Shown one piece after another: positions 1 to 42,977 of a stretch of 42,977 bases of DNA. Every line of letters begins with the position of its first letter. Within the stretch, counting starts at the first letter, position 1. A program made the translations under genes and the position numbers. Below the pieces are notes generated by a model. It saw only the letters and a program-made list of their open reading frames with translations. It was not told the origin of the DNA and ran no database searches. Source of the DNA: Ruminococcus sp. (GTDB lineage: Bacteria; Bacillota; Clostridia; Oscillospirales; Ruminococcaceae). The DNA lies in assembly GCA_017542125.1 (NCBI GenBank), contig JAFXXU010000022.1:1-42977 (forward strand), read 5' to 3'.

Positions 1-11
1 AGCGTTTAGAA

Positions 12-92
12 GGTGGGTGGTCTTGCAGTAGTGAGGGGCAGTGCGGGGTAACGCCTACCGGAAAAGTACCCCTCCACGCCTGCACGCCCACC
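12..92 (+). ncRNA. possible structured RNA, unknown family
   Basis: Nested complementary segments are visible. GGTGGG (12-17) pairs with CCCACC (87-92), TGCAG (24-28) with CTGCA (80-84), and AGGGG (34-38) with CCCCT (69-73), with further pairing possible inside. The stems enclose one another as in a single folded RNA. The segment lies before the promoter at 141-169, so it belongs to an earlier transcript or is its own RNA. I do not recognise it as tRNA, SRP RNA, tmRNA, RNase P RNA or a common riboswitch. It may also be cut by the window edge. Confidence 0.3.
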
Positions 93-140
93 GTCCAAAT
101 GAGGACCGCATCACAAGTAGAGGTAAAAGGCAAAAAAAGA

Positions 141-169
141 TTGACTAATTCGCCAAGGCGATGTATAAT
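141..169 (+). promoter_or_regulatory. sigma-A type promoter for the alcohol dehydrogenase gene
   Basis: A -35 box TTGACT (141-146) and a -10 box TATAAT (164-169) are separated by exactly 17 bases. The box lies 58 bases before the ATG at 227, which carries an AAGGAGG ribosome binding site at 213-219. Confidence 0.85.
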
Positions 170-226
170 ATTGGAAACAGCACGCAGCCCCCGGCTTGCG
201 TTGGATCAAACTAAGGAGGTCAGATA

Positions 227-1405
227 ATGGATAATTTCAACTTTTGCAGCCCTACCGAGTTCGTGTTCGGAAAGGGCAGGGAGAACGAGTGCGGCAGCTT
301 TGTAAAAAAGTACGGCGGCAGCAAGGTGCTCATCCACTACGGCGGCGGCTCGGCGGTGCGTTCGGGACTGCTTGGCAGGGTCAAGGATTCTCTCGCCGCT
401 CAGGGCGTAGGCTTTGCGGAGCTGGGGGGCGTTCAGCCCAATCCCCGGGATACGCTGGTTTATAAGGGCATAGAGCTCTGCCGCGCCGAGGGCATCGACT
501 TCATCCTCGCCGTAGGAGGCGGCTCGGTCATCGACTCGGCTAAGGCTATCGCCGCAGGCACCCTCTATGACGGCGATTTCTGGGACTTTTACAGCGGCAG
601 GAAGGTCGAAAAGGCTCTCCCTCTCGGCGTGGTGCTGACTATCGCCGCGGCGGGCTCCGAGGGCTCCGGCGACAGCGTCATCACCAAGGAAGACGGCCTG
701 CTCAAACGGGGCACCGGCTCGGATGTGCTCAGGTCGAAGTTCTCCGTCCTCGACCCGGAGCTGACCCAGACCCTCCCGGCCTATCAGACCGCCTGCGGCG
801 CCACCGATATCATGGCGCACGTTTTCGAGAGATATTTCACCAATACCAAAGAGGTCGAGATAACAGACCGCCTCTGTGAGGCCGTCCTGCTGACTATGGT
901 GAAAGAGACGCCCCGCGTCATCACCGACCCCAACAACTACGAAGCCCGCGCCAACATCATGTGGGCGGGCATGGTGGCTCACAACGGCCTTGTGGGCGTC
1001 GGAAGGTCTCAGGACTGGAACAGCCACGCCATCGAGCATGAGCTGTCAGCCCTCTACGACTGCGCTCACGGCGCCGGACTGGCGGTGATAATGCCCGCAT
1101 GGATGGAGTTCGTCCACAGCCACGACGTTATGCGTTTCTGCCAGATGGCGACGAGGGTCTTCGGCTGTCAGATGAACTACGCCGACCCCGAGACCACGGC
1201 TATGGAGGGCATACAGCGGTTCAGAGCCTTCCTCCACAGCATCGGTATGCCGGTGAACCTGTCAGAGCTGGGCGCCAAAGAGGAGGACATCCCCCTGCTG
1301 GTGGAAAAGCTGGGTCTGGGCGACGGCAGGACATGGGGCTTCGTGCAGCTCTCTGCGGCGGACGTCACCGAAATATACAAGCTGGCAGCCAAGGCAAAGG
1401 CCTGA
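227..1405 (+). CDS. iron-containing alcohol dehydrogenase (butanol dehydrogenase-like)
   Basis: This 392-residue cytoplasmic enzyme belongs to the iron-dependent (group III) alcohol dehydrogenases, which reduce aldehydes to alcohols with NAD(P)H. The N-terminal nucleotide-binding half carries the glycine-rich GGGSVIDSAK motif at residues 97-106. The C-terminal helical half carries the metal ligands expected of the family: D194 and H198 in TDIMAH, H267 in the SHAIEHE stretch, and H281 in DCAHGAGL. Length and motif order fit the NAD(P)H-dependent butanol dehydrogenase branch (BdhA/YugJ). Substrate cannot be told from sequence; a role in fermentation or aldehyde detoxification is inference. It is a single-gene unit with its own promoter, a strong ribosome binding site and a hairpin after the stop. 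Confidence 0.92.
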   Translation: MDNFNFCSPTEFVFGKGRENECGSFVKKYGGSKVLIHYGGGSAVRSGLLGRVKDSLAAQGVGFAELGGVQPNPRDTLVYKGIELCRAEGIDFILAVGGGSVIDSAKAIAAGTLYDGDFWDFYSGRKVEKALPLGVVLTIAAAGSEGSGDSVITKEDGLLKRGTGSDVLRSKFSVLDPELTQTLPAYQTACGATDIMAHVFERYFTNTKEVEITDRLCEAVLLTMVKETPRVITDPNNYEARANIMWAGMVAHNGLVGVGRSQDWNSHAIEHELSALYDCAHGAGLAVIMPAWMEFVHSHDVMRFCQMATRVFGCQMNYADPETTAMEGIQRFRAFLHSIGMPVNLSELGAKEEDIPLLVEKLGLGDGRTWGFVQLSAADVTEIYKLAAKAKA

Positions 1406-1427
1406 CTGCGCTTCATACTGTAACCTC

Positions 1428-1466
1428 ACGGGTATCTCACCGCTTTGTCGGGGGATACCCGTTTCT
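1428..1466 (+). terminator. probable terminator after the alcohol dehydrogenase
   Basis: ACGGGTATC (1428-1436) pairs with GATACCCGT (1454-1462), with an additional C-G pair inside. The T-tract after it is weak (TTCTGTG), so termination may be partial. The next promoter begins at 1471. Confidence 0.5.
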
Positions 1467-1470
1467 GTGC

Positions 1471-1499
1471 TTGATTATCTGTAACATCCGTGCTATAAT
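1471..1499 (+). promoter_or_regulatory. promoter for the first ECF sigma operon
   Basis: TTGATT (1471-1476) and TATAAT (1494-1499) are 17 bases apart, 31 bases before the ATG at 1530. This looks like a housekeeping promoter. A typical ECF-type autoregulatory promoter (AAC-type -35 with CGT-type -10) was not convincingly seen. Confidence 0.75.
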
Positions 1500-1529
1500 A
1501 TACCTATCTGACCTGAACGGAGTGACACC

Positions 1530-2066
1530 ATGCTATCTGCTTATATGGCGCTTATCGACAGTAAGCCCCTGCGTAAAGAATTCGAGCGTTTCTACAACGA
1601 CAACCGCCGCCTTGGCATGAGCAAGGCCTATGAGGTGCTGGGCAATATCTCCATGGCTGAGGACGCCCTGTCCGAGGCCTTTTTCAGGCTGGCGAAATGT
1701 TTTCAAAAAGTTCACAATTTGCCTTCTCATAAATTGCAGTCTTATTTCGTTATAATAGTCAGGAACGTATCTATCGCCCTGCTGCGCCGGGAGAGCCGCG
1801 CCGATGTAGTCGAATACGCCGATGAGCACGGTTACGGTCAGGCTCCCGACGAGCTGCCTGACAGCGATGCCGCGGAGCTTGCCCGGTGCATCGGTCTGCT
1901 GGGGGACACCGACAGGGAGATACTGTATCTGAGATTTGAGCTTGAGCTGGACTATGACGAGATAGCCCGCGCCCTGGGCATCACCGAGGACGCCGCCCGT
2001 CACCGGGTACACCATGCCCGGAGCAGGCTCAGAAAGCTGCTTGAGGGGGAGTGTGCGGATGAATGA
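1530..2066 (+). CDS. ECF-type RNA polymerase sigma factor 1
   Basis: This 178-residue protein has the two-domain layout of extracytoplasmic-function sigma factors. A region 2 lies at about residues 15-85, including the EDALSEAFFRLAK stretch and a segment with several aromatic residues. An acidic linker follows, then a region 4 helix-turn-helix at about 120-172 (LGDTDREILYLRFELELDY, then EIARALGITEDAARHRVHHARSRL). It would direct RNA polymerase to a small regulon when released from its anti-sigma partner. The following gene starts inside its last codons (8-base overlap), the classic sigma / anti-sigma arrangement. The target promoters are unknown; the lipoprotein cluster downstream is the natural candidate. 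Confidence 0.9.
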   Translation: MLSAYMALIDSKPLRKEFERFYNDNRRLGMSKAYEVLGNISMAEDALSEAFFRLAKCFQKVHNLPSHKLQSYFVIIVRNVSIALLRRESRADVVEYADEHGYGQAPDELPDSDAAELARCIGLLGDTDREILYLRFELELDYDEIARALGITEDAARHRVHHARSRLRKLLEGECADE

Positions 2067-2727
2067 CAAAAGGCTTGGAACAGCGCTGGCGGAGGTCTGC
2101 GAGGACAGGCTGCTGACCGACAGCGGAGCCCTGCCGGAGGGGTTCGAGTTCTCGGAGGGGTTCGAGCAGAGGATGCGGAGCATCATCGGCACCGAGAGAA
2201 AGCCCTTCCTGCGGGGGAGGCTGAAAGCCGGGCTCATCATCGCGGCGATTTTCGCGGCGGGTTTCTGCCTGGGCATGGCAAGGGAGCCCCTGTGGAACTA
2301 CATCGTACAGCATGATGACGGCGGCAGGAACATCTCTTTCGACGTGAATACGGTCAAGGATCCGAAGAAGAAGATCGAGCAGGTCTACGAGCTGGGCGGC
2401 CTGCCGGAGGGCTACGATCTGGTGTGGGAGTCCTCCAACAGGGAGGCCTGTTCCCGGACATACGGCCTGAAAAAAGGCGACGGCGCGGAGCTTTACAACG
2501 TGATCTTCTTCGGGCAGTATATCCCCTACATCTACTACGACGCCCATTTTTCTGACAATGCCCGGTACTGCTTCGACGAGGATGGCACTCAGTACTACGT
2601 TGACGAAACTCCCGAATGGTCGGGGGCCGTATGGTATCAGGACGGTTATGTGTTCCTTGTTTCCGGCAGTCTGCCCAAAGACAAAATACTTGATTTGTGT
2701 AAAACGCTGAAAAAGTCAGAAAGCTGA
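2059..2727 (+). CDS. single-pass membrane anti-sigma-like protein, DUF4367-like C-terminus
   Basis: I chose the ATG at 2059 because GGGGGAG sits 7 bases before it; the open frame extends further upstream but only inside the sigma gene. The 222-residue product has a cytoplasmic N-terminus of about 56 residues, one hydrophobic segment (about 57-75, GLIIAAIFAAGFCLGMA) and an outside domain. The C-terminal part (tyrosine/tryptophan-rich, ending WYQDGYVFLVSGSLPKDKIL) resembles DUF4367 domains commonly fused to clostridial anti-sigma proteins. Position and overlap make it the likely regulator of ECF sigma factor 1: it would hold the sigma at the membrane until an envelope signal is sensed. No zinc-binding HxxxCxxC motif was seen, so it is not a classic ZAS protein. 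Confidence 0.75.
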   Translation: MNDKRLGTALAEVCEDRLLTDSGALPEGFEFSEGFEQRMRSIIGTERKPFLRGRLKAGLIIAAIFAAGFCLGMAREPLWNYIVQHDDGGRNISFDVNTVKDPKKKIEQVYELGGLPEGYDLVWESSNREACSRTYGLKKGDGAELYNVIFFGQYIPYIYYDAHFSDNARYCFDEDGTQYYVDETPEWSGAVWYQDGYVFLVSGSLPKDKILDLCKTLKKSES

Positions 2728-2767
2728 CCTCATCATCTCACAAACCGGGTGAAAATAACGTTTATAT

Positions 2768-2798
2768 GGGTGCGGAGCGATCCGCACCCGATTTTTTT
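2768..2798 (+). terminator. strong intrinsic terminator between anti-sigma 1 and the lipoprotein array
   Basis: A perfect 9-base-pair stem, GGGTGCGGA (2768-2776) with TCCGCACCC (2781-2789), has a GCGA tetraloop and is followed by seven T (2792-2798). Only 20 bases separate it from the first lipoprotein ATG. The array must therefore be reached by read-through, or from a promoter upstream whose transcript passes this hairpin. Confidence 0.9.
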
Positions 2799-2818
2799 GA
2801 GACAACAAGGAGGTAACT

Positions 2819-3982
2819 ATGAAAAAACGAACTATCGCGCTGCTGTGCGCGGCGGCAATAATGCTGACTGCCTGTACCGGCTCCGATGCAGACGGTTCAA
2901 CCCCTGCCTCTGCTAACGGTACAGAGAGCCGTGTGACCATTGATACTCCAAACGAAGAATATTCGTTTACGCTGGGGCATCCAAAGGATTCGTTTTCCCT
3001 TGATACATCAGCCATGCAGCATATCAAAGCATCTGATGATACCGAAATAGTGATATCACCCCCCGATAAGGTGTACAAGTTTGATTATTCATCAGATGAT
3101 CTTGACTATAATTCCAAACGCGATGCTATAGGAAGGGCTTATCTTGGCAGCAGCTATAACAGCTGTTTCTGGAAAGAGACCCAAGAGAATATCGCCACCG
3201 GTTTCAGGCTTATTGAAGCTGTTTATCAGAGTGAAGACTTTCCCGAGGTGATCTCGCTGACCAACTGCGGCAATTTTGTGTTTCAGCCTCAACCGGGTCT
3301 GCTCACATCGGTCTCGTGGGACGGAGTCGTTATTCAAAACGATGATACGATGTGCGTATTATCGGATAAAAGCAAGACCTCTTACAGCAAGGCTCTGGAA
3401 AGAGCAAATGCGCTGATAAAGGGCTTTGATGAAGCTGTGGGCAGAACAAGCAGCCGCGAACCCGAGGTAAGCTATGACCCGAAAGCAGCGGCAGTCAAGG
3501 TGGAATATCGGCAGGTAGTTCATGAGCTTGATCTCTGTAAGATAAGATATCAGATGCTGTACCCGGAACAGGACACAGATCATTTAGGGCTGTGGAACAC
3601 AGGAAGTGATCCGCAGGAAGAGGTATACCTGTGTTCATCAGACGAAAAAGGCTACTATATCAAGGTCATGGGCGGAACGCTTAAAATCGTCGATAAAGAA
3701 GAATACGATAAAATGATAACTCTTCAGTCAGCACTGGAATATCTTGACAGCGCGGTTGCAGTCTATTTTGATCTCACGGTCAAAAAAGCAGAGCTGAAAT
3801 ACCTGCTCACGACTGAAAAGGGTGAAGTGTTTGACGACGGGTCATTTAATTACAACAACAGCGACGGCATCCCCGTCTGGGAAATAATACTATACAACCA
3901 GCTGGAGCATCAGGACTACGCTTATGTGATGAACGTTCTGAACGGTGAGTATTCGCTGGTGAAACTGAAAGCAAACAATTAA
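2819..3982 (+). CDS. lipoprotein 1 of the array
   Basis: A 387-residue secreted lipoprotein: a lysine/arginine start, a hydrophobic stretch containing LLCAA, and the lipobox LTAC with C19 as the lipidated cysteine. The mature part has two regions shared with its neighbours. The first is a motif near residues 82-105 (VYKFDYSS..DLDY..KRD..GRAYLG). The second is the C-terminal module ITLQSALEYL...AELKYLLTT...IPVWEIILYN...YAYVMNVLNGEYSLVKL. The end of that module recalls PepSY/YycI-type domains, which is a weak resemblance only. An AAGGAGG ribosome binding site precedes the ATG. GC content looks lower than in most of the cluster. Function unknown; the context suggests an extracellular partner of the ABC-2 transporter encoded in the same block. 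Confidence 0.85.
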   Translation: MKKRTIALLCAAAIMLTACTGSDADGSTPASANGTESRVTIDTPNEEYSFTLGHPKDSFSLDTSAMQHIKASDDTEIVISPPDKVYKFDYSSDDLDYNSKRDAIGRAYLGSSYNSCFWKETQENIATGFRLIEAVYQSEDFPEVISLTNCGNFVFQPQPGLLTSVSWDGVVIQNDDTMCVLSDKSKTSYSKALERANALIKGFDEAVGRTSSREPEVSYDPKAAAVKVEYRQVVHELDLCKIRYQMLYPEQDTDHLGLWNTGSDPQEEVYLCSSDEKGYYIKVMGGTLKIVDKEEYDKMITLQSALEYLDSAVAVYFDLTVKKAELKYLLTTEKGEVFDDGSFNYNNSDGIPVWEIILYNQLEHQDYAYVMNVLNGEYSLVKLKANN

Positions 3983-3997
3983 AGAAAGGTGAGAAAT

Positions 3998-5158
3998 ATG
4001 AACATAAGAAAGCTAACAGCCCTGCTGTGCGGGGCGGCAATAATGCTGACTGCCTGTACCGGCTCCGATGCAGACGGTTCAACCCCTGCCTCTGCTAACG
4101 GTACAGAGAGCCGTGTGACCATTGATACTCCCAACGGAGAATATGGATTTACATTTGATCTGCTGGAAAACTCATATGCACTTGATACCTCAAATATGGA
4201 GAAGATAACAACATATGAATATTCAAAGGTCGTGAGAGCCGATATCGACGGTGTATATGAGTTTAACTACTCATTGCCTGACCTTGATTACTACTCTAAA
4301 CGCGAAGCATTAGGGAAAGCCTATTTAGGCGACGCATATGACAGCAGCTGCTGGGAAATTAAAAAAGTTAGCAATACAAAGGAGCTTAGTGCGCAGTATC
4401 TAAGTCTCAGCTCATCTGAAAGCATGACGGCTAATAACTCCGGCGTTTTTTTCTACCGTCCTGACAGCGAAGCGCCTTTTGCACCTACATGGATCGGAGA
4501 GCTTATTGAAGACAACGATGACGCTTATAAATTGACAGATAAAAGCAGCATCACCTACAAGGAAGCAGTTAAAATAGCCGAGGAAGCTTTCAAGCCCTTT
4601 AATGAAGTCATCGATAAAGGCAAAGCATTTGTTCCGACGGTAAGCTACAACGAAGGTCGGGCGATGATCAGGGTGGATTATCAACAGCAGTTTCACGGCC
4701 TTTTAAAATGCTGGGCAAATTCCGCAAATACTCAGTATTCAAGCGAAAAAACTGACGGACTGGGAGTAAGGTCTGCCGCTGGCGATATAACAAAGAGCGT
4801 ATATATCTATTCCTCGGCTGACAAGGGTTACTATATCCGTGTTTTGGGTACTTCAATGGAGCTAAAGGATATCCAAAAATACGATCGGCTGATCACGCTG
4901 CAATCAGCTCTTGAATATCTCGATACCAATTTAGCTCCTAATATGGATATGATACTTAAGAGCGCAAATCTAAGATACCTGCTCACCACCGAGGTCGGAG
5001 AAAAAGATGCTGACGGTTCCTATGTTGCAATGTTCAAGACAGCTATCCCCGTCTGGGAAATAATACTCTACAACCGTGGGGAGCTTCAGGACTATGCCTA
5101 CGTGCTGAACGTTCTGAACGGTGAGTATTCGCTGGTGAAGCTGAAACCGAACAATTAA
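3998..5158 (+). CDS. lipoprotein 2 of the array
   Basis: I chose the ATG at 3998, with AAAGG 8 bases before it; a GTG at 3989 overlaps the ribosome binding site. The 386-residue lipoprotein has lipobox LTAC (C20). A 110-base stretch at 4022-4131 matches lipoprotein 1 (2840-2949) with one mismatch, so the signal peptide and first mature residues are nearly identical. The middle then diverges, keeping the VYEFNYS..DLDY..KRE..GKAYLG motif and the C-terminal IPVWEIILYN / VLNGEYSLVKL module. The gap to lipoprotein 1 is 15 bases, the same as the next two gaps. Like lipoprotein 1 it is AT-richer than the genes after it. It is a recent paralogue; the ligand is unknown. Confidence 0.85.
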   Translation: MNIRKLTALLCGAAIMLTACTGSDADGSTPASANGTESRVTIDTPNGEYGFTFDLLENSYALDTSNMEKITTYEYSKVVRADIDGVYEFNYSLPDLDYYSKREALGKAYLGDAYDSSCWEIKKVSNTKELSAQYLSLSSSESMTANNSGVFFYRPDSEAPFAPTWIGELIEDNDDAYKLTDKSSITYKEAVKIAEEAFKPFNEVIDKGKAFVPTVSYNEGRAMIRVDYQQQFHGLLKCWANSANTQYSSEKTDGLGVRSAAGDITKSVYIYSSADKGYYIRVLGTSMELKDIQKYDRLITLQSALEYLDTNLAPNMDMILKSANLRYLLTTEVGEKDADGSYVAMFKTAIPVWEIILYNRGELQDYAYVLNVLNGEYSLVKLKPNN

Positions 5159-5173
5159 AGAAAGGTGAGAAAT

Positions 5174-6328
5174 ATGAACATAAGAAAGCTAACAGCCCTG
5201 CTCTGCGCAGCGGTGATGATGCTGGCAGGCTGTTCCGAGCCTCCCAAAAACCTCACCGAAAGCAACCCGGACACATTTTCCGCCGAGGAAGGGGAGTTTG
5301 TCTTTGATCAAGACCTGCTCCGGAACAGCGCTTCACTCGACCTTGAGGGAATGGAGCACCTTAAAGCTGCGGAGGATATGGTCATCCTGACTCCGGACAC
5401 AGACAAGGTCTATGAGTTCGGCTACGCATGGACAGACCTTGACGTTTTCTCCCGCCGCGACGAGCTGGGAAAGGTCTTCCTCGGCGAGGACTATGACAGC
5501 AGCCTGTGGAGAGAGGAAAAAGAAACGCTCTATAATGACGAAGAGAAGATAAGAGGGTTCTACGAGCCGAAGGACTGGGAAGGATATTTCATGGCAGACA
5601 CCAATTCTTCGCTCTTTTATCAGACCGACAGGAGTTGGCACCCGCTGGGCAGCCAAAAAAAGACCGACGAGCAGCTCATCGAGGATGACGGTACAGAATA
5701 TAAGCTCTCCGACGGCAGCAGCATCACCTATAATGAGGCCGTGGATATCGCCGACGGGCTGATGGAGGGCTTTGAAAGCGCCTTCGGGAGAGAGAAGGCT
5801 AATGTCACCGAGGTAAGATACGACCCTGACGAAAAAGCCGTGACCGTGGATTATTTTCAGCGGGTACACGGTATGAAGATCTGCGAGATAAGCGAAGAAA
5901 TGGAGATACACGGTCTTGAGCCGTCTTCCGAGGATAAGCTCGGAGCTGCAAACACCCCGAGCAGTCTTTTGAAAAGAGTGTACGTATACGGCAGAGACAA
6001 GGTCTTCTTTCAATTAAGTGGCGGAGAGATCGATACATCGGACATAAACGAATACGACAAGATAATAACGCTGCGGTCAGCTATGGAATGCCTTGATGAT
6101 TACCTTGCAGTGAATATGGAGTTTGAGGTCAGGCGGGCGGAGCTGAAATATCTGCTCACCACCGAAATGGAAGAATTGGACGGCAAGACGGTGTTGTTCA
6201 AACACAAGAGCGGCATCCCGGTGTGGGAGGTAAGGCTTTACAACACCCGCGAGAAGCGGGAATATGCCTACCTGATAAACACCGTAAGCGGGGAGTTCTC
6301 GCTGGTGAAACTGATACCGAACAGCTAA
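5174..6328 (+). CDS. lipoprotein 3 of the array
   Basis: A 384-residue lipoprotein from the ATG at 5174, chosen by the AAAGG site. It has an MNIRKLTALLCAA signal and lipobox LAGC (C20). The first residues are identical to those of lipoproteins 2 and 4, but the mature N-terminus is new and acidic. The shared motif reads VYEFGYAWTDLDVFSRRDELGKVFLG, followed by YDSSLW. The C-terminal module is IPVWEVRLYN ... YLINTVSGEFSLVKL. Base composition is more GC-rich than in lipoproteins 1 and 2. It lies in the 15-base-spaced run of lipoproteins 1 to 4 and is probably co-transcribed and co-translated with them. No enzyme motif was seen. Confidence 0.85.
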   Translation: MNIRKLTALLCAAVMMLAGCSEPPKNLTESNPDTFSAEEGEFVFDQDLLRNSASLDLEGMEHLKAAEDMVILTPDTDKVYEFGYAWTDLDVFSRRDELGKVFLGEDYDSSLWREEKETLYNDEEKIRGFYEPKDWEGYFMADTNSSLFYQTDRSWHPLGSQKKTDEQLIEDDGTEYKLSDGSSITYNEAVDIADGLMEGFESAFGREKANVTEVRYDPDEKAVTVDYFQRVHGMKICEISEEMEIHGLEPSSEDKLGAANTPSSLLKRVYVYGRDKVFFQLSGGEIDTSDINEYDKIITLRSAMECLDDYLAVNMEFEVRRAELKYLLTTEMEELDGKTVLFKHKSGIPVWEVRLYNTREKREYAYLINTVSGEFSLVKLIPNS

Positions 6329-6343
6329 AGGAAGGAGAGAAAT

Positions 6344-7543
6344 ATGAACATAAGAAAGCTAACAGCCCTGCTGTGCGCGGCGGCAATAATGCTGGCGGGC
6401 TGTGCTGAGCCCGACAGCTCATCAGATACCCGGAAGTACGAGTTCAAGCCCTGCACCGAGGTGCTTGCAGAGAAAGACCTCCCGGAGGACGTCTACGGCA
6501 ACCTCATCCTCCCCGCCGGGAGCATCACCCATAGTGCGGAGGCTGTGTATACCTTTGAGGCTGACTGGGGGGATGCAGTCCTCACCGAGAAGCACAGGGA
6601 GACCCTTGCACAGGTGTTAAGCGATTTTACCGGCAAGAGCGTTGATAAAAAAGAGCTTGCCCGGGACGGAAGCTACGGCTACAGATACTCCGACGACGAG
6701 GTCGCAGGGTTCATCGTTTCCACAGGGAGCTTCGGTGTGTCAAGGACAGACAGCGGTACGGCGGTACTGAACAACTACGCCGGGACAGAGCGGGTGATAC
6801 ACCTTGACCGGGGCGAGAATACCGGTATTTCCTACCCGGTGAACGGCGTCAGCTGCTCCGTTGATGATGCTGTGGCTGATTCGGAGGCCTATCTCCAAAG
6901 GCTGGGAATAGAGAAATACTTATCCCCCGGAGAGAGGCTTTCCCCCAAGTGTGTCTCGGTGATAAAGACCTACGGCAGCGTCCCCCGGGAGGACGAAGAG
7001 GTCATCCCCGACACCCAGCCCACCTACTGCTACAGGATATACTACTCGATACTAAAGGACGGCATCCCCTACACCGAGACCGGCGGCATCCCCTCCGAGG
7101 ACGGCAAGGGCTTCCCATACAGCAGCTTCTTCTCTACTGTCATCACCGAAAAGGGAAAGGTCGGTGCTGTGGAGTTTCAGGCCTACATTACCGCCGGGGA
7201 GAAAACTCAGTACAACGGGGAGCTGCTGAGCTGCAAGGGCGCTCTTGACAGGCTCTCGGATTATCTTGCGGAATACAAGGAGTACCAGGTCCCGGAGGTG
7301 GGGGCGGTCTACTGCGCCATAGCCCGGGAGGGTGACGGAAAGCTCAGTTACCGCCCTATGTGGCGGGTGATACTGGAGGAATACCCCGAGGATGCAAATA
7401 TACAGCTCCTCGTGAACGCCGCCTACATAGATATGATAAACGGAGATATTTACGTCTTTGACGACTCAAAGGCTCAGATGACCGGCACGGATAAGTCGGT
7501 CACGGGCCCGGCTCAGAATCTGACCCGGAAGGTGATACCATGA
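6344..7543 (+). CDS. lipoprotein 4 of the array
   Basis: A 399-residue lipoprotein with the same start (MNIRKLTALLCAAAIMLAGC, C20) and GGAAGGAGA as ribosome binding site. The mature part is more diverged. It keeps a VYTFEADWGD segment, the LSCKGALDRLSDYLAEYKEY helix region, and a C-terminal YRPMWRVILEEY / YIDMINGDIYVF module comparable to IPVWEIILYN / VLNGEYSL in lipoproteins 1 to 3, with extra residues after it. Its stop overlaps the ATG of the first permease (ATGA), so translation is coupled to the transporter. That coupling is good evidence that lipoprotein and transporter act together. Confidence 0.85.
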   Translation: MNIRKLTALLCAAAIMLAGCAEPDSSSDTRKYEFKPCTEVLAEKDLPEDVYGNLILPAGSITHSAEAVYTFEADWGDAVLTEKHRETLAQVLSDFTGKSVDKKELARDGSYGYRYSDDEVAGFIVSTGSFGVSRTDSGTAVLNNYAGTERVIHLDRGENTGISYPVNGVSCSVDDAVADSEAYLQRLGIEKYLSPGERLSPKCVSVIKTYGSVPREDEEVIPDTQPTYCYRIYYSILKDGIPYTETGGIPSEDGKGFPYSSFFSTVITEKGKVGAVEFQAYITAGEKTQYNGELLSCKGALDRLSDYLAEYKEYQVPEVGAVYCAIAREGDGKLSYRPMWRVILEEYPEDANIQLLVNAAYIDMINGDIYVFDDSKAQMTGTDKSVTGPAQNLTRKVIP

Positions 7544-8415
7544 AATTCCTGCACACTCTGAAACAAGACCTGAACAAGACCCTGATAAACGGCGGTTTTG
7601 CGGCGGCGGCACTGATGACCTGCGTGCTGTGCTTCACGGCCTCCGCCTACCGCGACAACTCCAACGACAAAAGCTACTCGGTGTTCGAGGCCTTCTTCTC
7701 CTTTGAGCGGCGGTTCATCGAGACCAACGACGAGTTCGCCTCCATTCGGCTTTTCGGAAACGGCCTCTCGGGGTACATCACCATGTTCATCCCGATCATC
7801 GTGGCGTTCCCCTTTATGGTGTCCTTCTGCGCCGAGCGAAACAACGGCCTGATGCGCTTTACGATCACGCGCTCCGGCAAGCTCAGATACTATCTGTCCA
7901 AATTTACGGCCTCGTTCCTCTCCGGCGGACTGGCTGTGATGATAGGGCTGGCGCTCTACGGCGTGATAGTCTGGATAGCCTTCCCCTCCATCGACAGCTA
8001 CGGCCTCGACCCCGAACAGCTGAGCTGGTCGATCCCCGACGGCGTGTTCGTCTCGGTGATGCGAAACCTGCTGGCGGCCTTTATCTACGGGGCTTTTTCC
8101 ACGCTGCCGGCGTTTTTCCTCTCGTCGTTCTGCAAGAACCCCTACATCATCACCTGCCTGCCCTTCATGCTGGTCTACGTGTGGAACACGGCGATCAACA
8201 AGCTTATGATGAAGGCCTTCGAGACCGGGGATTTTGAGATATATGAAAAGCTCTCCCCCTTCACCCCCGACTCCCCCCGGCAGCTGGCGTATATCAGCTT
8301 TTCCGGGATCACAGAGGCGCAGAAGAAAATGCTGATCTTCAACGGCGCGTATCTTTTTGTGCTGCTCATCGGGTTCATAGTCATTATGAACCTGCGGACG
8401 GATAAGGGAAATTGA
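7540..8415 (+). CDS. ABC-2 type transporter permease A
   Basis: This 291-residue integral membrane protein has about six hydrophobic segments: near residues 17-34, 75-92 (MFIPIIVAFPFMVSF), 125-150, 175-195, 205-225 and 268-286. An N-terminal segment is followed by a long extracellular loop, as in ABC-2 permeases of the BcrB / LanE-LanG kind. The CAERNNGLMRFTITRSGKLRYYLSKF stretch after the second helix is the typical cytoplasmic coupling region (limited by design to a short quote: RSGKLRYYLSKF). It starts inside the last codon of lipoprotein 4, and permease B follows 15 bases later with its own AGGAGG site. The pair would form the membrane channel for the ATPase at 14018. Substrate unknown. 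Confidence 0.85.
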   Translation: MKFLHTLKQDLNKTLINGGFAAAALMTCVLCFTASAYRDNSNDKSYSVFEAFFSFERRFIETNDEFASIRLFGNGLSGYITMFIPIIVAFPFMVSFCAERNNGLMRFTITRSGKLRYYLSKFTASFLSGGLAVMIGLALYGVIVWIAFPSIDSYGLDPEQLSWSIPDGVFVSVMRNLLAAFIYGAFSTLPAFFLSSFCKNPYIITCLPFMLVYVWNTAINKLMMKAFETGDFEIYEKLSPFTPDSPRQLAYISFSGITEAQKKMLIFNGAYLFVLLIGFIVIMNLRTDKGN

Positions 8416-8430
8416 GGAGGTGCCGCCGAT

Positions 8431-9303
8431 ATGAAAAAATTAAACTTCAAACAAGCCTTTTCCTGTGCCCGGACGGAGTTCGTCAAGTGGGTCTGCGACG
8501 CACGAATGATGATCCTCGGGGTACTGCTGATATTCATTTACAGCTTCGCCATAGAGCCCCTTTTGAAGAACGCCGAGGAAATGGGCGAGCCGCTGAACAT
8601 CCTCGAGCCCTTTATCGCCATAGCCAATTCCGGCGCCATACTGCTGATAATACCCCTGGTGTTTCTGACCCTCATCGCCGACTTCCCGAAGATCGACACC
8701 AACACGGTGTTCTACATAATCCGGGTGGGCAGGGTCAACTGGCTGCTGGGGCAGATCATCAAGCTGGTGATGATGGCGCTGTCTTACCTTGCTTTCATAT
8801 TTGCGGGTGCAGTCATCCCCATGATCGGGCGGGGTTTCTGGTACAACGGCTGGAGCAACGTAGCCACGCAGTTTGCGGTGCGCTTCCCGGAGAAGTCCGG
8901 CAACTTCGGCGTGCAGCTGCTGCCGGAAAATCTTTACAATCAGCTGACGGTTTTTTCGGCGGCGATACAGAGCTATCTGCTGGTCTTCGCCTATCTTATG
9001 ATAATCGGACTGCTGCTGCTGGCCTTCTCCCTGGTGAAGAAAAAGACCATGGGCTTTGTCCTCTGCGGCGCGGTGATCTCCCTCGGGACGGCCTTCTGTT
9101 CGATCAAAACGGTTCTGATGTGGTCGATGCCCATGGCGAACAGCATCATCTGGCTGCACTTCACCAAGTACTTCCGGCAGCCGGTGGTATCCCTCGGCTT
9201 CTCGATCGGCTACCTGTGTACATTCATCGCAGTGCTGATAGTATTCTGCGTGGCGGCTATAAAGAAATTCAACTATGACAATGTGGCGGAGATAGCGACG
9301 TGA
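8431..9303 (+). CDS. ABC-2 type transporter permease B
   Basis: This 290-residue membrane protein is the same size as permease A but clearly diverged. About six hydrophobic segments are visible, including MMILGVLLIFIYSFAI near residue 30, a long one at about 65-85, LAFIFAGAVIPMIG near 125, and three in the C-terminal half ending GYLCTFIAVLIVFCVAAI. Different paired permeases and one ATPase are the arrangement of LanFEG and BcrAB-type exporters. GAGGAGG lies 10 bases before the ATG. The next gene, lipoprotein 5, starts 15 bases after its stop. The direction of transport cannot be proved from sequence, but ABC-2 systems generally export. Confidence 0.82.
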   Translation: MKKLNFKQAFSCARTEFVKWVCDARMMILGVLLIFIYSFAIEPLLKNAEEMGEPLNILEPFIAIANSGAILLIIPLVFLTLIADFPKIDTNTVFYIIRVGRVNWLLGQIIKLVMMALSYLAFIFAGAVIPMIGRGFWYNGWSNVATQFAVRFPEKSGNFGVQLLPENLYNQLTVFSAAIQSYLLVFAYLMIIGLLLLAFSLVKKKTMGFVLCGAVISLGTAFCSIKTVLMWSMPMANSIIWLHFTKYFRQPVVSLGFSIGYLCTFIAVLIVFCVAAIKKFNYDNVAEIAT

Positions 9304-9317
9304 AAGGAGAAAACGAT

Positions 9318-10454
9318 ATGAAAGCAAAAAACTTGATATCACTGCTCTGCGCAGCAGTGATGCTAACTGCCTGCTCCGCCACGGAAAACAACCCCAACGA
9401 GCATAAGGCCGACCCCGCGCTTACCGAGCCTAAGAGCATTTCTCAGCTTTATGAGGGGTATGAGGAACTGCAGGGGAAGGACTATGAGATATTTACAATG
9501 CCGGAAAAGATATTACCGCAGGGCATTGATAAGCTCTATACCTTTACGAGAAACAAGCGGTTTACAGTTGAGCAGGAACAGAACGGAAAACGTGTGTTCA
9601 AGGCTTTCTGGGGCAAGGAGTTTGACGAGAGCAAGTGCGCGTATTCGGCGTATGATACCTATTATACCTACAACGAGGACGGCGAAGAAACCGGCAGCTT
9701 TGATAACGGAAGTTTTATTTTGCAGAAAGCCGGCTCCGGAAGAATAAAAGACGACAAGGCGATCACATATTACAGCGTCGAGCAGGAACCGGATGCAGTA
9801 ATCCAGCTTGCAGGCGGGAGTGTGAAAACATCTGAGCTTGCCGAGAAAACAAAGCAATTCATCGCTGACTGCGGAGCGGATGATCTTTACGGGGATTTTT
9901 CTGTTGAGCCGATGTGGGTAACTGTGTTTGATACAGACAAAGGAATAAATGCAAGCGTGATCTGCGCTCTGTATTACTGCGGAGTACCCACAGATACATT
10001 TACAAATTATTTTAAAACCGGACAGAAGGACGGTCAGATGACGGACACTTACTATATCGCTCCGATGCTGACCTTGCAATTTGCAGGTCCTGATGATCTC
10101 AGAACGGCGCGTTTTTCAAGCGGTATCCGGATATACGACAAAAAAGAACTCACCTCGGCTATCACGCTGAAAGGAGCAGTATCACTGCTGGAGAAAGAGC
10201 TTGCGGAATATTCGGATTATGATTTCTTGTCAGTCAGGCTGTGCTATTGCTGTCTCTTAACAAGGCCGAACGGCGAAGAGTACGCAGATGATGAGAGCAA
10301 AATGAAAGAGCTTAAGGAGTCACTTTTGGATATCCACGATGAATCTGTTCCGACATGGTGCTTTTATTATCTGACATTAGCAGGACAAATGGAACTGATA
10401 AAGGTCAATGCCATCACCGGCGAGATAACGATAGATAAGGAGCAAAGGTCATGA
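9318..10454 (+). CDS. lipoprotein 5 of the array
   Basis: I chose the ATG at 9318 because AAAGGAG lies 8 bases before it. The 378-residue product starts MKAKNLISLLCAAVML with lipobox LTAC (C19). It keeps the family pattern in diverged form: LYTFTRNKRF ... FKAFWGKEFDESK in the first half, then ITLKGAVSLLEKELAEYSDY, a cysteine-rich LCYCCLLT strand, and VPTWCFYYLT / IKVNAITGEITI at the end. Base composition is again AT-richer than its neighbours, as in lipoproteins 1 and 2. The stop overlaps the start of lipoprotein 6. It is the first lipoprotein after the permeases, so the array is split by the transporter. Confidence 0.83.
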   Translation: MKAKNLISLLCAAVMLTACSATENNPNEHKADPALTEPKSISQLYEGYEELQGKDYEIFTMPEKILPQGIDKLYTFTRNKRFTVEQEQNGKRVFKAFWGKEFDESKCAYSAYDTYYTYNEDGEETGSFDNGSFILQKAGSGRIKDDKAITYYSVEQEPDAVIQLAGGSVKTSELAEKTKQFIADCGADDLYGDFSVEPMWVTVFDTDKGINASVICALYYCGVPTDTFTNYFKTGQKDGQMTDTYYIAPMLTLQFAGPDDLRTARFSSGIRIYDKKELTSAITLKGAVSLLEKELAEYSDYDFLSVRLCYCCLLTRPNGEEYADDESKMKELKESLLDIHDESVPTWCFYYLTLAGQMELIKVNAITGEITIDKEQRS

Positions 10455-11560
10455 TATTAAGAAAATCAATAGCTCTGCTCTGCGCGGCAGCCCTCCTTGC
10501 CTCCTGCGCCGACGTTCCGGAGGATGTCAAAACCTCTGCCGGGAGCAGCCCGGCGGACAGTACGGCAGCTTCTGCTGCGGAGGCTCCGGCGGGTGACAGC
10601 ACCGCCGAAAGCAGCGCCTTCGGGGAGTATGACAACATCAAATTCGCCCCGACCTTCGCGGTCTGCCCCGGTCAGCCTGAGGATATCGGCATCTATGAGG
10701 CCCAGCGCCGCACCGACCTGACTGAGCACTCGGAGGAGATATTCAAGGCCTTCTTCGGTGAGGACTTTGACAGTGCCGGGACGGTCAAAACTGAAACTGA
10801 TGTGAGCTTCGCCCATGACGGCATAGAGCTGCACGTCGTACCGAACTATATCTATTTCACCGACAGAAACGAGGCGGGCAAAAACCTCACCTATACCAAC
10901 GACGACACCCTCGAAGCGCTCTGCGAGGTCACCGACAGCTTTATGGACGAACGCCTCGCCCTCGCTGAGGGGGAGGCGACTGTGGGGGAGCTGAGCTCCC
11001 GGCTGGAGGGCTTCGTCGCCGGGCTGAAGGAGGCCGGGCTGGGCGAATACCGCCCCTTCACCCTGTCCTCGCTGACCAACGCCAAACAGGGGCGCAGCCT
11101 GCCCACCACCCTGCTCACCTACCGCAAGTACTTCAAGGGGCTGCCGGTGTTCAACCTCAATTACTGCTCCCGGACCGGCGAAGCTCCGGAGCTCAGCTAT
11201 AAGCTTATCGAGAGCGATTCGGTGAGCTTTGTATCTGCGGACAGGTTTTTCTCGGGGGGCTTTTCCTCGGAGTACACCGAGGTTCGCCGGGTCGGGGAGG
11301 CTGACAGCATCCTCACTCCGGAGCAGGCCGTGGAGACCGCCAGCCGGGAGCTTGCGGCGTATCTCGATCTCACCGCCCTGCGGCTCGACCTGGTGTATGT
11401 GCCGGTCATCCCGGAGGGGGCGGCGGACAACAGCGAAGTCACCCTTACTCCCTACTGGCAGCTGGCCTTCGGCTTGCAGCCCCTGTCGGAGCACTACGCC
11501 CTGATAAACGCCCTCACCGGCAAGGTGATCTATTATGAGGAAAGGAGAGAGCAGTCATGA
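10451..11560 (+). CDS. lipoprotein 6 of the array
   Basis: A 369-residue lipoprotein: MILRKSIALLCAAALLASC (C19), then a low-complexity Ser/Ala/Pro/Glu-rich linker to about residue 60 that would space the domain from the membrane. The folded part has IFKAFFGEDFDSA in place of the FLG..YDSS motif. It has the LTPEQAVETASRELAAYLDL helix and the C-terminal LTPYWQLAFG / YALINALTGKVIYYEE module. It overlaps lipoproteins 5 and 7 by four bases at each end (ATGA), which implies coupled translation. GC content is high. No catalytic motif was seen. Confidence 0.83.
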   Translation: MILRKSIALLCAAALLASCADVPEDVKTSAGSSPADSTAASAAEAPAGDSTAESSAFGEYDNIKFAPTFAVCPGQPEDIGIYEAQRRTDLTEHSEEIFKAFFGEDFDSAGTVKTETDVSFAHDGIELHVVPNYIYFTDRNEAGKNLTYTNDDTLEALCEVTDSFMDERLALAEGEATVGELSSRLEGFVAGLKEAGLGEYRPFTLSSLTNAKQGRSLPTTLLTYRKYFKGLPVFNLNYCSRTGEAPELSYKLIESDSVSFVSADRFFSGGFSSEYTEVRRVGEADSILTPEQAVETASRELAAYLDLTALRLDLVYVPVIPEGAADNSEVTLTPYWQLAFGLQPLSEHYALINALTGKVIYYEERREQS

Positions 11561-12702
11561 GATATAGGAGGGTTATCTCGGTGATGCTTGCGGCGGTGAT
11601 GCTCGCCGCCTGCGGCGCCTCCCCGGAGAGCGGCGAGGCATCCCGGGAGGACTTGGGGGAGGGCAGGGAGCGACTGAGCCTTTCGGAGATGAAAACGACT
11701 GCGGCTGAGGAATCCCGCCGGATAACCGAGAGCAGCTATGACAACATCACCGTGACACCGGGACTGAGCTTTACCGTGCCGGACAAGCTGGGGCAGTACC
11801 AGGTGAAGCCTGCCAAAAACTTCGGCGCCGACACCTGGGAGGCGTTTTTGCAGGAGTTCATCCCCGCCGGGGACTACGATCCCTCCAAGACCGCAGAATA
11901 CTCCGAGCCCTATCACACAAAAGTCTACTCGGACACGGAGAAGCATTATTTCTTCTGCCTTGCCAGTCCCGGCATCTGCAACGCAGACTATCTTGACGAT
12001 CGGGCTTTCGGAAAGGTCTTCGCCTCTGACCGGAACGACAGCTGTGTACTTCACGAGCCTGTAAAAAGCGTCGGGAACAAGCCTTTCAAGCTCGAAAAGG
12101 GCACCCTCGACCTGTCGGAGTACGCGGAAAAATGCCGCAGCTTCGCGGAGCGGTTCATCCGCGTCACCGGCTTTCCCAACGGTCTCGAGCCCGGTGCGGT
12201 CTATGTTTACGACGGGGGCGACGGCACATATTCCTGCGACCTGCATCTTCGCAACAGCATTGAGGGAGTGCCGATATTCGATGTTATCCCCGTCAGCCTT
12301 GCGGAGGAAATGAGCTTTACACCTGCCAAGACCTTCGGGGCACATTGTGCGTGCGTTTACGAGGGCGAGGTGGAGTGCTTCCAGCTCGACCAGGGCTTCG
12401 AGATATGTAAGACCGACGCGGAGTACACCGAGCTTATCAGTCCCAGCCATGCGCTTGAGCTGCTCAGCGAAAAGCTGTCAGCCTATGTCAATTATGAGCT
12501 GATAGACATGGAGCTCTGCTATATGCCGGTATGCCTGAACCCCCTCGGCGAGGACGAGACCCCGCCCGAGGACTACGAAGCGATATATCAGCTTACGCCC
12601 TACTGGTCGTTCTGCTTTGACCTCACCCCCGGTAATGAAAAGTTCGGCTTCGTAAACTGCCAGACCGGCGAAGCGGATATGTTTGTGAGCAGGAGGGATT
12701 GA
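11557..12702 (+). CDS. lipoprotein 7 of the array
   Basis: A 381-residue lipoprotein with lipobox LAAC (C19) and a short charged linker. The recognisable family segments are GQYQVKPAKNFGADTWEAFLQEF followed by YDPSK (quoted in part: DTWEAFLQEF), ISPSHALELLSEKLSAYVNY, and the C-terminal LTPYWSFCFDL / FGFVNCQTGEADMF module. It is translationally coupled to lipoprotein 6, and AGGAGG at 12691-12696 serves the next gene. Divergence from lipoproteins 1 to 3 is large, so the paralogues are of different ages. Ligand or partner unknown. Confidence 0.83.
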   Translation: MRYRRVISVMLAAVMLAACGASPESGEASREDLGEGRERLSLSEMKTTAAEESRRITESSYDNITVTPGLSFTVPDKLGQYQVKPAKNFGADTWEAFLQEFIPAGDYDPSKTAEYSEPYHTKVYSDTEKHYFFCLASPGICNADYLDDRAFGKVFASDRNDSCVLHEPVKSVGNKPFKLEKGTLDLSEYAEKCRSFAERFIRVTGFPNGLEPGAVYVYDGGDGTYSCDLHLRNSIEGVPIFDVIPVSLAEEMSFTPAKTFGAHCACVYEGEVECFQLDQGFEICKTDAEYTELISPSHALELLSEKLSAYVNYELIDMELCYMPVCLNPLGEDETPPEDYEAIYQLTPYWSFCFDLTPGNEKFGFVNCQTGEADMFVSRRD

Positions 12703-12706
12703 TGAT

Positions 12707-14002
12707 ATGAAAGCAAGAAAAATAACAACTCTGCTCTGCGCGGCAGTGATGCTCGCCGCCTGCGAGGATGTCCCGGAGAATTTGCAGTCGCGGGACAGCG
12801 AGCTTAACAACACAGAACAGGCCGAGCTAACGCTGCAAAAGGGGGATCTCGACACGATACGCAGCTGTCTTGCGGCGGATGCCTCCAAAAAATACGGAAC
12901 TATCACCGTCAAGCACGCCTCGGCGGGAACTGCGGCTGAAATGCCTGTGTACAAGGTCGAAGTCGGCGGCGGGGACTATACGGTGAAGGAGCTTGCACAG
13001 TATCTCTACGGCGATAAATACGACCTTGAGGATCAGTCAAAATACGATATCCGCCCCTGGGATTTCAACGGCGCCGAGCCCCAAAAGAACACGGACAAGT
13101 ACACCCCGGAGATAGATTATATCCCCTTTGCGATCTACTATCAGGTGGATACCTGTACTCCGTCGGAGGATGATGCCACCCGTTCGGTGCATATCTTCTC
13201 CAACGGCACCTGCTGGGGAGCGCAGGCGGGGCTCTATGAATACGGAAATGATTACGACGCGCCCTGGCTGGGTACAGTTAAGGCGCACTACTGCCCCGAA
13301 TATGAGGATATCTCGGCGGTGTCATATAGGATGTACGACGGCACCGAATGGCCTCTTGCGGACGCGGTGAAGTTCACCGAGGACTTCTGGAACGGAGAGC
13401 TTTCCAAAAACGACCCGCAGAAATTCCGCTACAAGGTATGGAGGGCGGAGGTGATTGACCTGCCCACCAATGACAATTACGGCTATCTGTTCATGATGTC
13501 CTGCGAGGACGAGTCCGGGAACCGCTATGACTGCGACTGCTACGACAACTTTGCGCTTATGGATAAACGGGTATATGAGGGCAAGCGTTTCTTTATAGCT
13601 CAGAATCAATGGCAGCTCAGTCTCAAAAAGGACGAGATAACAAGATTTGATAAGGCGTTTTCATTCAAGAAGACCGATACAGTGAGCGCCGGTAAGGAAC
13701 TGCTGACCCTCGGCGGTGCTATGACTGTTTTGCAGAATGAGCTGGCGGAGTTTATCGACTATGACTTCGAGACCGCAGAGCTTTGCTATTTGGTCACCTG
13801 CGACAAATACCCCGACAAGGACTACGGCGGCGTGCTGAAATACAGTCCCTATTACTGCACGAAATTCTGCGAGACCGTCATCAGACCCTACTGGTGCTTC
13901 CGCACCACAAACGGCTTTATCGACAACTGGAACACCACCGAGAATTACTACGTTGACGCCGTCACCGGCGAGATGATACATATAAAGTTGGGAGCGGAAT
14001 GA
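12707..14002 (+). CDS. lipoprotein 8 of the array
   Basis: At 431 residues this is the longest array member. The signal MKARKITTLLCAAVMLAAC gives C19 as lipidated cysteine. It keeps VYKVEVGGGDYTVKELAQYLYGDKYD in the N-terminal half (key: LYGDKYD), LTLGGAMTVLQNELAEFIDY, and IRPYWCFRTTN / YYVDAVTGEMIHIK at the end. An extra, aromatic- and cysteine-containing middle region accounts for the added length. It has a strong AGGAGG site and is followed 15 bases later by the transporter ATPase, so lipoproteins 5 to 8 sit exactly between the permeases and their presumed ATPase. Confidence 0.83.
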   Translation: MKARKITTLLCAAVMLAACEDVPENLQSRDSELNNTEQAELTLQKGDLDTIRSCLAADASKKYGTITVKHASAGTAAEMPVYKVEVGGGDYTVKELAQYLYGDKYDLEDQSKYDIRPWDFNGAEPQKNTDKYTPEIDYIPFAIYYQVDTCTPSEDDATRSVHIFSNGTCWGAQAGLYEYGNDYDAPWLGTVKAHYCPEYEDISAVSYRMYDGTEWPLADAVKFTEDFWNGELSKNDPQKFRYKVWRAEVIDLPTNDNYGYLFMMSCEDESGNRYDCDCYDNFALMDKRVYEGKRFFIAQNQWQLSLKKDEITRFDKAFSFKKTDTVSAGKELLTLGGAMTVLQNELAEFIDYDFETAELCYLVTCDKYPDKDYGGVLKYSPYYCTKFCETVIRPYWCFRTTNGFIDNWNTTENYYVDAVTGEMIHIKLGAE

Positions 14003-14017
14003 TAAGGAGGTAAAACT

Positions 14018-14656
14018 ATGAACATCATCGAAGTAAAAGACCTTGACCTAACCCTCGGCAAGACACAGATCCTCAAAAACATCAGCGTGAGCTTTGAGGA
14101 GGGGAAGATACACGGCCTTATCGGGCGCAACGGTTCGGGGAAGACCATGCTGATGAAATGCATCTGCGGGTTCATCAAGCCCACCCGCGGCGAGGTGATC
14201 GTGGACGGCAGGCGCGTGGGGAAGGAGGTTGACTTTCCCAAGGATATGGGTATAATAATAGAGACGCCGGGTTTCATCCCCTACTACTCCGGATATAAAA
14301 ATCTGAAACTGCTTGCCGGCCTCAATCACAAGATCGGCAAAGAGGAAGTCCGGGAGAGTATGCGCATGGTGGGGCTTGACCCCGACCTGCGGCGGCACGT
14401 TAGAAAGTACAGCCTCGGTATGCGCCAGCGCCTGGGGCTCGCACAGGCGATCATGGAAGACCCGAAAATACTCATCCTCGACGAGCCCTTCAACGGCCTT
14501 GACAAAGAAGGCGTTGCCGAGATGCGCGAGTATCTTCTCGGCTACAAGGAGCAGGGCAAGACCATCCTGATCTGCTCCCACTCTGCCGAAGATATATCCG
14601 TCCTCTGCGAGACGGTGCATGAGATGGACAAGGGGATCATTGAGAGGGTGCAGTGA
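14018..14656 (+). CDS. ABC transporter ATP-binding protein
   Basis: This 212-residue cytoplasmic ATPase has the full set of ABC motifs. Walker A is GRNGSGKT near residues 37-44, the signature is YSLGMRQRLGLAQAI near 130-144, Walker B is ILILDEPFNGLD near 151-162, and a switch histidine lies in LICSHSAED. Its short length and lack of a C-terminal extension fit the BcrA / LanF type that pairs with ABC-2 permeases. It would power the permeases at 7540-9303, which are 4.7 kb upstream; no other permease is in the block. AAGGAGG precedes the ATG. The following lipoprotein begins 11 bases after its stop. Confidence 0.93.
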   Translation: MNIIEVKDLDLTLGKTQILKNISVSFEEGKIHGLIGRNGSGKTMLMKCICGFIKPTRGEVIVDGRRVGKEVDFPKDMGIIIETPGFIPYYSGYKNLKLLAGLNHKIGKEEVRESMRMVGLDPDLRRHVRKYSLGMRQRLGLAQAIMEDPKILILDEPFNGLDKEGVAEMREYLLGYKEQGKTILICSHSAEDISVLCETVHEMDKGIIERVQ

Positions 14657-14667
14657 GGCAGGAAGAT

Positions 14668-15714
14668 ATGAAACTGATATCATTGGCGAGGATGACCGGG
14701 CTGGCGGCGGTGCTGCTGCTCACCTCCTGCGGCTCCGACGCTTCCCCGGAGAGCGCCTTATCAAGTGAGGCCGCTTCCTCCGAAACCGTCTTCGCACCTG
14801 ACAGCCCGGCCTCGGCAGCGCAGGAGCTGACGCTCTTTGACGCTGACATAAAGGGCTATGACGGCGAGGTGCTTTCCTTTGAGTTCGCCGGGGAGACATA
14901 CAGCGTGCGGTTCGATCACAGGAAATTTGCCGGTGACGATACCGCGGATGCAGCTATTCCCCGCAAGTGCCTTTCAGAGGAGATCATAAACAACCCCCTC
15001 GGCGAGGCGGTGAAGGCAAGGCTCCGCGCCCGGGCAGACTTCTCGTATATCGAGTACTGTGACGTGGTATCGGTCAACGGCAGAGTCCTCACAAACCCCA
15101 TTGACCCCGCCCGCACTGCGCCTGCGCCGCAGGAGCAGCTGGACTACACCCTCAGGCGCACCGGGGGAACAAAATGCACGCTGCAAAACTGCGACTACAC
15201 CTTCGAGATCGACGTCCAGGCCCTGCCCATGTACATGAAGGAGATCTACCGCGACGAGCTGAGCCCTGTGTTCTTCCGGGGTTATCAGTTCACCGACGGC
15301 AGGTTCATGATCTATGAGCTGTTGACCTACCCTGTCACCGACGAATACGGTCAGCTCGTTTACAGCATCGGCACCGACGATTATGTGACCGAAAACTGCC
15401 TTGGCTTCGTCGGCACAGTACAGAGCGTTGAGGGAGAGACCGCACGCATCCTGCTTGGCGACGGCGTGACGGCTTGCAGCGTCCCGGTGTATTTCAGCGA
15501 CGGAGAAGTGTCCCCCGGGCAGGATGCGGTGATCTTCATAAACGACACCGCCGAGCTTTTGGGCAGCGGCGGGGACAAGACCTATGACTTTGCCCTTGTC
15601 TACACCGACTTGGTGAGTCTCGGCCTTGATCCGGAGGCGCTGGCGGCTGCTGAGTATATCATTCCGAAGGATTTTTGCTGCGGCAGGTTCGAGACGGCAT
15701 CCGCCGGGCTGTAA
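14668..15714 (+). CDS. lipoprotein 9, not of the array family
   Basis: I chose the ATG at 14668 with AGGAA before it; a GTG at 14653 overlaps the ATPase stop and would give a poorer signal peptide. The 348-residue product has a signal peptide ending LLLTSC (C21) and a Ser/Ala/Glu-rich linker. The mature domain appears beta-rich and lacks the array motifs, with segments such as YDGEVLSFEFAGETYSVRFD, YIEYCDVVSVNGRV, and ARILLGDGVTACSVPVYF (quoted as short marks only). It closes the plus-strand run before the second sigma operon. Role unknown; co-expression with the transporter is likely from spacing. Confidence 0.8.
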   Translation: MKLISLARMTGLAAVLLLTSCGSDASPESALSSEAASSETVFAPDSPASAAQELTLFDADIKGYDGEVLSFEFAGETYSVRFDHRKFAGDDTADAAIPRKCLSEEIINNPLGEAVKARLRARADFSYIEYCDVVSVNGRVLTNPIDPARTAPAPQEQLDYTLRRTGGTKCTLQNCDYTFEIDVQALPMYMKEIYRDELSPVFFRGYQFTDGRFMIYELLTYPVTDEYGQLVYSIGTDDYVTENCLGFVGTVQSVEGETARILLGDGVTACSVPVYFSDGEVSPGQDAVIFINDTAELLGSGGDKTYDFALVYTDLVSLGLDPEALAAAEYIIPKDFCCGRFETASAGL

Positions 15715-15802
15715 GATTTACACACAGTTCATAACTTTTTGCCGGGAAAACGCCAAATACTGAGTGAGAGCGCTCGAAACCACACCGAAGGGAGATGACG
15801 GC

Positions 15803-16330
15803 TTGGACGCGAAAGCAGAGTTTGAAAAGCTCTATGAGCTGACGAAACGCACAGTCTACAACTACATAGTCTCGAAGTGCTTCAATATCGACGATACCGA
15901 CGATATCTTTCAGAACACCTACCTTGAGCTTTACTCCACGCTGACGCGCCGCACCCAGCCGCCGGAGGATCCTTTCGGGTATGTCATGGTCATCGCGGGC
16001 AGACAGCTGACGAGGTATTACTCTTTCATCCGGCGTATGCGGGGCAGACTGAGCATCGACCGCGACCCTGCGGGAGAGGAGCTGCCTGACGGCAGCTTTG
16101 ACCTGGAGGACAGCTTCACAGACCGCTGCACCGCTGAGCAGATCGCCGAGATTATAAAGGAAAAGCCGCTGCTGACTCAGAAGGCGTTTTTCCTGCACTA
16201 CAAGCGCGGCCTGACGCTGTCCGAGACTGCCTCGCTGCTGGGTATCAGCGAGGCATCGGTCAAGAAGCACATCTATACGACCCTTGCCGAGATAAAGAGA
16301 AAGCTTGAAAAGGAGGACAAAAATGGATGA
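15803..16330 (+). CDS. ECF-type RNA polymerase sigma factor 2
   Basis: I chose the TTG at 15803 because GGGAG ends 8 bases before it; the GTG at 15764 in the same frame has no such site. The 175-residue product has region 2 at about 5-75 (AEFEKLYELTKRTVYNYIVSK and DDTDDIFQNTYLELYSTL; key words DIFQNTYLELY). A region 4 helix-turn-helix lies at about 115-170 (KAFFLHYKRGLTLSETASLLGISEASVKKH; key words LSETASLLGISEASVK). It is not a close copy of sigma factor 1. Its anti-sigma partner overlaps by 8 bases. It may control the lipoprotein cluster upstream together with or instead of sigma 1. Confidence 0.88.
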   Translation: MDAKAEFEKLYELTKRTVYNYIVSKCFNIDDTDDIFQNTYLELYSTLTRRTQPPEDPFGYVMVIAGRQLTRYYSFIRRMRGRLSIDRDPAGEELPDGSFDLEDSFTDRCTAEQIAEIIKEKPLLTQKAFFLHYKRGLTLSETASLLGISEASVKKHIYTTLAEIKRKLEKEDKNG

Positions 16331-17372
16331 CAGAGAGCTTATGAAAACAGTATACAGCCGCCCCTGCGCCGACGAGCTGGATGCGCAGCAGATACTCTCC
16401 CGGATTTCCGAAAGAGCCGAGGTAAAGAGCCGCGCACCGGTGTATGCAGCTGCGGCGGCTGCGGCTGCTGCCATAGGCATAGGCACAGCCGTGATAGTCA
16501 GCAATATGTCGGTGCCCAAAGATGACAGCTCCTCACAGCCGCCCCGTGATATGGCTGCGGTCGTAGCCGCCGAAAGCGCCGCTGACGAAAGCGCCCCGGA
16601 GGAAAGCAGCGTCATCGACAGCGTTGATACAAGCAGCATCCCCGAAACAGACAGCATATCATCCTCCCCCGAAAGCATCCCCGAAGCATCTGAGCCGGTC
16701 AGCTCTGAGGACAGCTCCGAGACCGAAGAATACGGCGAGGTCATCATCTCCGAACCCCTGCAAGCTGAAATGGATGCCCACGCTAACGACCCCGACCGGC
16801 AGTACCCGGTACGGGTGACCCGGAGCGACCCCTGGCAGAATCTGACCTACTGGTTCTTCCCCTACTCAATGATCAAAGAAGGCGCTTGCCTTGCCACGGC
16901 GGAGCAGCTGCGCAGTCTCACCGGTATCGAGGGCGCGGACGTCACTGTTAAGCTGTCCTCCGAGACCGACTCCGTCTGGGACGCTTTTCTCAACACCTAT
17001 TACCGTGCGGAGATCAAGGTGGATGAGGACTGTATAAACGCTATGGGCGAGGGGGATATCCGGGTGGAGATCAACCTCAACACCCACGACGAGAAAGAGA
17101 AAGCTCTTGCTGAGATCAACGCCCTCGAAGACACTGTCCCCTATGACGAACTGCGGACGCGAAAGCTCGACGCCATGAAAGAGATACACGACAGGGCGCT
17201 TTCGGAGCTTATCGCCGAAACAGGTCTTGACAGAGCGAAGATAGTCATAGACAGCGGCTTCACATCCTCTGTCTACATAGATGCAGACAGGGAGCTGCTC
17301 AGGAAGATATACAACAGCAAGGTCGTTGGAAACATAATGCTGCTGGCTGAGATACGGGGCAGCGACTTCTGA
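16323..17372 (+). CDS. membrane anti-sigma-like protein 2
   Basis: The ATG at 16323 is fixed by AGGAGG at 16311-16316. The 349-residue protein has a cytoplasmic N-terminus of about 38 residues and one alanine-rich membrane helix (about 39-60). A long Ser/Glu/Pro-rich outside stalk follows (about 63-140), then a folded domain of about 200 residues with many charged residues and no domain I can name. The arrangement (overlap with the sigma gene, one helix, sensor outside) is that of ECF anti-sigma proteins in Clostridia. It differs from anti-sigma 1, which has a DUF4367-like sensor, so the two pairs probably read different signals. Confidence 0.75.
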   Translation: MDDRELMKTVYSRPCADELDAQQILSRISERAEVKSRAPVYAAAAAAAAAIGIGTAVIVSNMSVPKDDSSSQPPRDMAAVVAAESAADESAPEESSVIDSVDTSSIPETDSISSSPESIPEASEPVSSEDSSETEEYGEVIISEPLQAEMDAHANDPDRQYPVRVTRSDPWQNLTYWFFPYSMIKEGACLATAEQLRSLTGIEGADVTVKLSSETDSVWDAFLNTYYRAEIKVDEDCINAMGEGDIRVEINLNTHDEKEKALAEINALEDTVPYDELRTRKLDAMKEIHDRALSELIAETGLDRAKIVIDSGFTSSVYIDADRELLRKIYNSKVVGNIMLLAEIRGSDF

Positions 17373-17382
17373 AAACACGCAA

Positions 17383-17419
17383 AAACGGTATATCCGGGCG
17401 GATATACCGTTTGTTTTTT
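17383..17419. terminator. bidirectional terminator between convergent operons
   Basis: AAACGGTATATCC (17383-17395) pairs perfectly with GGATATACCGTTT (17400-17412), with loop GGGC. T-rich tails lie on the plus side (TTGTTTTTTG), and five A before the stem give a T-tract on the minus side. It ends both the sigma 2 operon and the minus-strand partner-switching operon. Confidence 0.92.
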
Positions 17420-17436
17420 GTTATGCACGGAAGGCC

Positions 17437-17850
17437 TCAGCCGTCCAGTGTTTTCTTGATCGTCAGTATGTTCTGACCGTCCTTGTATTCGTAGGTCACG
17501 TCGTCCATGGTCTTCTTCACCATGAATATGCCCAACCCGCCCCGGGGGCGCTGGTGCAGCGGCAGGTCAATGTCAGGGTCAGGCTTGGCAAGGGGGTCGT
17601 AGGGCTTGCCGCTGTCGGTGAAGCTTATGACCACCGACAAAGGATCCTCCCTTATCTCGACCCTTATGGCGGCGGGGCCTGTTTCGGGGTCGTAGGCATA
17701 GCTGGCGATGTTTATGAATATCTCCTCCACCGCTATGTCGATCTGGGTTATGATCCGGAAGGCACATCCCAGCTCTTCAAGCTGCCCGTCCACAAAGCTC
17801 AGCACCTGCGGCAGGTTCTCTTTCAGCGCCTTAAGCTCTATTTCTTTCAT
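17437..17850 (-). CDS. RsbW-like ATP-binding anti-sigma kinase
   Basis: This protein of about 137 residues is of the HATPase type. It has an N-box DIAVEEIFINIASYAY near residues 38-53 and a glycine box RGGLGIFMVKK near 104-114, which together bind ATP. In partner-switching systems such a protein binds a sigma factor (or another effector) and phosphorylates the STAS antagonist on serine. I place the start at the ATG at 17850 with AGGTG just before it; ATG 17856 or GTG 17859 are possible. The gene begins right after the STAS gene, in the order phosphatase, antagonist, kinase. The target sigma is not encoded in the operon. Confidence 0.88.
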   Translation of the reverse strand: MKEIELKALKENLPQVLSFVDGQLEELGCAFRIITQIDIAVEEIFINIASYAYDPETGPAAIRVEIREDPLSVVISFTDSGKPYDPLAKPDPDIDLPLHQRPRGGLGIFMVKKTMDDVTYEYKDGQNILTIKKTLDG

Positions 17851-17862
17851 CGGCATCACCTG

Positions 17863-18159
17863 TCATTCAATGTCAAGGTCGTCAGCGAATCCTGTTATCT
17901 CGAATACGTCCATTACCTCTGTGGAGACGTTCCTTACCTTCATCTCCCCCTGCCTGTCCATGATCTGCATGGCGGTCAGCAGTACCCGCAGACCCGCGCT
18001 GGAGATGTATTTGAGCTTGTCGAGGTCAAAGATCAGCTTCTCAACGCCGTCGAGAGCAGGCTTGAGCTTGGCGTCCAGCTCCGGGGAGGTGAGAGTGTCG
18101 AGCCTGCCTTCCAGAGCAACGATAAGTTCCTTGTCGTTTTTGTTCAATGTAATGGTCAT
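17863..18159 (-). CDS. STAS-domain anti-sigma factor antagonist (RsbV-like)
   Basis: A 98-residue single STAS domain. The phospho-acceptor region reads KYISSAGLRVLL near residues 49-60, matching the conserved D/I-S-S-G/A-G-L motif in which the second serine is phosphorylated by the kinase and dephosphorylated by the PP2C protein. The unphosphorylated form would bind the RsbW-like kinase and free its target. AGGAGG precedes the ATG. It sits between its two presumed modifying enzymes in one operon. Confidence 0.92.
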   Translation of the reverse strand: MTITLNKNDKELIVALEGRLDTLTSPELDAKLKPALDGVEKLIFDLDKLKYISSAGLRVLLTAMQIMDRQGEMKVRNVSTEVMDVFEITGFADDLDIE

Positions 18160-18193
18160 AGCGGTTTCCTCCTGTTTATTATGATCGTTTTGT

Positions 18194-19987
18194 TTACAGC
18201 AGTTTTATTCCCAGCATCGTCAGGTCGTCGAACTGCGGGGCGTCGCCCACGAAGCTGTTGACTGCGTTATGTATTTCTTTAAGCAGCTTTTCCGGAGCCC
18301 CGTCAGGGTCGCGGTTGAGGGCTTCAACGAGCCTGCCGGTGCCGAACATGTTCTCCTGTGCGTCGGTGGCCTCGGGTACGCCGTCGGTGTAGAGGAACAG
18401 CGTCCCGCCCTTTTCTAAGGTGAATTCGTACTGCTTGTATTTCTTGCCCATGATGCCCCCGACCACGAAATTGTGCTTATCCTTGAACAGCTCGAAGCTG
18501 CCGCCGGGTTTTCTGATTATGGGGTACTCGTGGCCGGCGTTGCAGGCGGTGACCTTGCCGGTGGATATCTCCAGGATACCCAGCCATATGGTCACGAACA
18601 TCTGCCGGGTATTGTTCTTGCAGATAGAGTCGTTGGCGCGTTCAAGCACCTCATGGGGCGGCATACCCATAGCCGTGTAGTTGCTTATCAGCATCCGTGA
18701 CATCATCATGAACAGCGCCGCCGGTATGCCCTTGCCGGACACGTCCGCGATAACTATTGCAAGGTGGTCGCTGTCGATAAAGAAGTAATCGTAGAAGTCG
18801 CCGCCCACCTCCTTGGCAGGGGTCATGGAGGCGTAGATGTCGAACTCCGTCCTGTCGGGGAAGGCCGGGAATTCGCAGGGCAGCTGCTCCGACTGGATGT
18901 CCCTTGCCATGTCCAGCTCCGCGGCAACTCTCTCCCGCTCTCCCGCGAGGGCGGCATTTTCCTTGGTGTAGTAATCTATCTCCCGGGCAAGGTCAGCGAT
19001 ATCGTCCGAGAGCAGCCCGAACTCGTTTCGCGCCTTTATCCCGGCAACAGCCGCCTCGACCTCGGCGCTGTCCTTGTTCTCGGTGTACCTGCGGACTATC
19101 TTCTGTATCCGCGACAGCGGCGACACCGACTTGCGGAAGATAGTGACCTGCAATATTATCAGCGCGGCGATTATACCGCCGATGCTTACGGCGGCAGCCT
19201 TTTTAACGGTATCTGACATGGTGTCCTGGAACACGCTCCAGCTGTACACGATGCCCATGGCGGCTCTTGCCTCGCCGTCTACGATATAGGGTCGGTAGCC
19301 GATGTAGTAGTTGCCCTCGGAGGGGAAGTTCTTTACCCGCTCGAACACGGCGGTGGGTTGGGGATCCTCCAGCATCTGCCGTATCGCCGGGTGATCCTGA
19401 AGGTCTATTTCATATTTGTCTCCCAGCGTCTTGGCCTCGCCGTGGAGGTTGAATTCGCAGATGACCATTCCGAGGTAGGGTTCCCTCAGGTCTATCAGGA
19501 ACATCTGCTGATAGTTCTTATCCTCAGTTTCATACCTGATGCCTTCAAGAAGAGTGCGGTAGGAGACCTTGCCCATATAATTGCTCGCCAGCTCCGGCAG
19601 CCCCCTGAGCCAGTCGATGTATTCGCAGGATTCGTAATCATACTCCCGGGCGGCAAAGGACTGCAGCTCGGCAGTGGTGGAGCTTTGCAGGTAGAACTGC
19701 GGATCCTGCTCCCACAGGGTCAAATACCAGTCCAGCTCCGCGCCGCTGTAATAGGTGGAGCGCTCGGTGGTCTCTTTGAGGATATAATCAAGGTGGGAAT
19801 TCTGCGCCTCCAAAAAGCCGTTTACCGTGCTGCTGTACATTGCTATGGTGATCGCTGTGGTCATGGCGATGAACACCGGCAGTATGATTATACTGATCTG
19901 GAAAAGCAGCTTGCGGTTCTTTTTCTTCCGCGGCTGCACATTTCCCGGCGGCAGAGAGCTGCCCTCCCCGGATACGCGGTGTTTCAT
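18194..19987 (-). CDS. membrane-anchored PP2C (SpoIIE/RsbU-type) phosphatase with sensor and HAMP
   Basis: A protein of about 597 residues from the ATG at 19987; a TTG at 20029 in frame is possible but has no good ribosome site. Layout: a basic, proline-containing cytoplasmic start; helix 1 at about 27-50; an outside sensor of about 210 residues, Cache-like in size; helix 2 at about 264-284; HAMP at about 285-340 (SVSPLSRIQKIVRRY); a short coiled coil; then the phosphatase domain from about 350. That domain has AAELDMARDIQSEQLP, the metal-binding GGDFYDYF and IADVSGKGIPAALFM motifs, and FLYTDGVPEATD. It would dephosphorylate the STAS protein when the outside signal is present. It is the first gene of the operon, behind a consensus promoter. 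Confidence 0.9.
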   Translation of the reverse strand: MKHRVSGEGSSLPPGNVQPRKKKNRKLLFQISIIILPVFIAMTTAITIAMYSSTVNGFLEAQNSHLDYILKETTERSTYYSGAELDWYLTLWEQDPQFYLQSSTTAELQSFAAREYDYESCEYIDWLRGLPELASNYMGKVSYRTLLEGIRYETEDKNYQQMFLIDLREPYLGMVICEFNLHGEAKTLGDKYEIDLQDHPAIRQMLEDPQPTAVFERVKNFPSEGNYYIGYRPYIVDGEARAAMGIVYSWSVFQDTMSDTVKKAAAVSIGGIIAALIILQVTIFRKSVSPLSRIQKIVRRYTENKDSAEVEAAVAGIKARNEFGLLSDDIADLAREIDYYTKENAALAGERERVAAELDMARDIQSEQLPCEFPAFPDRTEFDIYASMTPAKEVGGDFYDYFFIDSDHLAIVIADVSGKGIPAALFMMMSRMLISNYTAMGMPPHEVLERANDSICKNNTRQMFVTIWLGILEISTGKVTACNAGHEYPIIRKPGGSFELFKDKHNFVVGGIMGKKYKQYEFTLEKGGTLFLYTDGVPEATDAQENMFGTGRLVEALNRDPDGAPEKLLKEIHNAVNSFVGDAPQFDDLTMLGIKLL

Positions 19988-20060
19988 TCTCCTGCCATTC
20001 CTTTCCTGCCGGTCACTTAGCCGGTGCAAGCCTGACTGTCATACCGATTTGTTACCCTAT

Positions 20061-20089
20061 ATTATAACACACCCAAATAATTATGTCAA
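20061..20089 (-). promoter_or_regulatory. consensus sigma-A promoter of the partner-switching operon
   Basis: On the minus strand TTGACA (20089-20084) and TATAAT (20066-20061) are separated by 17 bases: both boxes match consensus at all six positions. It points towards the phosphatase gene. The operon therefore looks constitutively transcribed and controlled at protein level. Confidence 0.92.
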
Positions 20090-20284
20090 TCTTTTTAATT
20101 CCGTCTTTTATCTCACTTTTTTTAATTCCGCCTTTTATCTCACTTGGATAGAACTTCTCACCTGGTCGGACGGCGGGCGGGGCTTTTTGATAAGCTCCGG
20201 GGGGCAACTGGTTATCTTGGCTTGTGGTCTTGCAGTTCCTTTTTAATTCCGCCTTTTATCTCAATTGGATAGTACTTCTCACTC

Positions 20285-20374
20285 GACGTGATCGTCACAT
20301 CCTTCGGCAGCAAGGATACACTCAACTGCCCCGAGCACTCCGATATGTGCTTCGGTGACGGCACCAACGGCTGA
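20285..20374 (+). pseudogene. 3' end remnant of an unknown gene
   Basis: A short in-frame stretch reads DVIVTSFGSKDTLNCPEHSD and then MCFGDGTNG before TGA at 20372-20374. A good terminator follows 40 bases later, as expected at a gene end, but there is no start codon or ribosome site and the frame has no upstream continuation beyond the repeat. I read it as the tail of a gene lost by rearrangement. The family is not recognised. Confidence 0.35.
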
Positions 20375-20414
20375 AAACACTAAGCGGCAGGTGTACAGCG
20401 TGCACCGCGCAACT

Positions 20415-20449
20415 CCGCCTTCTGCAAGCGAGCAGAAGGCGGTTTCTTT
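20415..20449 (+). terminator. intrinsic terminator after the gene remnant
   Basis: CCGCCTTCTGC (20415-20425) pairs perfectly with GCAGAAGGCGG (20432-20442), with loop AAGCGA, followed by TTTCTTTT. It has no intact gene to serve today, which supports the idea that a gene was lost here. Confidence 0.85.
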
Positions 20450-20476
20450 TGTTTGGCTGCGGAATTAAAAAAAGAC

Positions 20477-20506
20477 TTGACAAATACCTCACGCTGGTGA
20501 TATAAT
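20477..20506 (+). promoter_or_regulatory. promoter of the T-box / threonine deaminase operon
   Basis: TTGACA (20477-20482) and TATAAT (20501-20506) have an 18-base spacer. Transcription would start near 20513, just ahead of the T-box leader. Confidence 0.9.
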
Positions 20507-20513
20507 ATGAGTA

Positions 20514-20768
20514 CGAATATTTTCAAAGGCTACGACGGAAACGTGCTTTGCGCAGCGTTCGTCTCAGAGAGCCCGGGGGAGCTGTGAACCGGGCGGCGGA
20601 CTGCAAGGCTGTATCATTCCCGAGCCTGCCCCCGAAAGGCGAAAGCCCGGTAGTACGGCACGGTGCTCACCGTTATATGAGACTAAAGCGGCGTATGCCT
20701 CCGGTATGCGCAAGCAGAGTGGTAACACGGAGCATGGCTTCGCCTCTGTACGGGGCGGAGCTTTTTTA
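20514..20768 (+). promoter_or_regulatory. T-box leader, probably isoleucine-specific
   Basis: The 250-base leader has T-box landmarks in order. These are the AGAGAGCC motif of stem I (20566-20573) followed by a GC-rich hairpin; a specifier-loop region with ATC at 20613-20615 (TATCATTCC), an isoleucine codon; and the T-box sequence AGAGTGGTAACACGG (20716-20730). A terminator follows: GCTTCGCC (20737-20744) with GGCGGAGC (20754-20761), then six T. CAGAG (20715-20719) can pair with CTCTG (20744-20748) as antiterminator. Uncharged isoleucine tRNA would bind and allow read-through into the threonine deaminase gene, the first committed step to isoleucine. The specifier is read by eye. Confidence 0.85.
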
Positions 20769-20799
20769 TACGATCTATAATTGAAAAGGAAGGATAAGA

Positions 20800-21999
20800 A
20801 TGCTTACACTCGACAAGGTCTATCACGCGAAACACATCCTGAAACAGGTCATCAGGGAGACCGAGGTCATCAAGGCGCCCAAGATCAACCCCGAGGCCGA
20901 TGTTTTCCTCAAGACCGAAAACCTCCAGATCACAGGCTCCTTCAAGGTCAGAGGCGCTTACTACAAGATCTCCCAGCTCTCCGACGAGGAGAAGGCTAAG
21001 GGCGTTATCGCCTGCTCAGCGGGAAATCACGCTCAGGGCGTGGCTCTCGCTGCCGCAAAGAACGGCATCAAGTCGCTGATCTGCCTGCCCGACGGCGCTC
21101 CTATCTCAAAGGTGGAGGCCACAAGGGGCTACGGCGCAGAGATCTGTCTTGTGGAGGGCGTGTACGACGACGCCTACAACAAGGCTCTCGAGCTGCGTGA
21201 CAAGCACGGCTATACATTCATCCACCCCTTCGACGACGAGAACGTTATCGCCGGTCAGGGCACTATCGGTCTCGAGCTCATCGAGCAGCTCCCCGACCTT
21301 GACGCGGTAGTAGTGCCTGTGGGCGGCGGCGGACTTATCTCCGGCGTTGCATTCGCCCTCAAGACCCTCAACCCGAACATCAAGGTCTACGGCGTGCAGG
21401 CCAGCGGCGCTCCCTCTATGGTGGAGTCCCTCGCCGAGGATAAGATCAAGTGCCTTGCGTCCGTTTCCACTATCGCCGACGGCATCAAGGTCAAGGAGCC
21501 GGGAGTCAATACCTTCGAGTACTGCAAGCAGTATGTGGACGATATCGTCACCGTCACCGACGACGAGGTCAGCTCCGCCATACTTGCCCTCATCGAGCAG
21601 CATAAGCTCATCTCCGAGGGCGCAGGCGCAGTTTCCGTGGCTGCGGTGATGTTCAACAAGGTGCCTGTCAAGGGCAAGAAAGTGGTATGCCTCGTTTCCG
21701 GCGGTAATATCGACGTTACCATACTCTCCCGCGTCATCAAGAGAGGTCTGCTCAAATCCGGCCGCAGCGATACTATGGCAATCCAGCTGGAGGACAAGCC
21801 CGGTCAGCTGGTGGGCGTGTCTAAGATCATCGCAGAGCTGGGCGGCAACGTGGTATCTATCCACCACGAGCGTGCCAGCGAGGACAGCGATATCACCGAC
21901 TGCATCCTCCGCATCGTAATGGAGACCAGAGACTACGACCACATCAGAAAGATCAGAACGGCCCTCGCGGATGCAGGGTTCAGGATCGTCAACAAGTAA
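20800..21999 (+). CDS. ilvA: threonine ammonia-lyase (threonine deaminase)
   Basis: A 399-residue PLP enzyme that converts threonine to 2-oxobutanoate and ammonia. The fold-type II PLP domain covers about 1-320. The PLP lysine is K49 in the TGSFKVRGA motif, the glycine loop for the cofactor phosphate is in VVPVGGGGLISG, and the SAGNHAQGVA motif lies between. A C-terminal domain of about 75 residues (DTMAIQLEDKPGQLVGVSKI onwards) has the pattern of a single ACT domain. This is the roughly 400-residue form, shorter than the two-ACT E. coli IlvA. The isoleucine-type T-box ahead of it argues for the biosynthetic role. RidA follows 68 bases after the stop. The start has GGAAGGA as ribosome site. 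Confidence 0.93.
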   Translation: MLTLDKVYHAKHILKQVIRETEVIKAPKINPEADVFLKTENLQITGSFKVRGAYYKISQLSDEEKAKGVIACSAGNHAQGVALAAAKNGIKSLICLPDGAPISKVEATRGYGAEICLVEGVYDDAYNKALELRDKHGYTFIHPFDDENVIAGQGTIGLELIEQLPDLDAVVVPVGGGGLISGVAFALKTLNPNIKVYGVQASGAPSMVESLAEDKIKCLASVSTIADGIKVKEPGVNTFEYCKQYVDDIVTVTDDEVSSAILALIEQHKLISEGAGAVSVAAVMFNKVPVKGKKVVCLVSGGNIDVTILSRVIKRGLLKSGRSDTMAIQLEDKPGQLVGVSKIIAELGGNVVSIHHERASEDSDITDCILRIVMETRDYDHIRKIRTALADAGFRIVNK

Positions 22000-22067
22000 G
22001 CCCTTTATGCAGCAGAGATACGTTCATTGAAGACTATGGACCATTTTAATAACAGGAGGAATCAACT

Positions 22068-22442
22068 ATGGCAGAAACAGTTTACACCAAGAATGCGCCC
22101 GACGCTATCGGCCCCTATTCTCAGGCCAAGATCGTGGGAGGGCTGGTATTCACCTCGGGACAGATCGCTATAAACCCCGTCACCGGCGCAGTTGAGGCGA
22201 CAACTATCGAGGAGCAGACCCACCAGGTATGCAAGAACCTCAGCGCCGTGCTGACAGCAGCCGGCAGCTCTCTTGACAAGGCAGTCAAGACGGTATGCTT
22301 CCTGAAAAACATGAGCGATTTCGCAGCCTTCAACGGCGTTTACGGCGAGTACTTCGCCAGCAAGCCCGCCCGCAGCTGCGTAGCCGCCAAGGAGCTCCCC
22401 AAGGACGTCCTCGTTGAGGTAGAGGTCATCGCGGAGGTCTGA
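22068..22442 (+). CDS. ridA: RidA-family enamine/imine deaminase
   Basis: A 124-residue member of the Rid (YjgF/YER057c/UK114) family, which hydrolyses the reactive 2-aminoacrylate and 2-iminobutanoate released by PLP dehydratases. The conserved segments are present: NAPDAIGPYSQA near the N-terminus, GLVFTSGQIA, the NLSAVLTAAGSSLDKAVKT stretch, and the catalytic arginine within KPARSCV, followed by LPKDVLVEVEVIA at the end. AGGAGG lies before the ATG. Standing directly after threonine deaminase, it would speed release of 2-oxobutanoate and ammonia and protect PLP enzymes. A strong terminator closes the pair. Confidence 0.95.
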   Translation: MAETVYTKNAPDAIGPYSQAKIVGGLVFTSGQIAINPVTGAVEATTIEEQTHQVCKNLSAVLTAAGSSLDKAVKTVCFLKNMSDFAAFNGVYGEYFASKPARSCVAAKELPKDVLVEVEVIAEV

Positions 22443-22455
22443 GATCAGCTAAGTT

Positions 22456-22488
22456 AAAAACGGTATCCCGCCCGGGATACCGTTTTTT
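22456..22488 (+). terminator. terminator after ridA
   Basis: AAAAACGGTATCCCG (22456-22470) pairs with CGGGATACCGTTTTT (22473-22487), with a further T. The A-run on the other side makes it work for the convergent minus-strand gene as well. Confidence 0.92.
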
Positions 22489-22493
22489 GCGTG

Positions 22494-23180
22494 TTATTCT
22501 TTTTCTTCGGTCTCTGTCTTATCTTCTGCCTCCGGCTCTGTCCTGAGCTCCTCGGGGATCTTCTCATAGACGTAGACTGTCTCGGTGCGGTGCCGCCGTG
22601 CGATCAGCAGCAGTATCAGACCGACAAGTATCAGCGTGCAGCATACCGCGGTCTGTATCACCGTCACGGAGTTGTCCAGCTGCACCAGCACATAGAGGGA
22701 GATAGCATTCTCCCAGTACTCCTGGGTCAGACCTTGTGCTGCGAAATAGTCCGAGACCATCTGGAACTGCTCGTCAGTTACCTCCACGGCTCGCCCTGTG
22801 AACTCAACGTGGGAGACTGTGTCATCTATAAGCCCCTGAGTGCGTGCCGCAGTCTGCTCGAGGATCTCGTCGTAGACCGCAGTGTCCTCCCTGACGTCGA
22901 TGATGACGAATCCGCCGTTGTCGGCGATCAGGTAAAGGGTGCCGGTCTTCTTGGAGAAGGGTATGCCGAAGATCTTCTCGTTTTCCTGCAGGTGGCCTAT
23001 CTTCGAGACGATGTATTTTATATCTCCGCTGGCGACCTCGCCTTCCTCGTAGGTGCCGTAGGTCTTGTCCTCGATATTCACTCTGCCGAAGATCAGCCCG
23101 AACAAGTCGCCGGCCGATAATGCGAACAGTATCAGTCCTATTATGAGCGAGACAGCTCCGAATCCCATGAGCTTTTTCAT
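22494..23180 (-). CDS. small two-helix membrane protein of unknown function
   Basis: I chose the ATG at 23180 because GGGGAGG lies about 8 bases before it; the frame is open for 11 more codons without a better start. The 228-residue protein has one membrane helix at about 7-28, an extracellular or peri-membrane domain of about 140 residues (FGRVNIEDKTYGTYEEGEV ... YLIADNGGFVIIDVRED), and a second helix at about 175-200. A basic turn and a glutamate-rich C-terminal tail (EPEAEDKTETEEKE) inside the cell follow. I do not recognise the family with confidence. It is monocistronic with its own perfect promoter and converges on ridA. Nothing links it to the fatty acid operon except divergent orientation. 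Confidence 0.75.
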   Translation of the reverse strand: MKKLMGFGAVSLIIGLILFALSAGDLFGLIFGRVNIEDKTYGTYEEGEVASGDIKYIVSKIGHLQENEKIFGIPFSKKTGTLYLIADNGGFVIIDVREDTAVYDEILEQTAARTQGLIDDTVSHVEFTGRAVEVTDEQFQMVSDYFAAQGLTQEYWENAISLYVLVQLDNSVTVIQTAVCCTLILVGLILLLIARRHRTETVYVYEKIPEELRTEPEAEDKTETEEKE

Positions 23181-23215
23181 TTTACAGTCCTCCCCGGGAA
23201 CGTTTACTGTCATAA

Positions 23216-23244
23216 ATTATAACAAAAATTTTGCGCCGTGTCAA
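23216..23244 (-). promoter_or_regulatory. consensus promoter of the two-helix membrane protein gene
   Basis: On the minus strand TTGACA (23244-23239) and TATAAT (23221-23216) have a 17-base spacer, all positions matching consensus. Confidence 0.92.
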
Positions 23245-23335
23245 TGCTTTTTCTACATATTAAAAAAGCGTTGAAAATATTGTCGGATCCCGCCGCCGGA
23301 GATATGAATAATATGTAAAATCACCCCTGTTCCGA

Positions 23336-23364
23336 TTGACAAACGCTGCGTATAAAGATATAAT
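23336..23364 (+). promoter_or_regulatory. promoter of the fatty acid synthesis operon
   Basis: TTGACA (23336-23341) and TATAAT (23359-23364) are 17 bases apart. A start near 23371 would put the palindrome at 23372-23390 at the first transcribed bases. This is the only strong promoter seen before the 10-kb operon. Confidence 0.92.
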
Positions 23365-23371
23365 ATCCTTA

Positions 23372-23390
23372 AGGTTATCATTGATAACCT
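23372..23390. promoter_or_regulatory. palindromic operator of the fatty acid operon
   Basis: AGGTTATC (23372-23379) and GATAACCT (23383-23390) are perfect inverted repeats around ATT, placed directly at the predicted transcription start. A repressor bound here would block the promoter. The TetR-family gene that ends the operon (33293) is the best candidate binder, which would make the operon self-regulated. The sequence was not seen elsewhere in the window. Confidence 0.75.
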
Positions 23391-23416
23391 AAATACATTA
23401 CGGAGGTATTACTACT

Positions 23417-23638
23417 ATGGTATTTGAAACTGTTGCCAAGATAATTGCCGAAAGGATCGACTGTGACCCTTCCGAGATCAAGAGAGAGTCCGCTTTCAGG
23501 GATCTGGGTATCGATTCGCTGGATATCGTTGACCTGACCATGAACCTTGAGGACGAGCTGGGCATCGAGCTGGAGCTTGATCAGAAGGTGGAGACTATCG
23601 GCGACCTCGTAGATTTCATCGAGGCCAAGCAGGAATAA
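23417..23638 (+). CDS. acpP: acyl carrier protein
   Basis: A 73-residue acidic helical protein. The phosphopantetheine site is S34 in GIDSLDIVDL. Length, charge and the EDELGIELE motif after the site are typical. It carries growing acyl chains as thioesters for the Fab enzymes encoded next. It is the first gene of the operon, with CGGAGG as ribosome site; fabK starts 3 bases after its stop. Confidence 0.96.
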   Translation: MVFETVAKIIAERIDCDPSEIKRESAFRDLGIDSLDIVDLTMNLEDELGIELELDQKVETIGDLVDFIEAKQE

Positions 23639-23641
23639 GCC

Positions 23642-24586
23642 ATGATCGAAAGCAGACTGCGCGAGATGCTCGGGATCGAGTATCCCGTTTTTCAGGGCGG
23701 AATGGCATGGATCGCAGACGGTGAGCTTGCCGCTGCCGTTTCTAACGGCGGCGGTCTTGGTATTATTGCGGCAGGTAATGCCCCTGCGGACTATGTCAGA
23801 GACCAGATCAGACGTGCCAAGGAGCTTACTGACAAGCCCTTCGGCGTGAATATCATGCTGCTGAGCCCCTACGCCGACGAGGTGGCGGCTGTGGCAGCGG
23901 AGGAAAGAGTCGCGGTGGTGACTACCGGCGCGGGCAACCCCTCAAAGTATATGGAAATGTGGAAGCAGGCGGACATCAAGGTGATACCCGTCGTGGCTTC
24001 CTGTGCCCTTGCGAAGCTGATGCAGCGCCTCGGGGCTTCGGCTGTGATAGCCGAGGGCGGCGAGAGCGGCGGACACATCGGCGAGCTTTCAACGCTGGTG
24101 CTGGTGCCTCAGATCGCTGACACCGTGGATATCCCGGTCATCGCGGCGGGCGGCATCGCCGACGGCAGAGGCGTGGCGGCTTCATTCATGCTGGGCGCCT
24201 GCGGCGTGCAGGTGGGCACCAGGTTCTTAGCCGCCGAGGAGTGCAACATCCACCCGGTATACAAGGAGAAGATCGTCAAGGCCAAGGACCTTTGCACCAT
24301 GGTCACCGGCAGAAGGCTGGGACACCCCGTCAGGGCGCTGAGGACGAGCTTCCAGAGGGAGTACCTCAAGGCCGAGTATTCCCAGATCAGCGACGAGGAG
24401 CTTGAAGCAATGGGCGCCGGCTCGCTGAAAAAGGCCGTAGTTGACGGCAACAACGACGAAGGCTGCTTCCTTGCAGGACAGTCGGCGGCAATGGTCAGGA
24501 AGGTGCAGCCTGCAGCGGAGATCGTCCGCGAGCTGTGCGAGGAGGCCGAACCGCTTTTGAAAGGAGCTGCAAAATGGGTAAGATAG
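23642..24586 (+). CDS. fabK: enoyl-ACP reductase II (FMN-dependent)
   Basis: A 314-residue TIM-barrel flavoprotein of the 2-nitropropane dioxygenase / FabK family. It reduces the trans-2-enoyl-ACP double bond in the last step of each elongation cycle. Visible marks are YPVFQGGMAWIADGELAAAVSNGGGLGIIAAGN (key: FQGGMAW, GGGLGII), the flavin-phosphate loops VIAEGGESGGHIG and VIAAGGIADGRG, and VGTRFLAAEE. Clostridia often use FabK instead of triclosan-sensitive FabI, and no FabI-like gene is in the operon. It overlaps fabD by 13 bases. The position inside a fab operon separates it from nitronate monooxygenases. Confidence 0.93.
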   Translation: MIESRLREMLGIEYPVFQGGMAWIADGELAAAVSNGGGLGIIAAGNAPADYVRDQIRRAKELTDKPFGVNIMLLSPYADEVAAVAAEERVAVVTTGAGNPSKYMEMWKQADIKVIPVVASCALAKLMQRLGASAVIAEGGESGGHIGELSTLVLVPQIADTVDIPVIAAGGIADGRGVAASFMLGACGVQVGTRFLAAEECNIHPVYKEKIVKAKDLCTMVTGRRLGHPVRALRTSFQREYLKAEYSQISDEELEAMGAGSLKKAVVDGNNDEGCFLAGQSAAMVRKVQPAAEIVRELCEEAEPLLKGAAKWVR

Positions 24587-25506
24587 CTTTCGTTTTCTCA
24601 GGTCAGGGCGCACAGCGTCCCGGCATGGGCAAAGATATATACGACGCCTCGGCAGCGGCAAGAGAGGTCTTTGAAAAGCTGGACGCCCTGCGTCCCGGCA
24701 CCTCCGGGATGTGCTTTAACGGCACCATGGAGGAGCTGACGCTCACAAAGAACACCCAGCCCTGCCTTTTCGCAGTTGAGCTGGCGGCAGCTGCCGCTTT
24801 GGGCGAAATGGGCATCAAGGCGGATATGACAGCGGGCTTTTCTCTCGGTGAGATCGCGGCGCTGACCTATTCGGGAGCTGCCTCCCTCGAGGACGGCTTT
24901 AAGATCGTATGCAAGCGCGGCGAGCTGATGCAGGCTGCCGCAGAGAAGTACCCCGCCTCCATGGCGGCAGTGCTCAAGCTCCCCAACGAGGAAGTTGAGC
25001 GCATCTGCTCCGAGCTGGAGCAGGCTTATCCCGTGAACTATAACTGCGAGGGTCAGGTGACCTGTGCGGCGGCATCGGCTACCATGCCCGCACTGCTGGC
25101 AGCAGCCAAGGCCGCAGGCGGCAGGGCAGTGCCTCTTAAAGTATCGGGAGGCTTTCACTCCCCCTTCATGGAGAGCGCAGCAGAGGAATTTGCGGTAGCG
25201 CTCCGTGGCTATGAGCTGAAGACGCCCGACATAACCCTTTACTCCAACTACTCGGCGGAGCCCTACACCGACAACCCCACCTGGCTGCTCTCGCAGCAGA
25301 TCTGCTCGCCGGTGAAGTGGGAAAAGCTCATCAAGAACATGATCGCAGAGGGCTGCGACACCTTCATCGAGCTGGGTGCGGGCAACACTCTCGTGGGGCT
25401 GATAAACCGCATAGACAAATCGGTAAGTACCTTCTGTGTCACCGACAGCGAGGGGCTTGAAAGGATAAAAGGCTCGGAGCTGGCAGCTTCGGGACAGGGA
25501 GGTTAA
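24574..25506 (+). CDS. fabD: malonyl-CoA:ACP transacylase
   Basis: I chose the ATG at 24574 with AAAGGAG before it; it lies within the end of fabK. The 310-residue enzyme moves malonyl from CoA to ACP. It has the N-terminal FVFSGQGAQRPGMG, the nucleophile S90 in GFSLGE, the histidine in SGGFHSPFM, and the C-terminal FIELGAGNTLVGL motif. It supplies malonyl-ACP to FabF. fabG follows 3 bases after the stop with an AGGGAGG site. Confidence 0.95.
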   Translation: MGKIAFVFSGQGAQRPGMGKDIYDASAAAREVFEKLDALRPGTSGMCFNGTMEELTLTKNTQPCLFAVELAAAAALGEMGIKADMTAGFSLGEIAALTYSGAASLEDGFKIVCKRGELMQAAAEKYPASMAAVLKLPNEEVERICSELEQAYPVNYNCEGQVTCAAASATMPALLAAAKAAGGRAVPLKVSGGFHSPFMESAAEEFAVALRGYELKTPDITLYSNYSAEPYTDNPTWLLSQQICSPVKWEKLIKNMIAEGCDTFIELGAGNTLVGLINRIDKSVSTFCVTDSEGLERIKGSELAASGQGG

Positions 25507-25509
25507 AGT

Positions 25510-26256
25510 ATGGAAAGATATTCGGACGAGACCGTCATCGTTACCGGCGGACTTCGCGGCATAGGCGCAGAGATAGCCAAGAGGCTTTACAGCGCCGGTG
25601 CAAGCGTTGCCATAATTGACATGGCTGACGAGGAAAATGCGCCGGAGGCAATAGAGAATATGCACCTGACCTCTGAGGGCGGCAACGTTTGCAGGTACTA
25701 CAAGTGCAATGTAGCTGACTTTGAGCAGACCAAGCGCACCGTGACCCAGATCGCCAAGGATATGCCCAAGGTGACCATGCTGGTGAACAACGCCGGCATC
25801 ACCCGCGACGGACTTGTGATGATGATGAGCGAGCAGCAGTTCGACGACGTCATCAGCGTGAACCTCAAAGGTGCCTTCAATATGATAAAGCACTGCTCGC
25901 GGCAGTTCATCAAGAACAAGTGCGGCAGGATAGTGAATATCTCCTCGGTATCGGGTCTCAGCGGCAACGCCGGACAGGCCAATTACAGCGCCTCCAAGGC
26001 GGGACTTGTGGGTCTGACCAAGACTGTTGCCAGGGAGTTCGCCGCCAAGAACATCACCTGCAACGCCATAGCTCCGGGCTTTATCGCCACGGACATGACC
26101 AAGGATATCAGCGCCGAGAACAACCCTCTGGCAGCTCAGATCCCCCTTGGTAGACCCGGCGAGCCGGCAGACATCGCGCAGGCTGCGGAGTTCCTGCTTT
26201 CGGCCTCCTACATCACAGGCGTGGTGCTGAGAGTTGACGGCGGTTTAGGAATGTGA
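25510..26256 (+). CDS. fabG: 3-oxoacyl-ACP reductase
   Basis: A 248-residue short-chain dehydrogenase. The cofactor loop is TGGLRGIGAEIA near residues 13-24, followed by NNAGITRDGL, the catalytic serine in NISSVSGL and YSASKAG with the catalytic tyrosine and lysine. The C-terminal ITGVVLRVDGGLGM is characteristic of FabG. It reduces 3-oxoacyl-ACP with NADPH. The usual glycine pattern TGxxxGIG is kept, though with Leu-Arg inside. The gene is followed not directly by fabF but by a 260-base interval with repeats. Confidence 0.95.
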   Translation: MERYSDETVIVTGGLRGIGAEIAKRLYSAGASVAIIDMADEENAPEAIENMHLTSEGGNVCRYYKCNVADFEQTKRTVTQIAKDMPKVTMLVNNAGITRDGLVMMMSEQQFDDVISVNLKGAFNMIKHCSRQFIKNKCGRIVNISSVSGLSGNAGQANYSASKAGLVGLTKTVAREFAAKNITCNAIAPGFIATDMTKDISAENNPLAAQIPLGRPGEPADIAQAAEFLLSASYITGVVLRVDGGLGM

Positions 26257-26283
26257 GTCTTAGCGGTCTTAGCGGTCTTAGCG
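26257..26283 (+). repeat. three tandem copies of a 9-base unit
   Basis: GTCTTAGCG occurs three times in a row (26257-26265, 26266-26274, 26275-26283), beginning at the first base after the fabG stop codon. It is a simple tandem repeat that could vary in copy number by slippage without affecting a protein. Confidence 0.9.
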
Positions 26284-26300
26284 CAGACGGCGCAGTTCCG

Positions 26301-26461
26301 TCGCGGGTAAGTGTGTACAGGAGGCTGACTTTGTGTCGCTCCGGGCTTTCACTTGGAGAGAGCTTATCATGAATTGCTTCAAGTGTTTTGATTCGCGGGT
26401 AAGTGTGTACAGGAGGCTGACTTTGTGTCGCTCCGGGCTTTCACTTGGAGAGAGCTTATCA
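26301..26461. repeat. two 69-base direct repeats between fabG and fabF
   Basis: Positions 26301-26369 and 26393-26461 are identical over 69 bases (start TCGCGGGTAAGTG, end GAGAGCTTATCA), 92 bases apart, with a 23-base spacer. The interval has no convincing gene; an open frame passes through it only because the repeats contain no stop in that frame. The repeats interrupt the fatty acid operon but show no terminator, so transcription can continue into fabF. They look like copies of a dispersed intergenic repeat. Confidence 0.92.
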
Positions 26462-26517
26462 GGCGTTGTTTTCGTGGGATACTGTCCACGGCGGCAGCGT
26501 GATTTGGAAAGGTAATA

Positions 26518-27762
26518 ATGAATATGGAAAATAAGATTCGCAGAGTCGTGGTAACAGGCATCGGTGCGGTAACTCCGCTGGCGCTCAGCGCTGAGGAGAC
26601 CTGGAAGGCAATGCTGGAGGGCAAAAACGGCATCGCTCCCATAACCCTTTTTGACACCACCGACTACAAGGCAAAGCTGGCGGCAGAGGTAAAGGGCTTC
26701 GAGCCGAGGAACTACATGGAGAAGGCGGAGATCGTCAAGACCGACCGCTACTCCCTTTTCGGCATCGCGGCGGCTCAGGAGGCCGTTGACGACAGCGCCA
26801 TTCTCGGCAAGATCGACCCCGACAGGCTGGCTGTATACTTCGGCTCCGGCATCGGCGGCATCACAGCCTTCGGCAGCGAGCATGAGAAACTCCTTGCCCG
26901 CGGCCCCAAGAGGGTATCGCCCTATTTCGTGCCCATGATGATCGCCAATATGGCGGCCGGTATGATCGCCATACGCTTCAACGCCCGCAACGCCGCACTT
27001 CCTGCGGTAACAGCCTGCGCCTCAGGCACCAACGCCATCGGCGAGGCTATCAGGGCAATCAGACACGGCTACTGCGACGCCGCGATCACCGGCGGCTGCG
27101 AGGCGGCTATCACTCCTATCGGTGTGGCGGGCTTCGTGAATATGCAGGCGCTTTCCGTTTCCGAGGATCCCGACGCGGCATCTCTGCCCTTCGACAAGAG
27201 ACGTGCCGGCTTCGTTATCGGCGAGGGCGGCGCGGCGCTCATCCTCGAGGAATATGAGCACGCCAAGGCCAGAGGCGCCAGGATCTATGCCGAGGCAGTG
27301 GGCTACGGCTCCACCTGCGACGCACACCACATCACCGCTCCCGACCCGGAGGCGGGCGGCGCTTCGAGAGCCATGAAGCAGGCACTTGACGAGGCAGGCT
27401 ACACGGCTGACGATGTAGTTTATGTAAACGCTCACGGCACCGGCACCCCCCTCAACGACAAGTCCGAGACCAAGGCCGTAAAGCTTGCTCTGGGCGACAA
27501 GGCAAAGGACGCCTACATCAGCTCCACCAAGTCCATGACCGGACATATGCTGGGCGCTGCGGGGGCTATCGAGGCTATCGTATGCGTAAAGGCGCTCTCC
27601 GAGGGCATAATACCTCCGACGATCAATCTCACCGAGCCCGACCCCGAGTGCGACCTCAATTACTGCCCCAACAAGGCTGTCAAGGCCGATATCACTCTGG
27701 CGGTATCCAACTCGCTGGGCTTCGGCGGACACAACGCCTGTGCGGCATTCAGAAAGCTCTGA
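26518..27762 (+). CDS. fabF: 3-oxoacyl-ACP synthase II
   Basis: A 414-residue condensing enzyme of the thiolase fold. The catalytic triad is complete: C167 in TACASGTNAIGEA, H306 in NAHGTGTP and H343 in STKSMTGHMLGAAGA. It condenses malonyl-ACP with acyl-ACP. The C-terminal VSNSLGFGGHNACAAF loop is standard. GGAAAGG precedes the ATG at 26518; a second ATG six bases on is a less well spaced option. FabF is the only condensing enzyme here; the initiating FabH is not in the operon. Confidence 0.96.
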   Translation: MNMENKIRRVVVTGIGAVTPLALSAEETWKAMLEGKNGIAPITLFDTTDYKAKLAAEVKGFEPRNYMEKAEIVKTDRYSLFGIAAAQEAVDDSAILGKIDPDRLAVYFGSGIGGITAFGSEHEKLLARGPKRVSPYFVPMMIANMAAGMIAIRFNARNAALPAVTACASGTNAIGEAIRAIRHGYCDAAITGGCEAAITPIGVAGFVNMQALSVSEDPDAASLPFDKRRAGFVIGEGGAALILEEYEHAKARGARIYAEAVGYGSTCDAHHITAPDPEAGGASRAMKQALDEAGYTADDVVYVNAHGTGTPLNDKSETKAVKLALGDKAKDAYISSTKSMTGHMLGAAGAIEAIVCVKALSEGIIPPTINLTEPDPECDLNYCPNKAVKADITLAVSNSLGFGGHNACAAFRKL

Positions 27763-27780
27763 TCCCGGGAGGATAAGAAA

Positions 27781-28242
27781 ATGAACGAAAGCAATATCAG
27801 AAAATACGCCGAGCTCATGAAGGAGCTCGAGCTGACTGCTCTTGAAATAAACGAGACCACCGGCAACGTGCGCCTGGAGCGTATGCCTGCGCCCCCGGTG
27901 ATGATGCAGGCGGCTCCCGTGCCCATGCAGATGCCTGTGCAGCCCGCAGCGGCAGCACCTCAGGCTCCTGCTCCCGCACCTGCCCCCGTGCAGGCCGGCG
28001 ATACTATCAAGGTCAAGTCCCCCATGGTGGGCGTGTTCTATGCTGCCCCCGCCGAGAACGCCGAGCCCTTTGTCAAGGTAGGCGACAAGGTCACCAAGGG
28101 ACAGACCCTCTGCATCGTGGAGGCGATGAAGCTGATGAACGAGCTCACCGCCGAGCAGGACGGCATCGTTGCCGAGATCTGCGTGGAGAACGGACAGGTA
28201 GTCGATTACGGCATGACGCTGTTCGAGCTGAAAAAAGCCTGA
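27781..28242 (+). CDS. accB: biotin carboxyl carrier protein of acetyl-CoA carboxylase
   Basis: A 153-residue protein with an N-terminal helical region (1-37), an Ala/Pro/Met-rich flexible linker (about 38-72) and the C-terminal biotinyl domain. The lysine to be biotinylated is K117 in VEAMKLMNE, the standard motif. It shuttles carboxyl groups between AccC and the AccAD carboxyltransferase. It follows fabF after 18 bases with GGGAGGA as ribosome site. Confidence 0.96.
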   Translation: MNESNIRKYAELMKELELTALEINETTGNVRLERMPAPPVMMQAAPVPMQMPVQPAAAAPQAPAPAPAPVQAGDTIKVKSPMVGVFYAAPAENAEPFVKVGDKVTKGQTLCIVEAMKLMNELTAEQDGIVAEICVENGQVVDYGMTLFELKKA

Positions 28243-28260
28243 CAGGGGAGCGTGAAAAAG

Positions 28261-28698
28261 TTGAACAAGGAAGAAATAATGGAGATACTCCCGCACAGGG
28301 ACAATATGCTGCTGGTGGACGAGGCGGAGCTGGTGGGCGAGGAGGCTCACGGCAAGTACCATGTCACCGGCGAGGAGTGGTTCCTGAAAGGCCATTTCCC
28401 CGGCAACCCCATAGTTCCGGGAGTTATCCAGTGCGAGATACTCGCTCAGTCGGCATGTGCGCTGCTGGCGGACAAGATGAAGGAGGGTATGCTCCCTCTT
28501 TATACGGGGCTCAACAACGTCAAGTTCCGCAATCCCGTAAGACCCGGCGACACCTTTGAGACGGTCTGCCGCCTGACAAGGGTGAAGCACCCCTTCTACT
28601 TTGCCAGCGGGGAGGGCTACGTTGACGGCAAGCTCTGCGTAAAGGCGGAGTTTTCCTTTGCACTCAAGGAGCGTGAGTCATGTTTTCAAAAGTCCTGA
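28261..28698 (+). CDS. fabZ: 3-hydroxyacyl-ACP dehydratase
   Basis: A hot-dog-fold enzyme of about 145 residues. The catalytic histidine is H45 in GHFPGNPIVPGV and the catalytic glutamate is E59 in QCEILAQ, as in FabZ. The start is uncertain. I prefer the TTG at 28261, which gives the usual MNKEEIMEILPHR opening 10 bases after AGGGGAG. The GTG at 28252 is only 1 base from that site. It removes water from 3-hydroxyacyl-ACP. Its end overlaps accC by 19 bases. Confidence 0.93.
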   Translation: MNKEEIMEILPHRDNMLLVDEAELVGEEAHGKYHVTGEEWFLKGHFPGNPIVPGVIQCEILAQSACALLADKMKEGMLPLYTGLNNVKFRNPVRPGDTFETVCRLTRVKHPFYFASGEGYVDGKLCVKAEFSFALKERESCFQKS

Positions 28699-29987
28699 TC
28701 GCTAACCGCGGCGAGATCGCGGTCAGAATAATCCGCGCCTGCAAGGAAATGGGCATCAGCACCGTTGCGGTATATTCCGAGGCCGACAGAGACGCTCTCC
28801 ATGTGGCGCTCGCCGACGAGAGCTACTGCATCGGCGCCTCCAATGCCGCCGACAGCTACCTCAACGAGGAACGCATAGTCTCTGCGGCGCTGGTCTCCAA
28901 GGCTCAGGCCATTCACGCGGGCTACGGATTTCTCTCTGAGAACGCACATTTCTCACAGCTCTGCGCCAAGAACGGCATAGTCTTCATCGGCCCCGCCGCC
29001 GAGACAATGGAGCGCCTCAGCGACAAGACCACCATCAAGAACCTCATGGAGGAGGCGGGTCTTGACGTGATCAAGGGTACCGATGTGCTCACCAGCGCCG
29101 AGGAAGCAAGGATCGCCGCCGAGAAGATCGGCTATCCCGTGATGCTCAAGGCTCGTTCCGGCGGCGGCGGACGCGGTATACGCCTTGTGGAGAGCGAGAG
29201 CGAGCTGGAAAACAACTATCAGATGGCCGTGTCCGAGGGCGAAGCCGCTTTCGGCGACGGCGCAGTATATATGGAAAAATACGTTTATCCCGCAAGGCAT
29301 ATCGAGATGCAGATAATCGCCGACGAAGCGGGCAACGTGGTCTGCCTGGGCGAGCGGGACTGCTCCGTTCAGCGCAGGCATCAGAAGCTCATAGAAGAAT
29401 CCCCCTCACCGGCAGTGAGCCCCGCCCAGCGCAGGGAGCTGATAAAGCGGGTCACCAAGGCCGTGAAGCAGGTGGGCTATGTGGGTGTGGGAACTCTCGA
29501 ATTCCTGCTTGACAGGGAGGGCAGGTTCTGGTTCATGGAAATGAACATCAGGCTCCAGGTGGAGCACAGCGTCACCGAGATGCTCACCAACATCGACCTT
29601 GTGAAGTGGCAGATCAGGACTGCCGCAGGCGTGCTTCTCAACTTCACACAGGAGGACGTGGCGCTCATGGGCTCTGCTCTCGAATGCCGCATCAACGCCC
29701 TTTCTACCGGCAAGCTGGGTATGCTCCACGTTGCGGGAGGCCCCTCGGTAAGATTCGACACCTATCTCGTGCAGGGGGTGGAGATCAGCCCCTTCTACGA
29801 TTCGCTCATAGGCAAGCTGGTAGTCCGCGCCGGCACCAGAGAGGAAGCCCTTCGCAAGATGAAGGCCGCCCTCTGCGAGCTGGTCATCGACGGCATCAGG
29901 ACCAACATCCACCAGCAGCTTAGGCTGATAAACGACCCGAAATTCATGAGCGGAGAATACGATCTCACATTTATGGAAGGCAGGTAA
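28680..29987 (+). CDS. accC: biotin carboxylase subunit of acetyl-CoA carboxylase
   Basis: A 435-residue ATP-grasp enzyme that carboxylates the biotin on AccB. Visible parts are the N-terminal domain FSKVLIANRGEIAVRIIRAC (residues 2-21), the glycine-rich ATP loop KARSGGGGRGIRLV near 157-170, ERDCSVQRRHQKLIEESPSP, and the catalytic MEMNIRLQVEHSVTE near 285-300 that holds the Glu-Asn-Arg set. It is slightly shorter than the E. coli enzyme (449) but complete. AAGGAG lies inside the end of fabZ. accD starts 6 bases after its stop. Confidence 0.96.
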   Translation: MFSKVLIANRGEIAVRIIRACKEMGISTVAVYSEADRDALHVALADESYCIGASNAADSYLNEERIVSAALVSKAQAIHAGYGFLSENAHFSQLCAKNGIVFIGPAAETMERLSDKTTIKNLMEEAGLDVIKGTDVLTSAEEARIAAEKIGYPVMLKARSGGGGRGIRLVESESELENNYQMAVSEGEAAFGDGAVYMEKYVYPARHIEMQIIADEAGNVVCLGERDCSVQRRHQKLIEESPSPAVSPAQRRELIKRVTKAVKQVGYVGVGTLEFLLDREGRFWFMEMNIRLQVEHSVTEMLTNIDLVKWQIRTAAGVLLNFTQEDVALMGSALECRINALSTGKLGMLHVAGGPSVRFDTYLVQGVEISPFYDSLIGKLVVRAGTREEALRKMKAALCELVIDGIRTNIHQQLRLINDPKFMSGEYDLTFMEGR

Positions 29988-29993
29988 AGGCTT

Positions 29994-30857
29994 ATGCCGA
30001 TCCTTGATTTTTTGTACAAGCCCAAAAACGAGCTTGAAAAGGGCGGGCGTGCCGTCGCGCCGATACAGGCCGACGCCAACGAACCCGAAAAGACCTGCCC
30101 GAACTGCCATAAGGCTATCCCCCTGAGCCGCATCTGGGCGAACTTCAACACCTGCACCTGCGGCTATCATTTCAGGATGAGCGCAAGGCAGAGGATAACC
30201 TTCATCACCGACAAGGGCACCTTCTCGGAGATGTTCAAGGAAGTGACCTCTCAGGATCCTTTGAGGTTCGACGGCTACAAGCAGAAGCTGGAGACCGTCC
30301 GTGCCGCCTCCAACGAGGAGGAGGCCGTCATCTGCGGCACCGCCGTCATCGGCGGGGTGAAGTGTATGCTCTTTGTCATGGAGCCGAACTTCATGATGGG
30401 CTCCATGGGCTCTGCCGTGGGCGAAAGGATAACGAGAGCCTTCGAGTACGCGACCGAACACCGGCTCCCGGTGGTGGGATATACCGTTTCCGGCGGCGCC
30501 AGGATGCAGGAGGGGCTCATCTCTCTGATGCAGATGGCCAAGACCAGCGGCGCAGTCAAGCGTCACAGCGACGCGGGGCTGTTCTACCTCACGGTACTCA
30601 CCGACCCCACGACCGGCGGCGTAACCGCCAGCTTTGCCATGGAGGGAGACATCATCCTGGCGGAGCCGGGGGCGACTGTTGGCTTTGCCGGCGCGAGAGT
30701 CATCGAGCAGACCACGAGAAAGACCCTGCCCAAGGGCTTCCAGAAGGCGGAGTTCCTGCTGGAACACGGCTTCGCCGACGCCATATCTCCCCGGAGATAT
30801 CAGAAGTCTCTCGTGTCCATGCTGCTCAAAATGCACTGCGGAGGTGATGAACTGTGA
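29994..30857 (+). CDS. accD: acetyl-CoA carboxylase carboxyltransferase beta subunit
   Basis: A 287-residue crotonase-fold subunit with an N-terminal zinc ribbon. The cysteines are C35 and C38 (CPNC) and C54 and C56 (NTCTCGYHF). The family normally has a second CxxC, so this copy has CxxC-x15-CxC, one residue short. The carboxyltransferase body is intact: YTVSGGARMQEGLISLMQMAK, DPTTGGVTASFA, GFAGARVIEQT. With AccA it moves the carboxyl group from biotin to acetyl-CoA. The stop overlaps the GTG of accA. Confidence 0.95.
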   Translation: MPILDFLYKPKNELEKGGRAVAPIQADANEPEKTCPNCHKAIPLSRIWANFNTCTCGYHFRMSARQRITFITDKGTFSEMFKEVTSQDPLRFDGYKQKLETVRAASNEEEAVICGTAVIGGVKCMLFVMEPNFMMGSMGSAVGERITRAFEYATEHRLPVVGYTVSGGARMQEGLISLMQMAKTSGAVKRHSDAGLFYLTVLTDPTTGGVTASFAMEGDIILAEPGATVGFAGARVIEQTTRKTLPKGFQKAEFLLEHGFADAISPRRYQKSLVSMLLKMHCGGDEL

Positions 30858-31633
30858 GTACAGGAGCTTATGAGACCGTCAGGAAAGCCAGAAGCTCGGG
30901 GCGCTACACAGGCATCGACTTCATCAAGGGCATATTCAACCACTTCTTCGAGCTCCACGGCGACAGGCGCTTCGCTGACGACAGCGCCATAATCGGCGGC
31001 GTGGCTTACCTCGACAATACCCCCGTAACTGTAATAGCCATAGAGAAAGGCCACAACGCCAGAGAGCGTATGCAGAGGCTTTTCGGCGCTCCCAATCCCG
31101 AGGGCTACCGCAAGGCGCTGAGGCTCATGAAGCAGGCCGAGAAGTTCCACAGACCGGTGATCTGCTTTGTGGACACCTCGGGAGCCTACTGCGGCATCGG
31201 TGCCGAGGAAAGAGGGCAGGGTCTTGCCATAGCGGAGAACCTCTGCGAGATGATGACCCTCAACACCCCCGTGATATCGGTGCTCATCGGTGAGGGCGGA
31301 AGCGGCGGAGCCCTGGCACTCTCAGTGGCGGACAGGGTCTATATGCTGGAAAACGCCGTCTACTCGGTGATCTCCCCGGAGGGCTGTGCGTCTATCCTCT
31401 GGAAGGACAGCACCAAGGCCGCCGAGGCCGCCGAGTGCCTCAAGCTCACCGCGAAGGACGCGCTCAAGCTGGGCGTCATCGAGGAAGTCATAAGCGAGGA
31501 CAACATGGAGCAGCCGGAGTTTTTCGCCGGACTGCGTGAAAAGCTGAAAGCCGAGCTCAGAGTGCTGAGAAAGGACCCTCAGCTGCTGGACAAGCGGTAC
31601 AACAGGTTCCGCGCCTTCGGAAGAACGGAGTAA
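30854..31633 (+). CDS. accA: acetyl-CoA carboxylase carboxyltransferase alpha subunit
   Basis: A 259-residue subunit starting at GTG 30854, which overlaps the accD stop (GTGA), with GGAGG 10 bases before. Key segments are FFELHGDRRFADDSAIIGG, the KALRLMKQAEKFHRPVI stretch, DTSGAYCGIGAEERGQ, and IGEGGSGGALALSVADRVYMLENAVYSVISPEG in part. It is shorter than the E. coli protein (319) because the N-terminal helices are reduced, as in other Clostridia. It completes the AccABCD set in one operon. Confidence 0.95.
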   Translation: MSTGAYETVRKARSSGRYTGIDFIKGIFNHFFELHGDRRFADDSAIIGGVAYLDNTPVTVIAIEKGHNARERMQRLFGAPNPEGYRKALRLMKQAEKFHRPVICFVDTSGAYCGIGAEERGQGLAIAENLCEMMTLNTPVISVLIGEGGSGGALALSVADRVYMLENAVYSVISPEGCASILWKDSTKAAEAAECLKLTAKDALKLGVIEEVISEDNMEQPEFFAGLREKLKAELRVLRKDPQLLDKRYNRFRAFGRTE

Positions 31634-31640
31634 TAAATAT

Positions 31641-33275
31641 ATGACATTATATCAGAGGTTCGCCGCGGAGACCTTCGACGGCGAAGGCAGGCTCACCGAT
31701 ATCGAGCTTAGCTATCCCGATAATTTCAACTTCGGCTACGACGTGGTCGATGAATATGCCAAGGCCGAGCCGGACAAGCGAGCGCTGGTCTGGTGCGATA
31801 CCGAGGGCAGCGAGCGGCAGTTCAGCTTTGCTCAGATAAGCGAGCTCAGCAGCCGCTGTGCCAACGTCCTCAGCGAGGCCGGCATAGGCCGCGGAGACAA
31901 GGTGCTGGTGGCGCTCAAAAAGCATTTCGAGTACTGGATCGCTGCCGTGGCGCTGCATAAGCTGGGGGCGGTGCTGATACCCGTTACCCATATGCTCACG
32001 GTCAAGGACTACGTCTACCGCATCGAGACCGCCGACATCAAGGCCTTCATCGTAACACATCAGGGCGACGTCTGCGAAAGAGTGCGCGAGGCCGTGGCTC
32101 AGACAGGCCGCAGCTGCCGTCTCTGGACGGTCAGGGAGCAGCGGGAGGGCTTTTTGGACCTCTCGGAGCAGATCGAAGCCGCATCTCCGGTGTTTGAGCG
32201 CCGGGAGACCTCGGTGCACGACCCCATGCTGCTGTACTTCACCTCCGGCACCACCGGCCTTCCCAAGGGCGTCATCCACGACCACAGCTATCCCCTGGCG
32301 CATATCGTCACCGCAAAGTATTGGCATCACGTTAAGGAAAACGGCCTGCATTTCACCGTGGCTGAATCCGGCTGGGCAAAGTCCTCCTGGGGCAAGCTCT
32401 ACGGTCAGTGGCTCTGCGGCTCGGCGGTAATGGTATTCGATTTTGATAACTTCGACCCCAAGATGATGGTGCACATCATCAACAAATACAAGGTCACGAC
32501 CTTCTGTGCGCCCCCCACTGTATACAGGTATATGGTGCGCTCGGGTATACCGGAGCTGACCTCTCTTACCCATGCCACCACGGCGGGTGAGCTGCTCAAC
32601 CCCGAGGTGTTCAGGCTGTTCAGGGAGAAGACCGGTCTTTCCCTCTGCGAGGGCTACGGTCAGACCGAGACCGCGCTGCTGACGGCGAATTTCTGCGCCG
32701 AGACCTCTGTCCCCGGCTCAATGGGCAGACCCTCTCCCCAGTACCGCATCGCCATAATCAAGCGCGACGGCACCCCCGCTCAGACGGGTGAGGTGGGCGA
32801 AGTATGCGTCGTACCCAGGAGAGAAGGGGAGAGGCCTGTGGGCGTCTTCGTGGGCTACCTCGGCGACGAGGAACGCTACAAGGAGGTCTGGGAGGGCGGC
32901 GTCTACCACACCGGCGACTCCGCCAGCGCCGACGAGAACGGCAGCCTGTGGTTCAACGGACGTTTCGACGATATAATCAAGACCGGCGGCTACCGCGTGG
33001 GACCCTATGAGATAGAGAACGTGCTCATGGAGCACCCGGATATACTTGAATGCAGCGTTGTCGGCGTTCCCGACCAGCGCAGAGGTCAGGCGATAAAGGC
33101 CTTCATCGTGCTGAAAAAGGGCATCGCCCCCGGCCGCGAGCTTGAAAGGGAGATCAAGGATTTCGCCAACGCACGCCTCTCCGACTACAAGTGGGTAAGA
33201 CTGATAGAGTTCGTTGATGAGATGCCCAAGACCATCAGCGGCAAGGTACGCAAGACCGAACAGCGCAAAAGCTGA
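31641..33275 (+). CDS. AMP-forming acyl-CoA synthetase-like enzyme (medium-chain type)
   Basis: A 544-residue member of the ANL adenylate-forming family. Core motifs are present: the phosphate loop YFTSGTTGLPKG near residues 197-208, GYGQTETAL (A5), YHTGDSASADENGSLWFNGR (A7/A8), DDIIKTGGYRVGPYEIENVL, and the C-terminal lysine in ISGKVRKTE. It would activate a carboxylic acid with ATP to an acyl-CoA. The overall layout is closest to medium-chain acyl-CoA synthetases. In a FASII operon it may activate scavenged fatty acids or make an inducer for the regulator encoded next. The substrate is not known. Confidence 0.88.
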   Translation: MTLYQRFAAETFDGEGRLTDIELSYPDNFNFGYDVVDEYAKAEPDKRALVWCDTEGSERQFSFAQISELSSRCANVLSEAGIGRGDKVLVALKKHFEYWIAAVALHKLGAVLIPVTHMLTVKDYVYRIETADIKAFIVTHQGDVCERVREAVAQTGRSCRLWTVREQREGFLDLSEQIEAASPVFERRETSVHDPMLLYFTSGTTGLPKGVIHDHSYPLAHIVTAKYWHHVKENGLHFTVAESGWAKSSWGKLYGQWLCGSAVMVFDFDNFDPKMMVHIINKYKVTTFCAPPTVYRYMVRSGIPELTSLTHATTAGELLNPEVFRLFREKTGLSLCEGYGQTETALLTANFCAETSVPGSMGRPSPQYRIAIIKRDGTPAQTGEVGEVCVVPRREGERPVGVFVGYLGDEERYKEVWEGGVYHTGDSASADENGSLWFNGRFDDIIKTGGYRVGPYEIENVLMEHPDILECSVVGVPDQRRGQAIKAFIVLKKGIAPGRELEREIKDFANARLSDYKWVRLIEFVDEMPKTISGKVRKTEQRKS

Positions 33276-33292
33276 AAAGAGGACTGACAGAT

Positions 33293-33868
33293 ATGTCTAA
33301 CGATGCAAAGCGTCAGAATAAGCGCGAAGAGCTGATACTCGCCGGCATAAGCGAGATCAGCCGCAGCGGCATAGCCGGCTTTTCCATGCGCCGCGCCGCC
33401 GAGCAGGCAGGGTTATCCTGTGCGGCTCCGGCAAGGCATTTCGGCGGCAAGCAGGGCTTCATCGCGGCGATCATCGACTACGTAAACGGTCAATGGCGCG
33501 ACGAGCAGACGAAAATACTTTCACAATGCGGCCCCACCCTCCGGGAACAGCTGGTGGAGTTCAGCCTCGGATATATCAAGTTTTTGGTGGAGAAACCTCA
33601 TTTCCGCTCCATACTCATGCTCAAGGACGACAGCCTCGACAGCACCTATCAGAGCCGGGGCAAGACCACCAAGCTCACCCTTGACCTTGTGGACAAGTAC
33701 TGCGACGAGGTGGGCATGGACGAGGCCACCCGCCTGCGGAAGTTTTACATCGTGCGCTCGCTGATCTACGGCGCCTCACTGATGTTCGACAACGGCGAGC
33801 TGCCCTACACCGAGGAGGTCCTGGAGATAGTCAAGGAGAGCATCGACAGGGAGTTTGACCTGCCGTGA
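33293..33868 (+). CDS. TetR-family regulator ending the fatty acid operon
   Basis: A 191-residue regulator. The N-terminal helix-turn-helix (about 10-55) reads REELILAGISEISRSGIAGF, then SMRRAAEQAGLSCAAPARHF and GGKQGFIAAII, the TetR pattern. The C-terminal helical ligand domain is individual, as usual. It is the last gene, 17 bases after the acyl-CoA synthetase gene, with GAGG before the ATG. The perfect palindrome at 23372-23390 is its likely operator, and an acyl-CoA or acyl-ACP its likely ligand; both are inferences. It is not FapR or FabT by fold. Confidence 0.88.
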   Translation: MSNDAKRQNKREELILAGISEISRSGIAGFSMRRAAEQAGLSCAAPARHFGGKQGFIAAIIDYVNGQWRDEQTKILSQCGPTLREQLVEFSLGYIKFLVEKPHFRSILMLKDDSLDSTYQSRGKTTKLTLDLVDKYCDEVGMDEATRLRKFYIVRSLIYGASLMFDNGELPYTEEVLEIVKESIDREFDLP

Positions 33869-34363
33869 TACGGGCTGCTGCAAGTGCCGCCCTGACTGGC
33901 TGCCTCACCGGACGGTGTCCGCTTTCCTCTTTCCTGCGAGTGCAGGAGGGTAGCTTTTCGGCGCTGCGTATTATTCGCCCTTACAACAAAGAGAGGACAT
34001 CACTTAGCGCGGCGGCGATATAGAAGTATTTGTATATTATATTTTTGTGTGCGCCACCGCTAAAATAAAAAATAATAAAGAAGAAAGAAAAAATAATAAT
34101 AGAGAGCTAAAGCTCTCCGGTATCCGCAAATCGGACGGATTTTTTAATCACCGCCAAAGGCGATACCAGATTGAACTATGCTCGATCTATTATTATTTCT
34201 TATTAATTCTTTCTTCTTTATTTTTATCCCAATTTGGTTGTGTATTGCTGACAGATATCCGGCGGGAAATGCTCTGCCCCGGTTTCTTCCGAGCGAAGAC
34301 AAGGAACAAACATCCCGCGGAGTTCGTTTCGTGTTCGTTCTTTCAGCTTGCACAGCCCCTTTT
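33869..34363. other. gene-free interval with many hairpins
   Basis: No convincing gene is present. Small perfect hairpins occur: CACCG/CGGTG at 33906-33917, CCTGC/GCAGG at 33934-33947, and GAGAGCT/AGCTCTC at 34102-34117. Larger imperfect inverted repeats enclose them. TTAGCG..GGCG near 33994-34007 faces CGCC.CCGCTAA near 34051-34062. AT-rich arms at about 34064-34104 and 34186-34229 share ATAAAGAAGAAAGAA and AATAATAATAGA in opposite orientation. GGTATC (34119-34124) faces GATACC (34162-34167). A run of T follows CGGAT at 34141. It may contain the weak end of the fatty acid operon. Confidence 0.6.
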
Positions 34364-34816
34364 TCAGTCTTTGAGCGCCCGCAGCAGTCCCTCGCAGCCC
34401 TCGTATATGTCGTCGAAGGCCACATCGAACCGCCTCGAATACCAGGGGTCGGAAACATCCCGCTCCTCCCCCGCGTAGGTCATCAGCATCCGCAGCTTGC
34501 CCTCCGAGTCGCCCCCCAGGATGCTCCGGGCACGGCGCAGATTGCTCCTGTCCATGACGATGAACAGGTCGTACCGGTCATAGTCGGAGCGGGTCAGCTG
34601 TACGGCGCTGTGCCTGCCGCAGGGTATCCCCCGCCGTTCCAGCTCCGCCCTCGCCGGCGGATAGACCCCGTTGCCCAGCTCCTCGGTGCTGACGGCACAG
34701 GAGTCGATCAAAAACTCCCCCGACCGCCCCTCGCGACGCACCAATTCTTTCATAATATACTCCGCCATCGGCGACCGGCAGATGTTGCCGTGGCAGCAAA
34801 AAACGATCCTAATCAT
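34364..34816 (-). CDS. low-molecular-weight protein tyrosine phosphatase
   Basis: A 150-residue cytoplasmic phosphatase. The N-terminal active-site loop is CCHGNICRSP, giving C-x5-R-S (C8 or neighbouring C7, R13, S14), and the general-acid aspartate is in VSDPWY. Length and motif order match LMW-PTP. Such enzymes act on tyrosine kinases of capsule or exopolysaccharide systems or on small arsenate-like substrates; no partner kinase is nearby. It appears monocistronic, behind the promoter at 34978-35006. It lies at the border between the chromosomal operon and the mobile region, so ownership is unclear. Confidence 0.92.
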   Translation of the reverse strand: MIRIVFCCHGNICRSPMAEYIMKELVRREGRSGEFLIDSCAVSTEELGNGVYPPARAELERRGIPCGRHSAVQLTRSDYDRYDLFIVMDRSNLRRARSILGGDSEGKLRMLMTYAGEERDVSDPWYSRRFDVAFDDIYEGCEGLLRALKD

Positions 34817-34977
34817 GCCTCGTAAACCTCCGAAAATGCGCTGTTTCGCGGTTTGTAAACTTTTTCGTCATTTTGACCAAAGCACTGATATTTTCTTATT
34901 TTCTCAGATCTTCTCATATTTTCTCATGCTTTGATTTTCAAAGATCTTAAAAGAAAGAGACCCGAATTTGCAATATC

Positions 34978-35006
34978 ATTATACCACATTTCCGGGTCTG
35001 TTTCAA
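34978..35006 (-). promoter_or_regulatory. promoter of the tyrosine phosphatase gene, inside an inverted repeat
   Basis: On the minus strand TTGAAA (35006-35001) and TATAAT (34983-34978) have a 17-base spacer. Seven-base arms AGACCCG (34958-34964) and CGGGTCT (34993-34999) flank the -10 box, so a dimeric regulator or a folded leader could act here. Confidence 0.8.
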
Positions 35007-35019
35007 CACTTTTCGCAAA

Positions 35020-35256
35020 TTAAATCACAGTAGATCCATCAAGAAACCGTTCAAATCTCTCCCGCTTGAACAGCACCCGGTTGCCGTTCTGAATAATAAA
35101 GTCCGCATCGGGATGCTCCTCCGCGATCCGCCTCAGCTTCCCCTCGCCGATGTGATAATACCCGGCAGCCTCGGTGACTGTCAGAGTGTATCTTTTCCAT
35201 ACGGGGATAGCGGTGTTTTCTGTTCTCTCGAATTCAGTTTCTGTTGTCTTGATCAA
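35020..35256 (-). CDS. Tn916-type excisionase (Xis-like)
   Basis: I chose the TTG at 35256 because AGGAGG lies 6 bases before it; the frame is open further but then runs into the transposase remnant. The 78-residue protein has the excisionase pattern IPVWKRYTLTVTEAAGYYHI, GEGKLRRIAEEHP, ADFIIQNGNRVLFKRERFERFLD: a winged-helix DNA-bending protein like Xis of Tn916, about 10 residues longer. In Tn916-like elements the integrase gene follows directly. Here the next gene on this strand is the phosphatase, so the excisionase is an orphan. It may have lost its integrase, or the integrase lies elsewhere in the element. Confidence 0.85.
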   Translation of the reverse strand: MIKTTETEFERTENTAIPVWKRYTLTVTEAAGYYHIGEGKLRRIAEEHPDADFIIQNGNRVLFKRERFERFLDGSTVI

Positions 35257-35321
35257 ATGGGTCCTCCTTTCGGTTTCATCTGCACCTGCAGGGACAGTTA
35301 CATAAACAAAAACATCACCGA

Positions 35322-35653
35322 GCAGCGAAAGCTGCGGTTTGCTCCGCCCAAAAGAACGGTTCACCGGAAAGCTCTCATATCACTGTTGTATCATGACCTT
35401 GATAAAGTTAAAGACCTGTATGAAGATGACCTTACTAAAAATAATAGAACGCTATCCGCTGCTTGGAGAGTTTTACGATTATATCCGAGGCTTTAAAGAA
35501 ATAGTGTTCTCGAAGAAGGCAGAATTGCTTGAAGCATGGCTTGATACTGCGGAGGGCAGCGGTATCCCCGAGTTGATCAGCTTTGTAAACGGCATCCGCC
35601 AAGACCTCGAAGCGACCAAGGCAGCAATAAAATATCCATACAGCAACATATGA
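35322..35653 (+). pseudogene. remnant of an ISL3-family transposase
   Basis: Only the C-terminal third of a DDE transposase is visible, in two frames. The first reads KRTVHRKALISLLYHDLDKV followed by KDLYEDDLTK. After the A-run near 35440 the homology continues in another frame: IIERYPLLGEFYDYIRGFKE, IVFSKKAELLEAWLDTA, ELISFVNGIRQDLEATKAAI, KYPYSN, then a stop. ISL3-type enzymes continue YSNGxxEGxxNKxK at this point, so the end is also missing. No start codon, no inverted terminal repeat and no first two thirds were found. It separates the excisionase from the repeat region. Confidence 0.8.
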
Positions 35654-35736
35654 CTGCTCAAGCTCTGAACATCTGAAAAAAGAGAGTTTTCTGTTGCTTT
35701 CTCGAGAAATATATGGTATTATCAAACCAATTTCAC

Positions 35737-35763
35737 ACTGAGTACCACCGAGTCACACTGAGT
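35737..35763 (+). repeat. three 7-base repeats at exact 10-base steps
   Basis: ACTGAGT (35737-35743), ACCGAGT (35747-35753) and ACTGAGT (35757-35763) lie on one face of the helix, each with CAC or ACC beside it. They stand just before the GGTAGAAA set and probably form a protein-binding site. Confidence 0.75.
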
Positions 35764-35799
35764 CACACAAAAAAATCCGATTCCATGGGGCTTTTTAAT

Positions 35800-35946
35800 G
35801 GTAGAAAGCTCAAAAACAGCGAAACAGCGCTGTTCTGAAAATTCAAGCATTTTGAAGATTTTTGGTAGAAATTTGGTAGAAAGCCAACGGTAAAAAAGTT
35901 GGTAGAAACTTGGTAGAAGCCGAAAACAACCCTAAAACGGTAGAAA
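35800..35946 (+). repeat. iteron-like GGTAGAAA repeats, possible origin or operator region
   Basis: GGTAGAAA or GGTAGAAG occurs at 35800, 35864, 35875, 35901, 35912 and 35939, with a degenerate GGTAAAAA at 35889. Two pairs have an 11-base step and the centres lie 37 bases apart, so the copies are helically phased. The surroundings are AT-rich. Together with the replication-type gene at 36431 this looks like an iteron origin. An autoregulatory operator for that gene is the main alternative. The whole gap 35654-36130 holds no gene. Confidence 0.7.
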
Positions 35947-35952
35947 GTCTGT

Positions 35953-35981
35953 TGACAAAGCAAACTGAATAATGGACAATA
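35953..35981 (+). promoter_or_regulatory. likely promoter for the replication/conjugation genes
   Basis: TTGACA (35953-35958) is followed after 17 bases by GACAAT (35976-35981), a moderate -10 match. It begins 6 bases after the last GGTAGAAA repeat, so a protein bound to the repeats would touch it. Confidence 0.55.
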
Positions 35982-36021
35982 GCGGACGGTGTTTCATAAC
36001 AGAAGCGCTGTCCGCTATTTT
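35979..36021 (+). terminator. hairpin terminator or attenuator 1
   Basis: ATAGCGGAC (35979-35987) pairs with GTCCGCTAT (36010-36018), followed by TTTTAT. It lies between the promoter and the first gene and could limit expression. Confidence 0.75.
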
Positions 36022-36049
36022 TATGCCTAAAAATTGAATATTGCACATC

Positions 36050-36097
36050 GCTTCTCACTGAGCCTGTATGAAAACAGGTCGCTGAGGAGCTTTTTTT
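36050..36097 (+). terminator. hairpin terminator or attenuator 2
   Basis: An imperfect 17-pair stem joins GCTTCTCACTGAGCCTGT (36050-36067) to ACAGGTCGCTGAGGAGC (36074-36090), with seven T after it (36091-36097). It is the second terminator in a row before the start codon at 36131. Confidence 0.75.
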
Positions 36098-36130
36098 ATT
36101 TCAGATGAACTATGTCAAGGAGGTCTTTCT

Positions 36131-36415
36131 ATGCCGAACCCTACTGAAATCAGTCTGCTCAATTACAACTTTGAAGCTAAAGCCTGTAATGAACTGCTGA
36201 CGGCAATGCTCAACCATTCAGACTTTGACTACGTTACGGTCGATGAGCTTCGCCGTTACAGTGAGCTTTCACAGTTCACCTTCGATGAGCTTCGTACCGC
36301 TGTGTATGAGCTTTGCAAGAGAGGTTTCCTCCTTGTAGTGCAGAAGCCGTATGGTCATGTCTATGCGGTCAACAAGCTGCGAATATCCAACATGGAATTT
36401 GTGTACGGAGCGTAA
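36131..36415 (+). CDS. small winged-helix-like protein of unknown function
   Basis: A 94-residue protein after AAGGAGG. The middle (about 35-80: DYVTVDELRRYSELSQFTFD, ELRTAVYELCKRGFLLVV) has the spacing of a helix-turn-helix followed by a wing, which suggests DNA binding. I do not recognise a family. It is the first gene after the iteron-like repeats and two attenuator hairpins, so it may bind those repeats or regulate the replication gene 15 bases downstream. Confidence 0.7.
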   Translation: MPNPTEISLLNYNFEAKACNELLTAMLNHSDFDYVTVDELRRYSELSQFTFDELRTAVYELCKRGFLLVVQKPYGHVYAVNKLRISNMEFVYGA

Positions 36416-36430
36416 GCAGAGGTGAGAGAA

Positions 36431-37834
36431 ATGGACAAGAAAACAAAAGCAAAAAAGACAATACCAGATACGATCTGCCGAGTACATAGGTCAGGCGGTT
36501 ATGCCGTTCTGAGCAATTGCTTCGTGCGGTCAACAAATATCGGCTGCGATTCGATAGGTCTGCTCGGCAAGATCAATGACCTACCACCTACATGGAATTT
36601 CACGATTGCCGGACTTGTGGCTATCTGTGAGGACGGTGAAACAGCGATCAAGTCTCAACTTGCTGAACTGGAACAGTGGGGATATGTCAAAAAGACCTTG
36701 CTGATGCCAAACGAGTCTCCTACGGGCAGGATCAGCTATCTCTATGACTTCTATGAATACTCGGAACTGGACGATTCTATCCCGAAGTATGACATTGAAA
36801 TGGAGACATTTACAGCAGATAACGCTACCCTGAACCGTGTGAAGAAGGACAGCAATTTCACTATTATCAGTGCAAAGCTCCTCAGAACCAATAAGATCAG
36901 AAACAAACTGATCGGCTTTATGCTGAAAGTTCTTTCTCTGCCGAATAGCTGGAATTTCTCTATGTCAGGACTGAAAGCTATCTGCAAAGAGGGCAAGACT
37001 GCCGTGCATAACGCTGTGAACAAACTCATTGATATGGGCTACCTTGTTCGCACAAAACTCCTGTCGAATGAGAGCGTGAACAATCATTTTGAATATGTTT
37101 ACAGCTTTTTCGATGTACCCGTCAGCAAGGAAGAAGCAGACGAACTTGAAGCTGAGACCAGACGCAAGGCTATTACGATCCGTGAGGGCGGCAAGGCGAA
37201 AGCCGTTGTTTCTTCATCGGCTGAAAAACAGAAGGTGGAAAACCCGTATCTGGACACTCCGCCTGCTGAAACTCCGCTGTCTGAAAATCAGGGACAATAT
37301 AATAACAACAATACAAAACAGAAAAATCAATTACTGTGTGATAAATCCTCTATCATTCCTGCGGTGGCAAAGCCAACTTTCAACATTCCGAGTGTTGAAA
37401 AATCTGCTGAGAGAGTGACTGACGGATATAACGCAGAAGAAGTAGAGTATTTCACAGAAGTTGTCAGAGATAATCTCGACTACTGGCATCTTGGTGACTG
37501 GCTCTGTCAGGACGGTCGGGACGGTTATGCAGAAGCTGATGAAATTGTCGGCTTTATCGTTGACGAAATATGTTCCCCTCTGCCATATACCACACTCAGA
37601 GGTCAGGCATTCCCCAGAGCAGTTATTCAGTCAAAGATGCTCAAAGCCAATATCTACATGGTAGAGAATGTCCTTGAGAATATGGCAAAGGTCGATAATA
37701 TCAAGGATTTTCGCAGATATTTCATCAGTTCCCTCTACAACGAGGTTCTGACATATCATTTCAACGAAGGTTGTGAGAGCCGTAACATTGACGAACAGAT
37801 CAGGCGTGATCTCGGTTATGGTATGGCTGTCTGA
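36431..37834 (+). CDS. replication-initiator-like protein of the mobile element
   Basis: A 467-residue protein. I chose the ATG at 36431 because GAGGTG serves as ribosome site; a GTG at 36422 overlaps it. Two similar winged-helix units are visible in tandem: LLGKINDLPPTWNFTIAGLV (about 40-59) with QLAELEQWGYVKKTLL, and MLKVLSLPNSWNFSMSGLKA (about 170) with AVNKLIDMGYLVRTKLL. A low-complexity linker (about 250-320) follows. The C-terminal domain (EVVRDNLDYWHLGDWL to NIDEQIRRDLGYGM) resembles DUF6017 seen on replication initiator proteins of clostridial elements. Iteron-like repeats upstream fit a replication role. Activity is inferred, not shown. Confidence 0.7.
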   Translation: MDKKTKAKKTIPDTICRVHRSGGYAVLSNCFVRSTNIGCDSIGLLGKINDLPPTWNFTIAGLVAICEDGETAIKSQLAELEQWGYVKKTLLMPNESPTGRISYLYDFYEYSELDDSIPKYDIEMETFTADNATLNRVKKDSNFTIISAKLLRTNKIRNKLIGFMLKVLSLPNSWNFSMSGLKAICKEGKTAVHNAVNKLIDMGYLVRTKLLSNESVNNHFEYVYSFFDVPVSKEEADELEAETRRKAITIREGGKAKAVVSSSAEKQKVENPYLDTPPAETPLSENQGQYNNNNTKQKNQLLCDKSSIIPAVAKPTFNIPSVEKSAERVTDGYNAEEVEYFTEVVRDNLDYWHLGDWLCQDGRDGYAEADEIVGFIVDEICSPLPYTTLRGQAFPRAVIQSKMLKANIYMVENVLENMAKVDNIKDFRRYFISSLYNEVLTYHFNEGCESRNIDEQIRRDLGYGMAV

Positions 37835-37854
37835 CAGAGAAAGGAGGTGGTTCT

Positions 37855-38118
37855 ATGGCTGCAAAGAAGAATGTGGCGGTAACTCCTGCATTTACAGGCA
37901 GGAATGTATCGCTGTCTGAGATCTCTCAGGCAAGTGGTATCGGCATCGCTACGCTGAAAAAGGGGCTTGTTGCCGGAGCTGTTGACTTCGGTTATGCGAT
38001 TCCCTGCGGTAAAGGCGATCAGCATCGCTATTACTGCCCCGACAGGCTTGTGTATCTCAAGACCGGATACTTCAATCCTAACCCTGAGAAGCAGAACACA
38101 GACTCCGAAGCCGCTTGA
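37855..38118 (+). CDS. small helix-turn-helix protein
   Basis: An 87-residue basic protein with AAAGGAGG before the ATG. Residues about 20-45 (VSLSEISQASGIGIATLKKG) have the pattern of a MerR- or excisionase-like helix-turn-helix, followed by VDFGYAIPCGKGDQHRYYCP, a wing-like part. It lies in the gene row from the replication protein to PcfB. The same frame continues open after its TGA (next entry). Probable DNA-binding accessory protein of the element; no precise role. Confidence 0.72.
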   Translation: MAAKKNVAVTPAFTGRNVSLSEISQASGIGIATLKKGLVAGAVDFGYAIPCGKGDQHRYYCPDRLVYLKTGYFNPNPEKQNTDSEAA

Positions 38119-38172
38119 AAGTCTGTAAACGACCTGTTTTACAGTTTTCACAGCGATTTAGAAGCTATCGTC

Positions 38173-38304
38173 ATGGATATGCTCGGTAACAGGATAGAGA
38201 AAAAGACTCTTGACACCGTGTTTTCTTCTTTTGACGAGCTTCAGGAGGAATATCACAACAAGCTCCATGAGCTTTTACGGAAAGAGGTGAAAAATCATGG
38301 CTAA
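38173..38304 (+). CDS. very small open frame, coupled to the next gene
   Basis: A 43-residue frame, MDMLGNRIEKKTLDTVFSSF followed by DELQEEYHNKLHELLRKEVK and NHG, ends at TAA 38302-38304, overlapping the next ATG (38297) by 8 bases. It is predicted fully helical and charged. No clear ribosome site precedes ATG 38173. The frame is the same as that of the preceding gene and is open from the TGA at 38116-38118 onwards, so it could also be the lost end of that gene. Confidence 0.4.
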   Translation: MDMLGNRIEKKTLDTVFSSFDELQEEYHNKLHELLRKEVKNHG

Positions 38305-38575
38305 GTCTATTATCACGCAGGACGGCGATCTTGTCAACTATAACAATCTGGTCGCAATCAGCGTCGAGGAGCGTGCTGTTGGTTTCGATGAGGAGCATTC
38401 GGAAGATGAATACTGCATCATCGGCACTGACGTAAAGAACGGCGAAATTCTCCTTTACCATAGCTCCGACTATGAGGAAGTGATGAAGGTCCAGCGTGAC
38501 ATTACCCGTTGGCTCCAGAGTGAAGCGTTCTCCACTTTTGAAATGCCAACCGCAGACGAAGGCGGTGATGCGTAA
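38297..38575 (+). CDS. conserved-type small acidic protein of the conjugation region
   Basis: A 92-residue acidic protein with GAGGTG before the ATG. It has a beta-rich start (SIITQDGDLVNYNNLVAISV), a middle reading EYCIIGTDVKNGEILLYHSS, and a helical end (YEEVMKVQRDITRWLQSEAF). No family is recognised. Its TAA overlaps the ATG of the PcfB gene (TAATG), so it is translated with the conjugation genes. Confidence 0.75.
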   Translation: MAKSIITQDGDLVNYNNLVAISVEERAVGFDEEHSEDEYCIIGTDVKNGEILLYHSSDYEEVMKVQRDITRWLQSEAFSTFEMPTADEGGDA

Positions 38576-39051
38576 TGCCGTCCGACTATGAGAACGGTGC
38601 GAAGAAAACCATCGACATTTCGATCAAGGCGGAGAAAATGACCGCCGATGTGCTGAAATCCGCATTGCAGGAGTTTATGTCGGGCAAAGCTGAGAAAAAG
38701 GGGCGTATGACCTACAAGCAGTTGCAGGCAAAGTCCCCGTCAAAGCTCGACAGCATTGAGGTTTCAGACCGAAATATCGGGGATTTTCTGAAAACCGCAC
38801 GAAAATACGATGTGGATTTTGCCCTGAAAAGAGATAAAAGCACCGAACCGCCTACCTATCATGTTTTCTTTTCCGCTGCCAAAACAGAGGATTTCAAGAG
38901 AGCATTTTCGGAGTATGTCGGCAAGGGACAGGGCAAGACACAGAAGCGTGGGGAGTTCACCCGTGAGCAGATGCAGCAGCAGGCTCAGAAGCTCAGGAGC
39001 AAACCTCGCAAACAGAAACAGAGAGAGAAAACAAGGGAGAACAGACGGTGA
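38575..39051 (+). CDS. PcfB-family conjugation protein (DUF3801-like)
   Basis: A 158-residue basic protein. The first 115 residues follow the PcfB/DUF3801 pattern: AEKMTADVLKSALQEFM, GRMTYKQLQAKSPSKLDSIE, VSDRNIGDFLKTARKYDVDF, and THVFFSAAKTEDFKRAF-like strand and helix. The tail is a Lys/Arg/Gln-rich disordered stretch. In enterococcal and clostridial conjugative systems PcfB works beside the VirD4 coupling protein at relaxosome processing. It lies directly before the VirD4 gene here, as is usual. Confidence 0.85.
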   Translation: MPSDYENGAKKTIDISIKAEKMTADVLKSALQEFMSGKAEKKGRMTYKQLQAKSPSKLDSIEVSDRNIGDFLKTARKYDVDFALKRDKSTEPPTYHVFFSAAKTEDFKRAFSEYVGKGQGKTQKRGEFTREQMQQQAQKLRSKPRKQKQREKTRENRR

Positions 39052-39188
39052 TCTACAACTACTTCCAGCCTGCACCCGTTCCACGGGCAAGGGGCGATGA
39101 TGTTTTTACGGCGGTTTTTGATGCCGATACCAACAGAAAGGAAAGGTCTGCGAATTGCAGATCGACACGAGAAAACTCAAAAAGCTGA
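39048..39188 (+). CDS. small open frame between pcfB and virD4
   Basis: A 46-residue frame starts at GTG 39048, overlapping the PcfB stop (GTGA), and ends at TGA 39186-39188 inside the first codons of the VirD4 gene. It reads MIYNYFQPAPVPRARGDDVF, TAVFDADTNRKERSANCRST, RENSKS. The stop/start overlaps at both ends suggest it may be translated, if only to couple PcfB and VirD4. There is no family assignment and no separate ribosome site beyond GGGAG 16 bases before. Confidence 0.45.
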   Translation: MIYNYFQPAPVPRARGDDVFTAVFDADTNRKERSANCRSTRENSKS

Positions 39189-41224
39189 TCATCAAGGCTG
39201 TTCCCTATGTAGCTTTCTCTTATGTGGGCAACCTGATCGGCTTTGCGTACCGTACTGCTGAGGGCAACGGATTTCAGGAAAAAATCCTGCCTTTCATGAG
39301 CAATCTCGGTGTGGCGTTTGCAAGAATCTTTCCCAGTTTACACCCGTTTGATCTTCTTTTCGGCTTGGTTCTTGCGGGTGTAATGAGGTTAGTCCTCTAT
39401 GTCAAGTCGAAAAACAAGAAGAAGTTCCGCCAGGGCGAGGAGTACGGTTCTGCCGTATGGGGCGGTGAAAAGGATATTGAGCCGTATATGGACTTATCCT
39501 GCCCTGAAAACAATGTGATACTCACAAAGACGGAATCCCTGACTATGGGCAAGCCCTCTGCACCGAAGTTCGCCCGTAACAAGAACATTCTTGTGATCGG
39601 CGGTTCAGGCTCAGGTAAGACACGATTTTTCGTCAAGCCGAACCTGATGCAGATGCACTCCTCTTATGTAGTAACCGACCCGAAGGGTACGGTGCTTGTG
39701 GAATGCGGAAAAATGCTTGAACGGGGCCGCCCGAAACGAGTTGACGGAAAAGTTGTGTACCGCAGGGACGATAAGGGCAACTATCTCAAAGACAAAAAAG
39801 GCAGATATATCCCTGTCTATGAGCCTTACAAGATCAAGGTGTTCAACACGATCGACTTTGCGAAAAGTATGCACTACAATCCGTTTGCTTACATTTCAAA
39901 GAAAAACCGTGAGAAGGATATTCTCAAATTCGTGGAAGTCCTTATCAAGAATACTTCTTCCTCTCAGCAGCCGTCCGGCGATGACTTTTGGGTGAAAGCG
40001 GAGAAACTGCTCTATACTGCGTATATTGCACTTATTTTCGCTATGTACCCCGAAGATCAATGGAACTTTGAAACGCTGATCGACATGATAAACGCTTCGG
40101 AATGCCGTGAGGACGATGAGGAATTCAAGAATGCGATAGACATTGAGTTTGAGATCGTGGAGTGCTGGCTGAACGGCACAAAGCACGAAGATCCCGAAGT
40201 CATGGCTGATTACGGTGACATCTTTGAAACAAAACCCGATGCCGAACAACGGCGCTTGGGTGCATTTGCACTCAAACAATTCAAGGCGTATAAGCTCGCT
40301 GCCGGAAAAACGGCTAAGTCTATTCTTATTAGCTGTTCGACACGACTCGCGCCTTTTGCAATAGATGAGGTCTTGGAGATCACCTCCTACGATGAGCTGC
40401 ACCTTGACAAGCTCGGTGATGAGTTGAGTGCGCTTTTCATAATCATCTCCGATACAGATGCGACTTTTAACTTCCTGGTCGCTATCATGTATTCACAGCT
40501 TTTCAACCTACTCTGCACCAAAGCAGATAATTCCCCAGGGGGAAAGCTGACCTATCATGTACGCTGTTTGTTAGACGAATTTGCCAATATTGGCGAAATA
40601 CCGCAGTTTGAGAAGCTCATTGCGACTATCCGAAGCCGTGAAATCAGCGCGTCGATCATCTTGCAAGCTAAGAGCCAGCTAAAGGCTATATATAAAGATA
40701 ATGCAGATACGATTGAGGGCAACTGTGATACGATGCTGTTTTTGGGCGGTAAGGAGAAGTCCACGCTGAAAGAGATCTCAGAGAGCTTGGGTAAAGAAAC
40801 GATCGACAGTTTCAATACCTCCACCAATCGTGGACAATCGGAAAGCTACGGTATGAACTATCAGAAGCTCGGCAAAGAGCTGAAAAGTCAGGACGAACTG
40901 GCGGTCATGGACGGCGGTAAATGTATCTTACAAGTGCGAGGAGTGCGTCCGTTCTTCTCGGACAAGTTTGACATTACCCGTCATAAGCAATATCCAATGC
41001 TCTTGGACGATAATCCTGAGATGGGGTTCAACATCGAAAAATATGTGAGTGACCAAAAGGCGATGCGTTTGAGACTGTCTCGACAGGAGAAGTTCACGGG
41101 GTATGGTGTTGATATGACGGCCGCCGGACAGGAAGTTACAACAGTATCAGCAACAGAAACAGAAACCGCTGATACTCCAAATTCTGAGGAAACCGACGAA
41201 AAAGAGATATATGTCGGATTTTAA
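39155..41224 (+). CDS. VirD4-like type IV coupling protein, clostridial CD1115 type
   Basis: A 689-residue ATPase that brings DNA to the conjugation channel. I chose the TTG at 39155 because AAAGGAAAGG lies 8 bases before it. Two N-terminal membrane helices lie at about 15-31 and 63-83. Walker A is GGSGSGKT at 149-156, with VVTDPKGTVLVE after it. Walker B is LLDEFANIGEIP in the middle. Then come TIRSREISASIILQAKSQLK and DGGKCILQVRGVRPFFSDKFD, as in TraG/VirD4 proteins. A Thr/Glu-rich tail follows. Together with PcfB it marks the conjugation module of an integrative element. Maff2 follows after 85 bases. Confidence 0.93.
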   Translation: MQIDTRKLKKLIIKAVPYVAFSYVGNLIGFAYRTAEGNGFQEKILPFMSNLGVAFARIFPSLHPFDLLFGLVLAGVMRLVLYVKSKNKKKFRQGEEYGSAVWGGEKDIEPYMDLSCPENNVILTKTESLTMGKPSAPKFARNKNILVIGGSGSGKTRFFVKPNLMQMHSSYVVTDPKGTVLVECGKMLERGRPKRVDGKVVYRRDDKGNYLKDKKGRYIPVYEPYKIKVFNTIDFAKSMHYNPFAYISKKNREKDILKFVEVLIKNTSSSQQPSGDDFWVKAEKLLYTAYIALIFAMYPEDQWNFETLIDMINASECREDDEEFKNAIDIEFEIVECWLNGTKHEDPEVMADYGDIFETKPDAEQRRLGAFALKQFKAYKLAAGKTAKSILISCSTRLAPFAIDEVLEITSYDELHLDKLGDELSALFIIISDTDATFNFLVAIMYSQLFNLLCTKADNSPGGKLTYHVRCLLDEFANIGEIPQFEKLIATIRSREISASIILQAKSQLKAIYKDNADTIEGNCDTMLFLGGKEKSTLKEISESLGKETIDSFNTSTNRGQSESYGMNYQKLGKELKSQDELAVMDGGKCILQVRGVRPFFSDKFDITRHKQYPMLLDDNPEMGFNIEKYVSDQKAMRLRLSRQEKFTGYGVDMTAAGQEVTTVSATETETADTPNSEETDEKEIYVGF

Positions 41225-41309
41225 CTCGGACAGTGAAGAAACCGAATAAAAGAGAAACGGTTGAAGCTGCGGACACTACTTTTTTTATTTTGAGGGAGAC
41301 TTTTTACCT

Positions 41310-41642
41310 ATGAACGAACTGAATATTTCTGCGGTCGATGCTACCGCTATGGAGACAGCAACCACTACCTCTGCACCTAAGCACAAGTGGCTCTCTAAGC
41401 TCACCCGTGGTGCAAAGAAGGCAACCATGTTTGCAACCGTTGCAGGCGTTATGGCTATGACCTGTACTACTCAGGCATTCGCAGCAGGCACCGGCGAGGT
41501 CGATACCTCGTCCTTCATCACTACTGCCTGCACCGTACTCAAGAGCGTTATCTGCCTTATCGGCGGCGGTGTTTCGCTTTGGGGTGTCGTAAACCTCCTC
41601 GAAGGTTACGGTAATGATAACCCCGGTGCGAAAGCACCGTAG
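41310..41642 (+). pseudogene. Maff2-family membrane protein gene, interrupted
   Basis: Maff2 proteins are small membrane proteins in clostridial conjugation modules, placed after virD4. This 110-residue product has an N-terminal extension, a hydrophobic signal-like segment (about 40-60, ending TTQAFAAG), one membrane helix (about 72-92, KSVICLIGGGVSLWGVVNLL), and the conserved motif EGYGNDNPGAK. In the family the motif goes on (xxQGxKQLMAGGG and a second helix). Here it ends AP-stop three codons later, and the serine recombinase element begins. GAGGGAG precedes the ATG. I read it as cut by insertion after the GGTGCGAAA codons at about 41626-41634. A short functional form is possible. Confidence 0.75.
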
Positions 41643-41671
41643 TGATATAGAAGTTTTTTCTCCCTTAATTC

Positions 41672-41706
41672 AGGTCGCATAAAATAGGCATTATGCGACC
41701 TTTTTT
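41672..41706 (+). terminator. hairpin terminator at the recombinase 3' end
   Basis: AGGTCGCATAA (41672-41682) pairs with TTATGCGACCT (41691-41701), with T to 41706. It works for plus-strand transcripts leaving the broken Maff2 gene. The recombinase TAA lies within the right arm. Confidence 0.85.
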
Positions 41707-42977
41707 CCATATTTGCCTGTTTCAACGGATATGGTAGTCACCGCCACATCAAAGCGGAAGTGTATCTCAATATCCTGCACACGCTTTCCGCTGGACTTGT
41801 CGGGTTCGTGGACGATGATCTTATCAATCAGTTCGTGCATGATCTCAGGCGTGAGCGTTTCGATATGCTCGTACTTATGCACCACTTTGAGGAACGCAGT
41901 CACATCGGAGGACTTCTGCTCTGCACCGTCAATCAGGGTTGTAAGCTCCGCAACGGTAGCTTTCAGTTTTGCCTGTTCTTCCTCATATCCTGCCGACATC
42001 ATCGTGAAACGCTCGTCCGACAGCCTGCCGAGGACATTATCCTCATAGAGCCTTGTAAAGAGCTTGTCAAGTTCAGCGATACGCTTTTCAGCCTGTTTCA
42101 GTGTTTTCTTTGCTTTTGTAAGCTCTGAGGACTTACGCTGAACGGAATTGCTCATAGCGGTCTGAATAAACTCGTCCTCGTTCTCCCTCACCGTAGCAAG
42201 TAGCTTGTTCAGCTCACCGAGGACGATCTCATTCAGGACACAGGTGCGGATATAATGCACCGAGCATCTGTCCTGTTCCTTTGCGTATGTAGAACAACGC
42301 ATATGCTCCTGTTCGGGACGCTCGTTCTTGCGGCGGCTCAGGTACATCTTTTCTCCACAGTCAGCACAGTACACCATTCCTGCAAAGGGATTGACCATCT
42401 GCATCTTCTGCGGTCTGCGCTTGTGCTTGCGAAGTTCCTGCACCAAGTCAAAGGTCTGCTGCGTGATGATAGGTTCTTGCGTATTCTCGAAGATCTGCCA
42501 CTCGTCCTGCGGATTGTAGACGATTTTGTGAACCTTGTAGGACTTCATCTTTGTACGGAAGTTGACCGTATGACCGCAGTATTCATAGCGTTCAAGAATA
42601 TGGGCAATCGTGTTTGCACCCCAGCGGTATGTTTTAGCGTTGTGTCTGCCGTTGTCCCTGCCCTGAGAAAGAGCGTAGGCAGTCGGTGTTGGTATGCCTT
42701 GCTCCGTCAAAATCCTTGCAATCTGCACCGGACCGTAGCCGTCAATGCAGAGCTTGAAAATCTTGCGCACCACCTCGGCGGCAGGCTCATCAACTACCCA
42801 CAAATTCTTGTCGGTATCAGACTTCTTGTAGCCGTACACGGGCGGACACAGGTGCTTGCCCGACTGTCCCTTTGCCCTGAACACAGCACGGATCTTCTTA
42901 CTGCAATCACGGGCGTACCAGTCATTAAAAATGTTCTTGAAAGCAAGCAGTTCGTTCTCGGATTTCGCTGTATCGAC
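41691..42977 (-). CDS. large serine recombinase (TnpX/TndX type), N-terminus outside the window
   Basis: Partial gene: the frame is open to the last base, so 429 codons are seen and the catalytic domain is missing. Visible parts start with ENELLAFKNIFNDWYARDCS and KKIRAVFRAKGQSGKHLCPP, the usual linker after the resolvase domain. The recombinase domain follows (VVRKIFKLCIDGYGPVQIAR and ILTEQGIPTP). A zinc ribbon comes next, with YCADCGEKMYL and later cysteines in RCSTYAKEQDRC. A coiled coil (SELTKAKKTLKQAEKRIAEL onward) leads to a C-terminal DUF4368-like end. It would integrate and excise the element whose end lies in Maff2. An internal GTG at 42884 is not the true start. Confidence 0.93.
   Translation of the reverse strand, partial: VDTAKSENELLAFKNIFNDWYARDCSKKIRAVFRAKGQSGKHLCPPVYGYKKSDTDKNLWVVDEPAAEVVRKIFKLCIDGYGPVQIARILTEQGIPTPTAYALSQGRDNGRHNAKTYRWGANTIAHILERYEYCGHTVNFRTKMKSYKVHKIVYNPQDEWQIFENTQEPIITQQTFDLVQELRKHKRRPQKMQMVNPFAGMVYCADCGEKMYLSRRKNERPEQEHMRCSTYAKEQDRCSVHYIRTCVLNEIVLGELNKLLATVRENEDEFIQTAMSNSVQRKSSELTKAKKTLKQAEKRIAELDKLFTRLYEDNVLGRLSDERFTMMSAGYEEEQAKLKATVAELTTLIDGAEQKSSDVTAFLKVVHKYEHIETLTPEIMHELIDKIIVHEPDKSSGKRVQDIEIHFRFDVAVTTISVETGKYGKKVA

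Follow-up and report, generated by a model that had tools for sequence, protein, structure and literature searches.

An array of lipoproteins around a LanFEG-like transporter core, with ECF sigma factors at both ends, in Ruminococcus

What use would a single ABC exporter have for nine lipoproteins and two ECF sigma factors? The question is posed by a block of genes in a 42,977-nucleotide contig of Ruminococcus sp. (JAFXXU010000022.1, analysed whole and hereafter called the window), in which the initial annotation had seen ECF genes at either end and, between them, a transporter core of LanFEG type whose lipoprotein has multiplied and diversified. This core description is supported, and the observation as a whole is partly confirmed, with corrections to the kinship of the last lipoprotein, the start coordinate, the gaps and the family support of the permeases.

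Anatomy of the block

All 16 genes of the block (1530-17412, closing hairpin included) are open and lie on the forward strand in the order first described: ECF1, anti-ECF1, LP1-LP4, permease 1, permease 2, LP5-LP8, the ABC ATPase, LP9, ECF2 and anti-ECF2. The block had been taken to begin at 2059, which is the start of anti-ECF1, ECF1 itself occupying 1530-2066. Gaps of 15 bases or ATGA overlaps are not found throughout, as 91 nt separate anti-ECF1 from LP1 and 49 nt separate LP9 from ECF2. The window and most of its relatives are draft assemblies, its own genome being 90.5% complete. The genes and predicted signals are as follows.

1471..1499, + strand: predicted sigma-A-type promoter TTGATT-17-TATAAT before ECF1 (10/12 consensus matches)
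1530..2066, + strand: ECF sigma factor 1 (ECF1; Sigma70_r4_2 45.2 bits and Sigma70_r2 34.3 bits, both above cut-off)
2059..2727, + strand: anti-ECF1 candidate (DUF4367 C-terminal domain, 23.2 bits, cut-off 22.1; one TM segment at 55-73)
2738..2766, + strand: predicted ECF-type promoter motif TCACAAA-N14-CGTTTATA in the gap between anti-ECF1 and LP1
2767..2798, + strand: terminator-like hairpin and T-run (10 pairs, 2767-2790), at the predicted start of the array transcript
2819..3982, + strand: lipoprotein LP1 (blastp network)
3989..5158, + strand: lipoprotein LP2 (blastp; 48% identity to LP1)
5165..6328, + strand: lipoprotein LP3 (blastp network)
6344..7543, + strand: lipoprotein LP4 (blastp network; tree)
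7540..8415, + strand: permease 1 (PERM1), ABC-2-like (PF12679 21.5 bits, below the cut-off of 27.2; five TM segments in a crude scan)
8431..9303, + strand: permease 2 (PERM2; profile search; six TM segments in a crude scan)
9318..10454, + strand: lipoprotein LP5 (blastp network)
10451..11560, + strand: lipoprotein LP6 (blastp network)
11557..12702, + strand: lipoprotein LP7 (blastp network)
12707..14002, + strand: lipoprotein LP8 (structure modelled; fold comparison)
14018..14656, + strand: ABC ATPase (nearest NCBIfam family: lantibiotic protection, cut-off not reached)
14229..14256, + strand: sigma-A-like site TTGACT-16-TATAAT inside the ATPase gene (11/12 matches, best of the 15 listed)
14653..15714, + strand: lipoprotein LP9, of an unrelated family (OB-like domains in a weak model)
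15764..16330, + strand: ECF sigma factor 2 (ECF2; Sigma70_r4_2 29.4 bits, cut-off 25.7; Sigma70_r2 15.9 bits, below the cut-off of 24)
16323..17372, + strand: anti-ECF2 candidate (one TM segment; no family match)
17383..17412, + strand: terminator-like hairpin closing the block (13-pair stem and T-run)

The ATPase is a clear ABC ATPase by family match, scoring 170.6 bits against the lantibiotic-protection family TIGR03740, short of its cut-off of 309.75. One ATPase and two distinct small permeases share an operon, as in LanFEG systems; family support for the annotated ABC-2 permeases is weak for PERM1, and PERM2 has no Pfam match at all. Both ECF genes match a sigma-70 family above the curated cut-off, ECF1 with both sigma regions and ECF2 with region 4, its region 2 falling below. 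Each carries sigma regions 2 and 4 only and adjoins a one-TM partner, a candidate anti-sigma factor, which is the pattern of ECF/anti-sigma pairs. No histidine kinase or response regulator appears among the family matches of the 16 proteins.

A constant exporter and fast-changing lipoproteins

If the transporter and lipoproteins did not belong together, relatives should carry the transporter without lipoproteins and the lipoproteins elsewhere. This is not the pattern observed: among 41 loci found with a permease-2 profile in Ruminococcus, Lachnospiraceae and relatives, 38 have a lipoprotein in the same operon, a single one in 24 and two to seven in 14 (one of the three in L100 is a 71-aa fragment). 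The permease match of L125 is partial. The three loci without a counted lipoprotein are L089, L096 and L124, the last at a contig edge with an uncounted 91-aa lipoprotein fragment at the contig end. The full operon table has 53 rows, some of those outside the 41 repeating genomes of the 41; lipoproteins accompany 10 of the 12 extra rows, the exceptions being L027 (contig edge) and L212. The lipoprotein family nonetheless also stands alone, apart from any transporter, including in the window's own genome, which has 19 family matches at E 1e-8 (a sigma fusion among them); across the genus, 11 of 16 genomes have the family at this threshold. Recurrence of the gene order in other species indicates more than chance. 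In genome G143 (2 contigs, 99% complete) an ECF1-type pair, lipoproteins, an LP9-type gene, permeases and ATPase follow in that order, and this shared layout argues that the arrangement is not an assembly product.

The two parts of the module change at different rates. Across 12 hand-chosen loci, identity to the window's genes is 69-94% for permease 2, 84-93% for the ATPase (11 values) and 48-86% for permease 1, as against 17-52% for the best lipoprotein matches, these being local identities over sometimes short alignments, with the 52% contributed by the second copy in the window's own genome. Copy number varies as well. Genome G010 is 97.9-99.2% identical to the block in aligned pieces and lacks LP1 and LP3, and direct repeats covering gene ends and signal peptides lie at the junctions; the absences may reflect deletions or assembly collapse at the repeats. 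Since the G010 flank over 18000-34000 of the window is 100% identical (rounded), the two genomes may come from a single strain or have a contig in common.

LP1-LP8 form one paralogous network in blastp, with 16-48% identity to LP1. The eight paralogs first described are thus confirmed, and LP9 is not a ninth of the same kind, as it has no blastp link to LP1-LP8 at E 1e-3 and belongs to a separate family that occurs in other loci. None of LP1-LP9 reaches a Pfam cut-off, and no immunity family is among the Pfam and NCBIfam matches listed (NCBIfam for LP1, LP4, LP5, LP8 and LP9). The structure model of LP8 shares the PepSY-like fold of YycH, YycI and YpeB. These three proteins were matched to the model on a second look, and were not among the Foldseek hits under E 0.001; PDB 5coz, the uncharacterised EUBREC_2869 of Eubacterium rectale, counts among the closest known systems. 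LanI is not in the fold list, which decides nothing on LanI membership. By sequence, a YycI match is reported for 6 of the 65 lipoproteins of the family set (the window and the 41 related loci), the L094 lipoprotein scoring 27.9 bits against a curated 29.7, and for none of the window's own at E up to 1. Lipoprotein profiles against the PDB returned neither YycI nor YycH, and searches there with the lipoproteins and their profiles gave just short signal-peptide or weak matches, which were set aside. Rows of at most 200 aa or at most 30 bits are absent from the lipoprotein list; the tree holds 108 sequences, all of 340-560 aa, with duplicates and L085 removed.

Sigma factors, their fusions and a shared promoter motif

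An ECF gene and an anti-ECF gene occur together in the operon run of five of the 41 loci (L085, L088, L093, L099 and L123), so the core does not include ECF control. The pair is divergent in L101, and L105 and L119 have just an ECF gene and just an anti-ECF gene, respectively. As most single-lipoprotein loci have no adjoining ECF gene, such control appears to be an added layer.

Protein fusions tie the lipoprotein family of the array to sigma factors. Four distinct proteins join an ECF sigma factor (residues about 10-210) through a hydrophobic segment to a domain of the lipoprotein family (E 4e-31 to 1e-60, with profiles that exclude the fusions): L154 in the window's own genome, L082 in G010, and L023 (= L091) and L156 in G013. 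Their neighbours in the tree are different lipoproteins, which makes it probable that fusion or fission took place more than once. An FtsX permease is the fusion partner of the ECF sigma factor in at least five further proteins (three from G143, plus those of L083 and L164), and both sigma regions and FtsX exceed the Pfam cut-off in the four of the five that were scanned; a 1178-aa frame in G014 was left out of the count, and a 1100-aa ECF protein in L208 did not match the FtsX profile. Downstream of the L083 and L164 genes come an ATPase and a lipoprotein of the array family, and those of G143 lie within about 7 kb of an array operon. At E 1e-30, tethered ECF factors of this kind were found in 13 of the 148 genomes sampled from the family. 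A sensor or adaptor role is the simplest one for a domain that makes up the outer region of a sigma factor and also neighbours a fusion of sigma factor and transporter. Neither the array nor the ECF-FtsX fusions are described among the literature matches listed, a search that mostly covered papers outside subscription.

The initial annotation had two envelope-stress switches controlling the block, and promoter analysis supports this in part: an ECF-type motif precedes LP1, and none was found in the window before ECF2. With up to 2 mismatches allowed, TCACAAA-N14-CGTTTATA matches the window once, at that site and without a mismatch (0.17 expected; 15 of 100 window shuffles had at least one match). 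Over 1.14 Mb of related loci the strict motif has five matches (four distinct), all directly before the cluster's first lipoprotein, and a further 431 kb of loci gave two, one of them before a lipoprotein. A looser motif matched 15 times in the 1.14 Mb, eight directly before lipoproteins (six distinct) and seven elsewhere, mostly within genes, and seven times in the further 431 kb, once before a lipoprotein and four times, by position, in ECF coding sequence. Genus-wide, 16 genomes hold 18 matches versus six for a reversed control; seven lie within ~100 nt before a lipoprotein-family gene and 11 are not next to one. The motif was derived from some of the sites it explains, L068, L080, L019 and L155 having played no part in the derivation. 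A generic ECF pattern (TAAC...GTC) was rejected, with 17 window matches and none at ECF1 or ECF2, as was a second pattern (11 matches in the own genome versus 5 in the control) that missed the window's own site and was replaced.

Anti-sigma/array junctions of similar layout, some with motif variants, recur in L072, L082, L093, L099, L155, L196 and L200, and the ECF-pair junctions of L079, L123 and L159 lack the motif. Of 13 sites compared, eight follow an anti-ECF gene and have the hairpin (imperfect in L155); L068 (own genome), L080 and L019 have the motif without the hairpin, and no ECF pair lies directly upstream of their lipoproteins. In L078 and L023 the motif is incomplete, its second half being absent, and the G143 arrays have variants TCACGTT, or AGTTTATA (read by eye). 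Most simply read, the hairpin is a putative terminator of the ECF1 pair and the motif a putative ECF-type promoter that serves the array separately. The 2767 hairpin is the strongest by G-C pairs of 21 terminator-like sites (15.3 expected). Any single sigma-A site is a prediction, since the scan of the window gave 15 against 9.4 expected; the one inside the ATPase gene might start LP9, ECF2 and anti-ECF2 separately.

What the array may do, and how it compares with known systems

The regulator-like fold predicted for eight fast-changing lipoproteins, together with the fusion of their domain to a sigma factor in the same genome, points towards an envelope-sensing array and away from ordinary self-immunity. 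The block looks like a transporter-linked sensing module, and with moderate confidence we propose a conserved envelope module in which a LanFEG-like exporter is combined with surface-anchored, interchangeable sensor/adaptor lipoproteins of the YycH/YycI/YpeB fold and with ECF signalling. The sigma-A promoter would supply ECF1 and its membrane anti-sigma factor, an envelope signal would free ECF1, and ECF1 would then read the motif before LP1 and transcribe the array; ECF2, at the array end, would provide a second step from the same transcript or an internal promoter. The lipoproteins would be extracytoplasmic subunits that engage a ligand or the state of the envelope and talk to the ECF signalling and to the transporter, perhaps via permease 1, the faster-diverging of the two permeases, and the output would protect against wall- or membrane-active compounds. 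A bolder proposal, which we offer tentatively, is kinase-free signalling in which swappable YycI-fold domains and ABC transporters switch ECF factors, the array being a receptor repertoire whose size changes by recombination at signal-peptide repeats. The proposed receptor domain occurs as a free array lipoprotein, as the outer domain of a tethered sigma factor and as a neighbour of sigma-permease fusions.

Broad-spectrum immunity, with each lipoprotein a LanI-like decoy for one bacteriocin or wall-active peptide that the exporter removes, and with no sensing, would account for the family nearest to the ATPase, the two permeases, the constancy of the exporter beside diverging lipoproteins and the copy-number differences between near-identical relatives. 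We nevertheless consider it unlikely, as the ATPase stays below the family cut-off, the genome has no LanC-like gene, the predicted lipoprotein fold is known from regulators, and a simple decoy leaves the same domain unexplained as the outer part of ECF sigma factors. Envelope maintenance, with the exporter carrying a lipid or wall component of the cell's own making and the lipoproteins as homeostatic partners, as YycH/YycI are for WalK, would fit the predicted fold kinship and the many loci without adjoining ECF genes; it is improbable given the patchy occurrence of PERM2 (at E 1e-10 in 26 of the 148 genomes sampled from the family; among relatives, with the own genome counted, in 12 of 41) and lipoproteins that diverge far faster than the transporter. 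Control of extracytoplasmic proteases, such as those that cut anti-sigma factors, by lipoproteins acting as PepSY/propeptide-like inhibitors with the transporter as partner is very improbable.

Should the sensing-module proposal be true, gut and rumen Bacillota would have transporter-linked sensing that works through ECF factors in place of two-component systems, its receptor component differing from relative to relative around an unchanging exporter, and a fold and a testable role could be assigned to a large lipoprotein family with few Pfam matches. One place to study the scheme is R. bicirculans 80/3, recorded as a complete chromosome, in which the transporter is present in two copies.

With LanFEG/LanI systems the block shares one ATPase, two small permeases, an operon lipoprotein and an ATPase closest to TIGR03740. 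It differs in the below-cut-off score of that ATPase, in its ECF genes, in the lack of a LanC-like gene in the genome and in having 8+1 lipoproteins, the eight YycH/YycI-like in predicted fold. The LanI kinship first suggested is accordingly unsupported, and the LanI reading was rejected on the ATPase score and the LanC result (LANC_like, no match in the 90.5% complete genome; control positive in one of 14 genomes). A resistance-only locus would also be without a LanC-like gene. The WalK regulators YycH and YycI, and YpeB, appear to have a fold in common with the array lipoproteins, which differ in being lipid-anchored, arrayed and linked with an ABC exporter and with ECF factors; the block's 16 proteins include no WalRK pair.

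Bce-type modules (BceAB-BceRS), as outlined in parts of PMC7828314, offer a likeness in the idea of a transporter feeding a switch. The block differs in its ABC-2-like permeases, lipoproteins and ECF factors, and neither an FtsX-type permease nor a two-component system is found among its genes; the ECF-FtsX fusions of relatives are nearer to the Bce type. Excerpts of PMC8999054 describe ECF factors with membrane-anchored extensions (IutY, ECF48/52/53) and list group ECF262, which has a regulatory extension and counts a Ruminococcus albus protein among its members, so the tethered-ECF side may be partly catalogued already. Compared with those excerpts, the likeness is a sigma factor tied to a TM segment and outer domain, and the difference is that here the array lipoprotein family supplies the outer domain, or an FtsX permease the extension. 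An anti-phage reading was set aside, as the seven of 16 proteins searched against PADLOC-DB 2.0.0 included no system-specific protein: six had no match at E 0.001, and the ATPase matched 15 families, all of other ATPases, with mad3 highest at 93.2 bits. By the features tested, the block stands apart from LanFEG/LanI systems, WalRK-linked YycHI, the Bce module and PADLOC-listed phage defence.

Proteins extending an ECF sigma factor

At five loci, single open frames of 1117-1182 aa join an ECF sigma factor to an FtsX-type ABC permease; three of these lie in a two-contig, 99% complete relative (L196, L198 and L200), and at the other two loci, L083 and L164, an ATPase gene and a gene for a lipoprotein of the array family (the LP1-LP8 kind) come after the fusion gene.

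ECF-FtsX fusions
L196:6050-9451
L198:9939-13364, minus strand
L200:5821-9171, minus strand
L164:1532-5077
L083:3174-6614

Further long ECF sigma proteins, whose sigma part belongs to the same family as that of these fusions, occur at three loci, and their extensions matched neither the lipoprotein profile nor, where tested, the FtsX profile.

Other long ECF sigma proteins
L162:17684-19057, minus strand
L202:5576-7606, minus strand
L202:10107-12053, minus strand
L203:9291-10703, minus strand

Lipoproteins elsewhere in the same genome and in combined form

The window's own genome encodes a fusion of ECF sigma factor, TM and lipoprotein domain (L154:7212-9068, contig C63), among whose neighbours two anti-sigma profiles found no match. 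It also carries a second copy of the system close to the start of contig C80 (L024:163-5154), comprising two permeases, an LP6-like lipoprotein, the ATPase and an LP8-like lipoprotein. Single proteins matching both the array lipoprotein family and the separate LP9 family were observed at L078:7731-9761 (677 aa) and L196:12586-14787 (733 aa).

Flanks of the block

Directly after the end of the block, on the opposite strand, lies what looks by eye like a partner-switching set (17437-20029, minus strand), with genes for proteins resembling the kinase RsbW, the STAS protein RsbV and the phosphatase SpoIIE. Positions 36422-42884, likewise judged by eye, form a putative mobile element.

Genes of the putative element, assigned by eye
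39155-41224, TraG/VirD4-like ATPase
41691-42884, putative serine recombinase

Dispersed repeats, stretches of ~60-170 bases with many copies across the close relative G010, lie at about 20080-20285 and 33900-34000.
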